The position numbers were made by a program, and so were the translations under genes. Below are positions 1 to 64,000 of a stretch of DNA of 64,000 nt, one piece after another (position 1 is the first letter of the stretch; each line of letters begins with the position of its first letter). This DNA is from an uncultured Bacteroidia bacterium (lineage in GTDB: Bacteria; Bacteroidota; Bacteroidia; Bacteroidales; UBA932), in assembly GCA_902778105.1 (NCBI GenBank), contig CACYWN010000006.1:62001-126000 (forward strand), given 5' to 3'. Below the pieces are notes generated by a model, which was not told the origin of the DNA, did not search any database, and saw only the letters and a list, made by a program, of their open reading frames with translations.

Positions 1-1302
1 CACGAACACGACGTCGTTGTCCTTGTAGATGAGTTTCACGACCTCGTGGACCCTTCCCTTGTCATCGGTCATCTTGACCAGTCCGCCGAAAACGCCCACA
101 CCGTGGTCGATATGGACGACGTAGTCGCCCAGGTTGAAGGAACTGAGGTCGTTCAGGGTCAGCTGCTCCGATTTTTCCACCGTCCTCCTCAGGCGCACCC
201 GGTGGAAGCGGTCGAAGATTTCATGGTCGGTATAGCAGCAGATCCGGTCTTCGTTGTCGATGAAGCCGGCATGGATGTTCTTCCCCTTGACGAATCCGGG
301 AAGGAGCGCCTGCTCGTCCTGCAGCATGATGGAACGGAGGCGTTCCAGCTGGGATTCCTTTTCTCCGAAGATGTAGACCTGGTAGTTGTTTTCCAGCCGG
401 GTCCGGATATCGGAGAGAAGAAGTTCGAAATTCTTGTTGAAAACCGGCTGGGGAGCGATGGAGAAGACGACGGCGTCCTTTCCCTGGCTGAGCAGCGGAA
501 TATCCAGGAATACGTGACGGAATGCGGTCAATTCCGGAAAGAACCCCCGTTCCTTATACATGTCGGAGGAATCCATCCATACCACCGCATCGTCTTTCAG
601 GAGCGTGAGGATGCTCACGCCATCCCCTTCTCCGCCGCCGGCGACGATATCCGGATAGATATCCGCCCGGTCCATCTTCTCCAGGGACAGCTGGGTGTTG
701 CAGTCGAAGGTGTTGATCTTTTCCACCTCGTTGCCGAAGAACGAGAGGCGGTAGGGATGCTCGAGGGAGTAGGAAAAAATGTCGATGACAGCACCCCGGA
801 TGGCATATTGACCTGGTGCAGAGACAAAGTCCACCCGCTCGAATCCCTGTTTTCCCAGTATTTCCCGGAGATTGTCGTAAGATATGCTTTCTCCCGCCCG
901 GAGGGTCAGGAGCGCTCCGTCAATCTCTTTCCGGTCCGGAATCTTCTCATCCAGCGCCTCCGGATAGGTAACGACATAGAGGATGTCGTCGCCCGGATCC
1001 ATCAGTTTGCCGATGGCCGCCGTCCGCTGGACGCCCAGGGAAGATTTGTAATTGCTCCGTTCCACGGCCCCGCCGCTGTCCGGCAGGAAAAAGACCCGGT
1101 CGCCTTCCACCAGATTATACAGGTCGGCGCTGCAATACTCGGCTGCCTCGCGGGTCGGGAGCACGACCAGGTGGGTTCCTTTCCGCACGACCTGGGACAG
1201 AACGAACCAGCGTGCAGACAGGAATAGCCCGCTGCAGAAGGTTTCCTCCGAAGATTCCATCCTGCGGCGAAGCTGTTCCGTTGATTTCTTACTTATCAAC
1301 AT
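1..1302 (-). CDS. mfd: Transcription-repair coupling factor Mfd, N-terminal part (runs off window)
   Basis: Mfd is the DNA translocase that removes stalled RNA polymerase at lesions and recruits UvrA. Reverse-strand translation gives about 434 codons beginning MLISKKSTEQLRRRM, then the UvrB-like N-terminal module (segments such as GFERVDFVSAPGQYAIRG and VIDIFSYSLEHPYRLSFFG), and at the window edge the start of the RNA polymerase-interaction domain (NLGDYVVHIDHGVGVFGGL). The helicase half is outside the window. I chose the ATG at 1302; an in-frame ATG at 1260 is the alternative. The start codon overlaps a DnaA-box-like 9-mer, and the gene diverges from ruvB. The family call is secure; only the start is uncertain. 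Confidence 0.93.
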   Translation of the reverse strand, partial: MLISKKSTEQLRRRMESSEETFCSGLFLSARWFVLSQVVRKGTHLVVLPTREAAEYCSADLYNLVEGDRVFFLPDSGGAVERSNYKSSLGVQRTAAIGKLMDPGDDILYVVTYPEALDEKIPDRKEIDGALLTLRAGESISYDNLREILGKQGFERVDFVSAPGQYAIRGAVIDIFSYSLEHPYRLSFFGNEVEKINTFDCNTQLSLEKMDRADIYPDIVAGGGEGDGVSILTLLKDDAVVWMDSSDMYKERGFFPELTAFRHVFLDIPLLSQGKDAVVFSIAPQPVFNKNFELLLSDIRTRLENNYQVYIFGEKESQLERLRSIMLQDEQALLPGFVKGKNIHAGFIDNEDRICCYTDHEIFDRFHRVRLRRTVEKSEQLTLNDLSSFNLGDYVVHIDHGVGVFGGLVKMTDDKGRVHEVVKLIYKDNDVVFV

Positions 1303-1483
1303 TTGCCTTGAAAAGGCTGTTGAAAAGCTGTTGATAACCCTGTTGATGCCGGTGTGGAAAACGCGACGCCTTCTTTCCGGCCGGCTTATCCACCGGTTTC
1401 CCACAGGAAAACACCGGGGTTTTCAACAATTTTCAAAGCACTTAACCTGATGATTGATCATTAATTCCGTTCAGTTTTCAACA
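1293..1483. other. Cluster of DnaA-box-like 9-mers; candidate replication origin element
   Basis: Between divergent mfd and ruvB I count seven 9-mers close to the DnaA box TTATNCACA: TTATCAACA at 1293-1301 (+) and 1329-1337 (-); TTTTCAACA at 1318-1326 (-), 1420-1428 (+) and 1475-1483 (+); TTTTCCACA at 1353-1361 (-); TTATCCACC at 1386-1394 (+). TTTCCCACA at 1397-1405 is weaker. An AT-rich stretch follows (about 1436-1535). Box clustering in both orientations next to AT-rich DNA is typical of bacterial origins. Origin function is inference; dnaA is not in the window. Confidence 0.55.
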
Positions 1484-1528
1484 AATTGACAGGAATATAA
1501 ACAACATCAAGGATTCAATAATAAATAC

Positions 1529-1536
1529 TATATTTG
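1529..1536 (+). promoter_or_regulatory. Bacteroidota -7 element (TATATTTG) of ruvB
   Basis: TATATTTG matches the Bacteroidota -7 consensus TAnnTTTG and lies 26 bases before the ruvB ATG, giving a short leader. No clear TTTG -33 element sits at the usual 19-21 base distance. Confidence 0.5.
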
Positions 1537-1562
1537 TATCTGAAAAGACCGGACCCTGCCTT

Positions 1563-2603
1563 ATGAGCGAATTCGACCCCCGCAGTACAACAGACCGCAA
1601 AGATAATGAATTGGACGGAATTATCCGCCCCCAGGAGCTGGATGATTTCACCGGACAGAAGGAAATCGTCTCCAATCTTGAGATATACATCAAGGCTGCC
1701 AAGATGCGCGGGGAGGCATTGGACCATACGCTTTTCCACGGTCCTCCGGGGCTGGGGAAAACCACCCTCGCCCACATCATCGCGAACGAGATGGGCGTGA
1801 ACATGAAGGTGACGAGCGGTCCCGTCCTGGACAAGCCGGGCGACCTGGCGGGCCTGCTGACTTCCCTGGAAAAGGGCGATGTCCTTTTCATCGACGAGAT
1901 TCACCGGCTGTCCCCTGAGGTGGAAGAGTACCTTTACTCCGCGATGGAGGATTATGTCATCGACATCATGATCGACAAGGGACCCGGCGCCCGGAGCGTC
2001 CGGATTTCCCTGAATCCTTTCACGCTGGTGGGGGCGACGACCCGGAGCGGTCTCCTGACGGCTCCCCTTCGCGATCGTTTCGGCATCAACTGCGCCCTGG
2101 AATATTATGATACAGAGGACCTTCGGAAGATCGTCATCCGCAGCGCCACCATCCTGGGCATTGAGATTGACAACGATGCCGCATTGGAAATCGCCCTGCG
2201 CAGCCGGGGGACGGCGCGTATCGCGAACGCCCTTCTCAAGCGGGTCCGCGACTTCGCGCAGGTGCTCGGCGACGGACGCATCGACGTGGAAATCGCCCGA
2301 TTCGCCCTGAACAAGCTCAAGATCGACAAGCGCGGCCTCGATTCCATCGACCACAAGATCCTCCGGACACTCATCACCACCTTCAAGGGCGGTCCCGTTG
2401 GCGTGGGTACGCTGGCCACTTCCATTTCCGAAGATGCCGGCACCCTGGAAGAAGTGTATGAACCCTTCCTCATCAAGGAAGGCTTCCTCATCCGCACCCA
2501 ACGCGGACGCGTGGCGACGGAACTCGCCTATGCGCACCTTGGCATGGAATCGTACCTCCCCCAGCGCAAATACGATCCTGACGATAACGGAAAGCTGTTT
2601 TAG
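1563..2603 (+). CDS. ruvB: Holliday junction ATP-dependent DNA helicase RuvB
   Basis: RuvB is the hexameric AAA+ motor of the RuvABC branch-migration complex. The 346-residue product is full length. It shows the N-terminal [11 protein letters not shown] segment, Walker [10 protein letters not shown] (residues 60-68), Walker B with DE at 111-112 (LFIDEIHRL), the sensor region around [19 protein letters not shown], and the C-terminal winged helix ([27 protein letters not shown]). The ATG at 1563 fits the family N-terminus. Its partner ruvA is 33 kb away on the other strand, so the two are not an operon here. A -7 promoter element lies just upstream. Confidence 0.97.
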
Positions 2604-2650
2604 ATGAGTGGCACACAAGTGCCTGATTATCATGTGTTTCGATGGGTGCC

Positions 2651-2672
2651 CCCTGTGATTCCAGTCACAGGG
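2651..2672. terminator. Small perfect hairpin after ruvB
   Basis: CCCTGTGA (2651-2658) pairs with TCACAGGG (2665-2672) around a 6-base loop in the 92-base gap between ruvB and the next gene. There is no clean U-tract, so termination is possible but weakly supported. Confidence 0.35.
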
Positions 2673-2695
2673 CAACCTATATAAAAGTATTGAGT

Positions 2696-3484
2696 ATGAG
2701 GAAATTAAGTGCCACTGCAATCCTGCTTCTGTTTTCCATAGTACCGGCATTTTGCTGCACGTCCGTCATCATCAGCGGAAAGGTCCGCTCCGACGGGATG
2801 CCGGTGATGATGAAGCACCGGGACTCCAGCTGCAAGGGAAACGACATCCAATGGTTCCAGGGGGAAAAATACAGTTTCATCGGTCTGGTCAATACGGGGG
2901 AGCCGTTCAACAAGGAGGTATGGGCGGGGACCAACAGCGCCGGGTTCAGCATCATGAATACGGCGACGTATGACCTGAAAGAGGATGATATTCCGGCCAG
3001 GGACATGGACCGGGAAGGGTTCCTGATGTACAGGGCCCTGGAAATCTGCGAGACTGTCGAGGATTTCGAGCATTTCATCGATACCCTGCGGAAACCGATG
3101 GGCGTGGAAGCCAATTTCGGCGTGATCGATGCGAAGGGCGGTGCCGTCTACTATGAAATGGACAACTGGCGGATCCGGGCCCGGTACGACGTGAACGAGG
3201 AACCCTCCGGTTATCGGGTGGTTACCAATTTCACCTGGTCCGGGCGGCCTGCGGACCGCAAGGGCGTGGACCGGTACGAGAGGGCTTGCAAACTGTTGGA
3301 GGAAACCACTGTCCCCATCGCGGACTGGGGACACGATTTCCTGATCAATACGATTTCCCGCAGCGGCGCTCCGATCCTTCGTCCCATCACGACCGCCTCC
3401 ATCGTTTTCGAGGAAGGGGTGATGTGGGCCGCGCTCGGCAATCCTGCCCGGAATCCCTATCGTCCCTATTCGGTTTTTCCGTAA
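2696..3484 (+). CDS. Secreted Ntn-hydrolase, linear-amide C-N hydrolase (peptidase C45-like)
   Basis: The 262-residue product starts MRKLSATAILLLFSIVPAFCC. After a signal peptide the mature chain would begin with Cys20 or Cys21, followed by TSVIISGKVRSDGMPVMMKHRDSS. An N-terminal catalytic Cys plus a nearby KHRD segment is the pattern of the acyl-CoA:6-aminopenicillanate acyltransferase/C45 group, which cleaves linear amide bonds. The internal GTNSAGFSIMNTATYDL region also fits the Ntn fold. I chose the ATG at 2696 because it places a normal signal peptide first; an in-frame ATG at 2642 would add 18 residues ahead of it. The gene stands alone between ruvB and frdA. Substrate unknown; a bile-salt-hydrolase-like or penicillin-acylase-like amidase are alternatives. 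Confidence 0.75.
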   Translation: MRKLSATAILLLFSIVPAFCCTSVIISGKVRSDGMPVMMKHRDSSCKGNDIQWFQGEKYSFIGLVNTGEPFNKEVWAGTNSAGFSIMNTATYDLKEDDIPARDMDREGFLMYRALEICETVEDFEHFIDTLRKPMGVEANFGVIDAKGGAVYYEMDNWRIRARYDVNEEPSGYRVVTNFTWSGRPADRKGVDRYERACKLLEETTVPIADWGHDFLINTISRSGAPILRPITTASIVFEEGVMWAALGNPARNPYRPYSVFP

Positions 3485-3569
3485 TAGTCCTATTTTTAAT
3501 TGTAAAAATCCGGATTTTTGGTTATTATTGCAAGTTATTTGAAACTATCAATAATAATCCTTAACCCAT

Positions 3570-5519
3570 ATGGCCGATTCTAAACTTATCTCCAAGATTC
3601 CGGAAGGGCCGCTCGCCGAGAAATGGTCGAAGCGCAAGGCTGAAATCCGGATCGTCTCTCCGAACAACAAGCGGAAACTCGAGGTGATCGTCGTTGGTAC
3701 CGGTCTTGGCGGTGCATCCGCAGCTGCGTCCCTGGGCGAGCTCGGATACAATGTCAAGATCTTCTGCATCTCCGATTCTCCGCGCCGGGCGCACTCCATC
3801 GCCGCCCAGGGCGGTATCAATGCCGCGAAGAACTACCAGAACGACAATGACTCCATCTACCGGCTGTTCTACGACACCATCAAGGGTGGCGATTACCGTT
3901 CCCGCGAAGCCAATGTGTACCGTCTTGCCGAAGTCAGTGCGGCCATCATCGACCAGTGCGTCGCACAGGGTGTTCCTTTCGCCCGTGAGTATGGCGGTTA
4001 CCTCGCGAACCGTTCCTTCGGCGGCGTGCAGGTGAGCCGTACCTTCTACGCCCGTGGACAAACCGGCCAGCAGCTCCTGCTCGGCGCCTATGCGGCCCTG
4101 AACAAGGAAATCGCCGCCGGTTCCGTGAAGAGCTATCCGCGTCATGAAATGCTGGACCTTGTCATCATCAACGGACAGGCGAAGGGTATCATTGCCCGTA
4201 ACCTCGTGACCGGCGACATCGAGCGCTTCGGCGCCCACGCCGTGGTCCTTGCCACCGGTGGTTACGGAAACACCTACTTCCTCTCCACCAACGCGATGAA
4301 TTCCAACGGTTCCGCCGCCATGCAGGCCTACCGCAAGGGCGCTTTCTTCGCAAATCCCTGCTTCGCGCAGATCCATCCTACCTGCATCCCGGTCCACGGT
4401 GACCAGCAGTGCAAGCTTACCCTGATGTCCGAGTCCCTCCGTAACGACGGCCGTATCTGGGTTCCGAACAACATGGAGGATGTCATCAAGCTCCGCAAGC
4501 ACGAAATCAAGCCTTCCCAGATTCCTGAGGAGCGCCGCGACTATTACCTGGAGCGCCGTTATCCGGCCTTCGGCAACCTGGTTCCCCGTGACGTCGCCTC
4601 CCGCGCCGCCAAGGAGCGCTGCGATGCCGGCTACGGTGTGAACGAGACCGGTCTCGCCGTCTTCCTGGACTTCGCCGACGCCATCAAGCGCCTCGGTCAC
4701 CAGCGGGTGGAAGAGCGCTACGGCAACCTGTTCCAGATGTACGAGAAGATCACCTCCTCTTCCCCTTGGGAGGAGCCGATGATGATCTATCCGGCCATCC
4801 ACTACACCATGGGCGGTCTCTGGGTCGATTATGACCTCCAGACCACCATCCCCGGCCTCTATGCCATCGGCGAGGCGAACTTCTCCGACCACGGCGGAAA
4901 CCGTCTGGGCGCTTCCGCCCTCATGCAGGGCCTGGCCGACGGTTACTTCATCCTCCCGTACACCATCGGCGACTACCTGTCCCATAAGTTTGCGGAGCCG
5001 AAGACCGACACCAACGCTCCCGAATTCGCCGCTGCCGAAAAGGCCGTGCGCGAGCGCATCGAGAAGATCTTCGCCGTGAAGGGAACCGAGACCGTGGACA
5101 GCATCCACAAGAAACTCGGCCACATCATGTGGGAATATGTGGGCATGGCCCGCAACGAGGCTGGCCTGAAGAAGGCCATCGAGGAAATCGGTGAACTCCG
5201 CAAGGAATTCTGGAAGACCGTCCGTGTCCCCGGAACCAACGAGGAATTCAACCAGGAACTCGAGAAGGCCCTCCGTCTCGTGGACTTCTTCGACATCGGC
5301 GAACTGATGGCCCGCGACGCCCTGCACAGGAAAGAGTCCTGCGGCGGTCACTTCCGCGAGGAAATGCAGACCGAGGAAGGCGAGACCAAGCGCGACGACG
5401 AGAATTTCATGTATGTGGGTGCCTGGGAATACAAGGGCGAAGGTGTCGAGCCTGAACTCCACAAGGAGCCGCTCAAGTATGAGAACATCAAGATTGCGAC
5501 CCGTAACTATAAAGACTAA
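3570..5519 (+). CDS. frdA: Fumarate reductase/succinate dehydrogenase flavoprotein subunit
   Basis: Catalytic FAD subunit interconverting fumarate and succinate at the cytoplasmic face of the inner membrane. The 649-residue product has the dinucleotide-binding segment [20 protein letters not shown] near residues 42-61, the flavin-linking region [17 protein letters not shown] with the expected His, the [10 protein letters not shown] region, and the capping-domain [17 protein letters not shown] segment. Length fits the Bacteroidota enzyme. frdB follows after 8 bases. In Bacteroides a cytochrome b gene (frdC/sdhC) normally precedes this gene; here only an 85-base AT-rich spacer separates it from the Ntn-hydrolase, so the membrane anchor must be elsewhere or replaced. 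Confidence 0.96.
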
Positions 5520-5527
5520 AGACGATT

Positions 5528-6271
5528 ATGGAATATAACGTGAAAGTGTGGCGTCAGAAGAACGCCAAAGCGAAGGGTCACTTCGAGACCTACCACGTCA
5601 CCGATGTGGAGGAAGATGCCTCCTTCCTCGAGATGCTGGACATTCTGAACGACCAGCTCATCCGCAAGGGTGTGGAGCCCATTGCTTTCGACCACGACTG
5701 CCGTGAGGGTATCTGCGGCGCCTGTTCCCTGTATGTGGACGGCCGCGCCCACGGTCCGGACGACCAGGTGACCACCTGCCAGCTGTTCATGCGTCATTTC
5801 AAGCCCGGCGCCACCATCACCGTGGAACCTTGGCGCAGTGCCGCCTTCCCGGTGATCAAGGACCTCGTCGTGGACCGTCAGGCCTTCGACAAGATCCTTC
5901 AGGCCGGCGGATTCGTTTCCGTCCGTACCGGTGCCGCCCAGGATGCAAACACCATCCTCATCCCGCATGATGATGCCGAACTGTCGATGGATGCCGCCGC
6001 CTGCGTCGGTTGCGGTGCCTGCGTCGCTACCTGCAAGAACGGCTCTGCCATGCTGTTCGTGGCTGCCCGCGTCAGCTCCCTGGCCCTGCTGCCGCAGGGT
6101 AAGCCGGAAGCCGCCCGCCGCGCCCGCGCCATGGTTGCCAAGATGGACGAACTGGGCTTCGGCAACTGCACGAACACCCGCGCCTGCGAGATGGAATGCC
6201 CGAAGCACGTCACCATCGACCACATCGCCCGCCTGAACCGCGAATACCTCAAAGCCCGTTTCAGCGAGTAA
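5528..6271 (+). CDS. frdB: Fumarate reductase/succinate dehydrogenase iron-sulfur subunit
   Basis: Electron-transfer subunit passing electrons between the quinone side and FrdA. The 247-residue product has the plant-ferredoxin-like [2Fe-2S] motif [16 protein letters not shown] with the later Cys in VTTCQLFMR, and two C-terminal cysteine clusters, [14 protein letters not shown] and [15 protein letters not shown]. It starts 8 bases after frdA and is surely cotranscribed. It is the last gene of the unit; a strong loop-conserved hairpin follows after 21 bases. No frdC follows either. Confidence 0.96.
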
Positions 6272-6292
6272 GACAATCAATTACAAATAAAA

Positions 6293-6343
6293 AATAATAG
6301 AGGGATGAAGCTCCGAAAAAAGTCGCTCCATCCCTCTATTATT
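6293..6343. terminator. Loop-conserved hairpin 1 (frdB/fic boundary)
   Basis: A 19-bp stem (6293-6311 with 6325-6343, one mismatch) closes a 13-base loop reading TCCGAAAAAAGTC on plus and GACTTTTTTCGGA on minus. It sits between the 3' ends of frdB and fic and is flanked by A- and T-rich bases, so a bidirectional terminator is likely. The loop recurs in three other hairpins at 8270, 35346 and 52660. Confidence 0.75.
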
Positions 6344-6346
6344 TTT

Positions 6347-6435
6347 CCTGACTTAATCAATGCGTCACCCAAATCACCTGCGCAATATGCCTTACAGTTA
6401 TACCTGAAGCCGATTTTTAAAGAGATGCCGAAAAA
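6347..6435. repeat. 89-bp direct repeat, left copy (D1), truncated at its right end
   Basis: This stretch is repeated at 8166-8254 with a single difference (base 6361). Both copies begin CCTGACTTAATCA. The left copy lacks the inverted terminal sequence that closes the right copy and continues into unrelated AT-rich DNA. Together the copies bracket the fic gene. About 105 AT-rich bases (6436-6540) separate it from the fic stop; I see no gene there. Confidence 0.9.
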
Positions 6436-6540
6436 AAACCAAACCCGGTAGCTTGAATTACTTCAGGGGCTATCGGGAATCAACATTACAAAATTACGAA
6501 TAATAGTCAAATTAGTAAAAATACGCAATCCCTTTATTTA

Positions 6541-8043
6541 TCATACTATGCCAGCGAGGAGAGATGCAAAATCGCTTATGTCACCTTGGACACTGGCACG
6601 TTCAAGCGCAGACATATATTTGTCTCGTATATCTTTTTGAATGATAGTCCATCGATACCCTCCGGAGGCCAGCATTACGTTCATCATAAATCTTCCCATT
6701 CGTCCGTTTCCGTCCATATACGGGTGTATGAAAGTGAAGATGAAATGACCAAGCACTGCCCTCACCCACGCATCTTCTTCACTTTTCAGCAGGTCGAAAA
6801 GTACCGGCATCGCATCCCTGACGGCTTCGGGATTGAGAGGCGTATGCATTGAATTGCGAATATAGACCTGGCCAGACCTATACCCTACGATATCTCCAGC
6901 TTTGATTATTCCTGCCATCACAGACGGCGCGAACATCTCCTGGTACCATACGCGATGGTCTTTCTCTACAACCTCACCGGCATTCTTGCCATCGAGGATT
7001 GCCAGCAGGCTTTTCTTGACTTCCTGAAATGCCTGCCAATATCCGCGTGCCGCAAGGGCGGCCTTGTCCTCTTTGTCAGACGCATTCTCGTCCGGTTTCC
7101 AATTGCCGCTGCGGACTTTTTCAATCAGCTCTTCAGAAACCTTATAGCCCTCAATGGACAAAGAATGATATGCGTCCAGCTTATATCTATCCTCGACATC
7201 CTTCATATAGGCTTCGATGTCGATTCCCGCAGGCACGGAAGGTTTTACGGCAAGCACCGTATCGCGCATACTTTTCCACATCAGGCGAATACGCGTGGCG
7301 TATGGAGACAGGTCTCTGACAAACTCATACTTGTCGGTAAATGGATCTTCTTCACGAATAACATATCCGAAACGATCCATTGTAGACTTTATTTCATCAG
7401 CGATGGGAAGCATCTGCACATTCCTAAATGCGCCTATCAATCTCCCGGCGCGTGATGAACGGCCCTTGTCGAGGAGATAAGGAAGTACTTCCGATGAATC
7501 CCTTATCGCAGCAAGAGCTGTTCTGGCAGTAATGCTGCTGCGTTGGAAGAGAATCGGCGACGACATCACTAAGGCTTCGGGGATGCTGTAAACATTCAAA
7601 CCATATTGGCTTTCCTTGATAACATTAGTAGCGCAATCCGCTTTCAGAAAAAAGATGCTGCATCCGAAAGGAAGGATCACACTTGTGTTGTTGCATTTCG
7701 GCGAGCGTATAATCAATTGGGGAAGGACGGTCCAATTGCCCGTCTGAACATCTAATGACGCTTCAGCTGGCAGACACCATTCTTCTCCAAGTTTCTCCCG
7801 TACATACTCGGAAATGAACCTCCAGTATGAAATATACCAGGCCGTAGTATCGCCGGAAACAGCTGCCGGATCTGACTGAATATACCATCCCCCGACGACT
7901 TTCATCAGAAAGCCGTTTTCAACAAGACGTTCCTGGTGGGTCCTGCTGATTTCTGAAGACCTGATTATAGGACTGTTCTTCGACTCTTGTAACTGTCTCA
8001 GGACGTCAAGAGACTGTGCAAGTTTTTCTGAAGGTATTGCCAT
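6541..8043 (-). CDS. Fic-domain protein with N-terminal winged-helix-like region
   Basis: Fic enzymes usually transfer AMP (or related groups) to a hydroxyl of a target protein. The 500-residue product has the catalytic motif HPYMDGNGRMGR at residues 440-451 and an upstream SLSIEG (294-299), which fits the [S/T]xxxE[G/N] inhibitory-helix motif of self-inhibited class II Fic proteins. The first 60 residues resemble an AbiEi/winged-helix module (IIRSSEISRTHQERLVENGFLMKVVGGWYI), as in many accessory Fic genes. No separate antitoxin is visible. Codons and intergenic DNA look clearly AT-richer than in the neighbours, and direct repeats bracket the gene, both suggesting transfer. It has its own consensus promoter. 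A toxin or defence role is possible but not shown by sequence. Confidence 0.9.
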   Translation of the reverse strand: MAIPSEKLAQSLDVLRQLQESKNSPIIRSSEISRTHQERLVENGFLMKVVGGWYIQSDPAAVSGDTTAWYISYWRFISEYVREKLGEEWCLPAEASLDVQTGNWTVLPQLIIRSPKCNNTSVILPFGCSIFFLKADCATNVIKESQYGLNVYSIPEALVMSSPILFQRSSITARTALAAIRDSSEVLPYLLDKGRSSRAGRLIGAFRNVQMLPIADEIKSTMDRFGYVIREEDPFTDKYEFVRDLSPYATRIRLMWKSMRDTVLAVKPSVPAGIDIEAYMKDVEDRYKLDAYHSLSIEGYKVSEELIEKVRSGNWKPDENASDKEDKAALAARGYWQAFQEVKKSLLAILDGKNAGEVVEKDHRVWYQEMFAPSVMAGIIKAGDIVGYRSGQVYIRNSMHTPLNPEAVRDAMPVLFDLLKSEEDAWVRAVLGHFIFTFIHPYMDGNGRMGRFMMNVMLASGGYRWTIIQKDIRDKYMSALERASVQGDISDFASLLAGIV

Positions 8044-8075
8044 ATCTTTGTAATGTTACACGTTAATTCTTGTTG

Positions 8076-8106
8076 CAAAGATACACTTTAATTTTTGCCG
8101 CGCAAA
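8076..8106 (-). promoter_or_regulatory. Consensus Bacteroidota promoter of fic
   Basis: On the minus strand TTTG (8106-8103), exactly 19 bases, then TATCTTTG (8083-8076). This matches TTTG-N19-TAnnTTTG perfectly. It lies 32 bases before the fic ATG. Confidence 0.75.
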
Positions 8107-8165
8107 CACAATGGAATTTTTGCTGCAAATATATGTGTCGAAATGATGGAAGAATTATTAATTTT

Positions 8166-8268
8166 CCTGACTTAATCAAAGCGTCACCCAAATCACCTGC
8201 GCAATATGCCTTACAGTTATACCTGAAGCCGATTTTTAAAGAGATGCCGAAAAAGTGATAAAGTCAGG
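8166..8268. repeat. 103-bp MITE-like element (D2) with 13-bp inverted ends
   Basis: The element starts CCTGACTTAATCA and ends TGATAAAGTCAGG; the ends are inverted repeats with one mismatch. Bases 8166-8254 match the left copy D1. On plus it can be read as a short open segment ending LKPIFKEMPKK-stop, but it has no start of its own and I do not call a gene. It could be a small non-autonomous mobile element or the scar of the event that brought in fic. The rest of the fic to lipoprotein gap (8044-8378) holds the fic promoter and hairpin 2. Confidence 0.7.
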
Positions 8269-8269
8269 A

Positions 8270-8321
8270 AATAATAGAGGGATGAAGCTCCGAAAAAAAG
8301 TCGCTCCATCCCTCTATTATT
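8270..8321. terminator. Loop-conserved hairpin 2 (after the BACON/FISUMP gene)
   Basis: A 19-bp stem (8270-8288 with 8303-8321) nearly identical to hairpin 1, with a 14-base loop TCCGAAAAAAAGTC on plus (GACTTTTTTTCGGA on minus). It lies 57 bases beyond the 3' end of the minus-strand lipoprotein gene and is followed by T-rich DNA on plus. Likely a terminator. Confidence 0.75.
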
Positions 8322-8378
8322 TTTTATATAAAGACTATATGATTCTTTTGGATGTAAGTCAAATGGATTATAGATGGA

Positions 8379-10214
8379 TTATTCCTTGATGCAGCGGATG
8401 GCGTAGGCGTCGGCCCTGGAACCATTGGAAACTGGAGATGCGGAGAAAGACCATGCTCCGGTATATTCCTTGATACCGAAAGCCAGGGCGGCTCCCCGGT
8501 AAGTGTCGTTCTTGTCGTTGTCCAGGCTGGGTGCATTGGTCCAGTAATTTCCCCATAATCCAGCCATACTGCCCATAAACATGGCATATTGGCCGTTGTA
8601 CCGGGTTGTGGCGGGAAAATAGGAAGCCGTTCCCGAAGGACGGTCCAGCATCAGATACCATCCATTCTGGAAATCCAGCAGGTTGATCCATCCGTCGCCG
8701 TTCAAATCCTGTGCCGCGAATTCCGCTTCGCCGCTCAGGTCGTACCAGTGCATTTCACCTTCCGTTTCACCGCTTGCCCACGTAAATCCCCCGGACGAAG
8801 TGATATGACAGAAAGTCTGGGGGTCAGGAACCCGCCAGCCCACGGGACAGGGATCGTAGAAGGTCTTTGTACCCGTATGGACGTAGGTTCCCTCTTCCCG
8901 GACGGTTCCTTCGGGATTGCCCCAGAGCGCGGTGTTGCTTTCGGCGGGACGCAGCCAGTCGGGACTGGTGCTGAACTGGGCATTGTTGCTGATGCAGACC
9001 GTCGGATGCGAGATGGAGTAGGCCAGGGTATTGTTTTCCGTATCGTACATGCTGGTGGAACCGATACTGACCGGATTTCCATCCATATCATAAACCTCCA
9101 GATTCTTCGTATAGGCAGTTCCCTCATTGAGGATCGGAGATCCCGGAAGCGGGTCTTTCCTGCCCCATTGGTACAGGAGACCGTAAGAGGACACATCATT
9201 CGGGTTTTCCAACAGGGCTCCGAGATTGAGGTTCATCGCCTTCACGCCCGATTCAACGGGAAGTTCAATGATATCTTCCTCCGGTTTCCAGATATGCCAG
9301 CTCCAGATGATGTCCCCGGAAGCGTTGGTCGCGGCGATGAGGGCGTTGCCTCTACCCTGGGTGGTTTCAAAACGGATATTATCCCCTTCCAGGGAGACAG
9401 AGGAAATGAGTCCTTTCCTGGTCTGCCAGACCAGTTTCGCTCCGGCCGGGGAAAGGGCGGCGGGTTCTTTGAGCCCCTCGCATGCGATGCCGTTTCCACG
9501 GACGGTGGCCTTGAACTCAAATACCCCGTTATGGGTGACCAGGTAGGAATTGGAAGTTCCCTTTTCACTGAGGTTTTCCAATTTATGCGTAATGTCGGTT
9601 CCTTTTTGGATAATGCTTACACTCGCCGTCATCTCATAGACTTTTCGGCTCGGGGCATAAATGGTAATGCGGGCTTCCCGGTCCACGTCCTTCGTGTTTT
9701 CCTCGGCGGAAAGGGTGAGGATGTTGCCAGACGCGGAGGCTTCCAGCCAGTTTCCTTCCAGTTCATATTCCCACGTGGGCATATTCGTCTGGATTGTGAT
9801 GGAATAATCCTGCTTTTCTGAGGTGAGCGTCAGTTCTTCGCCGCAATCCAGCGACAGGGTGGGAACGAAAATGGAACCGGACTGGGACACCGTGACCGTT
9901 GCGGAGGCTTGGGGAGAGCCGGACGCCGGTGCAAAGATGCGGACCTTTGCACTCCGGGGAACGGTTTCTTCATTCTTGGCCGCCGTTAGGGTCAGACTGT
10001 TCTTCCCCTTGCTGCCCGAAAGCCAGGAGGCGCTTCCCATGTCAAACCCCCAGTCATCCTGATTGGTGGAGAAGGAGATGGAAACCGTTCCACCCCCGGC
10101 GGGAATGGAATGCGTGTCTGATCCTTCCAGGGTCAGGGAAGGTTCCGGAGCCGGAGCGGTGCAGGATGCGACAAGCAGGAAAAGCAGAAAACATGAAATA
10201 GAAGGATGTTTCAT
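8379..10214 (-). CDS. Lipoprotein with two BACON-like domains and a C-terminal FISUMP domain
   Basis: The 611-residue product begins MKHPSISCFLLFLLVASC, a signal peptide with lipobox Cys18, so it is probably surface-exposed or periplasmic and membrane-anchored. Two roughly 90-residue BACON-like Ig modules follow (segments such as SIPAGGGTVSISFSTNQDDW and the second copy near DYSITIQTNMPTWEYELEGNW). The C-terminal third is a Fibrobacter succinogenes major paralogous (FISUMP) domain, with YDPCPVGWRVPDPQTF and a terminal AYAIRCIKE. It is the last gene of a four-gene minus-strand unit, 7 bases after the PorV-like gene. BACON domains are often linked to carbohydrate or mucin binding; the ligand is not evident. 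I start at 10214 so that the lipoprotein signal comes first. Confidence 0.85.
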   Translation of the reverse strand: MKHPSISCFLLFLLVASCTAPAPEPSLTLEGSDTHSIPAGGGTVSISFSTNQDDWGFDMGSASWLSGSKGKNSLTLTAAKNEETVPRSAKVRIFAPASGSPQASATVTVSQSGSIFVPTLSLDCGEELTLTSEKQDYSITIQTNMPTWEYELEGNWLEASASGNILTLSAEENTKDVDREARITIYAPSRKVYEMTASVSIIQKGTDITHKLENLSEKGTSNSYLVTHNGVFEFKATVRGNGIACEGLKEPAALSPAGAKLVWQTRKGLISSVSLEGDNIRFETTQGRGNALIAATNASGDIIWSWHIWKPEEDIIELPVESGVKAMNLNLGALLENPNDVSSYGLLYQWGRKDPLPGSPILNEGTAYTKNLEVYDMDGNPVSIGSTSMYDTENNTLAYSISHPTVCISNNAQFSTSPDWLRPAESNTALWGNPEGTVREEGTYVHTGTKTFYDPCPVGWRVPDPQTFCHITSSGGFTWASGETEGEMHWYDLSGEAEFAAQDLNGDGWINLLDFQNGWYLMLDRPSGTASYFPATTRYNGQYAMFMGSMAGLWGNYWTNAPSLDNDKNDTYRGAALAFGIKEYTGAWSFSASPVSNGSRADAYAIRCIKE

Positions 10215-10221
10215 AACCTCG

Positions 10222-11127
10222 TCAAATAACGTAACTGATCGTAATGAAAACCGTATTTTGGTGATTATCCCCAAGGAAAGCCCAACCGGCATCCAGTTGA
10301 AGCCCCTTGATTCTTCCTCCAAGTCCAAGTGTTGCGAAAGAGGCTGTTCCCTGTGTGCGGGAACCCAGATGATATCCAGCCCGGACTCCGACGGAATCCT
10401 TCCACCAGTAGTCTGCCGCCACACCGGCCATCAAGGTTCCGGAAACCAGCCAATCCACCTGGGTCAGCAGACGGAGGCCCTTGACGGCCTCATAGGACAT
10501 ACCCGCCTTAATCATCGTGGGTTGTGTATAAGAGTTTCCTGATTCCGAATACTTGACCGGAGTACCGATATGGGCGAGGACCAGGCCAGCCTGGAACGCA
10601 TCCTTGCGGAAGGTGGCGGAAATATCGGCGCTGAACACCGTTGCTTTTGCATCGACGGCAAGGGAAGAAGAAACCATTTTGGCAACGAGCCCGACGGATA
10701 ATCCCGGTATGATCCGGTAGGCTCCGCCTATGCCCAGGATGGTTTCCGAGGGAGAGAAACGCTCGACAATCTGGTTGGCTACCCCATTATCGTCATACAG
10801 TTCATACGCAGGGCTCCGGAATGTTTTTCCCAACAAGCCGAGGGACAACCTGTCCTTTTTCCAACCGAAAGAGGCAGAAAGGATCTTGCTGCCTGAAACG
10901 GATGGGGTCCAAAGACCGTATGTGATTCCCGAGAGGATTCTTTTATCGGAGAAAGCAAGGGCTGACGCATTGTTTTCCCAGGCGAATGCCGTCGCTTCCG
11001 ATGCAGCGGATATACCCGCCCGGCCGAAAGCTTCCGCATCGGGAACAACCTGCAGGGAAGGCAGGACTTGCCCGTGAAGTATCGTGCAGGTCATCAAGCC
11101 TGCAAAAAGGAAAACATACTTTTTCAT
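10222..11127 (-). CDS. PorV/PorQ-family outer-membrane barrel protein
   Basis: The 301-residue product has a signal peptide (MKKYVFLFAGLMTCTILHGQ) and then VVPDAEAFGRAGISAASEATAFAWENNASAL, the hallmark N-terminus of the PorV/PorQ (FadL-like) family, followed by alternating amphipathic strands to the C-terminus. PorV shuttles T9SS cargo from the translocon to the attachment complex. The start codon overlaps the stop of the upstream S8 protease gene, whose product carries a T9SS sorting domain, which suggests a shuttle or partner specific to that cargo. It is shorter than canonical PorV, so I treat it as a paralogue. Confidence 0.8.
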   Translation of the reverse strand: MKKYVFLFAGLMTCTILHGQVLPSLQVVPDAEAFGRAGISAASEATAFAWENNASALAFSDKRILSGITYGLWTPSVSGSKILSASFGWKKDRLSLGLLGKTFRSPAYELYDDNGVANQIVERFSPSETILGIGGAYRIIPGLSVGLVAKMVSSSLAVDAKATVFSADISATFRKDAFQAGLVLAHIGTPVKYSESGNSYTQPTMIKAGMSYEAVKGLRLLTQVDWLVSGTLMAGVAADYWWKDSVGVRAGYHLGSRTQGTASFATLGLGGRIKGLQLDAGWAFLGDNHQNTVFITISYVI

Positions 11128-13766
11128 AGCTTCACGATGCTGTACTTAAATGATTTTCCGTTCATGGTCAGGAGAACGGTATAAGGTCCGGGTGCCGCCT
11201 GTCCCATATCGATCATAGCCGGTTCGAAGGGGGTGATGGCCGATTCTCCCTGATAGAAAGAGGCTCCAGCCGCCGATACGACCCGAACGGAAACCTGCTG
11301 ATCCGTGGAAGTCCGGATATAGAGTTTTTCCCGCACGGGATTGGGATAGACATCCACTTCATGGGAACCGTCCCGTACGAGGACTCGGAACTGCTGGGAA
11401 ACCTTTTTTCCCCGGATATCGGTGGCGGTTACCGTCACTGTCGCATAACCGTAGTTCATGGGTGTCAGATAGAAATAACCATCCTGGGAAGTCAGGTTTA
11501 CGACGGTAGCATTGTCAATGGAAATGGTATATTGCAAGTTTTCCCCGTCATCATCCTTGAAATAATCCTCGCAGCGCAACTCTTCCGTGATATTTCTGGC
11601 GTCGAATATCCGGTCTTCAAACTGGTTGACAATCTCAGGTTCATGATTATCCAGAACAGTGATGGAAACGGATTGCCGGGCAGAGGCGCCATAGGTATCC
11701 GTAACCACCAGCGTGGCTGCATAATGTCCGGAAGGCAAGTCCGGACCAGATGCCACGATTCTGGGCTGATTCCGGACCAGAGTATCCAGCACGATTCCAT
11801 CCGAGTCTTTCTGCAGGTCAATCAGATAGAAATGACCGTCTTCGTCATGGATACTGAAATCAAGCGAACCTGTCTGGTGTGGTTTCAGGGTCAACTTCGT
11901 CTCTCCCAGGGACTGGATAGCCGGCGGGGTATTGCTGCCCGTGGTGACGGAAAGGCGGCTGGTCAGTCCTGACAGGTTGCCGGCCAGATCCGCAGCGGCT
12001 GCGGCGACGTAATAGCACCGGTTGAATTCCAGTCCGCTGATGGTTCCTTCAAGCGTGTCTCCAGGCTGATTGTTTTCATCCAGATAGAACTGGGCGAACA
12101 TCAGTTCATCGGAAACGGCATCGAACGGTTCCAAGGCATAATAGACCATGATGGAGGTGGGGATTCCGTCGTCTCCGTCCTTTGGAATCCGGACTGAAAA
12201 ATGGATATTGTTGGACTGTGTTCCCGCTTCCAGGTCAAAAGGTGTTTCCGGAGGAATGCCGCCGCTTCCGGCGATGGCGCGGTACGCATTGACAAGTCCG
12301 GCTCCCATCCGGAAACTCTTGTTGAAGGAAACGAGCGGGGTGGCGCTTTCCGTAAGCCGCTGCCATAATTCGTCCGGTGTGAATCCTTCTCCGCCGTATT
12401 GGGACACGATGAGCGCCGCTACGCCGGAAACATGGGGACAGGCCATGGACGTTCCCTGATACAGGCCGTATCGGTTATTGGGCAAGGTGCTCATGATCTG
12501 GGTCCCTTTCTTCGCATCTCCGCCCGGAGCCGAAATAACCACCCAGTCACCGTAATTGGAATAGTAGGCGCGCCGGTAGTCCGCGCCAACGGCCGCGACG
12601 CTCAGGATATGTTCATAGTCGCTGCTGCTGACATTCCTGTTTTCATTGCCGGCGGCAAAGATGACGATGCCCCCCTTCATCGGGCCCGTCTGTATGCCGT
12701 TCTCATCAATGCCGGCATACTTGATGAAATAGTCTACGGCCGCCTTGAGGGATTTCGGCGTCGTGGTTTCCGTCGTATATCCCCAGCTGTTCTGGGAAAT
12801 GACGGCACCATGGTCGGCGCTCCACTTGATGGCGGCGGTGCCGCTGCCCTCCTTTTCTCCGTCGAAGATCTGGCAGGACATCAGCCGGACGCCTTTTTGT
12901 CCCTTTGCCGCGTCGCCGCCCGCAATGCCGCAGACGCCTTTGCCATTGTTGTTCACGGCGGCGATGGTTCCGGCTACATGGGTGCCGTGGTTCTCCGCAT
13001 TGACCTGGTAGGAGTCGTTCACGAAATTGTACCCATAGACGGTATCCCCGGTCTTTTCAGGGTTGTGCCACATATTGTCGGCCAGGTCTTCGTGCTTATA
13101 GTCGATACCACCGTCGACGATGCCGACGATGACCTCGGGTGATCCGGTTGTGTACCGTTTCCAGACCGGAAAGACGTTGATGTCGCAGCCGCTGACCGAG
13201 GATACACCGTCGCCCTTGTTCTTGTAATGCCATTGCTGGAGCAGGCGCGGGTCGTCGAAGGGAAGGGAGGAACCGGCAGCCATGCGGGCGGGAACCGGTT
13301 CATCCGTGAAAACGGGTTCACTGTCCGTATCTATCCTGATTTTCGGAAGGAATTCAATCAGTTCCGCACCCGGAAACCCTACCCAACCGTCTGCTGCCCG
13401 GGTCAGGGACACTTCAGGATCATATTCCACGACATACCAGCGGTGGAGTCCCTCCAGACGGGTTCTTTCCTCGAATCTCCCGGCTTCGGGGAACAGGCGG
13501 TGCATCCGCAGGATACCGTCCGATCCGAAGGAACGGGTACGGCCCAGCTGGACGTTTCCGTCCGGACCGGTGATCTGTTCCAGTTCCCGGGATGTTTCCT
13601 CATTGAACAGGATATTCAGGACATCCGGAATCCTTTCGCTTTCCGGAATCCGGGCGCCGAAAACACGCTCATTTTCCAGTTCAGGCGGGGTGTCCGGTAA
13701 TCCGTTTGTTTGGCAGCCGGTTATAACAAAACCGGCTGAGAGAAGAGCGTAGAGGATTTTTTTCAC
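11124..13766 (-). CDS. Subtilisin-like S8 protease with T9SS C-terminal sorting domain
   Basis: The 880-residue product shows the S8 triad: Asp218 (GIVDGGID), His260 (ENHGTHVAGT) and Ser440 (QGTSMACPHVSG), with Asn in FAAGNE near 374. After the catalytic domain come fibronectin/cadherin-like modules. The last 85 residues (DVYPNPVREKLYIRT onward, ending SFKYSIVKL) are a type A T9SS sorting domain. Oddly the N-terminus MKKILYALLSAGFVITGC looks like a lipoprotein signal (lipobox ITGC), which would anchor the chain, whereas T9SS cargo normally uses signal peptidase I. The gene starts at the stop of the preceding small secreted-protein gene and overlaps the PorV-like gene by 4 bases. Likely a surface or secreted endopeptidase. 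Confidence 0.92.
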   Translation of the reverse strand: MKKILYALLSAGFVITGCQTNGLPDTPPELENERVFGARIPESERIPDVLNILFNEETSRELEQITGPDGNVQLGRTRSFGSDGILRMHRLFPEAGRFEERTRLEGLHRWYVVEYDPEVSLTRAADGWVGFPGAELIEFLPKIRIDTDSEPVFTDEPVPARMAAGSSLPFDDPRLLQQWHYKNKGDGVSSVSGCDINVFPVWKRYTTGSPEVIVGIVDGGIDYKHEDLADNMWHNPEKTGDTVYGYNFVNDSYQVNAENHGTHVAGTIAAVNNNGKGVCGIAGGDAAKGQKGVRLMSCQIFDGEKEGSGTAAIKWSADHGAVISQNSWGYTTETTTPKSLKAAVDYFIKYAGIDENGIQTGPMKGGIVIFAAGNENRNVSSSDYEHILSVAAVGADYRRAYYSNYGDWVVISAPGGDAKKGTQIMSTLPNNRYGLYQGTSMACPHVSGVAALIVSQYGGEGFTPDELWQRLTESATPLVSFNKSFRMGAGLVNAYRAIAGSGGIPPETPFDLEAGTQSNNIHFSVRIPKDGDDGIPTSIMVYYALEPFDAVSDELMFAQFYLDENNQPGDTLEGTISGLEFNRCYYVAAAAADLAGNLSGLTSRLSVTTGSNTPPAIQSLGETKLTLKPHQTGSLDFSIHDEDGHFYLIDLQKDSDGIVLDTLVRNQPRIVASGPDLPSGHYAATLVVTDTYGASARQSVSITVLDNHEPEIVNQFEDRIFDARNITEELRCEDYFKDDDGENLQYTISIDNATVVNLTSQDGYFYLTPMNYGYATVTVTATDIRGKKVSQQFRVLVRDGSHEVDVYPNPVREKLYIRTSTDQQVSVRVVSAAGASFYQGESAITPFEPAMIDMGQAAPGPYTVLLTMNGKSFKYSIVKL

Positions 13767-14446
13767 TACTGTTCCGGATTTAAGAAATCAACTACTTTCT
13801 GTAAACTTTCCGGCTGGTTCCACTTGATTTTGTTGGCTTTCAGCCAGGCTTTCCATTCGGCCTTGCGACTGTCCGGAAGCTGTTTTTCCACTTCGCGGCG
13901 ATCGGCCCGGACACTGTTTCCCTGATAGAAGAGGTAGTACTTGGTGAGGATATCCAGCATTTCCCCTTCACTGCGCGAATTCTGTAGCAGCATATGGTTC
14001 TGGTTGATCTGGCTGTCTGTTTCAATGGAAGATAACTTGCGGGTTGCGGAGGTAACGGACGAAGATCCATAGGCGCCACCTGTCTCCAGCAGGGCATCGT
14101 AGTCTCCCAGTTTTTCGAGGACGACGCAGCCTCTCCCGGACCGGGAAACCACTTCCATCATCTCTCCGCCTACATTCAGATAGGTTTTACCGCCTATTTC
14201 GGCGCCATCCACTTGCATCAGGTCGGCTTCCCGGATGAGCCCTTTCTCATCCAGGTAATGGAGTTGTCCCCGGCGGAGGTGGATATTCAAAAGGTAGGGT
14301 TTGCTGTCGGCACCCCTGAAGGCGACAGATCCCGATTCGAAGGCTGGTAACAGGTACGGCCAGGTCGTCGTCGGATCCTGGGCGAAGGCAGGTCCGGCCA
14401 GGAAACTGGACACGACACAGGCCATGATCAGTATTCTTTTTCTCAT
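13766..14446 (-). CDS. Secreted protein of unknown function, first gene of the T9SS protease unit
   Basis: The 226-residue product has a clear signal peptide (MRKRILIMACVVSSFLAGPAFAQ). The middle has short beta-like segments (DSKPYLLNIHLRRGQLHYLDEKGLIREADLMQ) and the C-terminal half is charged and probably helical (RREVEKQLPDSRKAEWKAWLKANKIKW). I recognise no domain. Its last base is the first base of the S8 protease start region, so translation is coupled. By position it may assist folding, inhibition or export of the protease; that is inference. Confidence 0.75.
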   Translation of the reverse strand: MRKRILIMACVVSSFLAGPAFAQDPTTTWPYLLPAFESGSVAFRGADSKPYLLNIHLRRGQLHYLDEKGLIREADLMQVDGAEIGGKTYLNVGGEMMEVVSRSGRGCVVLEKLGDYDALLETGGAYGSSSVTSATRKLSSIETDSQINQNHMLLQNSRSEGEMLDILTKYYLFYQGNSVRADRREVEKQLPDSRKAEWKAWLKANKIKWNQPESLQKVVDFLNPEQ

Positions 14447-14482
14447 AGTCTTTTAAACAGGCGTTTGTTCCTGCAAGTGTAA

Positions 14483-14518
14483 TAAAAAACACCCGCAAAA
14501 ATCATGCGGGTGTCTTTC
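14483..14518 (-). terminator. Intrinsic terminator after the left SusCD operon
   Basis: ACACCCGC (14489-14496) pairs with GCGGGTGT (14506-14513). On the minus strand the stem is followed by TTTTTTATT, a good U-tract. It ends the minus-strand transcript of the broken susC locus and separates it from the T9SS unit. Confidence 0.8.
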
Positions 14519-14533
14519 ATAGAGCGATAGGGA

Positions 14534-15457
14534 TTACAGCTTTACGGCAGTGATGTCCGGAATGACAACGCCGACATAGCCGAGACCTTCCAGCAGCGCC
14601 TCGAAACCGAGACCTTCCTGGAATTTCAGTCCGGTGACCTTGCCGGTTTCATCCTTGATGATCTGCACGGTGTTGGAACCGGTCTTATCTTCATTCTCCC
14701 AGTCATCGCCGGCCTCGTTGCTGTCGATCCAGTAGAGGGTGACGGGGGTTTCTCCGCTATACTTGTACTCGGACTGCTGGCCGTAAGGAATATTGATAGT
14801 GTTCAACGTCTCATCCACATTGCCATAGAACATGGTTTCATCAATCGCCCAGCCCGAGTTGGCGAACAGGTTGAAGAACCAGACCATGTGGTCGTCGTTT
14901 TCGTCCTTCCGGATTTCGAACTCGTATTCGGCACCTTCGGTGGAATCCGAGCAGGTAGCCTTGTACTTGCCGATGATGCCGGACATCGGGTGGTCCACGT
15001 CACCGACCGTCACCGTGCAGGTAGACTGGTAGCCGAGAGCGACGTTCTGGGTAGGTTCGAGTTCAACGGTGAACTTGAGGTCGCCGGTGTAGTCGGGATC
15101 GTAGATGACGGCGAATTCGATGTACTGCGTGCGGTTCGTAGCATCAAAGGAAAGGGTACCGGAAGTGGTGTTCAACTTGTAATTTTCACCAGCCTTCGCC
15201 GTTCCGTCCTTGACCGTGAATTTGATGGTCTCGGCAAGACCTTTCACGGAACCCAGGGTGACGGGAATCTTGATGGTTTCCGTCTGGGGAACGATGGTGC
15301 CATCTTCCTTGATGATAGCCTCGTCAAGGGCAGCGTTAGCCTGGTCGAAAGCGACGAAGGCGTTGGCATCGTCAAAGACGGGCGGAAGATTCTTGCTGCA
15401 GGAGACGGCAGCGGCCATTCCCGCGATCAGAAGCATATAAAGAAATACTTTTTTCAT
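14534..15457 (-). CDS. SusCD-associated lipoprotein with Calx-beta-like domain
   Basis: From the ATG at 15457 the 307-residue product begins MKKVFLYMLLIAGMAAAVSCSKN, a lipoprotein signal. Residues about 55-160 resemble a Calx-beta/DUF4843-type Ig fold (IKIPVTLGSVKGLAETIKFTV ... GTLSFDATNRTQYIEFAV). The C-terminal part is beta-rich and unassigned (GIIGKYKATCSDSTEGAEYEF onward). It is the third gene after susC and susD, the usual place for a surface glycan-binding or accessory lipoprotein. An ATG 9 bases upstream (15466) is an alternative start. If the upstream susC is truly broken this gene may be orphaned. Confidence 0.75.
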   Translation of the reverse strand: MKKVFLYMLLIAGMAAAVSCSKNLPPVFDDANAFVAFDQANAALDEAIIKEDGTIVPQTETIKIPVTLGSVKGLAETIKFTVKDGTAKAGENYKLNTTSGTLSFDATNRTQYIEFAVIYDPDYTGDLKFTVELEPTQNVALGYQSTCTVTVGDVDHPMSGIIGKYKATCSDSTEGAEYEFEIRKDENDDHMVWFFNLFANSGWAIDETMFYGNVDETLNTINIPYGQQSEYKYSGETPVTLYWIDSNEAGDDWENEDKTGSNTVQIIKDETGKVTGLKFQEGLGFEALLEGLGYVGVVIPDITAVKL

Positions 15458-15472
15458 AATGCGCATCCTTTA

Positions 15473-16864
15473 TTAATATTGATCGTTCTGAACCAGGTTT
15501 TCGTTGACTTCCATTTCGCGCTTGGGAATCGGAAGGGCCCAACGATAGTCCGGGAACGGGATGTTGCGACGGGATTCCTCGAGGTTCCAGGAGGCATCGC
15601 GGTTGGCAGGCATGCTCCAGCGGGCGAGGTCGAAGAAGATGTGACCTTCCCAGGCGAGTTCCTTGCGTCGCTCGGTCCTCACGGCGTCCATACCGGCGGA
15701 GGTAAGGGCGGCGGCACCCCGGCGGGAGGTGATGGCGTTCAGGTCGGCAAGGGCGGTGGTACCGGCGACGGAAGCGCCGTTCACGATGGCCTCGGCCCGA
15801 TTCAGATACATTTCGGACAGACGGAGGATGACCGTATTGTTGGCATCCGGAACCGTCAGGCCCTTACCGGCATACTTGAGGGTCCACCAGAGACCGTCCG
15901 TCTGCTTGCTGTCCTGGCAATAGAGATCGCCACGGACGTCGCCGTCCGCATAGAGGGCGATCAGGCTGGGCGAGGCGATGCAGTCACCATAGGCGCCTTC
16001 CGGATAGGTCATGTAGCTGCAGTCCAGGTTGGAGTAGTTCGTCAGGTCGATGTAGTTCTCGAAGATGACCTCGGAACCACCCACGTCCTGTGTCCAGACG
16101 GAAGCGTATTCATCCGCTTCATACAGCTTGTAATTGCTGTTGTTGATGACCTTCGTCGCATAGTCGGCAGCGTTCTGCCACTGGCTCATGTACAGGTACA
16201 CGCGGGAAAGGAGGGCCTGGATGGCGGCCTGGGAAACAACAGCCTTCTTGTCCTTCGCATTGCTGCGGGTATAGGCGGGGTCGATAGCAGCTTCAGCCTC
16301 CTTGAGGTCGTTGACGATGTTGTCGTAGACAGTCAGCACGTCGTCACGTTCGGGACGGGCGTCAGGATCGGTATGATAGACATAGGGAACACCCAGTTTC
16401 TGCTCAGGCTTCAGAGAACCCGCGTTCATGAACAGGGCCTCAGCCTTGAGGTTGTTCAGGTCCTGAGTGGTCACGCCGGCCGCTTCGTCTTCCTTGCCTT
16501 CGAGGTTGTCGATGACATTGTTGCAGCGGGAAATGGTGACATATCCCGTGGACCAGAGGCCGGAAGTTGCATCGGCGGTATAATTCCAGTTCATCTGGGT
16601 GGAATACCGGTTGGAATTGTGGTCGATGTGCTTGATGCCGTTACCGCCACGCATTTCGGATTCGAGGACGAATTCACCGCCATACCAGCCGGAACCGCCG
16701 AGTGCGTTATAAGCACCGATGACCGCTTTGTCCAGACCGTCATAGGAGGACAGGGTGAGTTCCGTACTCTGGGACAGGACAGGGGCTTTCTCCAGGAAGT
16801 CCTGGCAAGCCGTCGTGCCGAGGATTGCGAATCCAATCAGAATATAGGAAATGATTCTTTTCAT
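15473..16864 (-). CDS. SusD/RagB-family lipoprotein, apparently with an internal deletion
   Basis: SusD proteins are lids on SusC transporters and bind the incoming ligand. The 463-residue product has a lipobox (MKRIISYILIGFAILGTTAC), the N-terminal CQDFLEKAPVLSQSTELTLSSYDGLDKAVIGAYNAL, and the C-terminal RRKELAWEGHIFFDLARW and WALPIPKREMEVN motifs. The helix that normally reads like E-ALFLRALAYFDLxRLYG-xP is shortened: EALFMNAG runs directly into SLKPEQKLGVPYVY, an apparent in-frame loss of roughly 15-20 residues near 16430. The frame stays open. Whether this is real or an assembly fault is unclear, but the neighbouring susC shows similar gaps. Confidence 0.85.
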   Translation of the reverse strand: MKRIISYILIGFAILGTTACQDFLEKAPVLSQSTELTLSSYDGLDKAVIGAYNALGGSGWYGGEFVLESEMRGGNGIKHIDHNSNRYSTQMNWNYTADATSGLWSTGYVTISRCNNVIDNLEGKEDEAAGVTTQDLNNLKAEALFMNAGSLKPEQKLGVPYVYHTDPDARPERDDVLTVYDNIVNDLKEAEAAIDPAYTRSNAKDKKAVVSQAAIQALLSRVYLYMSQWQNAADYATKVINNSNYKLYEADEYASVWTQDVGGSEVIFENYIDLTNYSNLDCSYMTYPEGAYGDCIASPSLIALYADGDVRGDLYCQDSKQTDGLWWTLKYAGKGLTVPDANNTVILRLSEMYLNRAEAIVNGASVAGTTALADLNAITSRRGAAALTSAGMDAVRTERRKELAWEGHIFFDLARWSMPANRDASWNLEESRRNIPFPDYRWALPIPKREMEVNENLVQNDQY

Positions 16865-16885
16865 AATAGTCTTCTCCTTTTCAGT

Positions 16886-19767
16886 TTAGAAAGTAACCTC
16901 AATGCCGCCGACAAAAGTCTTGACCATCGTGTGGTTGCCGCCATAGGCGCAGCCCAGCGGACCGAACTCGGGATCAAGGGCGTTGACGTGGTGGAAGGTA
17001 TAGGCATTCAGTGCGCTCACATAGAGTTTTACGCCCTGCATCCTGATGACGTCGAGGATGTTCTGCGGAAGAGCGTAGGAGAGGGTGACATCCTTGATGC
17101 GGAGGTAGCTGCCGTCTTCGAGGAAGCGGGTGGAATACCCGGCATACCAGACATTGGAGGCGCCGGCCATCGGAACCGGGTTGACACCGGTGTCACCGGG
17201 CTTCTTCCAGTAGTTCAAAGCGGTATTCTGGCTGTTCTTGTTCAGGGCATCGGCGCCGTCCGTGATAAACCAGTTGTTGGTCATCACTTTATTTCCGTAC
17301 GTAAAGTCGAAGTAGGCGCTCAGGGAGAGACCCTTCCAGGACACGTTGGTGTTGAAACCGCCGGTGAACTTGGGTTCCGGGGAACCGGCATAGTAGTAGC
17401 GGGCCTTGGTACGGTCGGAGGTCAGTTTGTGATCCTCCGTCCAGAAGAGGCCGTAACCATTGGACGGGTTCACGCCCGCGTAGTCGCGGATGTAGAAATT
17501 ATACAGGTTCATACCTTCCACGATGCGGACGGCCATGTCCTCGTCGTTACGGGGATCAGCGGCGGTCAGGAAGCCGGAACCGGCCAGGTCGAGAACCTTG
17601 GTGCGGTTGAAGGCCAGGTTGCCGCCGACGGACCAGAACCAGTCGCTGTTGCGGACGAGGGTTGCGTCGACCATGAATTCAAGACCGCGGTTACGCAAGG
17701 AACCGGTATTCATGAAGTTGGAACCGAAACCGGTGGTGAAGGGCACGCTCTTGTTCAGCAGCATGTCGGTGGTCAGACGGCTGTAAGCGTCGATGCTGCC
17801 GGTGATGCGGTCTACCGTTCATTCCGTTGTAGGAATTGGTGCCGTACACACCGTAGGCACGGTAGGCGGAGATGTTGTTGTTACCGTTCACACCGTAGGA
17901 AGCGCGGACCTTGAGCTGGCTCAGCCATTCGCTGGTAGGCTTCATGAAGCGCTCGTTCGAGATGTTCCAGGAACCGGAGACGGACCAGAAGAGACCCCAG
18001 CGGTGGGCGGAACCGAACAGCGAGCTGCCGTCGCCACGGACAGAGGCGGACCACGCCGAAGAAGGAGAGGAGGCTATACTGCGTATAGTTGAACAGGCCA
18101 TGATCCTTGGCAGCGGTGGAAGTGGTGATGTAAGGGATAGCGGGGTCTACATCCGGGGATTCGACACCTACATAATCATAGGTGTTGAGCATCGCTTCCT
18201 GACCGGCCAGAAGGCGGAGGGAATGATCGTCAAACTTATCCTGGTAAGTGGCGGTGTTGGAAGTCGTGTAGCGGATTTCCTTAATCCGGTAGGTGTAGAG
18301 GGAGGATTCTCCGTCCGGATCCGCAAGCGGGTTGTTGTAGTTACGGGAATCGATGAAGGACGCTTCGGCTCCGTTGGTGGTCTTGAAGGTCAGCTGGCGG
18401 AGCGGCTTCCACTCCAGGAACATGGACGCGTTCACGCGGTATTCCTTATCGTTGTTCTCGTCATACTTCGCATTGGCAAGCGGGTTCAGCTTGGCATTCT
18501 CAGCCGGCTGGTGGAAGGCGCCATCCTTGTCATAGATCGGAGTCCAGGGCAGGAGGTTGAACATGGCCTGCGCCGGGTTGATGTAGTAGGAGGAACCCAT
18601 CGGGCCGGAGTTGGAATTGTTGTAAGCCAGGTTGATCTTGGCGCCCGAGGTAATGCTCTTGGTGAGCTTGTACTCGGCATTCAAGCGGGCGGAGAAACGG
18701 CTGTAATCCAAACCGTTATAAACACCTTCGTTCTTGTGGTAGGCGAGGGAGGAATAGTACTTTGCACGGTCCGTACCCCCCGTGGCGTTGATTTCATATT
18801 CCTGGAGGGTTCCGAGCTTGGTGAGGTCCTTGTACCAGTCGTGGTAGCCATCCTTGAGGAGGGCTTCTTCTGTTACGCCACTAGCATCGGGATCATAGCC
18901 GCCGTATTTGAGGGCGTCACGCCAATAACCCACGAGCTCCTGTGCGGTCATCGGGAGGAAATGGTTGTCATTGGCCAGCTGCTGGACACCGTACTTGGCA
19001 CGGGCCGTGAGCTTAGCCTCCCCGGACTTACCACTCTTGGTGGTCACGAGGATGACGCCGTTTGCCGCGCGGGAACCGTAAACGGAAGCCGCGGCAGCGT
19101 CCTTCAGGACGGTGATGGACTCGATGTCGTTCGGGTTGAGGAAGGCTGTGTTGGTACCGCCGCCCACGCCATAGTTGGACAAGGCGCGGTTATCGTCGGC
19201 GATGATTGGAATTCCGTCGACCACCCACAGCGGCTCGTTGCCGGCGTTGATGGAGGAAGTACCGCGGATACGGATGGCGGTGGTGGAACCCGGCTGTCCG
19301 GAATAGGAGGCCATCTGGACACCGGCCATCTTACCTTGCAGCATCTTGTCGACGGAAGTGGCCGGCGCGGTGGCGAGTTGCTCGCCCTTCACGGCCGAAA
19401 CCGAACCGGTGGCCGCTTCCCGGCGGACCGTACCGTAAGCGACGACGATGACGTCGTCCAGGACAGTGGCGTCCATCTCCATTTCGACGTTGACGCGGCT
19501 CTGGCCGGCAACGGGGACTTCCACGGTCTTATAACCGTAGAAACTGAAGACGAGGACTGCCTCCTGGGGATTGGCGACGCGGACGGAGTAGGAGCCGTCA
19601 TTACCGGCCGATGCTCCCGTCCTGGTTCCTTTCACCATGACAGCGGCCCCGATCAGGGGCTCTCCGTTCGCGGCATCGCTAACGATACCGGAAACCTGCT
19701 GTCCTTGCGCAAATGCAGCCGTAAGGCTCAGGAACAAGCACGCCATGAACAGTTTTACTCTTTTCAT
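16886..19767 (-). pseudogene. SusC/RagA-family TonB-dependent transporter, broken by two internal deletions
   Basis: Outer-membrane transporter partner of the SusD gene that follows after 21 bases. From the ATG at 19767 there is a signal peptide (MKRVKLFMACLFLSLTAAFAQG), a carboxypeptidase-regulatory-like domain, the plug (LQGKMAGVQMASYSGQPGST, NPNDIESITVLKDAAAASVYG) and part of the barrel. At about 18052-18064 the frame changes after YSLLSFFG, and SVRGDGSSLFGSAHR continues in another frame, so about 30 bases appear missing. At about 17812-17818 it changes again between NSYNGMNG and DRITGSIDAYSR, with about 90-100 bases missing by comparison with the intact paralogue at 20804. The C-terminus to FVGGIEVTF is intact. 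Either decay or assembly collapse. Confidence 0.85.
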
Positions 19768-19780
19768 AAGCATAAAAAGA

Positions 19781-19845
19781 TTAGTTAAACATAAAATATT
19801 TGATACAAATCGCTTTCTTTGTATCGGATACACTACTATAGGGTC
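19781..19845 (-). promoter_or_regulatory. susC leader segment, left copy, with GATACAAA dyad
   Basis: Upstream of the broken susC. GATACAAA (19802-19809) and TTTGTATC (19818-19825) form a perfect 8-bp dyad with an 8-base spacer. Read on minus, the whole segment aligns with the region before the right-hand susC (20721-20795), including the TAGTAG, GATACAA, TTGTATC and TATGTTTAAC blocks. TATGTTTA may act as a -7-like element. The two copies are inverted relative to each other around the recombinase gene. Confidence 0.6.
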
Positions 19846-19897
19846 ATTTTACAGTGTGGCCGTGAAACGACTTAAACTTTAAAAATGAAAGTGTGTC

Positions 19898-20506
19898 ATG
19901 AATTACGTGTATATCCGTGTAAGTACCGCGCTGCAATCCTACGAAGGACAGCGGTTCGAAGTGGAAAGATGGTGCGAAAGGAATCATTTTTCCATTGATG
20001 TATGGGTACTTGAGAAAGTGTCCGGGACGATGGATTTGAACAGGAGGACGCTGGGAAAAACGCTCCGGAAGATGAAGGAAGGCGATTTCCTCATCTGTAC
20101 GGAACTGTCCCGCCTGGGAAGGAACATGATGATGGTCATGTCCATCCTGAATGTGTGCTCGGAAAAGGGAATCCAGGTCCGGTCCATCAAGGACGGATTC
20201 GAACTGTCCGATTCTATCCAGAGCAAGATCCTCGCCTTCGCCTTTTCACTGGCGGCAGAGATTGAGCGGAACCTGATTTCACAGCGGACGAAGGAAGCGC
20301 TGGCAGCCAAGAAAGCGGCGGGTGTCCGGCTGGGAAGGCCCGAAGGATCGTCTTCCAAACAAAAGCGGTTCGAGGAATTGCTGCCGGAAGTGAATAAAAT
20401 GCGCGAACAAGGCGCATCTTTCAAACTGATAGCTGGTTTTGTGGGTGTCCACGAAAACACGCTTCACAGATATTTGCAAGGGCGTTCCGGCCGAAAAAAG
20501 CAATAA
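19898..20506 (+). CDS. Serine recombinase, resolvase/invertase family
   Basis: The 202-residue product has the resolvase catalytic N-terminus MNYVYIRVST with nucleophile Ser9, the conserved FLICTELSRLGRNMMM segment with catalytic arginine, SKILAFAFSLAAEIERNLISQRTKEAL, the linker GVRLGRPEG, and a C-terminal helix-turn-helix (SFKLIAGFVGVHENTLHRYL). Size and layout match small DNA invertases such as the Mpi family of Bacteroides. It lies between two divergent susC genes and is flanked by their inverted homologous leaders, a setting that suggests control of promoter orientation. No other transposition gene is nearby, so a stand-alone invertase is more likely than a transposon resolvase. Confidence 0.9.
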   Translation: MNYVYIRVSTALQSYEGQRFEVERWCERNHFSIDVWVLEKVSGTMDLNRRTLGKTLRKMKEGDFLICTELSRLGRNMMMVMSILNVCSEKGIQVRSIKDGFELSDSIQSKILAFAFSLAAEIERNLISQRTKEALAAKKAAGVRLGRPEGSSSKQKRFEELLPEVNKMREQGASFKLIAGFVGVHENTLHRYLQGRSGRKKQ

Positions 20507-20803
20507 TTCAACTTTTGTTTAAAATTTTTATTATTACAATTAGTCGCAATTATTGTATTTTTATTAATGATTTTTTAGTATATTTCGGCGAAATAAAAGA
20601 ATAATATATAGATAATAACCTTAACAAACTAACTATTCGTAAATTGTCAGCTACTGACGGAATTTGCAAATTTGAATTTTGTTTTCAAACTTTGCAGCCG
20701 GATGTCGTTTTGCAATTAACGACCGTTTAGTAGTAGTGTAAAAGATACAACAAAGAATTGAATTGTATCCAATATTATGTTTAACCAAACCAATCCTTAG
20801 CTT
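20507..20803 (+). promoter_or_regulatory. AT-rich leader region of the right susC, with GATACAA dyad
   Basis: These 297 bases carry no gene. The first part (20507-20640) is very AT-rich. Bases 20721-20795 match the left susC leader in inverted orientation: GATACAA (20744-20750) and TTGTATC (20763-20769) form a 7-bp dyad with a 12-base spacer, followed by AATATTATGTTTAACC. The dyad could bind a regulator or serve as a recombination site. Confidence 0.55.
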
Positions 20804-23800
20804 ATGGGTAGAAAACTTCTGACCAGCGCACTGGGAATCCTCTTCGGAATCGGACTCTCTTTTGCGCAAAGCCAAGTGAGGGGCCATGTCGTCTCTGCGG
20901 ATGACGGACAGCCCGTCGCCGGCGCCTCCGTCGTTGTCGAAGGAACCAGCATCGGTACCTATGCCGACTTCGAAGGTAACTTTGTTCTCAACAATCTTCC
21001 GAAAAACGCCCAATGGATCGTCGTCGGTTTTGTCGGAATGAAGGAGACCCGGATGGAAATTTCCCCGAACATGGAAATCACCCTGTTCCCGGACCAGAAC
21101 ACCCTGAATGAAACGGTTGTCGTCGCATACGGCACCCAGTCCCGTCAGTCCATCACCGGATCCGTCGCCCAGATCGATAATGAGAAGATCGAACTGCGCA
21201 CCGGCACCTCCGTAACCGGCGCCCTGGAAGGCGCTGCTCCGGGTATCCAGGTGAACAACACCTACGGCGAACCGGGATCGGCCCCGAGCATCCGTATCCG
21301 CGGTTTCGGTTCCATCAACGGATCCAACTCCCCGCTCTATGTGGTGGACGGTGTCATCTTTGACGGAAACATCTCCGAAATCAACTCCGCCGACATCGCG
21401 TCCATCTCCGTTCTGAAGGACGCCGCTTCCGCCGCCTTGTACGGTTCCAAAGCTACCAACGGTGTCATCATCATCACCACCAAGAGCGGCTCCGGTTCCA
21501 TGAAGCCGCAGGTGACCGTAAAGGTGAACCGGGGTCTGTACACCCGCGGTATTCCGGAGTATGACGCCCTGGGTCCCGACCAGTGGATGGAGGCTTCCTG
21601 GATGGCTATGAAAAACTATGCGATGACCAGCAAACTCGGTCTGGACGAAGCGGCCGCCAAGGTCTATGCCACCGAGCATGTGGTTTCCGACTATGCCAAG
21701 TTGAACATCTACGACAAGGCGAACAATGCCCTCTTCGACGCCAACGGCAAACTTGTCGCCAAGATGAATCCCAACTTTACGGACCTCAACTGGTTTGACG
21801 TCATCCAGCGCAACGGTCTCCGTCAGGAATACAACGTTTCCGGCAGCGTGGCTTCCAGCAAGTTCAACGTCTATGCCTCCGCCGGTTACCTCAACGAGCA
21901 GGGTTATGTCCTCGCCTCCGACTACGAGCGTTTCACCGCCCGCCTGAACACCAATTTCACGCCCAACAAGTGGTTCAAGAGCGGCATCAACGTCACAGCC
22001 ACCGTTTCCGACCGGGACTACAACTCCAACGCAAGCGGAACCTACTATGCCAACCCGTTCAATACGGTGCGCATGATGGCTCCGATCTATCCGTACTACC
22101 TGCATGACCACAGCAATGGCGAAGCCATCATGAAGGACGCCGACGGAGAGTATATCTGGGACACCCAGTCTTCCTACCTGACGAACCGCAATATCGCCTA
22201 CGAACTCCGGAAGGACTCCAACAAGGCGCACCGAAACGTGCTCGGAGGCCAGGTTTACGGAACGTTCATGCTTCCTTACGGATTCTCTTTCACCGTGAAA
22301 GGCGACATGAACCACAGCACGACCAACCGGAAATCCTACAACAATCCGAACATCGGTGACGGTGCCACCAACAATGGCCGTCTGACCAATTACAGCTACC
22401 GGTACATGACCTACACCGCCCAGGAATTCCTGAACTGGGATTACAACTTCGGAAAGCATCATGTGGACGTGCTGCTCGGTCATGAGAATTTCACTTCCGA
22501 TTCCTTCTACGATTATGCGATGAACACGGGCATGGCCGTTCCGGACATCCTCGTGATGAGCAACTTCCTCACCAATTCCTATACGCAGGGTTACAACGAC
22601 TACGACCGTACCGAGGCTTATCTGAGCCGCGCCCGCTACAACTATGACGAGCGGTACTTCGTGGACGCCTCCTTCCGCCGTGACGGTTCGTCCCGTTTCG
22701 CGCCCGGAATGCGCTGGGGTAACTTCTATTCCCTGGGTTTCAACTGGAATATCGCCCGTGAAAGATTCATGCAGGGTCTCCCCTGGGTCGATGACCTCCA
22801 CTTGAGAGCTGCTTTCGGTGAGGTGGGCAACAACGCCGGTGTGGGCCTGTATGCCTACCAGGCCCTCTACGAAGTGGACAAGAACGGTGGCGAAACCGCC
22901 CTTCTGAAAAAGAGCCTGGATGCTTCCGACATCAAGTGGGAGACCACCCGGACCTTCGACCTCGGCGTGGAAGGCGCCCTGTTCGACAACCGCCTGAACT
23001 TCTCCCTCGGCTGGTTTGACAAGCAGTCCGTGGACCTGCTGTTCAGCGTAGACCTTCCGCTTTCTGCCGGTTCCTGGTCGCACAGTGACTACTGGAACAT
23101 GTCCAAGTATCAGAACATCGGTTCCGTTTCCAACCGCGGTGTGGAACTCTCCCTGAGCGGTGATGTGGTCCGTACCCGGAACTTCGCGTGGACCCTCGGC
23201 GCCGACGCCACCTTCCTGAAGAACGAAATCAAGAGCCTCCCGAACGACGACGCGGAAATCCAGAACGGCTCTCTCCGCCGCCTGGCCGTGGGCAAGTCCA
23301 TCTATGAGTTCTACACCTATCACTTCGAAGGAGTGGACCAGATGACCGGACAGTCCCTGTATACCCTTGATCCTGAGCAGAAGGAAGCCGCCCAGAAGGC
23401 GGACGAACTCGTGACCATCAACGGCACCGACTACACGAAGGACACTTCCTTCGGTCTGAAGGACTGGAAGGGCACCGCCCTCCCGACGGTGTACGGTTCC
23501 TTCAGCACCGGCTTCCGCCTGTACAACTGGACCCTCAACGCCCTGTTCACCTGGAGCCTGGGCGGCAAGATGTACGACGGCACCTATGCTTCCCTGATGT
23601 CCACCAGTTCCGCCTCCAGCTCTTCCGCGAACCACGCGGACGTGCTCAAGTCCTGGAACGGTGTTCCTGACGGAATGACCGAGACCTCCGCCAACCGGAT
23701 CGACCCGAACGGCATCCCGGCCCTGGACTTCAACCGGAGCACCTACAACAACAGCGCTTCCGACCGCTGGCTCACCAGCAACAACTACTTCGTAATCAAG

Positions 23801-24004
23801 AATATCAACCTTGGTTACAGCCTGCCCAAGCGCTGGGCCAACGCCCTGTCCCTGGAAGGGCTCATGCTCAATGCCAGTGTGGAGAATCTCCTGTCCATCT
23901 CTGCCCGCAAGGGTATGAATCCGCAGTATAGCTTCAGCGGCGGTTCCGACAACACCTATGTCACCGCCCGTGTGTACAATCTGGGTCTTACCGTCAACTT
24001 CTAA
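20804..24004 (+). CDS. SusC/RagA-family TonB-dependent outer-membrane transporter (intact)
   Basis: The 1066-residue product has a signal peptide (MGRKLLTSALGILFGIGLSFAQ), a carboxypeptidase-regulatory-like domain (residues about 23-100), the SusC signature ETVVVAYGTQSRQSITGSVAQ, plug motifs APSIRIRGFGSINGSNSPLYVVDG and SADIASISVLKDAASAALYGSKATNGVI, and a full C-terminal barrel ending in RVYNLGLTVNF with a terminal Phe. It imports a polymer fragment together with the SusD-like gene that follows after 14 bases. The ligand cannot be read from sequence; no glycoside hydrolase is adjacent, so a peptide or host glycan fragment is possible. Expression may depend on the upstream dyad and the neighbouring recombinase. 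Confidence 0.95.
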   Translation: MGRKLLTSALGILFGIGLSFAQSQVRGHVVSADDGQPVAGASVVVEGTSIGTYADFEGNFVLNNLPKNAQWIVVGFVGMKETRMEISPNMEITLFPDQNTLNETVVVAYGTQSRQSITGSVAQIDNEKIELRTGTSVTGALEGAAPGIQVNNTYGEPGSAPSIRIRGFGSINGSNSPLYVVDGVIFDGNISEINSADIASISVLKDAASAALYGSKATNGVIIITTKSGSGSMKPQVTVKVNRGLYTRGIPEYDALGPDQWMEASWMAMKNYAMTSKLGLDEAAAKVYATEHVVSDYAKLNIYDKANNALFDANGKLVAKMNPNFTDLNWFDVIQRNGLRQEYNVSGSVASSKFNVYASAGYLNEQGYVLASDYERFTARLNTNFTPNKWFKSGINVTATVSDRDYNSNASGTYYANPFNTVRMMAPIYPYYLHDHSNGEAIMKDADGEYIWDTQSSYLTNRNIAYELRKDSNKAHRNVLGGQVYGTFMLPYGFSFTVKGDMNHSTTNRKSYNNPNIGDGATNNGRLTNYSYRYMTYTAQEFLNWDYNFGKHHVDVLLGHENFTSDSFYDYAMNTGMAVPDILVMSNFLTNSYTQGYNDYDRTEAYLSRARYNYDERYFVDASFRRDGSSRFAPGMRWGNFYSLGFNWNIARERFMQGLPWVDDLHLRAAFGEVGNNAGVGLYAYQALYEVDKNGGETALLKKSLDASDIKWETTRTFDLGVEGALFDNRLNFSLGWFDKQSVDLLFSVDLPLSAGSWSHSDYWNMSKYQNIGSVSNRGVELSLSGDVVRTRNFAWTLGADATFLKNEIKSLPNDDAEIQNGSLRRLAVGKSIYEFYTYHFEGVDQMTGQSLYTLDPEQKEAAQKADELVTINGTDYTKDTSFGLKDWKGTALPTVYGSFSTGFRLYNWTLNALFTWSLGGKMYDGTYASLMSTSSASSSSANHADVLKSWNGVPDGMTETSANRIDPNGIPALDFNRSTYNNSASDRWLTSNNYFVIKNINLGYSLPKRWANALSLEGLMLNASVENLLSISARKGMNPQYSFSGGSDNTYVTARVYNLGLTVNF

Positions 24005-24018
24005 AAAAGAGAAAGCGT

Positions 24019-25680
24019 ATGAAAAATATAAACAAAGCCTTTGCCGCCATCCTGATCGGTGCAGGTGTCTTCGCTTCCTGCTCCAAGGATTATCTGAATA
24101 CGGCCCCGACCGATTCCGTAGGTGCCGCCACGGCTGTGGACAGCTACAAGAGCGCCATCGGAGCCCTGAACGGAATCGCCCTGACCATGTGCTCCCAGCA
24201 GAACATGGGTTCCCAGGGAGACTGCGGCGAAAATGCTATCATCCGTCTGTATGAGAACTATCCAAGCCAGGATTACAACTACAACGCCTATGCGTCCGGC
24301 TGGTCTTCCATCCACAACCAGACCTTCCACCTGCGCAAGGACAGCAAGTATGACTTCTATGCCTGGTACTACTATTACAACGTCATCGGACAGGCCAATT
24401 CCATCCTGGCCCATATCGACGAGTCTTCGGCCTCTACGCCTGAAAAGGCCTTTATAAAGGCTTCCGCCCTTACCTACCGAGCCTACGGTTACCAGAAACT
24501 CCTGCTGTACTACTGCCCCCGCTGGCTCGATTCCGCCAATGGAACCTCCGAAGAAGGGAAGACCCTCGTCCTTCGTCTGGACGAAAGCACCGGCGACCAG
24601 GCTCCGACCACGATGGACAAGGTCTATGAGCAGATTTACGCCGACTGCGAAGAGGCGATCAAGCTCTTCACCGAAAGCGGCATGGACCGGGAAGCCGGCC
24701 ATGTCTGGTTCACCAATATCAACGTCGCCCACGCCGTGTATGCCCGCGCCGCCCTCAACAAACTGGATTATGCCAAAGCGGCTTCTGAGGCGAAGCTCGC
24801 CCGGGAAGGTTATCCGCTCGTGAGCGGAGCGGCTTACAACGACGGCTTCATGCGGCCGAATTCCGAGTGGATCATGGGATCCTTCGGCGATGCGACCGAG
24901 AACCAGTGGTACTGGACCTACGGCACCCAGTTCTCCTGCAACGGCTATTATGCCAGCAAAACCGAGAATGGCGGCGGTTCCATCAGCCTGGAACTCACCA
25001 ACCAGATTCCGGACAACGACGCCCGCAAGGCCCTGTTCCTGACCCCGGACAAGTTCCCGAGCTACTCTCCGGAAGGGGTCGGTTCCCAGAGCGCCCAGTG
25101 CTACCTGGGACTGGAACTTGTAGGAAACGACTATGAATACACCAGCGAGGACCTGTACAACGAAGTGGATGATTATATCACCAAACACGCCGTCAAGGGT
25201 GTCACCCGTCCCCTGGGCGCCGGCATCTATCACCTGTGCGACCAGCTCAAATTCTATGTGTTCGATACGCCTGGTGTGAGTTATCTCCCGTTTATCCGCT
25301 CTTCCGAGATGGTCCTCATCGAAGCGGAAGCCGCCTATAAGCAGGGCAAGACTGCTGAGGCCCAGAATGCGCTCAACACCCTCAACGCCGAGACCGGCCG
25401 TACCCCGGACTACAATTGCACCAAGACCGGCGATGACCTTTGGAATGAAATCATGAACTTCCGCGGCATCGAGCTCTGGGGCGAAGGATTTGCCTGGTCC
25501 GACTTCAAGCGTTGGAACCGTCCCGTGGTCCGCAAGACCTTTGCCAACGGCAGCAATGCCCACAGCGCCGTCGCCATCACCATCGGCGTGAACGAAGTCA
25601 ACAACTGGGTATGGGTCGTTCCGGAGCGCGAAACCGACTACAACAAGGGTTTTAATACCGGAGAACCTGAAGCGGAATAA
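24019..25680 (+). CDS. SusD/RagB-family nutrient-binding lipoprotein (intact)
   Basis: The 553-residue product begins MKNINKAFAAILIGAGVFASCSKDYLNTAPTDSV, a lipobox plus the usual CSKDYLNTxP start. The TPR-like helices are present and, unlike the left paralogue, so is the ASALTYRAYGYQKLLLYYCPRW helix. The C-terminal block has IRSSEMVLIEAEAAYKQGKTAEA, FRGIELWGEGFAWSDFKRW and a terminal VPERETDYN. It forms a pair with the preceding SusC. A strong terminator follows, so this is a two-gene operon. Confidence 0.95.
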   Translation: MKNINKAFAAILIGAGVFASCSKDYLNTAPTDSVGAATAVDSYKSAIGALNGIALTMCSQQNMGSQGDCGENAIIRLYENYPSQDYNYNAYASGWSSIHNQTFHLRKDSKYDFYAWYYYYNVIGQANSILAHIDESSASTPEKAFIKASALTYRAYGYQKLLLYYCPRWLDSANGTSEEGKTLVLRLDESTGDQAPTTMDKVYEQIYADCEEAIKLFTESGMDREAGHVWFTNINVAHAVYARAALNKLDYAKAASEAKLAREGYPLVSGAAYNDGFMRPNSEWIMGSFGDATENQWYWTYGTQFSCNGYYASKTENGGGSISLELTNQIPDNDARKALFLTPDKFPSYSPEGVGSQSAQCYLGLELVGNDYEYTSEDLYNEVDDYITKHAVKGVTRPLGAGIYHLCDQLKFYVFDTPGVSYLPFIRSSEMVLIEAEAAYKQGKTAEAQNALNTLNAETGRTPDYNCTKTGDDLWNEIMNFRGIELWGEGFAWSDFKRWNRPVVRKTFANGSNAHSAVAITIGVNEVNNWVWVVPERETDYNKGFNTGEPEAE

Positions 25681-25701
25681 AAGAATCCGTCATCAATGAA
25701 T

Positions 25702-25735
25702 CGGGCGACCCCTCGGCGGGCCGCCCGTTTTTCAT
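25702..25735 (+). terminator. Intrinsic terminator after the right susD
   Basis: A GC-rich stem CGGGCGaCCC paired with GGGcCGCCCG (one mismatch) around loop CTCGGC, followed by TTTTT. It overlaps the last bases of the convergent MG2/plug gene, so it may serve both transcripts. Confidence 0.8.
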
Positions 25736-27405
25736 TCCACCTCGAAGACCAGCTCCTGGTAGACGGGCTTTCCGTCCTCCGTAAACCCTTCTGCGACGGC
25801 CTTGAAGCGGCCGGCGTAGCCCGGCGTATGGATTTCCAGGCGGTTCTCGTCTCCCGGGCCCAGCTCCAGGACGGGGTTCCAGTACAGGAGCTGGCGCAGG
25901 TCCTGACCCGCTCCCGAGGGCACGGCGCCGTAGTAGGCGACGGGGTAGGCGACGCCCTGGAAGTCCACCACGCGCACATTGGCGGGGAACCGGAGGGCCG
26001 TGACGTAATTCTTTTTGGTGATGAAATTGACGATCCCGTTGACGGGCGTCTTTCCCACAATGACGGCCTGGTTGTAGATGTCGATGTCCTCGAGGAGCAT
26101 CGCGTCGAAATCCAGGAGAAGGCCGAGGTCGCTCAGGACCACGCCGTCCATCATCACGAGAATGTTGTTCGTCCGGTCAAAACGGCGCCCCAGGGCATCC
26201 CCGTACGTCAGGAACAGCATCGGCTCCCCGCCGACGCTGCGAAGGGTGAGTTCGGGGATGATCTCCACGATGATCTCCCTGACGGAGGGGAAGCGGGTGT
26301 ATTCATCCAGGTGGTACCGGCGCGGGGCCACGGAAGCGAGAAGGAGGTCTTCGCGGTGGGCCATGAAAGAGGTCAGCGTGTCGGTCCGGAGCGTTTTTTC
26401 CCTCCGGAGGGCGGTTTTCCGTGCCATCAGGTCCGTCCGCTGGGCGGGACTCAGGCGCAGGCGGGGCAGCTTGCCGGCATCGGGCCGGAGGAAGGGGCTC
26501 TCGAAGTCGATATATCCCTCCTTCCGGTCCAGCTGGGACACTTCGCACACGATTTCCCGGTTCCCGTAGATGTTGGAGGTGTAGAACCGGATGCGGTCGT
26601 CGCCGTCGGTCCGGCCGATGTAGACGTCGGAAGGGGACCCGGCCGAGGAAAGGGTGGCGAAGGACAGGTCGTCCGGGCCATGGATCAGGGTTCCCCTGAG
26701 CCGGGCGGTGATGACTTCGCCGTCTTTTTCGGGCGAGGCTTCCCGACTCAGGCGGGCCGTGTCCGGAATCGCTTCCAAGAAGCTTCCCGGCGTGTTCTCC
26801 TGCGGAGCGGCGGTCAGGTCGTCCTCATGGTAGACGGACAGGCTCACGGAGGCGGCGGAACCGGCGTTGTGCAGGTTCAGGACGGCCGGCGCATTCTTCG
26901 GGAGGCGGACCCGCATGGACAGTTCCAAGGCGCCTTCCGGCGCCGTACCGGCTGTCTCCTGCTTTTCATAGTCCGCTTCGTCCACCAGTTCCACGCCGCC
27001 GGCCACCCGGGCGGCGGACGTGGTGTTGAACACGGTCAGGATCCGTGATCCCGCCATCCAGGGCATCCCCTCCTCGGCGGCGTTCACCGCCGTGTAGGCG
27101 ACGAGCCGGTAGGTGCCGGTGGGCGTCGTGACCGGAATCCGGAAGGAACCGGCGCCGCGGCCCTCCAGGAGGCCGATCTTGGCCGTGCAGGCCGTTCCGT
27201 CCGTGGAAACCAGTTCCAGGTAGGCTACGGCGCTTTCGTTCGAAAAACGGCCGTTCCGGTCCAGGATGGACAGGGAGCACCAGACGGCATCGCCGGCGAG
27301 ATACACCGGCCGGTCGGTGGATACGTATACCCGCTCCACCGGGGCGGCGGAGAGCAGGATGCCGGTCCAGGCCAGAAGGACCGTTGTCAGGAGTCTTTTC
27401 ATCAT
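25732..27405 (-). CDS. Secreted protein with MG2 (macroglobulin-like) domain and TonB-plug-like domain, no barrel
   Basis: The 557-residue product has a signal peptide (MMKRLLTTVLLAWTGILLSA), then VERVYVSTDRPVYLAGDAVW, the usual start of an alpha-2-macroglobulin MG2 domain, and further Ig-like strands. Near residues 400-465 it has a plug-like module (NNILVMMDGVVLSDLGLLLDF ... LEDIDIYNQAVIVGKTPVNG, then IVNFITKK), but no transmembrane barrel follows. Such proteins occur in Bacteroidota next to DUF4249 lipoproteins and TonB receptors, as here. It is the third gene of a minus-strand unit, 12 bases after the DUF4249 gene. Its role is unknown; a periplasmic or surface partner of the receptor is inferred. 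Confidence 0.75.
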   Translation of the reverse strand: MMKRLLTTVLLAWTGILLSAAPVERVYVSTDRPVYLAGDAVWCSLSILDRNGRFSNESAVAYLELVSTDGTACTAKIGLLEGRGAGSFRIPVTTPTGTYRLVAYTAVNAAEEGMPWMAGSRILTVFNTTSAARVAGGVELVDEADYEKQETAGTAPEGALELSMRVRLPKNAPAVLNLHNAGSAASVSLSVYHEDDLTAAPQENTPGSFLEAIPDTARLSREASPEKDGEVITARLRGTLIHGPDDLSFATLSSAGSPSDVYIGRTDGDDRIRFYTSNIYGNREIVCEVSQLDRKEGYIDFESPFLRPDAGKLPRLRLSPAQRTDLMARKTALRREKTLRTDTLTSFMAHREDLLLASVAPRRYHLDEYTRFPSVREIIVEIIPELTLRSVGGEPMLFLTYGDALGRRFDRTNNILVMMDGVVLSDLGLLLDFDAMLLEDIDIYNQAVIVGKTPVNGIVNFITKKNYVTALRFPANVRVVDFQGVAYPVAYYGAVPSGAGQDLRQLLYWNPVLELGPGDENRLEIHTPGYAGRFKAVAEGFTEDGKPVYQELVFEVE

Positions 27406-27417
27406 TCCGTTCCGAAT

Positions 27418-28602
27418 TTAATCGCCGTCCGCACGGAAGTCGTCCCAATAGTCCGGCTTCGTCTGCGTTCCGCCTGCCGCCGTGCAGTCATAGCAGCGGC
27501 GAGGCCCCCATCCATAAGGTCCCTCCACCTTCGGATCGTAGCCAGGTTTGTTTTCAACCAGGGGAAGATAGCCGATTTTCCAAAGCCCCGTGTAGAAATT
27601 GGCGAGCGGGTAATCCAGGGCGGCGGGAGGAGAGGGCTTCAGGTACCGGCTGTCCAGGAAAGCCCGCTTCGAGGTGGCGAAGGAGAAGAGGGCGTAGCCG
27701 AGCACCGTCCGTTCCGGGTTGCTTTCGCAGCGCAGGTTTCCGGCGATTTCTCCGGGATTCGGCGTGAACAGGTTGTCTCCGCCGTCCGTGTTTTCCTCCA
27801 GGTTCCGAAGGAAGCGGTAGGAGTCCTTGGAGATGGACCGGGCCGTCACGTTGATGCAGTAGCGCCGGTGGTTCCGGTTGTCTCTGCGGGAGAATGAGGC
27901 AAGCGGATAGCCGGACAGGCCGCTCTCGGTGCGTCCGGTATAATCCACGGGATAGACCCTGCCGGTGGAAACAGACTGCCAGCACCAGTATCTGGAATAA
28001 TCGGAGAGGATCAGGGGCGAAATGGCGACCATGTCGGTCATGGAGTCGTAGGTGACTTGATAGTCGAGGGGATAATCGGCATGGAATTCCCAGGTTTCTT
28101 CGTAGGAGAGAAGGACATATCCGGTTCCATCCTCTCCGCCGTCCACGCTGACGGACACGAAGACATTCTCTTCATCGGCCGAGAAGCTGATATCCCGGAT
28201 GCGGGGCGGTGACAGCACGTCGTTCCAGTCGCTGACGAAGCGGTCTCCCAGGGCTTCGATGCATAGGCGATAACGCCGGTCGGCAGGAGCGTTCCGGGTG
28301 TCGATGGTGTAGGCGGGCTGGTTCCAGCCGTACCCGTACCCGTATGGGGCGGATGTTCCAGGATATTCGCCTCCGGCGTCGTCCTCCACCCAGACCCGGG
28401 CGTCGGAGAAATCGGCCGGTTTCCACTCGGCCTTCCACAGGGACAGGAGCGTTCCCAGCCGGACGGTGGAGGTGCTGCCGATACAGATGTTTCCGTCCAC
28501 GGACAGCACGCCTTCCGGCGCCTCTTCCAGTTCCGGAGAGTAGGGATAGATGCAGGCCGTCGCGCAGAGGATGGCGGCAAGGAGGAGCAGAATCTTTCTC
28601 AT
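27418..28602 (-). CDS. DUF4249-family lipoprotein
   Basis: The 394-residue product starts MRKILLLLAAILCATACIYPYSPELEE, a lipoprotein signal with Cys17. EGVLSVDGNICIGSTSTVRLGTLLSLWK and VWVEDDAGGEYPG match the DUF4249 N-terminal beta-sandwich, and the C-terminal RRCYDCTAAGGTQTKPDYW is the family's usual cysteine-bearing end (-C-x2-C-). The gene shares a base with the end of the upstream TonB receptor and is followed closely by the MG2/plug gene. DUF4249 proteins are regularly paired with receptors of this type and are thought to be surface accessory lipoproteins; the ligand is unknown. Confidence 0.88.
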   Translation of the reverse strand: MRKILLLLAAILCATACIYPYSPELEEAPEGVLSVDGNICIGSTSTVRLGTLLSLWKAEWKPADFSDARVWVEDDAGGEYPGTSAPYGYGYGWNQPAYTIDTRNAPADRRYRLCIEALGDRFVSDWNDVLSPPRIRDISFSADEENVFVSVSVDGGEDGTGYVLLSYEETWEFHADYPLDYQVTYDSMTDMVAISPLILSDYSRYWCWQSVSTGRVYPVDYTGRTESGLSGYPLASFSRRDNRNHRRYCINVTARSISKDSYRFLRNLEENTDGGDNLFTPNPGEIAGNLRCESNPERTVLGYALFSFATSKRAFLDSRYLKPSPPAALDYPLANFYTGLWKIGYLPLVENKPGYDPKVEGPYGWGPRRCYDCTAAGGTQTKPDYWDDFRADGD

Positions 28603-31600
28603 CAGAACAGGAGGTTGAGGTTGATGTAGGGAATCTGGGTGGCGAAGACGGACAGCATGTAGCCGCCCACCGCCCCGTAGGCATCGGACTTGAAGAAGAC
28701 CGAATAGGGATTCTTCCGTCCCGTGACGTTGTATACCCCGATCGTGATGACGGTGTGGGCGATGGCCTTCAGGTAATGACCCGGGTCGATGTTGAAGGCG
28801 ACGTCGGTCCGGAAATAATCCGGAATCCGGTGGGCGTTCCGGGTGGAATAGGCCATCCGGTAGGTTCCGCCGTAATAGTAGATGCCCGTCGGGATGGTAA
28901 CGGGGCGACCGGTGGAGTAGTCCACGTTGACCGAGAAACTGTACCGGTGCGTGAGGGCGAAATTGGTGACAAGCTTGAACTCGTGCGGCTTGTCATAGGG
29001 GGCGTTGTACCAGTCGCCGTGGGCCAGGGCCTCGTAGCCGCGGTCGCCCATTTCCCTGAGCCGGGCGCGGGAATAGCTGTAGGAGGCCCAGCCGGTGATG
29101 CGGCCGGTGGTCTTGCGGGCCATCAGTTCTATGCCGTAGGAACGTCCGTACACGGGGACGAGTTCGTCCGCAAGGTCCGGATTCATGGTCAGGGTCGCAC
29201 CGGGCAGGAAGTCCAGGGCGCGGTAGGTCTGCTTGAAATAGGTCTCCAGGGAGAAGTCGATGCCGCTCCCGAGTTCGGTCCAGTAGGCTCCCGCGGCGGC
29301 CTGCCAGCCCCAGGTGGGCCGGATCCGGTCGTCACTGAGCTTCCAGGTGTCCATGGGCGAGACGGCCGACGTATTGGAAATCAGGTGGATGTTCTGGGAC
29401 AGGGAGTTGAGGCCGGCCTTGAAGGAGAGATTCTCCGCAGGGGAGTACTTGAAGGCCAGACGTACGTCCGGGACGCCGTACAGTTTCCGTCCCTTCATCG
29501 CATAGAAGGCGGAAAGCCGGGCGCCGGCTTCGAAGGAAAGCTCCTCCGACGGCTTCCAGGTATCCGACACGTAGACGGCTGGCTCCAGGGCCAGTTCCCG
29601 GTCCAGGGTGCGGGCCTGGACGCCGGATTCCGCCCCGAAGGGCGTCATGATGCCGGGATCCAGGGCGTAGCCGGTCACATGGACCCCCCAGCCGAGTTCG
29701 TGGGCGTCCGACAGCGTCCGCGTCCGGTCGGCGCGTAGGAAGGCCTGGCGGATCCAGGTATCCAGGTCATAGGCCCCGCCGGCCCACCGATGGGCGGATA
29801 CGCGGTTCTGATACTGGTCATAGCCGCCGCTTACCTGCAGGCGCCCTTCGTCCGTATGGTGCTTCCACACGAGGGAGGCGTTGAGGTTGCCGTAGTTGAA
29901 CGTCGTGTCGCCGCCGAAGGAGAAACGGTCCCGGGCGTAATAGCCGTAGGCCTGGAGGGTATTTTCGTCGTCGATCCGGTGGGTGATGCCCAGGTTCGCA
30001 TCCGTGAAGCCGGCCGAGCCGCCTGCATAGGCGCTTTCCTTGGGCAGCATCTTCAGGATCCAGTCGGAATAGGTCGTGCGGGCGCCGGCGATGACGGAGG
30101 TTTTTCCCTTATACAGAGGACCTTCCACGTGAAGCCGGCTCGTCAGCAGGCCGATCCCGGCCGAGCCTTTCCACTGCTGCATGTCGCCGTCCTTGCTACC
30201 GACGTCCAGGACGGAGGAGACGCGTCCGCCGTACTGGGCCGGAATGGAACTCTTGTACAGTTCGATATTGTCCACGATGTCCGGATTGAAGGCGGAAAAG
30301 ATCCCGAACATGTGGGTGGGGTTGTAGAGGGTGTTTCCGTTGAACAGGATGAGGTTCTGGTCGGCGCTGCCGCCGCGGACATTGAAGCCGCCGGAAGCCT
30401 CGCCCACGCTCTTGATGCCCGGGAGGGTGAGGACTGCCTTGATCACGTCGCCTTCCCCGAAGGCCGACGGAATCTTGCTGACCGTCTTCACGCTTACTTT
30501 CTCCACGCCCATCTCCGTGTTCCGGTGCTGGGCCATGCTCTCAGCCGACACGACGGCTTCCTTGAGCGTCGTCACTTTCTCCGTCATCACGACGTTCAGG
30601 CCTCCGTCGGAGTGGACCTGGATCCGGAGGGCGAGCTCTTCTTTTCCTTCCGCGTTGAAATTCAGGATGTTATCGCCGCCTGGGAGGGAGATCCTGTACT
30701 GACCGTTCCGGTCGCTCCGGGTATAGGTCTTGGTGTTGTCGTCAAAGATGACCACCCCGTACAGGGGCTCGCCGGTTTCGGCTTCCGTCACGGTACCGCG
30801 GACGGTCTTCCGGGGTGAACCTTTGTCCATGGACGGGTCTCCTACCGGGTAGACTTTGTTCCGGTAGGTGGCGAGAAGGGCGCTTTCCACGTACTGGACC
30901 ACGAGGGTGTCTTGCTTCTGCTCCCCGAAATAGTGGTCCGGCAGGCCGTTTCCGGTGCCCGGGAGATCCGCCTCGGCGACCGTTCCCGTTGGTTCGGCCG
31001 GGTTGTGCGGGTGCCAGGCGGCATGCTCGATTCCCAGGGAGGGTGCTCCTGCCGGCTCTTTAAGCCGTTTATTCAGATTCCGCTTGGTTATTTTCTTCAG
31101 CCGGCCGTTTTCCAGGGCATAGTTGGTTTCCTGGTACTGGAAGAAGTTCGGGATCCCTGCATCATACTCCGGGTCTTCATATCCGATCCGGATCATGCCG
31201 CCGCCGCTTCCGTCGAACCGGAGCGTCTTCCCGACCTGGCGGAGCAGCGGAACCGATCCGTCCCGGATGACCTCGAAATAGCCTTCCGGCGCTTCCGGAT
31301 AGCCCAGATAGCGCAGGTTTACGAACAGCTCGGAGCCCATCGTGAACCAGGCGACCTGGTCGCGGAAAACGACCATCGCGCTGATCTTCTCCATCGGCCG
31401 GACCTCCAGTTCCTGGCTGCTGGCGTTCACGTTGAGGGAAACGTTCCGGTACAGTTTCCCGTTGTACAGGACGTCGCCTTTGAGGAATTCCTTGGTGTGC
31501 CAGTAATAGGTTCCGTTATATTTGTAAGGATAGACCCCCGGGAGCTTTCCCCGGTAGATACCGGAATAGGCACTTTCGGGATCCTGGGCCGCCGCGACGG

Positions 31601-31649
31601 TGGCGAGGGCAAAGAGAGCAGCCAGCAGGAAGAGCTTCTTTCTTACCAT
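28602..31649 (-). CDS. TonB-dependent receptor with long N-terminal extension (DUF4249-associated type)
   Basis: From ATG 31649 the 1015-residue product has a signal peptide (MVRKKLFLLAALFALATVAAAQ), about 260 residues of unassigned sequence, a carboxypeptidase-regulatory-like domain from residue 283 (VRGTVTEAETGEPLYGVVIF), a plug with SGGFNVRGGSADQNLILFNG and NIELYKSSIPAQYGGRVSSVLDV, and a barrel that ends NLNLLF. The plug sequence places it with receptors that accompany DUF4249 lipoproteins rather than classical SusC. The N-terminal extension is unusual; it contains VVFRDQVAWFTMGSELFVNLRY. The start overlaps the 3' end of hflX by 7 bases, so hflX and this operon may be cotranscribed. Confidence 0.9.
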   Translation of the reverse strand: MVRKKLFLLAALFALATVAAAQDPESAYSGIYRGKLPGVYPYKYNGTYYWHTKEFLKGDVLYNGKLYRNVSLNVNASSQELEVRPMEKISAMVVFRDQVAWFTMGSELFVNLRYLGYPEAPEGYFEVIRDGSVPLLRQVGKTLRFDGSGGGMIRIGYEDPEYDAGIPNFFQYQETNYALENGRLKKITKRNLNKRLKEPAGAPSLGIEHAAWHPHNPAEPTGTVAEADLPGTGNGLPDHYFGEQKQDTLVVQYVESALLATYRNKVYPVGDPSMDKGSPRKTVRGTVTEAETGEPLYGVVIFDDNTKTYTRSDRNGQYRISLPGGDNILNFNAEGKEELALRIQVHSDGGLNVVMTEKVTTLKEAVVSAESMAQHRNTEMGVEKVSVKTVSKIPSAFGEGDVIKAVLTLPGIKSVGEASGGFNVRGGSADQNLILFNGNTLYNPTHMFGIFSAFNPDIVDNIELYKSSIPAQYGGRVSSVLDVGSKDGDMQQWKGSAGIGLLTSRLHVEGPLYKGKTSVIAGARTTYSDWILKMLPKESAYAGGSAGFTDANLGITHRIDDENTLQAYGYYARDRFSFGGDTTFNYGNLNASLVWKHHTDEGRLQVSGGYDQYQNRVSAHRWAGGAYDLDTWIRQAFLRADRTRTLSDAHELGWGVHVTGYALDPGIMTPFGAESGVQARTLDRELALEPAVYVSDTWKPSEELSFEAGARLSAFYAMKGRKLYGVPDVRLAFKYSPAENLSFKAGLNSLSQNIHLISNTSAVSPMDTWKLSDDRIRPTWGWQAAAGAYWTELGSGIDFSLETYFKQTYRALDFLPGATLTMNPDLADELVPVYGRSYGIELMARKTTGRITGWASYSYSRARLREMGDRGYEALAHGDWYNAPYDKPHEFKLVTNFALTHRYSFSVNVDYSTGRPVTIPTGIYYYGGTYRMAYSTRNAHRIPDYFRTDVAFNIDPGHYLKAIAHTVITIGVYNVTGRKNPYSVFFKSDAYGAVGGYMLSVFATQIPYINLNLLF

Positions 31650-32827
31650 AGGAAGTTGTTGAAGGGATACCGTCCGGCATGGATCTCGGCGACCATCTTG
31701 TACAAGTCGTTCCGCAGCTTGTCGATACCGATCTTTTCCTTCGCACTGATGAAGATGCACGGGGTCTTTTCCTGTGCGATCCAGCTGTTTTTCAGTTCGT
31801 CCAGCGTCCGGTTCCGGGCCTCCTTGGGCGTGAGGGAGAATTCGTCGTAGGGCTCGTAGGTATAGGCGTCCACCTTGTTGAAGACGACGAAGACGGGCTT
31901 GTTCGCCGCGCTGATGTCCCGGAGGGTCTGTTCCACCACCTGCATCTGCTCTTCGAAATCGGGGTGGGAAATGTCCACCACGTGGACCAGGATGTCGGCC
32001 TCCCGGACTTCGTCCAGGGTGCTCTTGAAGGCTTCGACCAGCTGGGTGGGGAGTTTCCGGATGAATCCGACGGTGTCGCTGAGCAGGAAGGGGACGTTTT
32101 CGATGACCACTTTCCGGACAGTCGTGTCCAGGGTGGCAAACAGCTTGTTCTCCGCGAAGACGTCGGATTTGGCCAGCAGGTTCATGAGGGTGCTCTTGCC
32201 GACATTGGTGTAGCCGACAAGGGCCAGGCGGACCAGGGAGCCGCGGTTGCTGCGCTGGGTGGCCATCTGGCGGTCCACTTTCTTGAGGTCTTCCTTGAGT
32301 TTGGAGATGCGCTGCTTGACGATCCGGCGGTCCACTTCGATCTGGGTCTCACCCATGCCGCCGCGGGTGCCCATGCCGCCCCGCTGCCGCTCCAGGTGCG
32401 TCCACATACCCGCGAGCCTGGGCAGCATATATTGATAATGAGCCAGTTCCACCTGCATCTTCGCGTAGGAAGTCTTGGCCCGCTGGGCGAAGATTTCCAG
32501 GATCAGGCTGGTGCGGTCGATGACGTCGCAGCACTCGATGATCTTTTCGATGTTGCGCTGCTGCGTGCCGGTGAGCTCGTCATCGAAAATGACGTACTGG
32601 ATTTCGTTCTCCTCGCAATATTCCTTGATCTCCTTCAGCTTGCCCGTGCCGATGTAGGTGGCCTTGTCGGGCCGGTCCATCCGCTGCATGAACATCTTGT
32701 CGCCGATGGCGCCGGCGGTTTCCGCCAGGAACTGGAGTTCGTCCAGATACTCCTGTACCTTGCGCTCCCCTCCCTTTTCCAGGACGACGCCCACGAACAC
32801 GGCTTTCTCTGTCTTGTATTGACTCAT
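31643..32827 (-). CDS. hflX: Ribosome-associated GTPase HflX
   Basis: HflX binds 50S or stalled 70S ribosomes and splits them under stress. The 394-residue product has the HflX N-terminal domain (ATYIGTGKLKEIKEYCEENE, IFDDELTGTQQRNIE), the GGMGTRGGMGETQIEVDRR linker, and a Ras-like G domain with P-loop GYTNVGKST (205-213), DTVGF and NKVDAYT. Length fits the family. It diverges from ybeY through a short region with two overlapping promoters, and its 3' end overlaps the TonB receptor start. Confidence 0.95.
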   Translation of the reverse strand: MSQYKTEKAVFVGVVLEKGGERKVQEYLDELQFLAETAGAIGDKMFMQRMDRPDKATYIGTGKLKEIKEYCEENEIQYVIFDDELTGTQQRNIEKIIECCDVIDRTSLILEIFAQRAKTSYAKMQVELAHYQYMLPRLAGMWTHLERQRGGMGTRGGMGETQIEVDRRIVKQRISKLKEDLKKVDRQMATQRSNRGSLVRLALVGYTNVGKSTLMNLLAKSDVFAENKLFATLDTTVRKVVIENVPFLLSDTVGFIRKLPTQLVEAFKSTLDEVREADILVHVVDISHPDFEEQMQVVEQTLRDISAANKPVFVVFNKVDAYTYEPYDEFSLTPKEARNRTLDELKNSWIAQEKTPCIFISAKEKIGIDKLRNDLYKMVAEIHAGRYPFNNFLW

Positions 32828-32858
32828 TCTGCGTTTAATTCCCTTATCTGGTCCAATC

Positions 32859-32890
32859 TTGCAAAATTAGCCATTTTATTTGTAGATTTG
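32859..32890. promoter_or_regulatory. Overlapping divergent promoters of ybeY and hflX
   Basis: Plus strand, for ybeY: TTG (32859-32861), 21 bases, TAGATTTG (32883-32890), 15 bases before the ATG. Minus strand, for hflX: TAATTTTG on the reverse of 32862-32869, 34 bases before its ATG. The elements interleave, so the two genes may compete for polymerase. Confidence 0.6.
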
Positions 32891-32905
32891 CACAAATTTA
32901 AGGAT

Positions 32906-33325
32906 ATGGTCTCTTATTTCACCGAAGATACGAAATTTGCTTTCAAGGAGAAACGCCTGACGAGCCGCTGGCTTAAGCTCGTCGCGGAGAGCGAAATCCG
33001 CCGTCTCGGAGACATCGCCATCATTTTCTGTTCGGACAATTATATATTGGACGTGAACATGAAATATCTCCAGCATGATTATTTCACGGATATCATCACT
33101 TTCGACTACTGTGAGGGCGACCGCCTCAGCGGAGACCTTTTCATCAGCGTCGATTCGGTCCGGGAAAATGCCGAGCATTATGGAACCGCATTCGCCGATG
33201 AACTGAACCGGGTGATTGTCCATGGGGTCCTGCACTTGATCGGTTACGATGACCATACGAAGGAGGATATCGCCCAGATGCGGGCCAAGGAGAACTACTA
33301 CCTTTCGCTTCGGGAGCTGGTATGA
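32906..33325 (+). CDS. ybeY: Endoribonuclease YbeY (16S rRNA maturation)
   Basis: YbeY is a zinc-dependent endoribonuclease of 16S rRNA 3' maturation and ribosome quality control. The 139-residue product starts [18 protein letters not shown] and carries the metal motif [12 protein letters not shown] (H-x3-H-x6-H). ATG 32906 is chosen because it follows a -7 element by 15 bases and gives family length; the frame is open far upstream on the antisense of hflX but that is not coding. Its stop overlaps the mnmG start (ATGA), so the two are translationally coupled. Confidence 0.95.
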
Positions 33326-35214
33326 CGGGCCGTTACGACATCATCGTCATCGGCGGAGGGCATGCGGGATGTGAAGCGGCGATGGCCGCGGCCACGCTGG
33401 GTTCTTCTGTCCTCCTTATCACCCCCGACCTGAACGGTCTTGCCAAGATGTCCTGCAACCCGGCCGTCGGCGGTATCGCCAAGGGGCAGATCGTCCGGGA
33501 GATCGATGCGCTCGGCGGCTGGTCCGGCATCGTGACGGATGCGGCTACGCTCCAGTTCCGGATGCTCAACCGCTCCAAGGGGCCCGCCATGTGGAGTCCG
33601 CGTGCGCAGTGCGACAAACTCGCGTTTTCGCTGAAGTGGCGTGAGGTTCTCTTAAGTTCCTCTAAATTAAATATTTACGTCGATTTTGTTAAAAATCTTC
33701 TCTTTGAGAATGGCGTTTTGACGGGCGTCCGTACGATTACCGGGGCAGAATTCAAATCTCGCGCGGTTATTCTGACGGCTGGAACCTTCCTGAACGGCAG
33801 GATGTTCATCGGACAGCATGCCTTCGAAGGCGGACGCATCGGCGAGCTTGCGGCCTACCATGTCTCCGACCAGCTTGCTTCGCTGGGAATTCCGACGGCC
33901 CGGATGAAGACCGGTACTCCCCCGCGGATTGACGTCCGTTCGCTGGACCTCTCCAAACTCCCGGTTCAGGTCGGCGACCCTTCTCCGGAGCGCTTCTCTT
34001 TCCTGGACCGCCCTTCCGCGATTCAGCACGCTGTCATTCCGAGCGCAGCGAAGGAATCTCTTCCTCTTCCGCAGATGGAGTGCTACATTCTCCACACGAA
34101 CGAGCGCGTTCACGACATCCTGCGTTCCGGCTTCGACCGTTCTCCCCTGTTTACCGGCATGATCCATGGTCGGGGTCCGAGGTATTGCCCGAGCATCGAG
34201 GATAAGCTTCGCACGTTTGCCGATAAGGATTCCCACCAGCTTTTCCTTGAGCCGGAGGGCCGCAACAATCCGGAGTACTATCTGCAGGGTTTCTCCTCCT
34301 CCCTTCCCTTGGATGTTCAGCTGGAGGCGCTGCATGCCATTCCCGGGTTGGAGGATGCCGTTGTCTTCAAGCCGGCCTATGCGGTAGAGTACGATTATTT
34401 CGATCCGCAGTACCTGCACTATTCCCTGGAGTCCCGGGTTGTCGAAGGTCTGTTCCTGGCCGGCCAGGTCAACGGAACGACGGGATATGAAGAAGCGGCT
34501 GCACAAGGTCTCATGGCCGGAATCAATGCCCATCGCAAACTGGTTGACGATGCCCCGTTCATTCTTCGCCGTGACCAGGCATACATCGGTGTCTTGATTG
34601 ATGACCTGATCAACAAGGGGGTGGATGAGCCCTACCGGATGTTTACCTCCCGTGCGGAATACCGGATCCTGCTCCGGCAGGACAATGCCGATTTCCGTTT
34701 GACGGAGCTGTCCCACTCGCTGGGGTTGGCCTCCGAGGAACGCTATGCGGCCGTGTGCCGGAAGAAAGAGGCGGTCTCTAACCTGGATTCTATCTGTGCT
34801 TCTAAGAAAGTCCGTGCGGAGGTTGTCAATGACTATTTGATCTCTAGGGGCTCTGCTCCTCTTTCCGATTCCAAGCGCCTCTCCGAGCTGGTTGCGCGCC
34901 CGGAGCTGTCTCTAAAAGATTTGCTGAAAATTGTTCCATGTGGAACATTTTCTTCGGAGGTTGTGGAATCTGTCGAGATTGGAATTAAGTACGAGGGCTA
35001 TATCGAGCGTGAAAAGCAACAGGCCGAAAAGAACAATCGCCTGGAATATATCAAGATTCCTGCTGACTTTGATTTCGATCGCGTTCAGTCCCTCTCCATC
35101 GAATGTCGCCAGAAACTGAAGCGCTATAAGCCTGAAACGATTGCTCAAGCTTCCCGTATCTCCGGCATATCCCCCGCTGATATCTCCGTCCTTCTCGTCT
35201 ATTTCGGCCGCTAG
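33322..35214 (+). CDS. mnmG: tRNA uridine-5-carboxymethylaminomethyl modification enzyme MnmG
   Basis: MnmG (GidA), with MnmE, makes the cmnm5 modification at wobble U34 of several tRNAs, using FAD, folate and glycine. The 630-residue product has the FAD motif [56 protein letters not shown], and the C-terminal helical domain ([30 protein letters not shown]). Between PSAIQH and [10 protein letters not shown] it contains [15 protein letters not shown], encoded by a dispersed repeat (34032-34059) and absent from the enzyme as I know it. A parS-like 16-mer lies inside the gene at 34932. It overlaps ybeY by 4 bases. Confidence 0.95.
34032..34059 (+). repeat. Dispersed palindromic repeat (half element) inside mnmG
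   Basis: The sequence runs TGTCATTCCGAGCGCAGCG and on to GGAATCT, matching 37692-37719 with two differences. It is translated in frame as VIPSAAKES. The right arm (GAATGACA) present in the other copy is missing here. Confidence 0.75.
34932..34947. other. parS-like site 1 (inside mnmG)
   Basis: TGTTCCATGTGGAACA: one mismatch from the palindrome TGTTCCACGTGGAACA, itself a close variant of the bacterial ParB site TGTTTCACGTGAAACA. Confidence 0.7.
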
Positions 35215-35237
35215 CGTACTTTCTTTCCCGGGCTGAT

Positions 35238-35253
35238 TGTTCCACGTAGAACA
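35238..35253. other. parS-like site 2 (intergenic, after mnmG)
   Basis: TGTTCCACGTAGAACA: one mismatch from the palindrome TGTTCCACGTGGAACA. It lies 24 bases after the mnmG stop, so coding constraint does not explain it. Confidence 0.75.
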
Positions 35254-35345
35254 AATTCTCTAGCAGAAGGTATTATTCCGGAAACCGTCTCCGCTTCGCT
35301 CCGACCCCTCCCTCGATTCAGGATTATTGTTAGCTCGCGGCAATA

Positions 35346-35403
35346 GAGACAGACATAGGCCCCGGGCGACTTTTTTTCGGAGCCCGGGGCCTATATCTGT
35401 CTC
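35346..35403. terminator. Loop-conserved hairpin 3 (between mnmG and ruvA)
   Basis: A 22-bp stem (35346-35367 with 35382-35403, one mismatch) around the 14-base loop GACTTTTTTTCGGA. The stem sequence is unrelated to the hairpins at 6293, 8270 and 52660 but the loop is the same. It separates the convergent genes mnmG and ruvA, so bidirectional termination is likely. Confidence 0.8.
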
Positions 35404-35433
35404 CACTATGGGCGTGGAGCTCAGAAAGAGAGA

Positions 35434-36021
35434 TTACAGTTTCTTGAGGGCGGCTTTGATGAGGTCTTCGACCTTGGCATTCGGGTTGTCTTTGAGGATG
35501 GCCGGCATGACTTTGTTGATTGCCGCCTTGGAGAAGCCGAGCATGACGAGGGCAGTTGTGGCTTCATCGACGAGGGCGTTGGTGTCCGCCTTGAAAATGG
35601 TGCCGGTGTCCGAGCCGGCGCCTTTGACGATCTTGTCTTTCAGTTCCAGGACGAGGCGCTGGGCGCTTTTAAGCCCGATTCCCTTGACGCTTTTGATCCG
35701 GTTGATGTCTTCGGCCAGGATGGCGTTCCGGATTTCGTCGGAGGTAAGCGAGGAAAGCATCATCCGGGCGGAATTGACTCCGATACCTGAGACACCGATC
35801 AACAGGCGGAAGAGTTCCCTTTCGTCCTTGGTGGCGAAGCCGTAGAAGAGTTCTTCGTCTTCCCGGATATAGTGGTGGATATAGGCGACAGCCTGCGTCT
35901 TGAGCTGCAGGGCTTCGTAGGTCTGGAGGGAGATGAGGATGCTGTATCCGATGCCGCCGCATTCCAGGATGAGTTCCGTAGGCGTCAGTTCGATGATTTG
36001 TCCTTTAATATAATCTATCAT
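35434..36021 (-). CDS. ruvA: Holliday junction branch-migration protein RuvA
   Basis: RuvA tetramers bind Holliday junctions and load RuvB. The 195-residue product has the N-terminal OB fold (MIDYIKGQIIELTPTELILECGGIGY), tandem helix-hairpin-helix motifs (LLIGVSGIGVNSARMML and IKSVKGIGLKSAQRLVLEL) and the C-terminal RuvB-contact domain (EATTALVMLGFSKAAINKVMPAIL). Length is normal. It diverges from sufS across a 40-base spacer and is convergent with mnmG. ruvB and ruvC are not adjacent. Confidence 0.95.
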   Translation of the reverse strand: MIDYIKGQIIELTPTELILECGGIGYSILISLQTYEALQLKTQAVAYIHHYIREDEELFYGFATKDERELFRLLIGVSGIGVNSARMMLSSLTSDEIRNAILAEDINRIKSVKGIGLKSAQRLVLELKDKIVKGAGSDTGTIFKADTNALVDEATTALVMLGFSKAAINKVMPAILKDNPNAKVEDLIKAALKKL

Positions 36022-36035
36022 AACGCAAAAATATG

Positions 36036-36043
36036 TAAATTTG
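36036..36043 (+). promoter_or_regulatory. Bacteroidota -7 element (TAAATTTG) of sufS
   Basis: TAAATTTG fits TAnnTTTG and lies 18 bases before the sufS ATG, within the short spacer to ruvA. No convincing -33 element at 19-21 bases. Confidence 0.5.
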
Positions 36044-36061
36044 CAGACTTATCAAAGAAGA

Positions 36062-37288
36062 ATGAAACCGGAGGAAATCAGAAGCCTGTTCCCGGCGTTG
36101 ACGCAGACCGTGTACGGTAAGCCGCTTGTGTATCTGGACAATGCGGCGACCGCGCAGCGGCCGGCCAGTGTACTGGAGAAGGAACGTGCGTTGGCATCGA
36201 CCGCCAATGCCAATATCCACCGTGCCGTGCATAAGCTGGCCGTCGATGCGACGGAGGAATATGAGCGGACGCGGGACATCGTCAAGGATTTCCTGAATGC
36301 CGGCAGCCGGGAAGAGATTGTCTTTACCTCCGGGACGACGATGTCCATCAACCTGGTCGCCTCCTGTTTCGGGGAGGCCTTTGTCCAGGAAGGAGACGAG
36401 ATCATCGTTTCGGTGGCGGAGCACCATTCCAACATCGTGCCCTGGCAGCTTCTTTGCCAGCGCAAGAAAGCCACCCTGAAAGTCCTTGACATTGACGAAT
36501 TCGGCGGCCTGCAGGTCGACACCCTGGAAAAAATGATTTCTCAGCGCACGAAAATTATAGCTATCTCTCACATTTCCAATGTGTTAGGGCTTGTTAACCC
36601 CGTGCGTGAAATCATCCGGATTGCGCATGGACACGACATTCCGGTGCTGGTGGACGGGGCGCAGGGGAGCATCCACGAGGAAGTGGACGTGCAGGAGATG
36701 GACTGTGACTTCTACGCCTTTTCCGGGCACAAGGTCTACGGCGCCACCGGAACCGGCGTACTGTACGGGAAGAAAAAATGGCTCGACGCGATGCCGCCGT
36801 ACATGGGCGGGGGAGAGATGATCGAAACGGTCCGGTTCTCCGGAACGACTTTCGCTCCGGTTCCCGGCAAGTTCGAGGCCGGCACGCAGAATTTCAATGC
36901 CGTCCCGACGCTTCAGGAAGCGCTCCGGCTGGCCCGCCAATTCCAGCAGGACCCGGAAGTCGCGCAGAACGAATGGGCCATTACCCACTACCTGATGGAG
37001 ACGCTGTCGGCGGATTCCCGGATCCGGATGGTCGGTGTTCCTCGTGGAACACAGGTGAAGATTCCGCTGTTTTCCTTCTCCGTGGAGGGAGTGCATCACG
37101 AGGACCTGGCCCTCATCCTGGACAAGATGGGCGTCGCCGTCCGTTCCGGACAGATGTGCGCTGAGCCCCTGATGGACCGGTGCGGGGTGACCGGCATGCT
37201 CCGGGCGAGCTTCGCCCCGTATAACACGCTGGAGGAGGCGGAGACCTTCGTAAAATGTTTGAACAAAGCGATTTCGATGTTGATATGA
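36062..37288 (+). CDS. sufS: Cysteine desulfurase SufS
   Basis: PLP enzyme that takes sulfur from cysteine for Fe-S cluster assembly. The 408-residue product has the PLP lysine Lys224 in FSGHKVYGATGTGVLYGK, the AEHHSNIVPWQ segment, and the persulfide Cys366 in VRSGQMCAEPLM. Start ATG 36062 gives MKPEEIRSLFPAL, the usual N-terminus; the open frame upstream is only short. It is coupled to the sufE-sufT fusion (ATGA overlap). sufBCD are not in the window. A parS-like site lies inside the gene at 37036, encoded as part of VGVPRGTQ. Confidence 0.95.
   Translation: MKPEEIRSLFPALTQTVYGKPLVYLDNAATAQRPASVLEKERALASTANANIHRAVHKLAVDATEEYERTRDIVKDFLNAGSREEIVFTSGTTMSINLVASCFGEAFVQEGDEIIVSVAEHHSNIVPWQLLCQRKKATLKVLDIDEFGGLQVDTLEKMISQRTKIIAISHISNVLGLVNPVREIIRIAHGHDIPVLVDGAQGSIHEEVDVQEMDCDFYAFSGHKVYGATGTGVLYGKKKWLDAMPPYMGGGEMIETVRFSGTTFAPVPGKFEAGTQNFNAVPTLQEALRLARQFQQDPEVAQNEWAITHYLMETLSADSRIRMVGVPRGTQVKIPLFSFSVEGVHHEDLALILDKMGVAVRSGQMCAEPLMDRCGVTGMLRASFAPYNTLEEAETFVKCLNKAISMLI
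37036..37051. other. parS-like site 3 (inside sufS)
   Basis: TGTTCCTCGTGGAACA: one mismatch from the palindrome TGTTCCACGTGGAACA, 2.1 kb from site 1. Confidence 0.7.
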
Positions 37289-38130
37289 CCCTGGAAGAGA
37301 AAAAACAGGCGGTCATCGAGGAGTTCTCGATGTACGACGAATGGCTGGACAAGTACGAGTACCTGATCGAGCTGGGAAAGGCCCTGGAGGCCTATCCGGA
37401 GGAAGAGAAGACCGAGGACAAGCTCATCAAGGGCTGCCAGTCGCGCGTATGGCTGGACTATGAACTGAAGGACGGGAAACTGTATTTCCGGGCCGACAGC
37501 GACGCCATCATCACCAAGGGTATCATCTCGCTGCTCATCAGCGTTTACTCCGGCCGCACGCCGGAGGAGATTGCCGCCGACGATTTTGGCTTCGTGAACG
37601 AGATCGGACTTCGCGAAAACCTGTCTCCGACCCGCGCCAACGGCCTGGTGTCCATGATCGAGACCATCAAGAATGCCGCCCGCGAGGCCGCTGTCATTCC
37701 GAGCGAAGCGATGGAATCTCCGGATTCTCACGTCGGCCAGAGGCCTCCTCAGAATGACAATGCCCAGGTCCTTTCCGCCGAAGACGTCGCCGCCCTGCAG
37801 CCGCTGTATGCCGACGTGATCCTGGCCCTCAAGCAGGTGTATGACCCGGAGATTCCGGTGAACATCTACGACTTGGGCCTGATCTACGAGCTGAATATCG
37901 ACAAGGAGCGGAAGGTCTCCATCGTGATGACCTTCACGGCCCCGAACTGCCCGATGGCGGACGAGGTCATGCACGAGGTGGAAGACAGCGTGAAGCGGGT
38001 CCCGGGCGTCACGGGGTGTCACATCGAGCTTACCTTCGAACCGGTCTGGGACCGCAGCATGCTGTCCGAGGAGGCCCGGGTGGACCTGGGACTGGACTAC
38101 GAGGAAGACGATTACGGAAAGCTGAGCTAG
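37285..38130 (+). CDS. SufE-SufT (DUF59/MIP18) fusion protein
   Basis: The 281-residue product joins two Fe-S assembly proteins. Residues about 1-130 are SufE (MTLEEKKQAVIEEFSMYDEW ... LIKGCQSRVWLDYELKDGKL with the sulfur-accepting Cys, ... RANGLVSMIETIKN). Residues about 172-281 are SufT/DUF59 (ADVILALKQVYDPEIPVNIY, DLGLIYELNI, TFTAPNCPMADEV). In Bacteroides relatives these are separate neighbouring genes. The linker is encoded by a 68-bp palindromic repeat (37692-37759), read as VIPSEAMESPDSHVGQ and so on. Start 37285 overlaps the sufS stop (ATGA); an ATG at 37255 is less likely. folK begins directly after the stop. Confidence 0.9.
   Translation: MTLEEKKQAVIEEFSMYDEWLDKYEYLIELGKALEAYPEEEKTEDKLIKGCQSRVWLDYELKDGKLYFRADSDAIITKGIISLLISVYSGRTPEEIAADDFGFVNEIGLRENLSPTRANGLVSMIETIKNAAREAAVIPSEAMESPDSHVGQRPPQNDNAQVLSAEDVAALQPLYADVILALKQVYDPEIPVNIYDLGLIYELNIDKERKVSIVMTFTAPNCPMADEVMHEVEDSVKRVPGVTGCHIELTFEPVWDRSMLSEEARVDLGLDYEEDDYGKLS
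37692..37759. repeat. Complete 68-bp palindromic repeat in the SufE-SufT linker
   Basis: Ends TGTCATTC (37692-37699) and GAATGACA (37752-37759) are exact inverted repeats. The left arm matches the mnmG insert. The element is open in frame and supplies about 22 linker residues. Confidence 0.85.
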
Positions 38131-38613
38131 ATGGCTTCCGTCAGCGTATATCTGGGACTTGGATCCAACCAGGGCGACCGCAGGCAGAACCTGATGCGGG
38201 CGCTGGAACTGCTGGACCAGGGCTTCGGCCGTCCTTATGAAGCGCTTTCCGGGATGGTCGAGACCGAGGCCTGGGGATTTGAAGGGGCGGCCTTTCTGAA
38301 TGCCTGCGTGCTGTACCGGATCGGCCGGAAGGGGAGTCCTGAAAAGCACGGACATGAGATCCTCTCGCTCTGCAAGGCGGTCGAAAGGGCCCTCGGGCGT
38401 ACGGATGCGCCGGAATTTGACGCCGTTGGCAGGCGGGTGTACCACGACCGGGCCATCGACATCGACATCCTTTTCTACGGGAAGGAGCGGATTGACTGTG
38501 AAGACCTGCAGGTCCCGCACCCGCTCATCGCCCAGCGGGATTTCGTGAAGATTCCCCTGGCGGAGATTGCAAAACCCTCGCTGAAAGCGGCGTTTCCGGA
38601 ATTATTTGCGTAA
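38131..38613 (+). CDS. folK: 2-amino-4-hydroxy-6-hydroxymethyldihydropteridine pyrophosphokinase
   Basis: Transfers pyrophosphate from ATP to 6-hydroxymethyl-7,8-dihydropterin in folate synthesis. The 160-residue product has YLGLGSNQGDRRQNL near the start, TEAWGFEGAAFLNACV, and the family signature HDRAIDIDILFYG followed by VPHPLIAQRDFVKIPL. The ATG follows the sufE-sufT stop without a gap, so it is the last gene of the sufS unit. Length is normal for single-domain FolK. Confidence 0.95.
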   Translation: MASVSVYLGLGSNQGDRRQNLMRALELLDQGFGRPYEALSGMVETEAWGFEGAAFLNACVLYRIGRKGSPEKHGHEILSLCKAVERALGRTDAPEFDAVGRRVYHDRAIDIDILFYGKERIDCEDLQVPHPLIAQRDFVKIPLAEIAKPSLKAAFPELFA

Positions 38614-38625
38614 ATTTGTCGGCTC

Positions 38626-38652
38626 TGTCATTTCGAGCCTGTCGAGAAATCT
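38626..38652. repeat. Variant copy of the dispersed repeat (folK-glyS spacer)
   Basis: The stretch beginning TGTCATTTCGAGCC and ending GAGAAATCT resembles the left arm of the repeats at 34032 and 37692, with TTTCGAG in place of TTCCGAG and GAAATCT in place of GGAATCT. It fills most of the 53-base folK-glyS spacer. Confidence 0.6.
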
Positions 38653-38666
38653 AAAATACATTGAAT

Positions 38667-40205
38667 ATGACACAAGACGAACTTTTCAAGGTGCTGGTAG
38701 CGCACTGCAAGGAGTATGGGTTCATTTTCCCGTCCAGTGAGATTTATGACGGCCTTGCCGCCGTGTATGACTACGGCCAGATGGGCGTCCAGCTCAAGAA
38801 TAACATCAAGAACTATTGGTGGGAAGCGATGACCCGCCTGCACGAGAACATCGTGGGCATCGACTCCGCCATCTTCATGCACCCCCGCATCTGGGAAGCC
38901 TCGGGCCACGTGAGCGCCTTCAACGACCCGCTCATCGACAACAAGGATTCCAAGAAGCGGTATCGCGCGGATGTCCTGATCGAGGATTTCCTTGGAAAGA
39001 TCGAGGAAAAGATGAACAAGGAGGTCGCCAAGGGCCGCAAGCGCTTCGGCGATTCCTTCGACGAGGCCCAGTTCCGCGCCACAAATCCCAATGTCCTCCG
39101 CGAGCAGGCCAAATGGGACGAGGTGCACAACCGCTACGTGGCCGCCGAGAAGGCCAATGACCTCGCCGAGTACCGCCAGATCATCATCGACAACAACATC
39201 GTCTGCCCCATCAGCGGCACCTGCAACTGGACGGATGTCCGGCAGTTCAACCTGATGTTCCAGACCTCCATGGGCTCCACGGCCGAAGGCGCCAACATCA
39301 TCTACCTCCGTCCGGAGACCGCCCAGGGCATTTTCGTGAACTACCTCAATGTCCAGAAGACCGGCCGCATGAAGATCCCGTTCGGCATCGCCCAGATCGG
39401 CAAGGCCTTCCGCAACGAGATCGTGGCCCGGCAGTTCATCTTCCGCATGCGCGAGTTCGAACAGATGGAGATGCAGTTCTTCATCAAGCCCGGCACGGAA
39501 CTCGAGTGGTTCGCCAAGTGGAAGGAAGCCCGCATGAAGTGGCACGTGAACCTCGGGATGGGTGCGGAGAACTACCGCTTCCACGACCATGAGAAGCTGG
39601 CCCACTATGCCAACGCCGCCACCGACATCGAATTCAACTTCCCGTTCGGCTTCAAGGAGCTCGAAGGCATCCACAGCCGTACGAACTTCGACCTCGGGAA
39701 CCACCAGAAGTTCTCCGGCAAGAAGATCGAATATTTTGATCCTGAGGAGAATGTCTCCTACACCCCGTACGTCATAGAAACGTCCATCGGCGTGGACCGC
39801 ATGTGCCTGGCCGTCCTGGCCCACAGCTACACCGTCGAGAAGCTCGAGAACGGCGAGGAGCGCGTTGTGATGAAGATTCCCGCCCCGCTGGCTCCGATCA
39901 AGGTTGCCGTCATGCCACTCGTGAAAAAGGACGGCCTGCCCGAGGTGGCCCAGAAGGTCGTGGACGAGCTCAAGTACGACTTCTCCTACCAGTACGACGA
40001 GAAGGATTCCATCGGCAAGCGCTATCGCCGCCAGGATGCCATCGGCACGCCTTTCTGCGTGACCGTGGACCACGACACCCTCGTGGACGGCTGCGTCACC
40101 GTCCGCGACCGTGACACGATGACCCAGGAGCGCGTGAAGATCGAAGACCTCCGCGCCCTCATCGACAGGAAGGTTTCCCTGACGAACCTGCTGCGGAACC
40201 TGTAG
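38667..40205 (+). CDS. glyS: Glycyl-tRNA synthetase (dimeric, single-chain type)
   Basis: Charges tRNA-Gly. The 512-residue product is the alpha2-type class II enzyme rather than the split GlyQ/GlyS form. It shows SSEIYDGLAAVYDYGQMG near the start, RPETAQGIFVNY, motif 2 in GKAFRNEIVARQFIFRMREFEQ with the following EMQFF, motif 3 in ETSIGVDRMCLAVLA, and the anticodon-binding domain (APLAPIKVAVMPLVKKDGL). I start at the ATG at 38667 (MTQDELFKVLVAHC). Its last 14 bases are part of a 16-bp sequence repeated at 40895. Confidence 0.95.
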   Translation: MTQDELFKVLVAHCKEYGFIFPSSEIYDGLAAVYDYGQMGVQLKNNIKNYWWEAMTRLHENIVGIDSAIFMHPRIWEASGHVSAFNDPLIDNKDSKKRYRADVLIEDFLGKIEEKMNKEVAKGRKRFGDSFDEAQFRATNPNVLREQAKWDEVHNRYVAAEKANDLAEYRQIIIDNNIVCPISGTCNWTDVRQFNLMFQTSMGSTAEGANIIYLRPETAQGIFVNYLNVQKTGRMKIPFGIAQIGKAFRNEIVARQFIFRMREFEQMEMQFFIKPGTELEWFAKWKEARMKWHVNLGMGAENYRFHDHEKLAHYANAATDIEFNFPFGFKELEGIHSRTNFDLGNHQKFSGKKIEYFDPEENVSYTPYVIETSIGVDRMCLAVLAHSYTVEKLENGEERVVMKIPAPLAPIKVAVMPLVKKDGLPEVAQKVVDELKYDFSYQYDEKDSIGKRYRRQDAIGTPFCVTVDHDTLVDGCVTVRDRDTMTQERVKIEDLRALIDRKVSLTNLLRNL

Positions 40206-40207
40206 GC
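40192..40207. repeat. 16-bp direct repeat, left copy, at the glyS stop
   Basis: TGCGGAACCTGTAGGC spans the glyS stop codon and recurs exactly at 40895-40910. The interval between copies holds a terminator and one small secreted-protein gene. Confidence 0.8.
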
Positions 40208-40245
40208 CGGAAGGGATGTGCCGCAGAAGCGGCCACTTGCACACG

Positions 40246-40291
40246 GAAACGCGGCAGACCCCACTTTGCGATTCGGGGTCTGCCGCGTTTC
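40246..40291. terminator. Long perfect hairpin after glyS
   Basis: A 17-bp perfect stem (40246-40262 with 40275-40291) around the 12-base loop ACTTTGCGATTC, followed by GTTTC. It is probably the glyS terminator. The loop starts ACTTT like the loop-conserved hairpins but otherwise differs. The rest of the gap to 40393 shows no gene. Confidence 0.75.
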
Positions 40292-40393
40292 GTTTCATGA
40301 AAGGCCGGAAGTGCGACAGAACGATTGTGGCACAATGGTTGCTTATGGAGGAAAATCATTATGGAACCTCTAATAAATTAATCATTTAGTGTC

Positions 40394-40885
40394 ATGAAAC
40401 GTTTTTTGTTACTGCCCCTGTTCTGTGCCTTATGTGGTGTCTGTTTGGCCCAGGAGAAATCGCCGAAAGGCGGATTTGAGTTTACGCTCTCCGAAAATCT
40501 CCTGCCGGGCACCCATCAGTTGATGAACTTTGCAGGAGTAAGCGTCGGCTATGCCTTCCCCTCCAACGACAAGATCCTGCTGGACTTTTCCTTTGGGAAC
40601 AACGTGACGGGAATGAATTACAAGTCGCAGGTTCTTTCCCTGATGTACGGACATGAAATGCGTCATTCGGAGCGATTCGGGACGCAGTTCGCGATCGGGC
40701 CGGGTTTACTTCGGGATTTCCAGCCGGACACGGGCTATGTATTCAAGCCGGTCGGGACCCTGGAGGTGCAGCACCGGATCTATTTTACGTCGCGCAGTTT
40801 CATCGGCCTTTCGGCGAAGGCCTTCGTTACGAAAAACTATCAGCAGGCTTCTTTCATCGGGGTCACCTGGGGCGGAAAGTTCTGA
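40394..40885 (+). CDS. Small secreted, probably outer-membrane beta-barrel protein, unknown function
   Basis: The 163-residue product has a signal peptide (MKRFLLLPLFCALCGVCLAQ) and then short alternating strands rich in aromatic and glycine residues (GVSVGYAFPSNDKILLDFSFG, FIGLSAKAFVTKNYQQASFIG) ending GVTWGGKF with a terminal Phe, as in small outer-membrane barrels. I recognise no named family. It stands alone between two terminators or repeats, inside a segment bounded by 16-bp direct repeats. Confidence 0.75.
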   Translation: MKRFLLLPLFCALCGVCLAQEKSPKGGFEFTLSENLLPGTHQLMNFAGVSVGYAFPSNDKILLDFSFGNNVTGMNYKSQVLSLMYGHEMRHSERFGTQFAIGPGLLRDFQPDTGYVFKPVGTLEVQHRIYFTSRSFIGLSAKAFVTKNYQQASFIGVTWGGKF

Positions 40886-40894
40886 CGCGCCGGT

Positions 40895-40910
40895 TGCGGA
40901 ACCTGTAGGC
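40895..40910. repeat. 16-bp direct repeat, right copy
   Basis: An exact copy of TGCGGAACCTGTAGGC from the glyS 3' end, 703 bases away. Its last base is the final base of the GH43-like gene's stop codon (minus strand). Confidence 0.8.
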
Positions 40911-41935
40911 TACTTGTCCGCCAGCAGGTTGATCAGGCAGGGCTGGGTGGTGTCGCAGTAGAGGCGGCCGTTTTCGTCCAGGAGCAGCTCCGTGACGTGG
41001 ACGGCGGAACCCCGCTGGCGGACCCATTCGCCCGTTTCGGGGTCCTGTCTGCGTAATCCGCTGAAATAGAACATGTAAGCGTGCCCGTCGACCACTTCCA
41101 CATCGGCGTGGTTGCCGCGCCGCTGCCCCTCCTGTCCGTCAATCAGATAGCGTCCCTCCTGCTTGGTCCAGTTCATCAGGTCGTCCGATTGGAAGACGGA
41201 CAAGCCTTTCCACTCGTCCACGATCATGAAATACTTGCCGCCGAGTTCGAAGACGTTCGGACCCTCTCCGTTCACGACCACCGATTCCGCCTTTCCCTTG
41301 TCCGTCCAGTGGTACAGGTCGTCGCTGTCGGCATAATAGATGCTTTTTCCATCCGTCTCGTTGTTGTACCACAGGCGCCAGCCGCCGCCCGGCAGCGGGA
41401 AGATGCAGGCGTCGATGACGCGGTTGGAGGAAAGGGAAAGGACGGACTGCTTGATCCAGGTCCTTCCGTCTTCGCTCGTCAGGTGTACCAGGTCGCGCGG
41501 GTGCTCCCACGTATCGAAGATGCCCGGAACGTACGACAGGTACATATGGAACTCACCGCCGCTCCAGATGACTTCCGGGGCCCAATAGGTGGGGTTCTCG
41601 TCCGGATGATAGTCGATTTCGGCGTCGCCGATGTACATCCACGTGGCGCCGCCGTCCGTGGATTCGGCCATCCCGATCGGGGAACCGTGGACGGATTCGA
41701 TTCCGCCCAGTCCCGGCACGTTGGAACGTCGGCTCGTGTAGTACATGTAGTACGTTTTCGTTATCGGGTTGTAGCATACCATCGGGTCCGTGGAACCGTT
41801 GTAGACCGGATCCACAAACAGCGGATCCGCCGCCTCCCGGTATTCGGCCGTGCTCGTCCCGCACGCCGCCAGGACGGCCACGATGGCCACGATGGCCGCC
41901 AGGGGAAGAAGATGGAGGAGATGGGGCGTTTTCAT
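40910..41935 (-). CDS. Five-bladed propeller glycoside hydrolase-like lipoprotein (GH43/GH117-like)
   Basis: From ATG 41935 the 341-residue product begins MKTPHLLHLLPLAAIVAIVAVLAACGTS, a lipoprotein signal. The body has the repeating blades of the GH32/43/62/68/117 group: NGSTDPMVCYNPITKTYYMYYTS near the start, PTYWAPEVIWSGGEFHMYLSY, VIDACIFPLPGGGWRLWYNNE, and GNHADVEVVDGHAYMFYFSG. Asp in the first block, and acidic residues in the APEV and IDACIF blocks, are candidates for the catalytic set. The exact family and substrate are uncertain. It diverges from the TonB receptor gene across a repeat-rich gap, with a -7-like TATTTTTG on the reverse of 41968-41975. Confidence 0.8.
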   Translation of the reverse strand: MKTPHLLHLLPLAAIVAIVAVLAACGTSTAEYREAADPLFVDPVYNGSTDPMVCYNPITKTYYMYYTSRRSNVPGLGGIESVHGSPIGMAESTDGGATWMYIGDAEIDYHPDENPTYWAPEVIWSGGEFHMYLSYVPGIFDTWEHPRDLVHLTSEDGRTWIKQSVLSLSSNRVIDACIFPLPGGGWRLWYNNETDGKSIYYADSDDLYHWTDKGKAESVVVNGEGPNVFELGGKYFMIVDEWKGLSVFQSDDLMNWTKQEGRYLIDGQEGQRRGNHADVEVVDGHAYMFYFSGLRRQDPETGEWVRQRGSAVHVTELLLDENGRLYCDTTQPCLINLLADK

Positions 41936-42053
41936 ATCATTCAAAGACAGGGAGTCATCCTGTCCTGCAAAAATAATAGAAAAGATTAAATGATTGAGCA
42001 ATGCAATCCCTAAAATTGAAAACAGCTTTCGGGGACGAACGGTCAATCTCTAT

Positions 42054-42194
42054 GGCGCAGGTGGGATTTTCCCATGGGGACCGGCGCCACCGGAGAGCGC
42101 AGGAACGCGATTTGCGGCGCTGGTCCCCCACCAAAAAACCTACCTGCGCCGATACCGTATCCCACTTGCGCCAAGACCGTATCCCACCCGCGCC
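42054..42194. repeat. GC-rich nested inverted repeats with GGCGC-type units in a divergent gap
   Basis: The 330-base gap 41936-42265 has no gene. GGCGCAGGT (42054-42062) pairs with ACCTGCGCC (42142-42150); inside, GGGGACCGGCGCC (42076-42088) pairs with GGCGCTGGTCCCC (42116-42128) with one mismatch. Two more reverse copies follow at 42159-42172 and 42181-42194 as a 22-base tandem repeat (ATCCCACTTGCGCC, ATCCCACCCGCGCC). The block lies upstream of both divergent promoters. It may be a regulator-binding array or repeat remnant. Confidence 0.65.
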
Positions 42195-42249
42195 AAGGGG
42201 CGGCGGCCTTCCCCATTATTGGGGATTTCCTTTTTGCGTGGAAAAAAAC

Positions 42250-42257
42250 TATCTTTG
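42250..42257 (+). promoter_or_regulatory. -7 element (TATCTTTG) of the TonB receptor/S46 operon
   Basis: TATCTTTG matches TAnnTTTG and lies only 8 bases before the receptor ATG (42266). Transcription would then start within a few bases of the ATG, giving an almost leaderless message. Confidence 0.55.
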
Positions 42258-42265
42258 TAATCGGT

Positions 42266-45046
42266 ATGAGACGGAGTCTGTGCATCTTGCTGCTGCTGGT
42301 GGCGGCGGGCGTCGAAGCGCTTGCGGCCGGTTTCCGTGTACGTGGACGGGTGGAGGATGTTGAGGGGGCGCCGGTGCCGGGTGCCGTCGTGCGGCTGGAC
42401 GGGGACTATCTGTGGGCCGTCACGGATGCGAAGGGCGTCTTCGTCCTGGAGGCCGTCGAGGCCGGGTCGTACCGGATGGAGACGGAATGCCTGGGATACG
42501 CCGCCGATGTCCGGACGCTCCGGGTGGACCGGACCGTGGAGGACCTGGTCATCATGCTGCAGGAACAGACGCTCGCTCTGAACGAGGTCGTGGTGACGGC
42601 GGAACAGTCCAAGGAGAACCTCAATACCACCCACCGGATCGAACGGACGGCCCTGGACCACCTGCAGGTGTCGGGCCTTTCGAACATCGCGGCGCTGATG
42701 CCGGGCGGCAAGACGGTCAATCCCGACCTGACGGCCGTTTCGGAGCTGACGGTGCGCGGCGGCGGTTCCTCCGCCGGAAATGCCGCGTTCGGTACGGCCG
42801 TGGAAGTGAACGGCGTCCGGATGGGCGACAATGCTGCCTTCGGCGGGCTTGCCGGCGTGGATACGCGCAGCCTCCAGGTGGAGAACATCGAATCCGTCGA
42901 GGTCATATCCGGCGTCCCGTCGGCCGAGTACGGCGACCTGGGCAGCGGAATGGTCAAGGTAACGACGCGGAAGGGCCGGACCCCCGTGCAAGTCTCCTTC
43001 TCCGTCAATCCGCGCACGTATGACGCTTCCGTTTCCAAGGGCGTCGCCCTCGGAGAAGGAGTCCTGAACCTCAGCGGCCAATGGACACGCGCTACGCAGA
43101 AACTCACATCGCCCTATACCTCCTATACCCGCCGGGGCTTCACGGCGGAATACAGCCGGACTTTCGCCCGAACGTTGCGGCTGGAGGCCGGGGTTTCCGG
43201 CAACATCGGCGGCATGGACAGCAAGGACGATCCGGACGCCTTTTCCGAAGAATATGCGAAGGGAAGGGACAACCTCCTGACGCCCCACCTCAAGCTGACC
43301 TGGCTGCTGAACCGCTCCTGGGTCACGAACCTGAGCCTGGAAGGATCGGTCTATTATCACGACAACCGCACGCACGAGCACCTGTACAACTCTTTCGGCT
43401 CGTCCCAGCCGGCCGTGCATGCCGAGGAAGCGGGCTATTTCCTGGCGACGGCCCTCCCGCCCACCTTCTATGCGGACCGTATCACCGACTCCCGGGAACT
43501 GGATTACGCCGCCTCGTTCAAATATGACTGGCTGCACCATTTCGGGGCGGTCAAGAGCGTCCTCAAGGCCGGTGTCCAGTGGAAGGCCGACGGAAATGTC
43601 GGGCAGGGCGAGTATTACGAGGATCCCGCCCTGGCGGCAAACGGTTACCGGCCCCGGCCCTATACGGACTATCCGTACATGCATAACCTGGCGGTCTATC
43701 TGGAGGAAAAAATCTCCAGGAAGGGGTTGGAGGGCAGTTTCGGCTTGCGGGGAGAGCGGACTTTCATCGAGGGCACGCAGTACAGGAACCTGCAGACCCT
43801 GTCGCCCCGGCTCAATCTCCGCTGGCATGCCACGGAACACCTTTCTTTCCGCGGCGGCTGGGGCATCACCCGGAAACTCCCGGGCTTCTATATCCTGTTT
43901 CCCCGGCAGGAGTACCGCGACATCCAGACCTTCGGGTTCTCCCACGGAGCGGGTGCTTCGTACATCTACTACACCATTCCCTATACGATGACCTATAATC
44001 CGGACCTGCGCTGGCAGTCCCATCACAACACCGAGCTGGGGGTGGATTTCGACCTTCCCCGACTGGGCTGGCGCGTCAGCCTGGCCGCTTTCCGGAATGT
44101 CACGAAGGACCCGTACGAACTGGAGAACCTGTATGCCCCGTTCTCTTATAACGCCCTTCAGGTCCCCTCCGGTTTCGTCATGCCGTCGAATCCTGAAATG
44201 GTCGTTGACCACCAAACCGGCGCCGTTTACCTGCGAAACAACGCGGATGAGTACTTCACGCCGATGGATGTCCGCGTGAACGACCGTACCTTTGCGGGCA
44301 CGCGGATGCAGCGGGGTGGAGCCCCGGTCGTCCGGACCGGCCTGGAACTGACGGCGGACTTCCCGGAGATCCGTGCCCTCCGCACCCGCCTCCGGCTGGA
44401 TGCCGCCTATACCCATACCTCCACCCTGGACGAGAACGAAACCGCGTGGTACCAGGCCGGCTGGTCGCACACGTCCCTTCCCGGCCGGTCCTACCAGTAT
44501 GCGGGCCTCTATGCCGGCGGCGCCTCCGTCTCCAACGGCCGCAAGACCGACTGGCTGGACGCCAACCTCACCGCGATCACCCACATCCCCGAGGTCCGGC
44601 TCATCCTGACCTGCCGGGTGGAGGCCACGCTGCTCCGCCGTGCGCAGAATCTCTCCACCCACGCCTTCACCGTTTCGGGGGACAGCGTGTCGCCTTCCGG
44701 CGGAAACATTTATGACGGAAACAGTTACACGGCCGTCTGTCCCGTCGCTTACATCGACCTGGACGGAGAGCGCCACCCTTGGACCCAGGCGTCGGCGGAC
44801 GATCCCGCCCTGCAGCGGCTCATCCTCCGTTCCGGCAACATCTATACGTTCGCCAGGGATGGTTACGACCCGTACCTGTCGGCCAACCTGAGCCTGACGA
44901 AGGAGATCGGGGACCACGTGTCGCTGTCCTTCTTCGCGAACAATTTCACCAATGCCCGCCCGTACCGGAAGAGCCATGCAACCGGGGTGAGCGCGATTTT
45001 CACCCCTGCCTTCTATTACGGACTTACCTGCCGGATCAAGCTATGA
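42266..45046 (+). CDS. TonB-dependent receptor (DUF4876/DUF6850-associated)
   Basis: The 926-residue product has a signal peptide (MRRSLCILLLLVAAGVEALAA), a carboxypeptidase-regulatory-like domain (FRVRGRVEDVEGAPVPGAVV), LNEVVVTAEQSKENLNTTHRI at the TonB-box/plug junction, plug motifs SELTVRGGGSSAGNAAFGTAV and NIESVEVISGVPSAEYGDLG, and a full barrel ending FYYGLTCRIKL. It is the first gene of a six-gene plus-strand operon ending with an S46 peptidase, so the ligand may be peptide-like (inference). ATG 42266 follows a -7 element directly; the open frame upstream runs through the repeat block and is not coding. Its stop overlaps the next start (ATGA). Confidence 0.92.
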   Translation: MRRSLCILLLLVAAGVEALAAGFRVRGRVEDVEGAPVPGAVVRLDGDYLWAVTDAKGVFVLEAVEAGSYRMETECLGYAADVRTLRVDRTVEDLVIMLQEQTLALNEVVVTAEQSKENLNTTHRIERTALDHLQVSGLSNIAALMPGGKTVNPDLTAVSELTVRGGGSSAGNAAFGTAVEVNGVRMGDNAAFGGLAGVDTRSLQVENIESVEVISGVPSAEYGDLGSGMVKVTTRKGRTPVQVSFSVNPRTYDASVSKGVALGEGVLNLSGQWTRATQKLTSPYTSYTRRGFTAEYSRTFARTLRLEAGVSGNIGGMDSKDDPDAFSEEYAKGRDNLLTPHLKLTWLLNRSWVTNLSLEGSVYYHDNRTHEHLYNSFGSSQPAVHAEEAGYFLATALPPTFYADRITDSRELDYAASFKYDWLHHFGAVKSVLKAGVQWKADGNVGQGEYYEDPALAANGYRPRPYTDYPYMHNLAVYLEEKISRKGLEGSFGLRGERTFIEGTQYRNLQTLSPRLNLRWHATEHLSFRGGWGITRKLPGFYILFPRQEYRDIQTFGFSHGAGASYIYYTIPYTMTYNPDLRWQSHHNTELGVDFDLPRLGWRVSLAAFRNVTKDPYELENLYAPFSYNALQVPSGFVMPSNPEMVVDHQTGAVYLRNNADEYFTPMDVRVNDRTFAGTRMQRGGAPVVRTGLELTADFPEIRALRTRLRLDAAYTHTSTLDENETAWYQAGWSHTSLPGRSYQYAGLYAGGASVSNGRKTDWLDANLTAITHIPEVRLILTCRVEATLLRRAQNLSTHAFTVSGDSVSPSGGNIYDGNSYTAVCPVAYIDLDGERHPWTQASADDPALQRLILRSGNIYTFARDGYDPYLSANLSLTKEIGDHVSLSFFANNFTNARPYRKSHATGVSAIFTPAFYYGLTCRIKL

Positions 45047-46257
45047 AACGGTTCATTCTCATAGGATTGGCCCTGTTGCTTGCGGCCTGCGCCGAGGAAT
45101 ACAAGAGTCCCTGGCCGGACGCCCTGCAGCTGCTGTCGGTGAACGCCGTCTATCCGGACGGCTATGCCCAGGCGGTCCACGAAGGGGCGGTTATCCGCAT
45201 CGAGGAGGTGTCTTCCGGCGCGGCTTACCTGGCCCGGACCGACCGGCGCGGCCTCGCGGAGATCCAGGTCCCCCCGGGCATCTACCGCATCACCTGCAGC
45301 GACCGCACCGGAAAAGACCTCTTCAACGGCGCCGCGGACAAGGTCGTGGTGACCGGGCGCCGCATCGTGGATCTGTTCCTGTCCCATTCCCGCGCCGGGG
45401 GCCTTGTCGTCAAGGAGATCTACAGCGGGGGCTGCAGCAAGGCCCCGCAGGAAGGCACCTACCAGAGTGACCAGTATTTCATCATCCATAACAACGATTT
45501 CGAGACCGTGTACCTGGACAGCCTCTGTTTCGGCACCCTGTCGCCCTACAACAGTACGTCGGTGAACAACTGGGTGGAGCGGGATGCGGTTACGGGAGAG
45601 TCCGTCTTCCCGGACTTCGTGCCGGTCGTGACCGTGGTCTGGCAGCTGCCGGGCAGCGGAAAGGACTTCCCGCTGGCCCCGGGCGAAGACGCCGTCGTGG
45701 CCCTTCGCGGCGCCATCGACCATACCCTCCAGTATCCCCTGTCGGTCAATCTCAACCGCAGCGACGTCTTCACCTGCTACAACCCCACGTATTTCCCGAA
45801 CCCGACGTACCATCCCGCCCCGGGCGACCAGGTCCGGGCCGACCGCTATGCGCAGGTCGTCATCAAGACGGGCCAGGCCAATGCCAACACCTTCTCCCTT
45901 TCCTCGCCCACCGTCGTCCTGTTCCGGACGCCGATGCCGGCCGGGGACTATGTCCTGCAGCCCGATGTGGTGCGGGTGACGCCCGGAAACAGCGCGGACC
46001 GCGTCGTCATCGTTCCGTATGAATGGATCGTGGACGCCGTGGAGGTTTTCGACGGGCGGTCTTCCAACAACGGGAAGCGGATCGCACCGGCCGCCGATGC
46101 GGGTTTCGTCGTCCAGAGCGACATTTTCAAGGGGCATACGCTCCGTCGCAAGGTGGACGAGGAGGCTTCGGCGGAGAACGGGTACGAGGTCCTCATGGAC
46201 ACGAACAATTCAAGTAATGACTTCTATGAGAGCGAGATACAGAGCCTGCATCCTTAG
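45043..46257 (+). CDS. DUF4876-family lipoprotein
   Basis: The 404-residue product starts MKRFILIGLALLLAACAEEYKSP, a lipoprotein signal. An Ig/carboxypeptidase-regulatory-like module (residues about 25-110; AVIRIEEVSSGAAYLARTDRRGLAEIQVPPGIYRI) precedes a larger domain typical of DUF4876 (LVVKEIYSGGCSKAPQEGTYQSDQYFIIHNN, YEWIVDAVEVFDG). It overlaps the receptor by 4 bases and the next barrel gene by about 40 bases. In Bacteroidales this family regularly travels with such receptors; it is probably a surface-exposed ligand-binding or scaffold lipoprotein. Confidence 0.85.
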   Translation: MKRFILIGLALLLAACAEEYKSPWPDALQLLSVNAVYPDGYAQAVHEGAVIRIEEVSSGAAYLARTDRRGLAEIQVPPGIYRITCSDRTGKDLFNGAADKVVVTGRRIVDLFLSHSRAGGLVVKEIYSGGCSKAPQEGTYQSDQYFIIHNNDFETVYLDSLCFGTLSPYNSTSVNNWVERDAVTGESVFPDFVPVVTVVWQLPGSGKDFPLAPGEDAVVALRGAIDHTLQYPLSVNLNRSDVFTCYNPTYFPNPTYHPAPGDQVRADRYAQVVIKTGQANANTFSLSSPTVVLFRTPMPAGDYVLQPDVVRVTPGNSADRVVIVPYEWIVDAVEVFDGRSSNNGKRIAPAADAGFVVQSDIFKGHTLRRKVDEEASAENGYEVLMDTNNSSNDFYESEIQSLHP

Positions 46258-47701
46258 CCTGCTCGTGCCGCTGGCCCTGCAGGGCCAGGACATCGGCCTC
46301 CTGCGGCTGGACCCGACCGCCTCCGGCAGCCGGGGGACGGCGCAGGTATACGGCGGCTACGAGGCCGGCGGCTACCATCCCGCTTTCGCCCCCTCTTCGC
46401 TCTGGAAGGCGGGCGCGTCGGCCCAGGGGACCCACCACGGGCACAGAACGTCCTTCACGGGATCTTTTTCCTTCGAGCAGATCGAGGGAAAGGACATGTT
46501 CACGTCCGTGTTCCTGGAGCCGGGCTTCTTTCCTGTCGACGTGGTGGAATTCACTCCCGGCGACAAGACGCGCCAGACCTATAGGCTGGGGGGCGGTTTC
46601 GCCACGGACCTGACGGACGAATTCTTTTTCGGCATCAAGGCCGACTATCTGAGCGCCAACTACGCCAAGCAGAAGGATATCCGGCATACGACCTACGGGA
46701 TGAATCTCCGGGTGGAGCCGACCCTGGCCTTCAGGATGTTCGACAACGCCGGCCTGTCCGCGTCCTACATTTTCCAGAAAAGGACGGAATCCATTGATGC
46801 CGAGCAGGTGGGTGCAGCGACGGACGCCTCCTACTACGCTTTCCTGGACAAGGGGATGCGCTACGGTACCTATCAGGTCTGGGACGGCGACGGCATCCAT
46901 CTGGACGAAGCGGGGGTGGGCGTCTTCCCGGTGAAGGAGTACCGGAACGGTTTCGCCTATTCCGTCGACACGCCGGATTTCGCCGGGGGTATGGAACTCC
47001 TCTGGAAACACGGGAAGGTGGGGGAAAAGGGCTATGACTGGTTCCGGTATCCGGGGCATTCCTGGTCGGTTTTCCTGGAGCGGCGGTGGCGGAGCGCTCA
47101 ATCCCTGCGCCTCGCCTTAACGCTGGAGGACGACCAGCTGGAAGAAGCCGTGCTGGACAAGGTCTCTTCCGGTGGCGTTACGGTCCCTGCGGTCTACGGG
47201 TACAATGCGGTGTCCGACCGGAACTGGTGCAGTCTGGACCTGACATGGGCCGCCCGTTTCCAAAAAGGGCACCTGCGGCGCCTGCAGGCCGTTTTGCACG
47301 GTGGCTTTTGGGCGGAGCACTCCTATCTGATGTATCCGTACGAGGACCGGACGGACCGTTATAACGGGTCGCTGACCCTGGTGTCCGCTTTCGTCTTCGG
47401 GCCCGTGGACCTGGGCCTCCGCGTCAACGGGGGGATGGGATCCTGGAAGGAACAGGGACTGCAGGGGGGGACGGACAGCGTCGTTTCCGCGCCCTTCCGG
47501 CTTCAGGCCGACTGGGACCGGAAGATGGAGTATTTCTCCACGTCCAAACTGGGCGCAGGGCTCACCCTGACCTATCATCTGAAGGCCGTCCGCGGTCTTT
47601 ACATCCAGGCCGAAGGCTCCTGGCTCCACGGCTTCGGCACCGTCCTCCTTCCGGGGGCCGACCGCTGGAGTTCGACAGCCAGGGTCGGTTACGGTTTTTG
47701 A
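46217..47701 (+). CDS. DUF6850-type outer-membrane beta-barrel protein, copy 1
   Basis: The 494-residue product starts MTSMRARYRACILSLLVPLALQGQDIG, a signal peptide; a second ATG at 46226 is equally plausible. The body is amphipathic strands with aromatic girdles, and it ends ADRWSSTARVGYGF with the terminal Phe of an outer-membrane barrel. It aligns throughout with the next gene (shared patterns such as YAFLDKGMRYGTYQ / FLDEGMRYGTYE and SFTGSFSFEQIEGKDMFTSVFLEPG / SLEQAAGKHLGSSLFLEPG), so the two are tandem duplicates. Function unknown. Overlap with the DUF4876 gene suggests coupling. Confidence 0.8.
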   Translation: MTSMRARYRACILSLLVPLALQGQDIGLLRLDPTASGSRGTAQVYGGYEAGGYHPAFAPSSLWKAGASAQGTHHGHRTSFTGSFSFEQIEGKDMFTSVFLEPGFFPVDVVEFTPGDKTRQTYRLGGGFATDLTDEFFFGIKADYLSANYAKQKDIRHTTYGMNLRVEPTLAFRMFDNAGLSASYIFQKRTESIDAEQVGAATDASYYAFLDKGMRYGTYQVWDGDGIHLDEAGVGVFPVKEYRNGFAYSVDTPDFAGGMELLWKHGKVGEKGYDWFRYPGHSWSVFLERRWRSAQSLRLALTLEDDQLEEAVLDKVSSGGVTVPAVYGYNAVSDRNWCSLDLTWAARFQKGHLRRLQAVLHGGFWAEHSYLMYPYEDRTDRYNGSLTLVSAFVFGPVDLGLRVNGGMGSWKEQGLQGGTDSVVSAPFRLQADWDRKMEYFSTSKLGAGLTLTYHLKAVRGLYIQAEGSWLHGFGTVLLPGADRWSSTARVGYGF

Positions 47702-47720
47702 GAAAAACGCCATATCGGAT

Positions 47721-49109
47721 ATGAATAAACTGTTCAGCATCGCAGGTATCACCCTCTGTCTGCTTTCTCCGGCCCTGGCGGAAGGCCAGGATATCGGACA
47801 GTTCCGGATCAGGAAGGCCGAACCCTCCGAGAGCGAAGTCGCCCTCTGGGGCGGGGTTGAGGACGGTCGTTTCAAGCCGACGCACGCGGCCCTGTTCCAA
47901 TGGAAGGCCGGAGCGGATGCCCGCCTGGTCCGACATGGACGCCATACCTCCTGGACCGGGTCCCTTTCCCTGGAACAGGCGGCGGGAAAACACCTGGGAT
48001 CCTCCCTGTTCCTGGAGCCGGGAGCTTTCCCGATGGACCTTTGGGACCAGACCACGGGGACGGCGTCCCGGCAGACCGGACGGATGGAGGTCGGCCTCCT
48101 GCGCGATGTCTCGGATTTGTGGGCCGCCGGTTTCAAGGCCTCTCTCAAAGCGGCGAACGAAGTGAAACAGGGGTCGTTCCGCCATTCGGCCTTCGGGGTG
48201 GACGCGCTGCTGGAACCGACCCTCACCTTCCTGTATGACGATGATGCCTGCTTTGTCTCCTCCTATCACGTCCGCCTGCGTACTGAGCGCGCCAAGGCCG
48301 GCCAGCCCGGAGACGGGGTTCCGCCCGTTTTCCTGGACGAGGGCATGCGCTACGGCACATATGAGCCCAGCCTGGGTATTTTCCCGGTTCTGGAGCTCTC
48401 CCACGGCTTTTTCGGGCGGTATTACAGCCCCGAACTGTCCGGCGGATTCGGGATTACCTGGAAGCGCGGGCGGGCCGGGGAACAGGATTACAGCCGCTTC
48501 CGGGCTCCGGGAAGCACACTGAAAGGTTTCTTCGAGGTGCCCCGCGAGGGGTTTGAGGTCGATCAGGTATACCGTATCGCCTATCAGCGCGACCGGGACC
48601 AGCTCCGGGAGGCCCGGGATGGCGGTTACACCGCCCTGTCGGACCGGGTAACGCGGAATGCGGCGTTCCGTTTCTCGCTTGTCCCCCACAAGGGAACGTT
48701 AAAGCGGGCCGGCGTTGACCTGGAGGGCAACCTGTGGCGGGAACGCGGCTTCGTGTCCGTCCAGGATGCCGTCCGGATGATCGGCGGAACGGCAACGCTC
48801 TTTGCGTCCGCGAGGTTCCTCTGGTTCGACCTGGACATCCGCCTGTCGGCGGGCGGCGGCCGGTGGCTGGACAGCGGCCGGTCGTACGGGGAAGACCCTG
48901 TTCCCCGCCTGGCGGAGGAGTGGAGAAAGGACATGGATTACCGCCTGCTCCCCCGGATCGGAATGGGCGGAACGATTACTTATCACCCTTATTTCCTGGA
49001 GGGCTTTTCCTTCCAGTTCGACACCGACTGGCTCCGGGCCTTCAAGAACATCCACCTGGGCGGCAGGAACCGGAACGTCGCCACCCTCAGGGTCGCATAT
49101 CATTTTTAA
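47721..49109 (+). CDS. DUF6850-type outer-membrane beta-barrel protein, copy 2
   Basis: The 462-residue product has a signal peptide (MNKLFSIAGITLCLLSPALAEGQDIG) and the same strand pattern as copy 1, ending RNVATLRVAYHF. The copies are diverged, so the duplication is old, and each keeps the EGQDIG-type mature N-terminus. It starts 19 bases after copy 1. Like its neighbour it probably forms an outer-membrane barrel linked to the receptor's function. Confidence 0.8.
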   Translation: MNKLFSIAGITLCLLSPALAEGQDIGQFRIRKAEPSESEVALWGGVEDGRFKPTHAALFQWKAGADARLVRHGRHTSWTGSLSLEQAAGKHLGSSLFLEPGAFPMDLWDQTTGTASRQTGRMEVGLLRDVSDLWAAGFKASLKAANEVKQGSFRHSAFGVDALLEPTLTFLYDDDACFVSSYHVRLRTERAKAGQPGDGVPPVFLDEGMRYGTYEPSLGIFPVLELSHGFFGRYYSPELSGGFGITWKRGRAGEQDYSRFRAPGSTLKGFFEVPREGFEVDQVYRIAYQRDRDQLREARDGGYTALSDRVTRNAAFRFSLVPHKGTLKRAGVDLEGNLWRERGFVSVQDAVRMIGGTATLFASARFLWFDLDIRLSAGGGRWLDSGRSYGEDPVPRLAEEWRKDMDYRLLPRIGMGGTITYHPYFLEGFSFQFDTDWLRAFKNIHLGGRNRNVATLRVAYHF

Positions 49110-49130
49110 CAGACATAACCCATCAGTCCC

Positions 49131-50714
49131 ATGAAGAAAGCCTTGATTATCGCGGGTGCGGCCGTCCTGGCCCTTGTCGCCTGCAACAAGAATCCCGAGA
49201 CCGACCGGACGCCGGTCGATTTCTCCCAGTACAAAGTCCGCGTGGAACCGGTGATTACGCGCGTGACCGAGACGAATTTCGAAAACGGCGACGCCATCGG
49301 CGTGTCCATCGTCCGCAAGGGCGGCGACTTTGCCGTCAACACGCCGTTCACCTACGACGGCACCGCCTTCGCCGGCGGCCTTAATTGGTATGAGGACGGC
49401 GAGGAGGCCTGCACCCTCAAGGCTTATTATCCGTACCAGGAAGGAGAAGCCCTCCCGACGAGGTTCACCGTCCAGCAGGACCAGACCCAGGGAACGGCCG
49501 CATCCGATTTCGTCTCGGCCGTCAAGGAAAACGTCCTTCCGAGCGCCAATGCCGTTTCGGTGGTGTTCAAGCACCAGCTGAGCCGCCTGGTCGCCACGGT
49601 GAAGAACAACGCCGGCGCCGACATCGAAAGCATTGTGTTCGAGGAGTTTGTCCCGGTTGCCGACATCGCCGCCGACCTGACGGCGAAGGTGGCGGACGGC
49701 GCCAAATGGCAGCCCCTGAAGCCTTTCTTCAAGGATGGCACGTACTATCTCATCGTCCCGGCCCAGACCGTAAAACCCGTCGTGAAAGTGACCGTGGGCG
49801 GCAAGGAGCTTTCCCAGAAACTCGCCGAGGCGAGCCTGGAGCCTGGCAAGCAGTACAGCCTTTCCATCGTCGTGAACAAGGAGGAAATCAAGGTCGTCCT
49901 TGCCGGTGAGATTGAAAACTGGAATGACGGCGGCGAACTGGACGGGGACTTCCGGGAGAACCTGGAAGAGGGGTATTTCACCTATGCCGGTGTCAAGTAC
50001 AACGTGGTCAAGATGAAGGACGGCAAGTGGTGGATGGCCCAGAACCTGGCTTATCTGCCGGAAGGCTGCACGCCCGCCACGGATCTCGGTGCCGTCACCG
50101 CCGGCGTCTTTGCTCCCCTGAAGGTCAAGGCGGACCAGTCTGGCCTGGAATTCACGACCGATGAGGCCGTCGTTGCCGCCAACGGCTACCTGTACCAGGC
50201 CGAAGTCGCCCTGGGCCTGAAGGTCGGCGACCTCCGGACCGTGGCGGAGGCCGAGGCGCTCGAGGGCGCCCAGGGCATCTGCCCGACGGGCTGGCACGTC
50301 CCTACCGCCGACGATATCACCGGGCTTGTGGGCAAGGCCGTCTCTCCGATTCCTACCAATGCCGAAGCACCGTACTACAACGGGGTCAACGGTTCCGTCG
50401 CACTCCTGAACGCGGATGGCTTCAACATGGCTCCTGTCGGTGCCGTTTCCATCCAGGACAACACCAAGACCGCCGGCACCTTCATGGGCTGGAACTCCAA
50501 ATATCCCGACAAGATCACTTCCGGGATGTTCTGCGGCTCCACTTATGGCGGCGTCACCTACAACACCTCCGGTGACGAGACGTCGGGCGTCAAGAACCTC
50601 CAGTTCTTCGGCCTGATGCCCATGACCAACAAGGATGCCGAAGCCGATTTTACCTGCAACGGAACCAAGGTGAGCTATCGTATCGCCGGTCCGGTCCGCT
50701 GCGTACGCAACTAA
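49131..50714 (+). CDS. Fimbrillin-like lipoprotein with C-terminal FISUMP domain
   Basis: The 527-residue product begins MKKALIIAGAAVLALVACNKNPE, a lipoprotein signal. Residues about 25-270 look like a fimbrillin/Mfa-type domain (TRVTETNFENGDAIGVSIV, TLKAYYPYQEGE, SVVFKHQLSRLVATVKNN, LEPGKQYSLSIVVNKEEI). The rest is a FISUMP domain (VKMKDGKWWMAQNLAYLPEGC, GICPTGWHVPTADDI, SYRIAGPVRCVRN). Fimbrillin domains build surface pili or act as tip adhesins in Bacteroidales; no usher or minor-pilin genes are near, so an isolated surface lipoprotein is more likely. It is separated from the S46 peptidase gene by 3 bases. Confidence 0.85.
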   Translation: MKKALIIAGAAVLALVACNKNPETDRTPVDFSQYKVRVEPVITRVTETNFENGDAIGVSIVRKGGDFAVNTPFTYDGTAFAGGLNWYEDGEEACTLKAYYPYQEGEALPTRFTVQQDQTQGTAASDFVSAVKENVLPSANAVSVVFKHQLSRLVATVKNNAGADIESIVFEEFVPVADIAADLTAKVADGAKWQPLKPFFKDGTYYLIVPAQTVKPVVKVTVGGKELSQKLAEASLEPGKQYSLSIVVNKEEIKVVLAGEIENWNDGGELDGDFRENLEEGYFTYAGVKYNVVKMKDGKWWMAQNLAYLPEGCTPATDLGAVTAGVFAPLKVKADQSGLEFTTDEAVVAANGYLYQAEVALGLKVGDLRTVAEAEALEGAQGICPTGWHVPTADDITGLVGKAVSPIPTNAEAPYYNGVNGSVALLNADGFNMAPVGAVSIQDNTKTAGTFMGWNSKYPDKITSGMFCGSTYGGVTYNTSGDETSGVKNLQFFGLMPMTNKDAEADFTCNGTKVSYRIAGPVRCVRN

Positions 50715-50717
50715 GGG

Positions 50718-52646
50718 ATGAAGCGCTTTTCACTCATCGCCGCCCTGCTTCTGGTGAGCGGGACGGCAATGGCCGATGAAGGGATGTGGATGATCCACGC
50801 CCTCAACCAGGCCCTGGAAAAAAAGATGCAGGAGCGGGGGCTGCAGCTCTCCGCCGGGGAAATCTACAATGCCGACGCGCCGGGGGCCACGGTTTCCGAC
50901 GCCGTCGTGTCACTCGGCTTCTACTGCACGGCCAGCGTCATCTCGGATCAGGGACTCCTCATCACGAACCATCATTGCGCCTACAGCGACCTCTCGGACC
51001 TGTCCACGCCGGATAAGAACTATCTGGAGGACGGCTACTGGGCATTCTATCGCCAGGATGAGATTCCGCTCCGGGGAAAGGAAGTCTTCTTCCTCAAGCG
51101 CGTGCTGGACGTGACCGATGAAGTGGCTGCGCTGAAAGACTCGCTGCAGCGGGCCGGCGCCCCTTTCGGTTCGCGGCGCCTGTCTTCCCTGATGGAACGG
51201 AAATATGCCGCCCGGACGGGCCTGGAGGCCTCCCTGGATGCGATGTGGGCGGGCGAGAAGTATTATCTCTCGCTGTATCGGAAGTATACGGACATCCGCC
51301 TGGTGGGCGCTCCCCCGGTCTCCCTCGCCGCTTTCGGCGGTGACGAGGACAACTGGGAGTGGCCGCAGCACAAGGCCGATTTCGCCCTGTACCGCATTTA
51401 CGACCACGGGGAACCGCTTTCTTCTCCCTGGCACCTGAAGGTCTCCGAGGCCGGCTATCGGGAAGGAGATTATGCGATGGTCATCGGCTATCCCGGCCGC
51501 ACCGACCGCTACAGCAGTTCCTTCAAGGTCGATTACCTGGAGCGCGTGGAGCGGCCGGTGACGAACCGCCTCCGTGGTGCGCAGATGGAGATTGTCCGGA
51601 AATGGATGGACGTCGATCCGGACATCCGGAGGAAGTATTCCGACTGGTTCTTCTCCCTCTCCAACGTGCAGGAAATGCAGGAAGGGGAAGTCCAGTGTTT
51701 CAAGCGTTTCCACGTTGTGGACGAGAAGCGGGCCCAGGAAAAGGACCTGCCGCCGGACATCCTGAAGGGACTCGCCGACGAATATGCCGCCATCGAAGAG
51801 ATCGAGCGGGAGAAGGCCTATTATCGCGAGACGATTGTCCGCGGAATGCGCATCACGCCCACGATGCTCCGGATGTCCAACGCCAATACCGAAGAGGCCC
51901 GCGCGGAGCAATATCGACGGGGCCTGGCCGAGGTGGATCCGCGTGTGGAGAAGGACCTCATCGCCTACTCCCTGGAAGAGTATTTCGGCCATCTGCCGGC
52001 GGAGGTCATCGGCCATCGGCAGGATTCCCTGCGGAAGGCCTTTTCCGGCGATTACAGGGCCATGGCGGCGCATTTGTGGGACCATCCCCTGGAACTGATG
52101 GATTTCATCACGGAGGTAAAGATTACGGCCTTTAACACCCGCGAACAGCACACGGGCGACCTGACGGAGCTCACGCGCGCCTATACGCGTGCGCTTTATA
52201 AGGACCGCGCGGACAAAGGGATCGTCCAGTATCCCGACGCGAATTCCACGATGCGCATCACCTACGGGCGGGTTTCTTCCCTGGACCCCTGGGACGCCGT
52301 CCATACGTCCTGCTGGTCAACCCCCCGCGGCCTTTTCGAAAAATGGGACCCTGCGCAGCACGACTATGCGCTTCCGGCAGACTTCGTCGAAGCGGTGCAC
52401 GACTATGTGGGCCCGGTCAATTTCCTTACGGACAATGATATCACGGGCGGTAATTCCGGCTCCCCCGTCTTGAATGCACGGGGCGAACTCATCGGCCTGG
52501 CCTTCGACGGCAACAAGGAATCCCTTGCCTCCGACGCCTCCTATACCCCGGGATACAACAAGTGCGTCTGCGTGGATATCCGCTATGTGCTCTGGATTCT
52601 CCGGGATTACGTGGGATTGGAACGGATCCTGAAGGAGTTGGAATAA
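50718..52646 (+). CDS. S46-family dipeptidyl-peptidase (DPP7/DPP11-like)
   Basis: S46 enzymes remove N-terminal dipeptides in the periplasm of asaccharolytic Bacteroidota. The 642-residue product has a signal peptide (MKRFSLIAALLLVSGTAMA), the catalytic His86 in LLITNHHCAYSDL, FGGDEDNWEWPQHKADFALYR with the likely Asp, and Ser580 in ITGGNSGSPVLNARGELIGL. The segment LAFDGNKESL carries Gly where specificity differs between DPP7 (Gly) and DPP11 (Arg), favouring DPP7-like preference for hydrophobic residues; I am only moderately sure of that alignment. Last gene of the receptor operon, followed by a loop-conserved hairpin. Confidence 0.93.
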   Translation: MKRFSLIAALLLVSGTAMADEGMWMIHALNQALEKKMQERGLQLSAGEIYNADAPGATVSDAVVSLGFYCTASVISDQGLLITNHHCAYSDLSDLSTPDKNYLEDGYWAFYRQDEIPLRGKEVFFLKRVLDVTDEVAALKDSLQRAGAPFGSRRLSSLMERKYAARTGLEASLDAMWAGEKYYLSLYRKYTDIRLVGAPPVSLAAFGGDEDNWEWPQHKADFALYRIYDHGEPLSSPWHLKVSEAGYREGDYAMVIGYPGRTDRYSSSFKVDYLERVERPVTNRLRGAQMEIVRKWMDVDPDIRRKYSDWFFSLSNVQEMQEGEVQCFKRFHVVDEKRAQEKDLPPDILKGLADEYAAIEEIEREKAYYRETIVRGMRITPTMLRMSNANTEEARAEQYRRGLAEVDPRVEKDLIAYSLEEYFGHLPAEVIGHRQDSLRKAFSGDYRAMAAHLWDHPLELMDFITEVKITAFNTREQHTGDLTELTRAYTRALYKDRADKGIVQYPDANSTMRITYGRVSSLDPWDAVHTSCWSTPRGLFEKWDPAQHDYALPADFVEAVHDYVGPVNFLTDNDITGGNSGSPVLNARGELIGLAFDGNKESLASDASYTPGYNKCVCVDIRYVLWILRDYVGLERILKELE

Positions 52647-52659
52647 GCGGGAACAGGAG

Positions 52660-52714
52660 CAAAAGAAAGAGGGATGGCGCGACTTTTTTCGGAGCGCCAT
52701 CCCTCTTTCTTTTG
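52660..52714. terminator. Loop-conserved hairpin 4 (between S46 peptidase and secDF)
   Basis: A 21-bp perfect stem (52660-52680 with 52694-52714) around the 13-base loop GACTTTTTTCGGA. It lies between convergent genes and probably stops both. The stem shares only GAGGGATGG-like bases with hairpins 1 and 2; the loop is identical. Confidence 0.8.
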
Positions 52715-52736
52715 ATCTGAATGATCCCCTTCGGGC

Positions 52737-55694
52737 TTATTTCTTCTTGGGTTCGACAGCCTTCTTGTCCGCACCCTTCATGGTGGCGTCGTACATGACC
52801 GGAGTACCGATCATGATGGAGGCATAGGTACCGATGAGGATACCGAGGCAGAGGGCGACGGCCAGACCGCGGATGGACTCTCCGCCGAAGATCGCGATGG
52901 CGAGCATCGGGAGGAGGGTGGACACGGAGGTGTTGACCGTACGGGTGAGGGTGGCGTTCAGGGCGGTGTTCACGGTGGTCCGGAATTCCTCGCTCGGGTG
53001 GAGCGCCTTCTGCTCGCGGATACGGTCGAAGATAACCACGTTATCGTTGATGGCGTAACCGATGATGGTCAGGATGGCCGCGATGAACGTCTGGTCCACA
53101 TCCAGGTTGAACGGCAGGATACCGTTGAACAGGGAGAAGAAGCCGATGACGATGAGGGCCGTGTGGGCGAGGGAGACCACGCCGCCCAGACCCCAGGTCC
53201 AGCCCTTGAAGCGGACCGCGATGTAGGCGAAGATCACGAGGAGGGCCAGGAACACGGCGATGAACGCGCTGCGGGTGATGTCGCGGGCGATGGTCGGACC
53301 CACCTTGTCGGAGGAGACGATACCGTTCGGATTCTCCAGCGTGGAGGTGAACTGGTCGAGGGTCGTCTGCTCGGCGTAGAAGCCCTTGAGGGCGTCGAAG
53401 AGCAGGCGCTCGATCTCGGCGTCGACGGCGGTGTCTTCGCTGTCGTTCTTGTACTGGGTGGTGATCTTCATCTGGGCGTCACCGCCGAACTGCTTGACCT
53501 CGACGGAGTACTGGTCCTCGCCGGCGGCCTGGGCGGCAGCCTGGAAGGTGTTTTCCACGGCGGCGCGGACATCCTCGGCCTTGACGCTCTGGTCGAAGCG
53601 GACGACGTAGGTGCGGCCACCGGTGAAGTCGACACCGTAGCTGAAGCCCTTGAACGCGATGGAGGCGATGCTGATGAGGATCAGGGCGCCGGAGATGATG
53701 TAGGAGTACTTCTTCAGGCCGATGAAGTCGACGTGCGTGTTCTTCAGGAAGTTCCGGGTGAGGTTGTTGGACAGGCTCACGGTCTTTCCCTTGTTGATCC
53801 GGTCGTCGAAGATCAGGCGGGTGATGAAGATGGAGGTCAGCACGGACGTGATGATACCGATGATGAGCGTGGTGGCGAAGCCCTGGACCGGACCGGAACC
53901 GAACACGTAGAGGATGATACCGGTGAGGAGGGTGGTCACCTGGCCGTCGATGATGGCGGAGTAGGCGTTCTTGTAACCGTCGGCGACAGCCTTGGAGAAG
54001 CCCTTGCCCGCGGCCAGTTCTTCCTTGATGCGCTCATAGATGATCACGTTCGCATCCACGGCCATACCCAGGGTCAGGATGAGACCGGCGATACCCGGGA
54101 GGGTGAGGACGGCGCCGAAGGACACGAGGGTTCCGAAGAGCAGGAGGACGTTGCACAGGAGGGCGACGTCGGCGATGAGACCGGCACCCTGGTAGAAGAA
54201 CACCATGTAGATGAGCACCAGGACGAAGGCGATCAGGAAGGAGATGAGACCGGCGCGGATGGAAGCGGAACCGAGGGACGGGCCCACGACCTGCTCCTGG
54301 ATGATGGATGCCGGAGCCGGAAGCTTACCGGACTTGAGGACGTTCGCGAGGTCTTCCGCCTCCTGGACGTCGAAGTTGCCGGTGATCTGGGAGTTGCCGC
54401 CGGTGATTTCGTTCTGGACGTTCGGATAGGAGTACACGAGGCCGTCGAGGACGATGGCGATCTGCTTGCCGATGTTGTCCTTCGTGAGGCGGGCCCAGAT
54501 GGAGGCGCCCTCGGCGTTCATGGTCATGGAAACGGACGGGGCGCCGCCGTTACCCTGCTGGCCGCCGTTGAAGTCCACGCGGGCGTCGGTCACGGAGCCG
54601 CCGTCGAGCGGGGCCTTGCCGTCACGGGAGGTGGCCTTGATGGCGACGAGCTCATAGATGTTGCCGCCCTTCTCGACGAACTCGGACGGTTTCACGGTCC
54701 AGAGGCCGCGGAATCCCTGCGGAAGGACGTCCTCGGCCATGGCGAGGTAGCGGTTCACGGTCACGGTGTCCACACCGTTGGCGAAACCGATGCAGGCGTT
54801 GTTCCAGCCGCTGGGCTGCAGGACGCTGAGAAGCGGGTTGGCGACGGCGGTGCTGTCGCCCAGGTTCGCGAGGATCTCGGAAACACGGGCATCCACGGCG
54901 TACAGGTTCACCTCATTGGCGGTGAAAGTGGGCCAGAACTCGAGGGAAGCGGTGCCCTGCAGGAGCTTGCGCACGCGCTCAGGGTCCTTGACGCCCGGGA
55001 GCTCGATGAGGATCTTGCCGCTGTTCTCGATGCGCTGGATGTTCGGCTGGGTGACGCCGAAGCGGTCGATACGGTTGCGCAGGACGTTGAAGGAGTTGTC
55101 GATGGCGCTCTTGGCTTCACCCCGGATGACCTCGATGACCTCGCGGTCCGTGGATTCGGGCTTCACCTTGTCGCGGAGCTCGTAGGTGCCGAAGATCTCG
55201 GCGAGCCGGCGGCCGTTCGCATTCTCGGCCCAGGCGCTCTCGAACAGGGCGATGAAGTCCTGGCTGGAGTTGACGTTGTTCTTCTTGGCGGCATCGATAG
55301 CCTTCAGGAAGTCAGGGTCGGCGCTGTTGCCCGCAAGGGCCTTCACGAGGTCCTCAAGCTGGACCTGCAGCATCACGTTCATACCGCCCTTGAGGTCGAG
55401 GCCGAGATTGATCTCCTTTTCCTTGGCGCTCTGGTAGGTATATCCGAGATAGACCTTTTCGTTGCTGATGGAGTCGATGTAGGCGCGGTTCCGGATGGCT
55501 GCCACCGAGTCGAGAACGAATTCCCGGACGTCGGCGGCGACATTGTTCGCGTCCACGAACTGCTGCGCCTTGGCGGCAGCGGCCTTGGCAGCCTTGTTCT
55601 CCTGGATGCGGGTCACCGCCGTGAAGGAGAGCTGCCAGATGCTGGCCAGGGCAAGCAGGATGGCGAAGAGCCTGATTAATCCTTTGCTTTGCAT
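52737..55694 (-). CDS. secDF: Fused protein-export membrane protein SecDF
   Basis: SecD and SecF use the proton gradient to pull preproteins through SecYEG. The 985-residue product is the single-chain fusion common in Bacteroidota. The SecD half has the N-terminal helix, LGLDLKGGMNVMLQV, the periplasmic domain, and six helices including NVLLLFGTLVSFGAVLTLPGIAGLILTLGMAVDANVIIYER. The SecF half follows with GVDFTGGRTYVVRF and FAYIAVRFKGWTWGLGGVVSL, and IGYAINDNVVIFDRIRE. The start MQSKGLIRLF is the first good ATG. A -7 element TACTTTTG (reverse of 55780-55787) lies about 85 bases upstream. It is divergent from the TPR/PD40 gene. Confidence 0.96.
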   Translation of the reverse strand: MQSKGLIRLFAILLALASIWQLSFTAVTRIQENKAAKAAAAKAQQFVDANNVAADVREFVLDSVAAIRNRAYIDSISNEKVYLGYTYQSAKEKEINLGLDLKGGMNVMLQVQLEDLVKALAGNSADPDFLKAIDAAKKNNVNSSQDFIALFESAWAENANGRRLAEIFGTYELRDKVKPESTDREVIEVIRGEAKSAIDNSFNVLRNRIDRFGVTQPNIQRIENSGKILIELPGVKDPERVRKLLQGTASLEFWPTFTANEVNLYAVDARVSEILANLGDSTAVANPLLSVLQPSGWNNACIGFANGVDTVTVNRYLAMAEDVLPQGFRGLWTVKPSEFVEKGGNIYELVAIKATSRDGKAPLDGGSVTDARVDFNGGQQGNGGAPSVSMTMNAEGASIWARLTKDNIGKQIAIVLDGLVYSYPNVQNEITGGNSQITGNFDVQEAEDLANVLKSGKLPAPASIIQEQVVGPSLGSASIRAGLISFLIAFVLVLIYMVFFYQGAGLIADVALLCNVLLLFGTLVSFGAVLTLPGIAGLILTLGMAVDANVIIYERIKEELAAGKGFSKAVADGYKNAYSAIIDGQVTTLLTGIILYVFGSGPVQGFATTLIIGIITSVLTSIFITRLIFDDRINKGKTVSLSNNLTRNFLKNTHVDFIGLKKYSYIISGALILISIASIAFKGFSYGVDFTGGRTYVVRFDQSVKAEDVRAAVENTFQAAAQAAGEDQYSVEVKQFGGDAQMKITTQYKNDSEDTAVDAEIERLLFDALKGFYAEQTTLDQFTSTLENPNGIVSSDKVGPTIARDITRSAFIAVFLALLVIFAYIAVRFKGWTWGLGGVVSLAHTALIVIGFFSLFNGILPFNLDVDQTFIAAILTIIGYAINDNVVIFDRIREQKALHPSEEFRTTVNTALNATLTRTVNTSVSTLLPMLAIAIFGGESIRGLAVALCLGILIGTYASIMIGTPVMYDATMKGADKKAVEPKKK

Positions 55695-55828
55695 TTTTAA
55701 CTCTATTTATTATTAGTTTATCCACATCAAGCCGCGCCGGCAAGGGCCGAACCTTGCAGACCTCGGCAAAATAAGGGTACAAAAGTACAAATTTTTTCTG
55801 ATAAATGAAGATTCTCACAAGGATTTCT

Positions 55829-55836
55829 TAATTTTG
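55829..55836 (+). promoter_or_regulatory. -7 element (TAATTTTG) of the TPR/PD40 gene
   Basis: TAATTTTG fits TAnnTTTG and lies 23 bases before the GTG start at 55860. On the other strand, CAAAAGTA at 55780-55787 is the corresponding element for secDF. Confidence 0.45.
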
Positions 55837-55859
55837 CATACTCGAAACGAACGATTGAG

Positions 55860-57440
55860 GTGAGAAGAAGGCTTTTTTCCATCTTTTTTTTACTCCTGGC
55901 GGCAACGCCCTGCCTCCGGGCCCAGACGGATTCCCTCCTCCGGGAAGGAGACCGCCTGCACCGGGAGTACCGTTTCGAAGAGGCGATGGACCTGTACCGG
56001 GAAGCGGTGGCGACCGCCCCGGCCGACACGGTCCCGCTTCTCCGCGCCCGGATTGACAATTGTCAGAACGCCCTGGTAATGACGGACTTCTGTGAGAGTC
56101 CCGTCGTCATCGCCCGCCAGCGGTTCTCCCGGCAGGATTTCTTCCTGTATTACCCCCTCAAGAACCAGGGGTGGCGGCAGGGACCCAATGTCCTGGATCC
56201 CTCGACGGACGAGGATTTCCCCATTTACGCCCCCAAGGGCGGCCACACGGTCTGTTTTTCCGCGCCCGACGCCGTGGGCAGCCGGAACCTGTACATCACC
56301 CGGGACCAGGATACCCTGTGGTCGGCACCCGAACTGCTGGGTGAGCATCTCCTGTCCTTTGGAAACGAGGTGTTCCCGATGCTTTCGGAAGATGGGAAAA
56401 CCCTGTATTTCTCCTCGGACGGCCTGTACGGAATGGGCGGATACGACCTTTACCGGTCGACGTGGGATGAAGAGGCCCTCACCTGGGGCGTGCCGGAGAA
56501 CCTGGGATTCCCTTACTCCTCCCCGGCGGACGACTTCCTGCTCACCGACACCTCTGACGGCCGCTATACCCTTTTCGCCTCCAACCGGGACTGCGCCCGG
56601 GACAGCGTCTACATCTATGTGCTGGAAAAGCGGGCGGATCCGGTCCGGACACCGGTCCGCGACCCGGTCGCCCTGGCCCGGATGGCCTCGCTGAACCCGC
56701 TGGACGACCCTTCGCGGCTGGACCACGGTTCCGCCGTCTCGGAAGCCGCTCCTTCCAACGACGACACCCGCCTGTATATGGAGAAGATGGCGCAGGCGCG
56801 GGCGCTGCGGGATACGATCTATGCCTATGAACAGCGGGTGGACCAGCTCCGGGCCCGGCTTTCCGCCGATTCCGGGGAGGGCAGGACCGCCCTGACGGCC
56901 GCCATCGTGGAAAAGGAAACGGCCCTTACTCCGCTCCGGAACAAGCTGGAAGAAACCACCCGGGCGATCCGCCAGATCGAGCAGTCCTTCCTCCGGAGCG
57001 GCGTGGTGTCCTCTTCGGAGCGGGCCGACCGCGAGGTGGTCGGGGCCCGTTCCAGCTATACCTTTACGAAGAACTCCTTCGGGGCGAAACTGCGGATGAA
57101 ACTGGCCGCCCCTCCCGCCACGACGCAGAATTCCTACAAGGTGGGGCCCGTGGGACGTTTTGCCCAGGATACCCGGCTGCCGGAGGGCGTCATCTACCAG
57201 ATCCAGCTTTTCCTGTCGGCGCGCCATGCCACCCTCGAGGAGATCGGCGGCCTGGATCCCGTGTATGAGCGGTTGACTTCCTCGCTGAAGTATACCTACA
57301 GCGTCGGCGTGTTCCGGACGTTCCGGGAGGCGCTTGCGCAGCTCAACCCCATCCGCAAACTCGGTTTCCCGGACGCGGAGATCACGGCCTTCATCGACGG
57401 GAGGCCGGTTCCCCTCGCGCTGGCCCGTCGCGCTGAATAA
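55860..57440 (+). CDS. Secreted protein with TPR, PD40 beta-propeller and SPOR-like C-terminus
   Basis: The 526-residue product starts with GTG (MRRRLFSIFFLLLAATPCLRA, a signal peptide). A TPR-like pair follows (LREGDRLHREYRFEEAMDLYREAV), then PD40 blades (GGHTVCFSAPDAVGSRNLYIT, FPMLSEDGKTLYFSSDGLYGMGGYDLYRS, TLFASNRDCARDSVYIYVL), a coiled coil near residues 300-380 (YMEKMAQARALRDTIYAYEQR), and a SPOR-like end (YQIQLFLSARHATLEEIGGL ... FRTFREALAQLNPIRKLGF). SPOR domains bind denuded peptidoglycan, so it may sit at the cell wall; PorE of the T9SS has related TPR and propeller parts but a different C-terminus. Its last 50 bases overlap the convergent transporter gene. Confidence 0.8.
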   Translation: MRRRLFSIFFLLLAATPCLRAQTDSLLREGDRLHREYRFEEAMDLYREAVATAPADTVPLLRARIDNCQNALVMTDFCESPVVIARQRFSRQDFFLYYPLKNQGWRQGPNVLDPSTDEDFPIYAPKGGHTVCFSAPDAVGSRNLYITRDQDTLWSAPELLGEHLLSFGNEVFPMLSEDGKTLYFSSDGLYGMGGYDLYRSTWDEEALTWGVPENLGFPYSSPADDFLLTDTSDGRYTLFASNRDCARDSVYIYVLEKRADPVRTPVRDPVALARMASLNPLDDPSRLDHGSAVSEAAPSNDDTRLYMEKMAQARALRDTIYAYEQRVDQLRARLSADSGEGRTALTAAIVEKETALTPLRNKLEETTRAIRQIEQSFLRSGVVSSSERADREVVGARSSYTFTKNSFGAKLRMKLAAPPATTQNSYKVGPVGRFAQDTRLPEGVIYQIQLFLSARHATLEEIGGLDPVYERLTSSLKYTYSVGVFRTFREALAQLNPIRKLGFPDAEITAFIDGRPVPLALARRAE

Positions 57441-58752
57441 GGCAGCACAGGCCGAGGAAGGTCAGTCCGGCATTCATCACCAGCAGTTCATAGCTGAACC
57501 GGTAGCCGTTGAACCACCGCTCCGAATTGAGCTGGAGGACCAGGCAGAGGACCGGTGCTGCCAGGGCCACGAGCGGGACATAGCGGTCTTTCACCTTTTT
57601 CCGGGTCAGGATTCCGAAGGCAAACAGCCCCAGAAGGGGGCCGTATGTGTAGCTGGCCAGCTTGTACACCGCGTCGATGGCGCTGGTGCTGTTCAGGGCG
57701 TTGAACGCGATGATGGTGACGGCCATCAGCACCGCCATCATCAGGTGGACGCCTTTCCGGACCTTCACGTCGCCGGCCTTGTCCAGGATATCCACCGTGA
57801 AGGAGGTCGTGAGGGAGGTCAGGGCCGACCCGCCCGCGCCGTAGGCGCTGATCATGAAACCCGTGACGAAGAATACGCCCACGATGGCGGGCAGGCAGCC
57901 GCCGGTCGCGACGGCCGGGAAGAGACGGTCCCCGGTCTCGGTGATGCCGTGCGCGGCGGCGAATTGGTACAGAAGCGAGCCCAGGCACAGGAAACCTGCG
58001 ATGACAACCGTTTGCAGGAGGCTGCTCACGACCAGGTTTTTCTGGGAGTCCCTGTAATTCCTGCACGCGAGCGTCCGCTGCATCATGTCCTGGTCCAGGC
58101 CGGTCATGGCGACCACGGTGAACAGTCCGCCCAGCAGCTGTTTCCAGAAGTATTGCGGGTGGTTCAGGTCATCGAAGAAGAACACCTTCTCGTGGATCCG
58201 GACGGCCCCGAGGTCCTTCCCGATAAAAACGATGGCGAGGATGACCGCCACGATCATGCAGGCGGTCTTGACGACGTCCACTCCGATGACGGACTTCACC
58301 CCGCCGCGGAAGGTGATCGCCAGGCAGACCGCCACGTTGCAGAGGACGTTCAGCCAGAAAGGGAGGCCCAGCGGATCGAAAAGGAGCAGCTGCACGGTCA
58401 GGCACACCAGGAACAGGCGGACCGCCGCCCCCAGCATCTTGGAGAAGAAGAAGAACCAGGCGCCGGTCTTATAGGAGGCCCGGCCGAAGCGTTCCTCCAG
58501 GTACTGGTAGATGGAAACGACATTGAGCCTGAAGTACAGGGGGGTCAGGACGAAGGCAATCACCAGATAGCCCAGGAAGAAGCCGAGGCACATCTGCAGG
58601 TAGCCGAATCCGCTCGTGCCCACCATGCCCGGGACGGAAACAAAGGTCACGCCCGACATGCAGGAACCGATCATGGCAATGGCGACAACGGCCCAGTGCG
58701 TCTTGCGGCCGCCGTTGTAAAAGGAGGAGTCCTGACTTCCCTGCGGCTTCAT
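57391..58752 (-). CDS. Sodium:solute symporter (SSS/SLC5 family) lacking the usual first helix
   Basis: The 453-residue product has the SSS core: FYNGGRKTHWAVVAIAMIGSCMSGVTFVSVPGMVG, then about 12 hydrophobic segments including RGGVKSVIGVDVVKTACMIVAVILAI and GFMISAYGAGGSALTSLTTSFTVDIL. Family members start with an extra helix of about 30 residues before the FFxGxRxxxW segment; that helix is missing here and the frame has no room for it, because the start overlaps the LytTR gene stop (ATGA). The transported solute is unknown. The coupling to a membrane-bound LytTR regulator suggests a role in signal-dependent uptake or sensing. The 3' end overlaps the convergent TPR/PD40 gene by 50 bases. Confidence 0.88.
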   Translation of the reverse strand: MKPQGSQDSSFYNGGRKTHWAVVAIAMIGSCMSGVTFVSVPGMVGTSGFGYLQMCLGFFLGYLVIAFVLTPLYFRLNVVSIYQYLEERFGRASYKTGAWFFFFSKMLGAAVRLFLVCLTVQLLLFDPLGLPFWLNVLCNVAVCLAITFRGGVKSVIGVDVVKTACMIVAVILAIVFIGKDLGAVRIHEKVFFFDDLNHPQYFWKQLLGGLFTVVAMTGLDQDMMQRTLACRNYRDSQKNLVVSSLLQTVVIAGFLCLGSLLYQFAAAHGITETGDRLFPAVATGGCLPAIVGVFFVTGFMISAYGAGGSALTSLTTSFTVDILDKAGDVKVRKGVHLMMAVLMAVTIIAFNALNSTSAIDAVYKLASYTYGPLLGLFAFGILTRKKVKDRYVPLVALAAPVLCLVLQLNSERWFNGYRFSYELLVMNAGLTFLGLCCLIQRDGPARGEPASRR

Positions 58753-59546
58753 CTCAGGTTCTCTTTATGGGCCCGCCCGACCGGGAGGGGGGTCTCCACG
58801 CCGATCAGCTTGACGGAGGAGGCCTTCTTGCTCTCGATCCGGTGGAGCGGGACGATGTAGGAACGGTGGATCCGCACGAACTTGCCTTCGGGAAGCATCT
58901 CCAGCAGCGATTTCATCGTGATCTGGGAGACGATGTCGTCCTGGTGGTCCAGGTGGATGCAGGCGTAGTTGTTCCTGGCTTCGATGTACTGGATGGCGCC
59001 GAGCGGGATGGTCACATCCCTGTAATCGGCTTTGACCGTCACGGTCTCCCCGGCGACGGCCGCGGCGGCGCGGGTTTCCACCGCCGCCCGGACGGCCAGC
59101 GATTCCTCTTCCGCGCTTCGGAGGCCTGCCTGCTCGCGGAGTTTCCTGGCCAGCAGTCCGGTGGCCAGTCCGCATCCCATCGCGGAGATGTACAGGACCC
59201 AGATTGCCTGCTGGTACAGATACAGGCGCGCAGGCCGGTCCGCCCCGCTTTCCTGCGGGAAGGGTACCTGCCTCAGGGTCATCAGGAAGGTGACGACCAC
59301 CGTCAGGAACAGGATGGCGATTCCGCTCCAGCGCCGTCCTTTCCCCGCCGCGAACATGCCCGGCAGGATGTGCCGGCCGAGATACCAGCACAGGTAGGTC
59401 CAGGCCAGGCAGAGGACAACGTCCGTTGCCCGCCATCCGATCCATTCTTCCAGGGGAAAGACGGCGGCCAGGCCCGGAAGGACGAGGAGGCAGACCAGCA
59501 GGTCCGCCCACGTCTGGGTCGATATGTTCGGCGTGTGCTTTGCCAT
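58749..59546 (-). CDS. Membrane-anchored LytTR-family DNA-binding regulator
   Basis: The 265-residue product has four hydrophobic segments in residues about 10-150 (DLLVCLLVLPGLAAVF, ATDVVLCLAWTYLCWYLG, IAILFLTVVVTFLMTL, AIWVLYISAMGCGLATGLL), a short linker, and a C-terminal LytTR domain (VTVKADYRDVTIPLGAIQYIEARNNYACIHL ... FVRIHRSYIVPLHRIESKK). There is no receiver domain, so the signal probably comes through the membrane part rather than by phosphorylation. It is coupled (ATGA) to the transporter gene. A -7-like TATTTTTG lies on the reverse of 59555-59562. Confidence 0.9.
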   Translation of the reverse strand: MAKHTPNISTQTWADLLVCLLVLPGLAAVFPLEEWIGWRATDVVLCLAWTYLCWYLGRHILPGMFAAGKGRRWSGIAILFLTVVVTFLMTLRQVPFPQESGADRPARLYLYQQAIWVLYISAMGCGLATGLLARKLREQAGLRSAEEESLAVRAAVETRAAAAVAGETVTVKADYRDVTIPLGAIQYIEARNNYACIHLDHQDDIVSQITMKSLLEMLPEGKFVRIHRSYIVPLHRIESKKASSVKLIGVETPLPVGRAHKENLR

Positions 59547-59636
59547 AACGACTGCAAAAATACGGATTATTTCGTTTATTTGTCGATGGAACGCGAAAAA
59601 ACGCCGTTCACCCCTGAAATTGAGTACGCTAATGGG

Positions 59637-59667
59637 TTGATTATTTCCCGGTTAAACCGTATCTTTG
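59637..59667 (+). promoter_or_regulatory. Promoter of the ogt-cutC-ridA operon
   Basis: TTG (59637-59639), 20 bases, then TATCTTTG (59660-59667). This fits the Bacteroidota pattern. The ATG follows after 5 bases, so the message would be almost leaderless. Confidence 0.65.
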
Positions 59668-59672
59668 TACAT

Positions 59673-60206
59673 ATGGTTACCGAATGGATTGTCACGGAGA
59701 TAGACGGACGGATCGCGTCGGTCTCCGCCGATTACGGCCACTTCGCGCAGATCGCCGCGAAGGTTGCCCAGCTGCCTCCCTCGAGCGTGGGCGCCGTCTC
59801 AACGCACAAGATTTCGACGGAGGAGCTCGTCGCCCTTTCCGGCCGTGTCCAATGGGAGGACTTCCGTCTGTTCGGCACGAAATTCCAGCTGCGGGTCTGG
59901 GAGACGCTGTTCCGCCTGGAGCCCCGGCTGTACAGCTACACCGACCTCGCCGTCCTGTGCGGCAATCCGCAGGGCGTCCGTCCGGTGGCGCATGCCGTCG
60001 CTGTCAATCCGGTCGCCTACCTGATCCCCTGCCACCTGATCGTTCCCAAGGAGTCGATGGACAAGGCCAGGGACATCCGCGCCACCGCCCAGTCCACCCT
60101 GTTCAAGGGGAGCGACCTGTACCTGCTGGACAGCATCGATGTCGGGGAATACGCCTATGGCTCGGAGACCAAGCGGGAGCTGGTCAAAATCCACCTGAAA
60201 CACTGA
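59673..60206 (+). CDS. ogt: Methylated-DNA-[protein]-cysteine S-methyltransferase family protein
   Basis: Removes alkyl groups from O6-alkylguanine onto its own Cys. The 177-residue product has FGTKFQLRVWETLFRL (residues 67-82), SYTDLAVLCGNPQGVRPVAHAVAVNP with the Arg finger region, and the acceptor Cys120 in LIPCHLIVPK. The usual PCHRV has Leu in place of Arg (PCHLI), and the usual G-G-Y after it is replaced by a longer tail, so it is a divergent member and activity is less certain. The start at 59673 follows a promoter; the frame upstream is antisense to the LytTR gene and not coding. cutC starts after 1 base. Confidence 0.85.
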   Translation: MVTEWIVTEIDGRIASVSADYGHFAQIAAKVAQLPPSSVGAVSTHKISTEELVALSGRVQWEDFRLFGTKFQLRVWETLFRLEPRLYSYTDLAVLCGNPQGVRPVAHAVAVNPVAYLIPCHLIVPKESMDKARDIRATAQSTLFKGSDLYLLDSIDVGEYAYGSETKRELVKIHLKH

Positions 60207-60207
60207 G

Positions 60208-60888
60208 ATGGCGCTGCTGGAAGTCTGTTGCGGCGGCTTGGAAAGCGTCGATGCGGCCGTAGCCGGCGGCGCGCGGCGGATCGAACTGTGTTCGGCCCTG
60301 GAAGTGGACGGGCTCACCCCGCCCGTGGATTGGCTGAAAGCGGTCAAGGGCCGCTATCCTTCCCTGACCGTCCATGTCCTCGTCCGTCCCCGTGCGGGGA
60401 ATTTCGTCTATGCCCCGGACGAGGTTGAAACCATGGCCGTGCAGGCCGGACAGACCCTGGAGGCCGGTGCGGACGGGATTGTCGTGGGAGCCCTGACTCC
60501 TTCCCGCGACGTGGACGAAGCCGCGATGGAACGGCTGCTGGCGTCCGTAGACAAGCCGGTCACTTTCCACAGGGCCTTCGATGCATGCCGCCGGCCTTTC
60601 GAAGCCTTGGAGAAGATCATCGGCCTGGGCTGCCGCCGCATCCTCACCTCCGGCCAGGGGCCTACCGTCACGGAAGGGGCGGACATGCTGCGCGAACTCC
60701 GGAAGCGTGCCGGGGAACGGATCATCATTTTGCCCGGCGGCGGCGTCACGCCCGCGAATGCCGCCCGGACCCTCCGCCTGACCGGCTGCACGGAAATCCA
60801 TGCTTCCGCATCGGAAGTCATTGACGGAAAAAAGATTACCTCGGCTGCCCGGGTGGCGGCCATCCTACAAGCAATACAGAAACCATGA
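60208..60888 (+). CDS. cutC: CutC family protein
   Basis: CutC is a TIM-barrel protein once linked to copper homeostasis; its true reaction is unsettled. The 226-residue product has MALLEVCCGGLESVDAAVAGGARRIELC, the VHVLVRPRAGNFVY segment, TFHRAFDACRRPFEALEKI, RRILTSGQGPTVTEG and the C-terminal GGGVTPANAARTL, all conserved in the family. Length is slightly short but complete. It lies 1 base after ogt and overlaps ridA by 4 bases (ATGA), so the three form a tight operon. Confidence 0.93.
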   Translation: MALLEVCCGGLESVDAAVAGGARRIELCSALEVDGLTPPVDWLKAVKGRYPSLTVHVLVRPRAGNFVYAPDEVETMAVQAGQTLEAGADGIVVGALTPSRDVDEAAMERLLASVDKPVTFHRAFDACRRPFEALEKIIGLGCRRILTSGQGPTVTEGADMLRELRKRAGERIIILPGGGVTPANAARTLRLTGCTEIHASASEVIDGKKITSAARVAAILQAIQKP

Positions 60889-61265
60889 AACCCATCAGCA
60901 CCTCCGCCGCACCTGCGGCCATCGGACCCTACAGCCAGGCTGTCGACAGCGGCATCGGCCTTGTCTTCGTTTCCGGCCAGTTACCGATCGACCCGGCTAC
61001 CGGAGCCTTTCCGGAAGGCGGCGTCGAAGCACAGACCCGCCAGTCGCTCCTGAACGCAAGCGCCATCCTGGAGTCCGCGGGTCTTTCGCTTTCCCATGTC
61101 GTGAAAACCACGGTCTTCCTGGCCGATATGGGCGACTTCGCCGCGATGAACGGCGTCTATGCGCAGTTCTTCTCCGAGCCCTTCCCCGCCCGCTCGGCCG
61201 TCGCCGTAAAAACCCTTCCGAAGGGTGCCCTCGTGGAGATCGAGTGCATCGCTTCGAAAGGGTAA
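60885..61265 (+). CDS. ridA: RidA family enamine/imine deaminase
   Basis: RidA hydrolyses reactive enamine/imine intermediates released by PLP enzymes. The 126-residue product shows AAPAAIGPYSQAVDSGIGLVFVSGQLPIDPATG near the start, the HVVKTTVFLADMGDFAAMN segment, and FPARSAVAVKTLPKGALVEIECIA at the end with the substrate-binding Arg in PARS. It is full length and closes the ogt-cutC-ridA unit. A weak hairpin (61263-61289) follows and overlaps the end of the convergent permease gene. Confidence 0.95.
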   Translation: MKPISTSAAPAAIGPYSQAVDSGIGLVFVSGQLPIDPATGAFPEGGVEAQTRQSLLNASAILESAGLSLSHVVKTTVFLADMGDFAAMNGVYAQFFSEPFPARSAVAVKTLPKGALVEIECIASKG

Positions 61266-61284
61266 AGGGTAGGAAAATCCCTCT

Positions 61285-62529
61285 TTACTTCTTCTTGAAC
61301 AGTTGTCCTGCGCACCAGCACAGGGCGGCGACCGCCATGCCGTTGATGGAGGCGAAACCCCAGTGCACGAGGTTCGCGACCACGGCGCCGGCGATCACGC
61401 CGATGACGGCGCTCCAGTCCACGACGGGTTCCCGGATATCCTTGCCCCGGTTGAAGAAATAGTGCAGGATGAGGATGATGCCCACCGGCGGCAGGGTGCA
61501 GTTCAGCACGTTCAGCCAGTCGCAGAAGTTCCAGTACAGCCACACGGCGGCCATCGTGCCGATGAAGCCGGAGATGATGACCCACGTTTTCTTCGACAGG
61601 CCGAAGATGTTGGAAAGCCCGAGTCCCGCCGTGTACAGGGCGTTGTCGTTGGTGGTCCAGATGTTCAGGCCCAGGACGAGGACGGCGAGGTAGAACAGGT
61701 TGAGGTTCAGCATCACCTCGAAGATGTCGTTTCCGCCCACATAGATGCTGGACACGGCGCCGAAGAGGAACATCAGCGAGTTGCCGATGAAGAAGGCCAC
61801 GACGGTGATCCAGAGGCCCACCTTCCCGTTCTTGGCAAACCGCGTGAAGTTCGGCGTGGCCGTGCCGCCCGACACGAAGCTTCCCACGACGAGTCCCGCA
61901 CCGGCGATCACCCCGAGGTCCTTGGTGCCCTTCGCGAACTGCTCCACGAGGCCGGCGTCGCCCCGCTGGACGGCCATGACCATCGCCACGGTACCCAGGA
62001 TGGCGACCGCGGGAACGGCGATGTAGCTGATGATCGTGAGGCTCTTGATGCCGAAATAGGCGCTGGCGGTCATCAGGACGCCCGCGATCGCGACCAGCAG
62101 GTATCCCTGCCAGGGCATCGAATCCGGTGTCACCTCCAGGCCCATCAGTTCCTTGGCCACAGGGATTGCGAACATGGCGAGACCCACGCCGAACCAGCCG
62201 GTCTGGGTGAAGCTGATCATCGCGCTGGGAAGCCAGCTGCCCTTGGTGCCGAAGCTCCGGCGGGCGAGCATGTCCAGCGACAGGCCGCTTTCCGCACCGA
62301 TCCAGCCCAGGGTGCCCGTATAGGCCGCGAGGATGAGACCTCCGAGGAGGAGGGCCCAGACGAAGCCCCACCAGTCCAGTCCGGAGGCCAGTTGCTGGCC
62401 CACCCACATGCTGGCGGAGAAGAAGGTGAATCCGAGCATGACCATGAACATGCTCAGGTTGCTTTTGCGGCCGGCCTTGTCGACCGGTGAGGACGTGTAG
62501 TCGACGTCCGTCATCTTTTTGTCACTCAT
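61285..62529 (-). CDS. codB: Cytosine permease-like NCS1 transporter (CodB type)
   Basis: NCS1 transporters take up nucleobases by cation symport. From ATG 62529 the 414-residue product starts MSDKKMTDVDYTSSPVDKAGRKSNL and has about 12 hydrophobic segments. Family features include SFFSASMWVGQQL-like FTFFSASMWVGQQLASGL, MISFTQTGWFGVGLAMFAIPV, GTATPNFTRFAKN, and NIWTTNDNALYTAGLGLSNI. Cytosine is the likeliest substrate by similarity, but other nucleobases are possible. The start overlaps the PRTase-like gene by 8 bases, so uptake and salvage seem linked. Confidence 0.88.
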   Translation of the reverse strand: MSDKKMTDVDYTSSPVDKAGRKSNLSMFMVMLGFTFFSASMWVGQQLASGLDWWGFVWALLLGGLILAAYTGTLGWIGAESGLSLDMLARRSFGTKGSWLPSAMISFTQTGWFGVGLAMFAIPVAKELMGLEVTPDSMPWQGYLLVAIAGVLMTASAYFGIKSLTIISYIAVPAVAILGTVAMVMAVQRGDAGLVEQFAKGTKDLGVIAGAGLVVGSFVSGGTATPNFTRFAKNGKVGLWITVVAFFIGNSLMFLFGAVSSIYVGGNDIFEVMLNLNLFYLAVLVLGLNIWTTNDNALYTAGLGLSNIFGLSKKTWVIISGFIGTMAAVWLYWNFCDWLNVLNCTLPPVGIILILHYFFNRGKDIREPVVDWSAVIGVIAGAVVANLVHWGFASINGMAVAALCWCAGQLFKKK

Positions 62530-63619
62530 ATTGTTGAAGGATTGTAGTGATCGAGTTGATCCGCTGCATCGCGATGGTTTCCAGCGACAGGGCGGACGCA
62601 TTCTCCAGCAGTCCCGTCTCTTCGTTCCACAGGTCCAGGAGCCCGGTTTCCGGGAGCTCCTTGAAATGGGTCACCTCCAGCCATTCCCCGTAGGAAAGCG
62701 GCCGGTCGTAGCCCAGTTTTTCGGCAACCAGCTTCTCCGGGTCGATGCGGTCGGCCCGGCCCCAGAGGCCTTCCCAGTATTCCAGCGCCTCGTGGAAATG
62801 GACCGGGATCTCGTACCGCCGGGCACCCCCATCGTAGATGATGCACTTTTCGAGCAGGGCGTAGGGATGCCCCAGCACGAAGCGTCGGAATTCCGGGGCG
62901 ATGACCCCGCCCTTCCAGCCGAAGTCGATGTCCGGGACGTTGATCCCGGAAACGCCCTTGTCCTCGTAGACGGTGAAAACGCCCTCGTAGAAGAAGCATT
63001 CGAAGCCCTCGAAATCCGGAAAGACCGCCCGGATCTCCCCGGTCATCTTCTCCATCAGGTCGATGGCGCGGGTGCCGCCGATGGTGAAGAAGATGATCTT
63101 GCGGATGCTGCCGCCCCGCCGGCGGAAACGGTCCACCACCTGGCTCAGGCACAGCCGGAGGGTGTCCCCCGTCGCAATGATGTCGCCGATGACGAGCGTC
63201 CGGTCGCGGGTGACCCGGATCTTTTCGTACTTGATGTCCAGTCCGGTGATGATGTGGTCCTCGATGATGCGTTCGCAGGAGACGAAATGGATGTCCCGCA
63301 CCCGGATGCCGTTCCGGGCGCACGCCTCCTCCACCGGATAGTTCAGTCCGCCGCGGAGGATGGTGAGGATATCGACATCGCCGCCCGAGCCAGGGAAAAG
63401 GAGGCGGAGGGCGGCGACGGTGGCGGGAAGCATCGACAGGTATGAATCGAAGCCGACGACTTCGGGAAAGGCCATCAGCTGGCGGGTTCCGGACCCGCTC
63501 AGGATGTAATAGCGGTTGGTGAAATGCGGGCCCTGCAGTTCATACAGGCTCGTTTCGTAGTGCAGGCCGACGAAGCGCAGGCTCACGTCCCGCAGGCAAT
63601 CCCGATTATTCCCGGACAT
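62522..63619 (-). CDS. Phosphoribosyltransferase-like protein, large and unusual
   Basis: The 365-residue product contains a type I PRTase core: VDILTILRGGLNYPVEEA, and the PRPP-loop-like RTLVIGDIIATGDTLRLCL (GDIIATGDT in place of the usual DD-x-x-x-TG). It is about twice the size of a normal nucleobase PRTase; the extra C-terminal part (YGEWLEVTHFKELPETGLLDLW) is unassigned. The first acidic residue of the PRPP motif is Gly here, so catalysis is uncertain. The neighbouring cytosine-permease-like gene suggests pyrimidine salvage. It overlaps both neighbours (codB by 8 bases, the DUF3298 gene by 14). Confidence 0.75.
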   Translation of the reverse strand: MSGNNRDCLRDVSLRFVGLHYETSLYELQGPHFTNRYYILSGSGTRQLMAFPEVVGFDSYLSMLPATVAALRLLFPGSGGDVDILTILRGGLNYPVEEACARNGIRVRDIHFVSCERIIEDHIITGLDIKYEKIRVTRDRTLVIGDIIATGDTLRLCLSQVVDRFRRRGGSIRKIIFFTIGGTRAIDLMEKMTGEIRAVFPDFEGFECFFYEGVFTVYEDKGVSGINVPDIDFGWKGGVIAPEFRRFVLGHPYALLEKCIIYDGGARRYEIPVHFHEALEYWEGLWGRADRIDPEKLVAEKLGYDRPLSYGEWLEVTHFKELPETGLLDLWNEETGLLENASALSLETIAMQRINSITTILQQYE

Positions 63620-64000
63620 AGGACTTCAGCTCCTTCCAGGGGACCGTAACGGAGATGACGCCCAGGTAGTAAGGGGCGATGTCGTAGGGCTGGTAGTACC
63701 AGGTGACGCCCTCCTTGGTCACCTCGTACAGGCCGTTGGGGCCGACGAGGTCGGGTTCGAAGAGCTCGCCCAGGGTTTCGTCGTCATTCTCCAGGGCTTC
63801 CGGAAGGTGCGCCTGGATGAGGGCGGCGACCGGTGCGCGGTATCCGTCGGCGAAAAACTCTTCCTCGGGGACGGTCTTTCCGGTCTTTTTGTCGAAGACG
63901 ACCGGGGTCATCGTGTTGATTCCGTGCGCGCCGCCCCGGAAGCTGTAGTACTCCACCATGTAGGAGACCAGGTTCCGGTAGCTGCCGGAGAAGTAGCCGT
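63606..64000 (-). CDS. DUF3298/RsiV-like protein, C-terminal part (runs off window)
   Basis: The visible 131 residues, entering from the window edge, include GYFSGSYRNLVSYMVEYYSFRGGAHGINT (shown in pieces: a YYSFRGGAHG core) then TMTPVVFDKKTGKTVPEEEFF and YQPYDIAPYYLGVISVTVPWKEL. This is the DUF3298 domain found in RsiV-type anti-sigma factors and secreted proteins of Bacteroidota. The N-terminus, and so any signal peptide or membrane helix, is outside the window. It is the first visible gene of the minus-strand unit with the PRTase-like and codB genes. Confidence 0.8.
   Translation of the reverse strand, partial: GYFSGSYRNLVSYMVEYYSFRGGAHGINTMTPVVFDKKTGKTVPEEEFFADGYRAPVAALIQAHLPEALENDDETLGELFEPDLVGPNGLYEVTKEGVTWYYQPYDIAPYYLGVISVTVPWKELKSYVRE

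Follow-up and report, generated by a model that had tools for sequence, protein, structure and literature searches.

Four long-stemmed hairpins with a common loop in a 64,000-nucleotide stretch of an uncultured Bacteroidia genome (contig CACYWN010000006.1, positions 62,001 to 126,000; hereafter the window) are copies of one lineage-restricted dispersed element. To the reading that this element acts as a bidirectional hairpin at the 3' ends of genes, with a constrained loop and with arms kept by template switching, we assign a probability of about one half. We refer to the element, in which the loop is fixed and the arms are variable, as E0; the literature searched contained no description of it.

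As a rule, the palindromes dispersed in bacterial genomes are identified from their stems. In E0 it is the stem that varies and the loop that is fixed, in families that can be traced between closely related species, and this reversed pattern makes two questions testable: the function of the loop in 3'-end hairpins of Bacteroidales, and the frequency with which template switching during replication, as opposed to selection on each pair, maintains long perfect hairpins. In stems of this kind, compensated changes do not alone prove selection on RNA. With E0 present in two closely related gut bacteria, the evolution of hairpins in DNA comes into view.

Four Copies in the Window

The copies, their flanking genes and their orthologs are as follows:

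6290..6346, minus strand: E0 copy 1, 22-bp stem, loop at 6312-6324 reading GACTTTTTTCGGA on the minus strand; between a convergent sdhB-like gene (5528-6271, plus) and Fic-domain gene (6541-8043, minus); ortholog L194 in the sister genome, matching on one side only
8266..8325, minus strand: E0 copy 2, a duplicate of copy 1, loop at 8289-8302 with 7 T; 3' of a BACON-domain gene (8379-10424, minus) and upstream of the Fic gene
35346..35403, plus strand: E0 copy 3, loop at 35368-35381 with 7 T; between convergent mnmG (33322-35214, plus) and a ruvA-like gene (35434-36021, minus); ortholog L191, in which the loop is kept and five inner base pairs are altered on both sides
52660..52714, plus strand: E0 copy 4, perfect 21-bp stem, loop at 52681-52693 with 6 T; between a convergent S46 peptidase gene (50718-52646, plus) and secDF gene (52737-55694, minus); ortholog L187, hairpin identical

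The initial annotation had reported four such hairpins at 3' ends, with a common loop of 13-14 nt and with the two at 6293 and 8270 copies of each other, and all of this is borne out. The loop reads GACTTTTTTCGGA or GACTTTTTTTCGGA, and the pattern GACTTTT(N0-5)CGGA matches the window four times, in exactly these hairpins (0.21 matches expected; four or more in 0 of 100 shuffles). Convergent genes flank the hairpins at 6293, 35346 and 52660; the one at 8270 has a minus-strand gene on each side. The stem scores of the four range from 17.4 to 21, and only one other hairpin in the window, at 40246, reaches 17. With the settings used, a repeat search did not list them. Two further statements need correction. 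The remaining stems had been described as unrelated, but those at 52660 and 6293 have AGAGGGATGG in common, and certain pairs are near-invariant over the 32 copies described below. The hairpin at 40246, credited with a partly similar loop, belongs to a different family; elsewhere in the genome a hairpin of its type (GCGGCAGACCCCACTTT), read by eye, flanks a RAYT-like transposase gene on both sides.

Copies and Distribution

A covariance model gave 14 copies of E0 in the window's genome (G000; 2.38 of 2.66 Mb read). With 16 in the sister species (G077/RGIG3197) and one each in G078 and G079, the total is 32. One of these, L021, has a one-base shift in the alignment and a hand-set stem length, and it is left out of the diversity figures. 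Among 400 genomes of the genus the loop pattern was matched in 11, with the hairpin in four and paired arms in none of the other seven on reading; beyond the E0 carriers no match had a stem. The suggestion of a terminator class specific to this lineage is supported in part. The family is lineage-specific, sits at 3' ends and does have further copies; it is also a dispersed repeat, since the common stem core makes it one family and not a set of independent hairpins.

At orthologous sites E0 is present in some cases and absent in others, a comparison in which L185, L193 and L196 matched G000 by one flank only, and L197 matched well on one side only. A separate comparison of ruvA loci covered 21 of the 30 retrieved, that of G000 among them.

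Stem Structure

The stems are 14-28 bp long (median 23, 32 copies) and have in common a core reading AxAGGG as well as a C-G closing pair, with strong variation elsewhere. All 32 copies have the closing pair. At 9 and 10 bp from the loop, the G-C is paired in 31 and 32 copies, respectively, and the A-T pair at 13 bp is found in 30, with T-A in one. Pairing is kept in 95.3% of 768 stem cells, 21 of the 24 pairs show changes in both partners, and the covariation of 0.720 was reached in 0 of 500 shuffles (0.196 when shuffled). Diversity falls from 0.51 in the outer stem and 0.35 in the inner stem to 0.26 in the four-pair core and 0.0097 in the loop (31 of 32 rows). G.U pairs are rare, at 14 of 640 inner-stem cells. 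On the sense strand, G.U outnumbers A.C by 9 to 1 in the ten tandem-group copies, as expected if the sense RNA must fold, and by 5 to 4 in the other 22; these counts, like those of orientation given below, are small and non-independent (L017/L018, L016/L023 and L025/L195 being pairs of duplicates or orthologs), and L185 contradicts the rule.

Gene Ends and Terminator Features

All but one of the 32 copies face the 3' end of at least one gene. By context, 21 are convergent, eight tandem sense, one tandem antisense, one called divergent and one undetermined; the baseline for the window is seven convergent pairs among 43 adjacent gene pairs. In 29/32 copies the gene lying 5', as the loop strand reads, is directed toward the hairpin, and in eight of the nine called tandem copies the loop is sense-oriented. 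The 18 nt beyond the core contain 8.5 T on the sense and 8.3 on the antisense side, over a background of 4.1. Beyond the core, a TTTT run is present in 12/32 copies (sense) and 10/32 (antisense), a minority, so that most would not be textbook intrinsic terminators. Another feature of an intrinsic terminator, a stable hairpin rich in G+C and placed right behind a gene, is present, and the three copies that were folded gave RNA folding z-scores of -7.6 to -9.6. Copy L197 directly follows a separate, ordinary-looking terminator.

A copy usually lies soon after a stop codon and mostly between convergent genes; in the mechanism that we favor, this would give each of the two messages a strong terminal hairpin followed by T-rich sequence. 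The role of the element at the RNA level would be that of a bidirectional 3'-end hairpin, whether as a terminator, as a block to 3' exonucleases or as both.

Bidirectional Rho-independent terminators are likewise intergenic 3'-end hairpins with compensated stems and T-rich tails. They differ from E0, whose loop is fixed and, at 13-14 nt, long for an intrinsic terminator, whose stem extends to 14-28 bp, and in which TTTT is found in so few sense tails. Terminators of Bacillus cereus undergo compensatory evolution with G.U as the commonest intermediate (PMC5381666), whereas in E0 G.U is rare and at a single site five pairs differ in both partners.

Constraint on the Loop

Across ten ortholog pairs, a single substitution is found in 133 loop positions, where about 13 would be expected at the flank rate, while the arms, with 48 changes of 400, evolve at about that rate. 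The flank rate comes from 20 segments less those that were too divergent: with three distrusted segments omitted the expectation is 13.4 (Poisson P ~2e-5), and with one omitted it is 15.5 (3e-6). The length of the T run differs in five of the ten pairs. In four, all between convergent genes, the loop has the opposite orientation with respect to its flanks; these orientations were read from MAG assemblies and may reflect population mixture.

A fixed loop on rewritten stems suggests that the loop itself matters. The initial annotation took this combination to imply selection on the loop, and the loop is indeed more constrained than its surroundings and the stem compensated; part of the pattern is probably explained by a mutational process, template switching between the arms. 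The loop, with its C-GA-C ... G-GA-G closure over six or seven U, would be conserved either for being read by some partner or for its fold. Separately, the identity of the loop among copies could be due in part to recent spread or gene conversion.

What reads the loop could be a putative partner acting in trans, protein or RNA, such as an RNA-binding protein that controls 3' ends, with the apex as its site and the stem merely presenting the apex. This is possible, if somewhat doubtful. It would explain why the loop is constrained and the stem free, and it agrees with the sense orientation of the loop in tandem copies, but the loop is flipped between some orthologs. The flips are not decisive, because between convergent genes either orientation is sense to one of the two genes.

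It is rather unlikely that these are ordinary bidirectional intrinsic terminators derived from one dispersed copy, in which only stem stability and the tail matter and the loop is identical through recent spread or conversion. The location at 3' ends and the T-rich tails are what such terminators would have, the shared stem core implies that the copies are related, and presence or absence at orthologous sites fits a recent spread. However, the loops of orthologs are far more conserved than their flanks and arms, despite arms having been rewritten at some of the same sites, and many other long-stem hairpins in the genome have short loops without a common sequence.

Proposed Template Switching and Related Families

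Template switching between inverted repeats homogenises the arms and inverts the spacers (PMC8604942, PMC8794818). The cases described there are RNA (rRNA) genes and coding genes of yeast, in which the loops or spacers that were inverted mostly measure a few bases (PMC8794818, PMC8604942). E0 has the same multi-base compensated changes, perfect arms and inversions; unlike those cases, inversion here affects 4/10 ortholog pairs of E0 and 8/10 of a sister family, E1, and the apices span 13 to ~120 nt. E0 shows homogenised arms, a scarcity of G.U intermediates and, between orthologs, inverted spacers, and its arm rewriting and loop inversion, as read from the aligned copies, is the published signature of template switching. 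Switching between the arms during replication would thus keep them complementary and flip the loop, as those published cases lead us to propose.

The design of E0, with long copy-specific arms, a conserved apex and flipping, is shared by larger families in G000. In E1, G.U accounts for two of 405 stem cells (nine gaps) in an alignment of 15 of the 17 copies, and A.C or C.A is commoner, with eight. This balance counts against the RNA-level role and points to a process at the DNA level, or to RNA from the other strand. Orthologs of E1 were compared in orientation only, its core being fixed by the search pattern. Three stretches with E1 or E2 gave SRP RNA, tRNAs and one weak miRNA-type match in Rfam.

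A broader proposal, which we put forward as speculation, is that the genus has a class of dispersed 3'-end elements in which the apex is heritable and recognised and the long arms are disposable. Apices of several kinds, among them GACTTTTTTCGGA and the GCCGAGGGTGGC family, would take one another's place at the same gene ends, each read by a factor of its own, and rewriting and flipping would again proceed by template switching.

Known Dispersed Elements

MITEs and other non-autonomous elements resemble E0 in being short and dispersed, in having inverted arms, and in being present or absent at orthologous sites. The ends of MITEs are conserved within a family, whereas the arms of E0 differ between copies.

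It is improbable that E0 is a REP-like element mobilised by the RAYT-like (Y1/HUH) transposases of its genome. Candidates for such enzymes are at hand: Pfam detects six Y1 matches in G000, five in G077, three in G079 and none in G078, and tblastn locates 17 RAYT-like places in the 2.38 Mb of G000, two of which are probably one gene split at a stretch boundary. Copies also come and go at sites, as mobilised elements would. Yet neither GTAG nor CGTC lies within 8 nt of either foot in any of the 32 copies (GTGG in two; ~1.75 expected per tag by chance), and a RAYT-like gene lies within only one of the 32 loci (tblastn with six proteins, ~1.5 kb on each side where the contig allows), where it is flanked to left and right by different hairpins of its own. 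Moreover, the hairpin families that flank RAYT genes here keep the stem and vary the loop, the reverse of E0. Palindromes of the REP type, tagged with GTAG or CGTC, are like E0 short, dispersed and intergenic, often at 3' ends and in RAYT-rich genomes; E0 departs from them in lacking the tagged foot, in a stem mostly far beyond 5-13 bp, in conserving the loop while the stem varies, and in having no cognate RAYT alongside (PMC3733652, PMC6006769). On the lack of a foot tag and of an adjoining cognate gene, and on the reversed conservation, E0 was rejected as the REP of a RAYT. The RAYT-like gene at the single locus went unrecognised by Pfam, so other diverged ones could be missed.

The idea that E0 represents DNA uptake sequences located within terminators, an arrangement known from Neisseria and Pasteurellaceae, has a short conserved motif within terminator-like hairpins in its favor and can be dismissed on copy number, with 14 copies in the genome where uptake signals generally number at least 1,000; in addition, their terminator hairpins are formed by closely spaced complementary pairs (PMC1852404), whereas the conserved motif of E0 is the loop. 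A known Rfam family was also rejected, with no matches in the window and only weak miRNA-type matches, below gathering scores, for the E0 loci L012 and L190. So was a phage origin, as none of the ten viral_contigs matches is among those with paired arms, in a scoring that counted only gapless pairing starting at the loop.

Among distant lookalikes of the loop, the same 17-mer is found in the Clostridium mobile genome (the 14-mer pattern at six places), inside another long hairpin family with a conserved stem, GAGCTAAG. About 90 matches are expected by chance (17 fixed bases and three gap lengths, on both strands of ~257 Gb) in a collection with at least 113, and we therefore treat this one as probably a coincidence. 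A plasmid search with one sequence of the Clostridium type gave no match. Finally, G004, G011 and five copies in G197 have an enlarged apex that reads GACTTTGAAA..GCGAAGGCG..TTTTGTAGCAGGA or nearly so, which may be a long relative of the E0 loop.

Conserved loop and variable stem of the E0 hairpins

Four hairpins in the window had been described in the initial annotation as sharing one loop on differing stems, and stem scoring together with reading of the sequence confirmed all of them where they had been placed:

6290-6346, E0 hairpin
8266-8325, E0 hairpin
35346-35403, E0 hairpin between mnmG and ruvA
52660-52714, E0 hairpin

The pattern GACTTTT(N0-5)CGGA has four matches in the window, each inside one of these hairpins, where 0.21 would be expected from dinucleotide shuffles. 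In the genome of the window (G000, an assembly of 2.66 Mb that is 84% complete), GCGACTTTT..CGGAGC occurs at 10 exact sites and its reversed control at none. A covariance model built on 11 copies found 14 E0 hairpins in G000, all at E <= 1.5e-12.

Across 32 copies the loop reads GACTTTTTTCGGA in 15, GACTTTTTTTCGGA in 15 and GACTTTTTTTCGGA with one transition in the remaining two. The stem ranges from 14 to 28 bp with a median of 23 (the length at locus L021 was set by hand); copies share a closing C-G pair, G-C pairs 9 and 10 bp from the loop and an A-T pair 13 bp from it, and the other positions vary, all four Watson-Crick pair types being seen at 7 bp. Pairing is nevertheless present in 95.3% of 768 alignment cells, and 21 of the 24 stem pairs have changed on both sides. 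The covariation score of 0.720 compares with 0.196 for shuffled alignments, none of 500 reaching it, and with at most 0.149 when the alignment is slid. Copies differ least from one another in the loop (mean pairwise difference 0.0097 over 31 rows); the corresponding values are 0.26 for the four-pair core, 0.35 for the inner stem and 0.51 for the outer. The predicted RNA fold has a 2x2 GA/GA internal loop, which a C-G pair over the U-run closes, and its G and A would form sheared pairs.

Evolution at orthologous sites

Ten pairs of orthologous E0 sites were compared, eight between G000 and its sister species G077 (RGIG3197) by flank search, and one each between G077 and the assemblies G078 and G079. 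The loop has a single substitution over 133 aligned positions, whereas flank divergence predicts 13.4 (Poisson P ~2e-5) with three untrustworthy flank segments omitted, or 15.5 (P ~3e-6) with one omitted. The 20-bp arms, in contrast, differ at 48 of 400 positions, and the length of the T-run is unequal in half of the pairs (5/10). In the copy between mnmG and ruvA (window 35346), both sides of five inner base pairs have changed, with the loop intact and the outer stem largely so. Four of the ten pairs (L012/L192, L013/L180, L019/L186 and L184/L181) carry the loop in opposite orientations with respect to the genes beside it, and these account for 33 arm differences in 160 positions, as against 15 in 240 in the non-inverted pairs.

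E0 has also been gained and lost at orthologous sites. At eight compared G077 sites without a G000 hairpin, four of them with a good flank match on one side only, G000 has nothing, a one-arm remnant, or a different hairpin or repeat. On the best-supported reading, E0 is a hairpin of gene 3' ends, dispersed and restricted to one lineage, with arms that get rewritten and a loop under constraint, which a protein, an RNA or the loop's own fold might impose; gene conversion among copies may be an alternative source of the loop's identity.

The window's genes, among them a BACON-domain gene, an S46 peptidase, and SecD and SecF fused in a single protein, point to a Bacteroidales organism, as do the named relatives in which E0 also occurs. 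A Fic-domain gene (6541-8043) is flanked by two E0 copies, each with an adjoining direct repeat (window 6290-8325). In the sister genome, at L194, the neighbour of the hairpin differs on the Fic-gene side, which suggests an insertion or duplication around the hairpin.

Between mnmG and ruvA, 6 of the 20 relatives examined have a long terminator-like hairpin with the tip GTTCC-ACGT-GGAAC (five) or GTTCC-ATGT-GGAAC (one). The hairpin following ruvA at L366-L369, L371 and L372 in relatives has the tip GTTCCACGTGGAAC, or one base off, on a variable outer stem; we take this tip to resemble parS, the ParB site. In G000 a similar TTGTTCTACGTGGAACAA lies ~180-200 nt past the ruvA stop.

Distribution

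A pattern scan of genome contigs matched at least 113 stretches. Among the 127 motif matches listed (loci L027 onward, with viral contigs and weak relatives counted), stems scored at least 18 in 10 and below 4 in 111. All 10 high-scoring stems among the matches listed belong to three Bacteroidales MAGs, RGIG3197 (8), RGIG4404 (1) and RGIG2804 (1), which are of ruminant origin. Whole-genome searches found 16 E0 hairpins in RGIG3197 and one apiece in RGIG4404 and RGIG2804. The short loop pattern occurs in 11 of 400 genus genomes, four of which carry the hairpin (G000, RGIG3197 as G113, RGIG2804 as G326 and RGIG4404 as G339); the pattern matches in the other seven are without paired arms. G113 and G077 are one assembly, their contig coordinates being identical. 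The RGIG2804 copy is on a 6.8-kb contig with 97-99% identity to G000 around the hairpin. Because two other RGIG2804 loci match G000 only partially and at 68-82%, this contig may be misplaced and belong to a G000-like strain.

In Clostridium mobile MSJ-11, six copies of a dispersed hairpin of the GAGCTAAG..CTTAGCTC type (L157, L161, L163, L165, L167 and L169) include GACTTTTTTCGGA in the apex, which is probably a coincidence. Hairpins in G004, G197 and G011 (L246, L247, L249 and L254-L257) have an enlarged apex, reading GACTTTGAAA..GCGAAGGCGAAG..TTTTGTAGCAGGA or nearly so, which starts and ends like the short E0 loop; by eye, their inner stem varies with pairing retained.

Position at gene ends

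With gene orientation taken from a codon-usage gene model, the gene lying 5' of the hairpin, as read along the loop strand, points toward it in 29 of 32 copies, and at least one gene 3' end faces 31. E0 lies between convergent genes in 21 of 32 cases, compared with 7 of 43 adjacent gene pairs across the window. Eight tandem copies have a sense loop and one (L185) an antisense loop, and at L189 a gene was called on one side only. The copy at L021 was scored, and is still counted, as divergent, the model having overlooked a RAYT-like gene (REP-associated Y1/HUH-type transposase); without that unit an upstream gene would, by eye, face the hairpin. T is about twofold enriched in the 18 nt past the core (8.5 and 8.3 on the two sides, background 4.1), but a TTTT run adjoins only 12 of 32 copies in sense and 10 of 32 in antisense. 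Position and composition predict that E0 likely ends or protects transcripts from both sides, much like a bidirectional terminator.

Possible selection on RNA or template switching in DNA

Selection on the sense RNA predicts an excess of G.U over A.C in tandem copies, because only one of the two strands tolerates G.U. Within the inner 20 bp, the ratio is 9:1 in the ten copies of the tandem group (L185 and L021 counted) and 5:4 in the remaining 22, these being small numbers from related copies. Among the intermediates in terminators of B. cereus, G.U is the most frequent (PMC5381666). Template switching between inverted-repeat arms, as two papers describe it, homogenises arms and inverts spacers (PMC8604942, PMC8794818). 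E0 has few G.U pairs overall, compensated changes that come in blocks, and inverted loops, all of which fit such switching.

Larger families of the same design

Scanning 2.38 Mb of G000 for long arms that enclose an apex no longer than 220 nt gave 54 elements. Among them, alongside E0, are families in which copy-specific arms surround a conserved apex of ~59-160 nt, and E0 is the smallest of the several families built to this design.

Members of the larger families in G000 (for E1, five of its copies)
L333:6886-7011, E1
L282:15213-15332, E1
L282:3475-3587, E1
L211:12090-12221, E1
L205:7535-7647, E1
L263:14840, E2
L336:11288, E2
L336:12095, E2
L336:13966, E2
L276:17251, E3
L335:9427, E3
L200:2276, E3

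E1 is the clearest, its apex reading GTCGCTNCGCGACCCCTCCC..GGGCCCCTCCCTCTTAT..GCCGAGGGTGGC.. in most copies. Core search found 17, all with arm scores of 19-29, an apex of 59-119 nt and the core ..GCCGAGGGTGGC... In 15 aligned copies most stem positions show several Watson-Crick pair types, and 405 cells (9 gaps) hold 2 G.U and 8 A.C or C.A. E1 is present in six of eight genus genomes searched, and its apex is flipped relative to the flanks in 8 of 10 ortholog pairs, at 6 of 8 G000 loci. E2 and E3 have other conserved apices of ~85-160 nt. Site L183 holds E0 in G077 and E1 in G000, and the mnmG-ruvA interval of G003 has, by eye, an E2-like apex between long arms.

Comparison with REP elements and other window features

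As a REP/RAYT element E0 fails, despite a genome rich in RAYT-like genes (~17 places in the 2.38 Mb covered, several accompanied by hairpins of their own): GTAG or CGTC stands at the hairpin foot in 0 of 32 copies, and a RAYT-like gene, with its own separate hairpins, is found at one of 32 loci. The parts of the open-access literature searched, on conserved-loop hairpins, Bacteroidetes REP/RAYT, Bacteroidales terminators and palindromes, and template switching, yielded no description of E0. The separate window hairpin at 40246-40291 is a member of a GCGGCAGACCCCACTTT-type repeat, copies of which flank a RAYT-like transposase gene (L213:9009-9821). At ~40328-40342, upstream of the ORF at 40394, lies TGGCACAATGGTTGC, which resembles a sigma-54 promoter.
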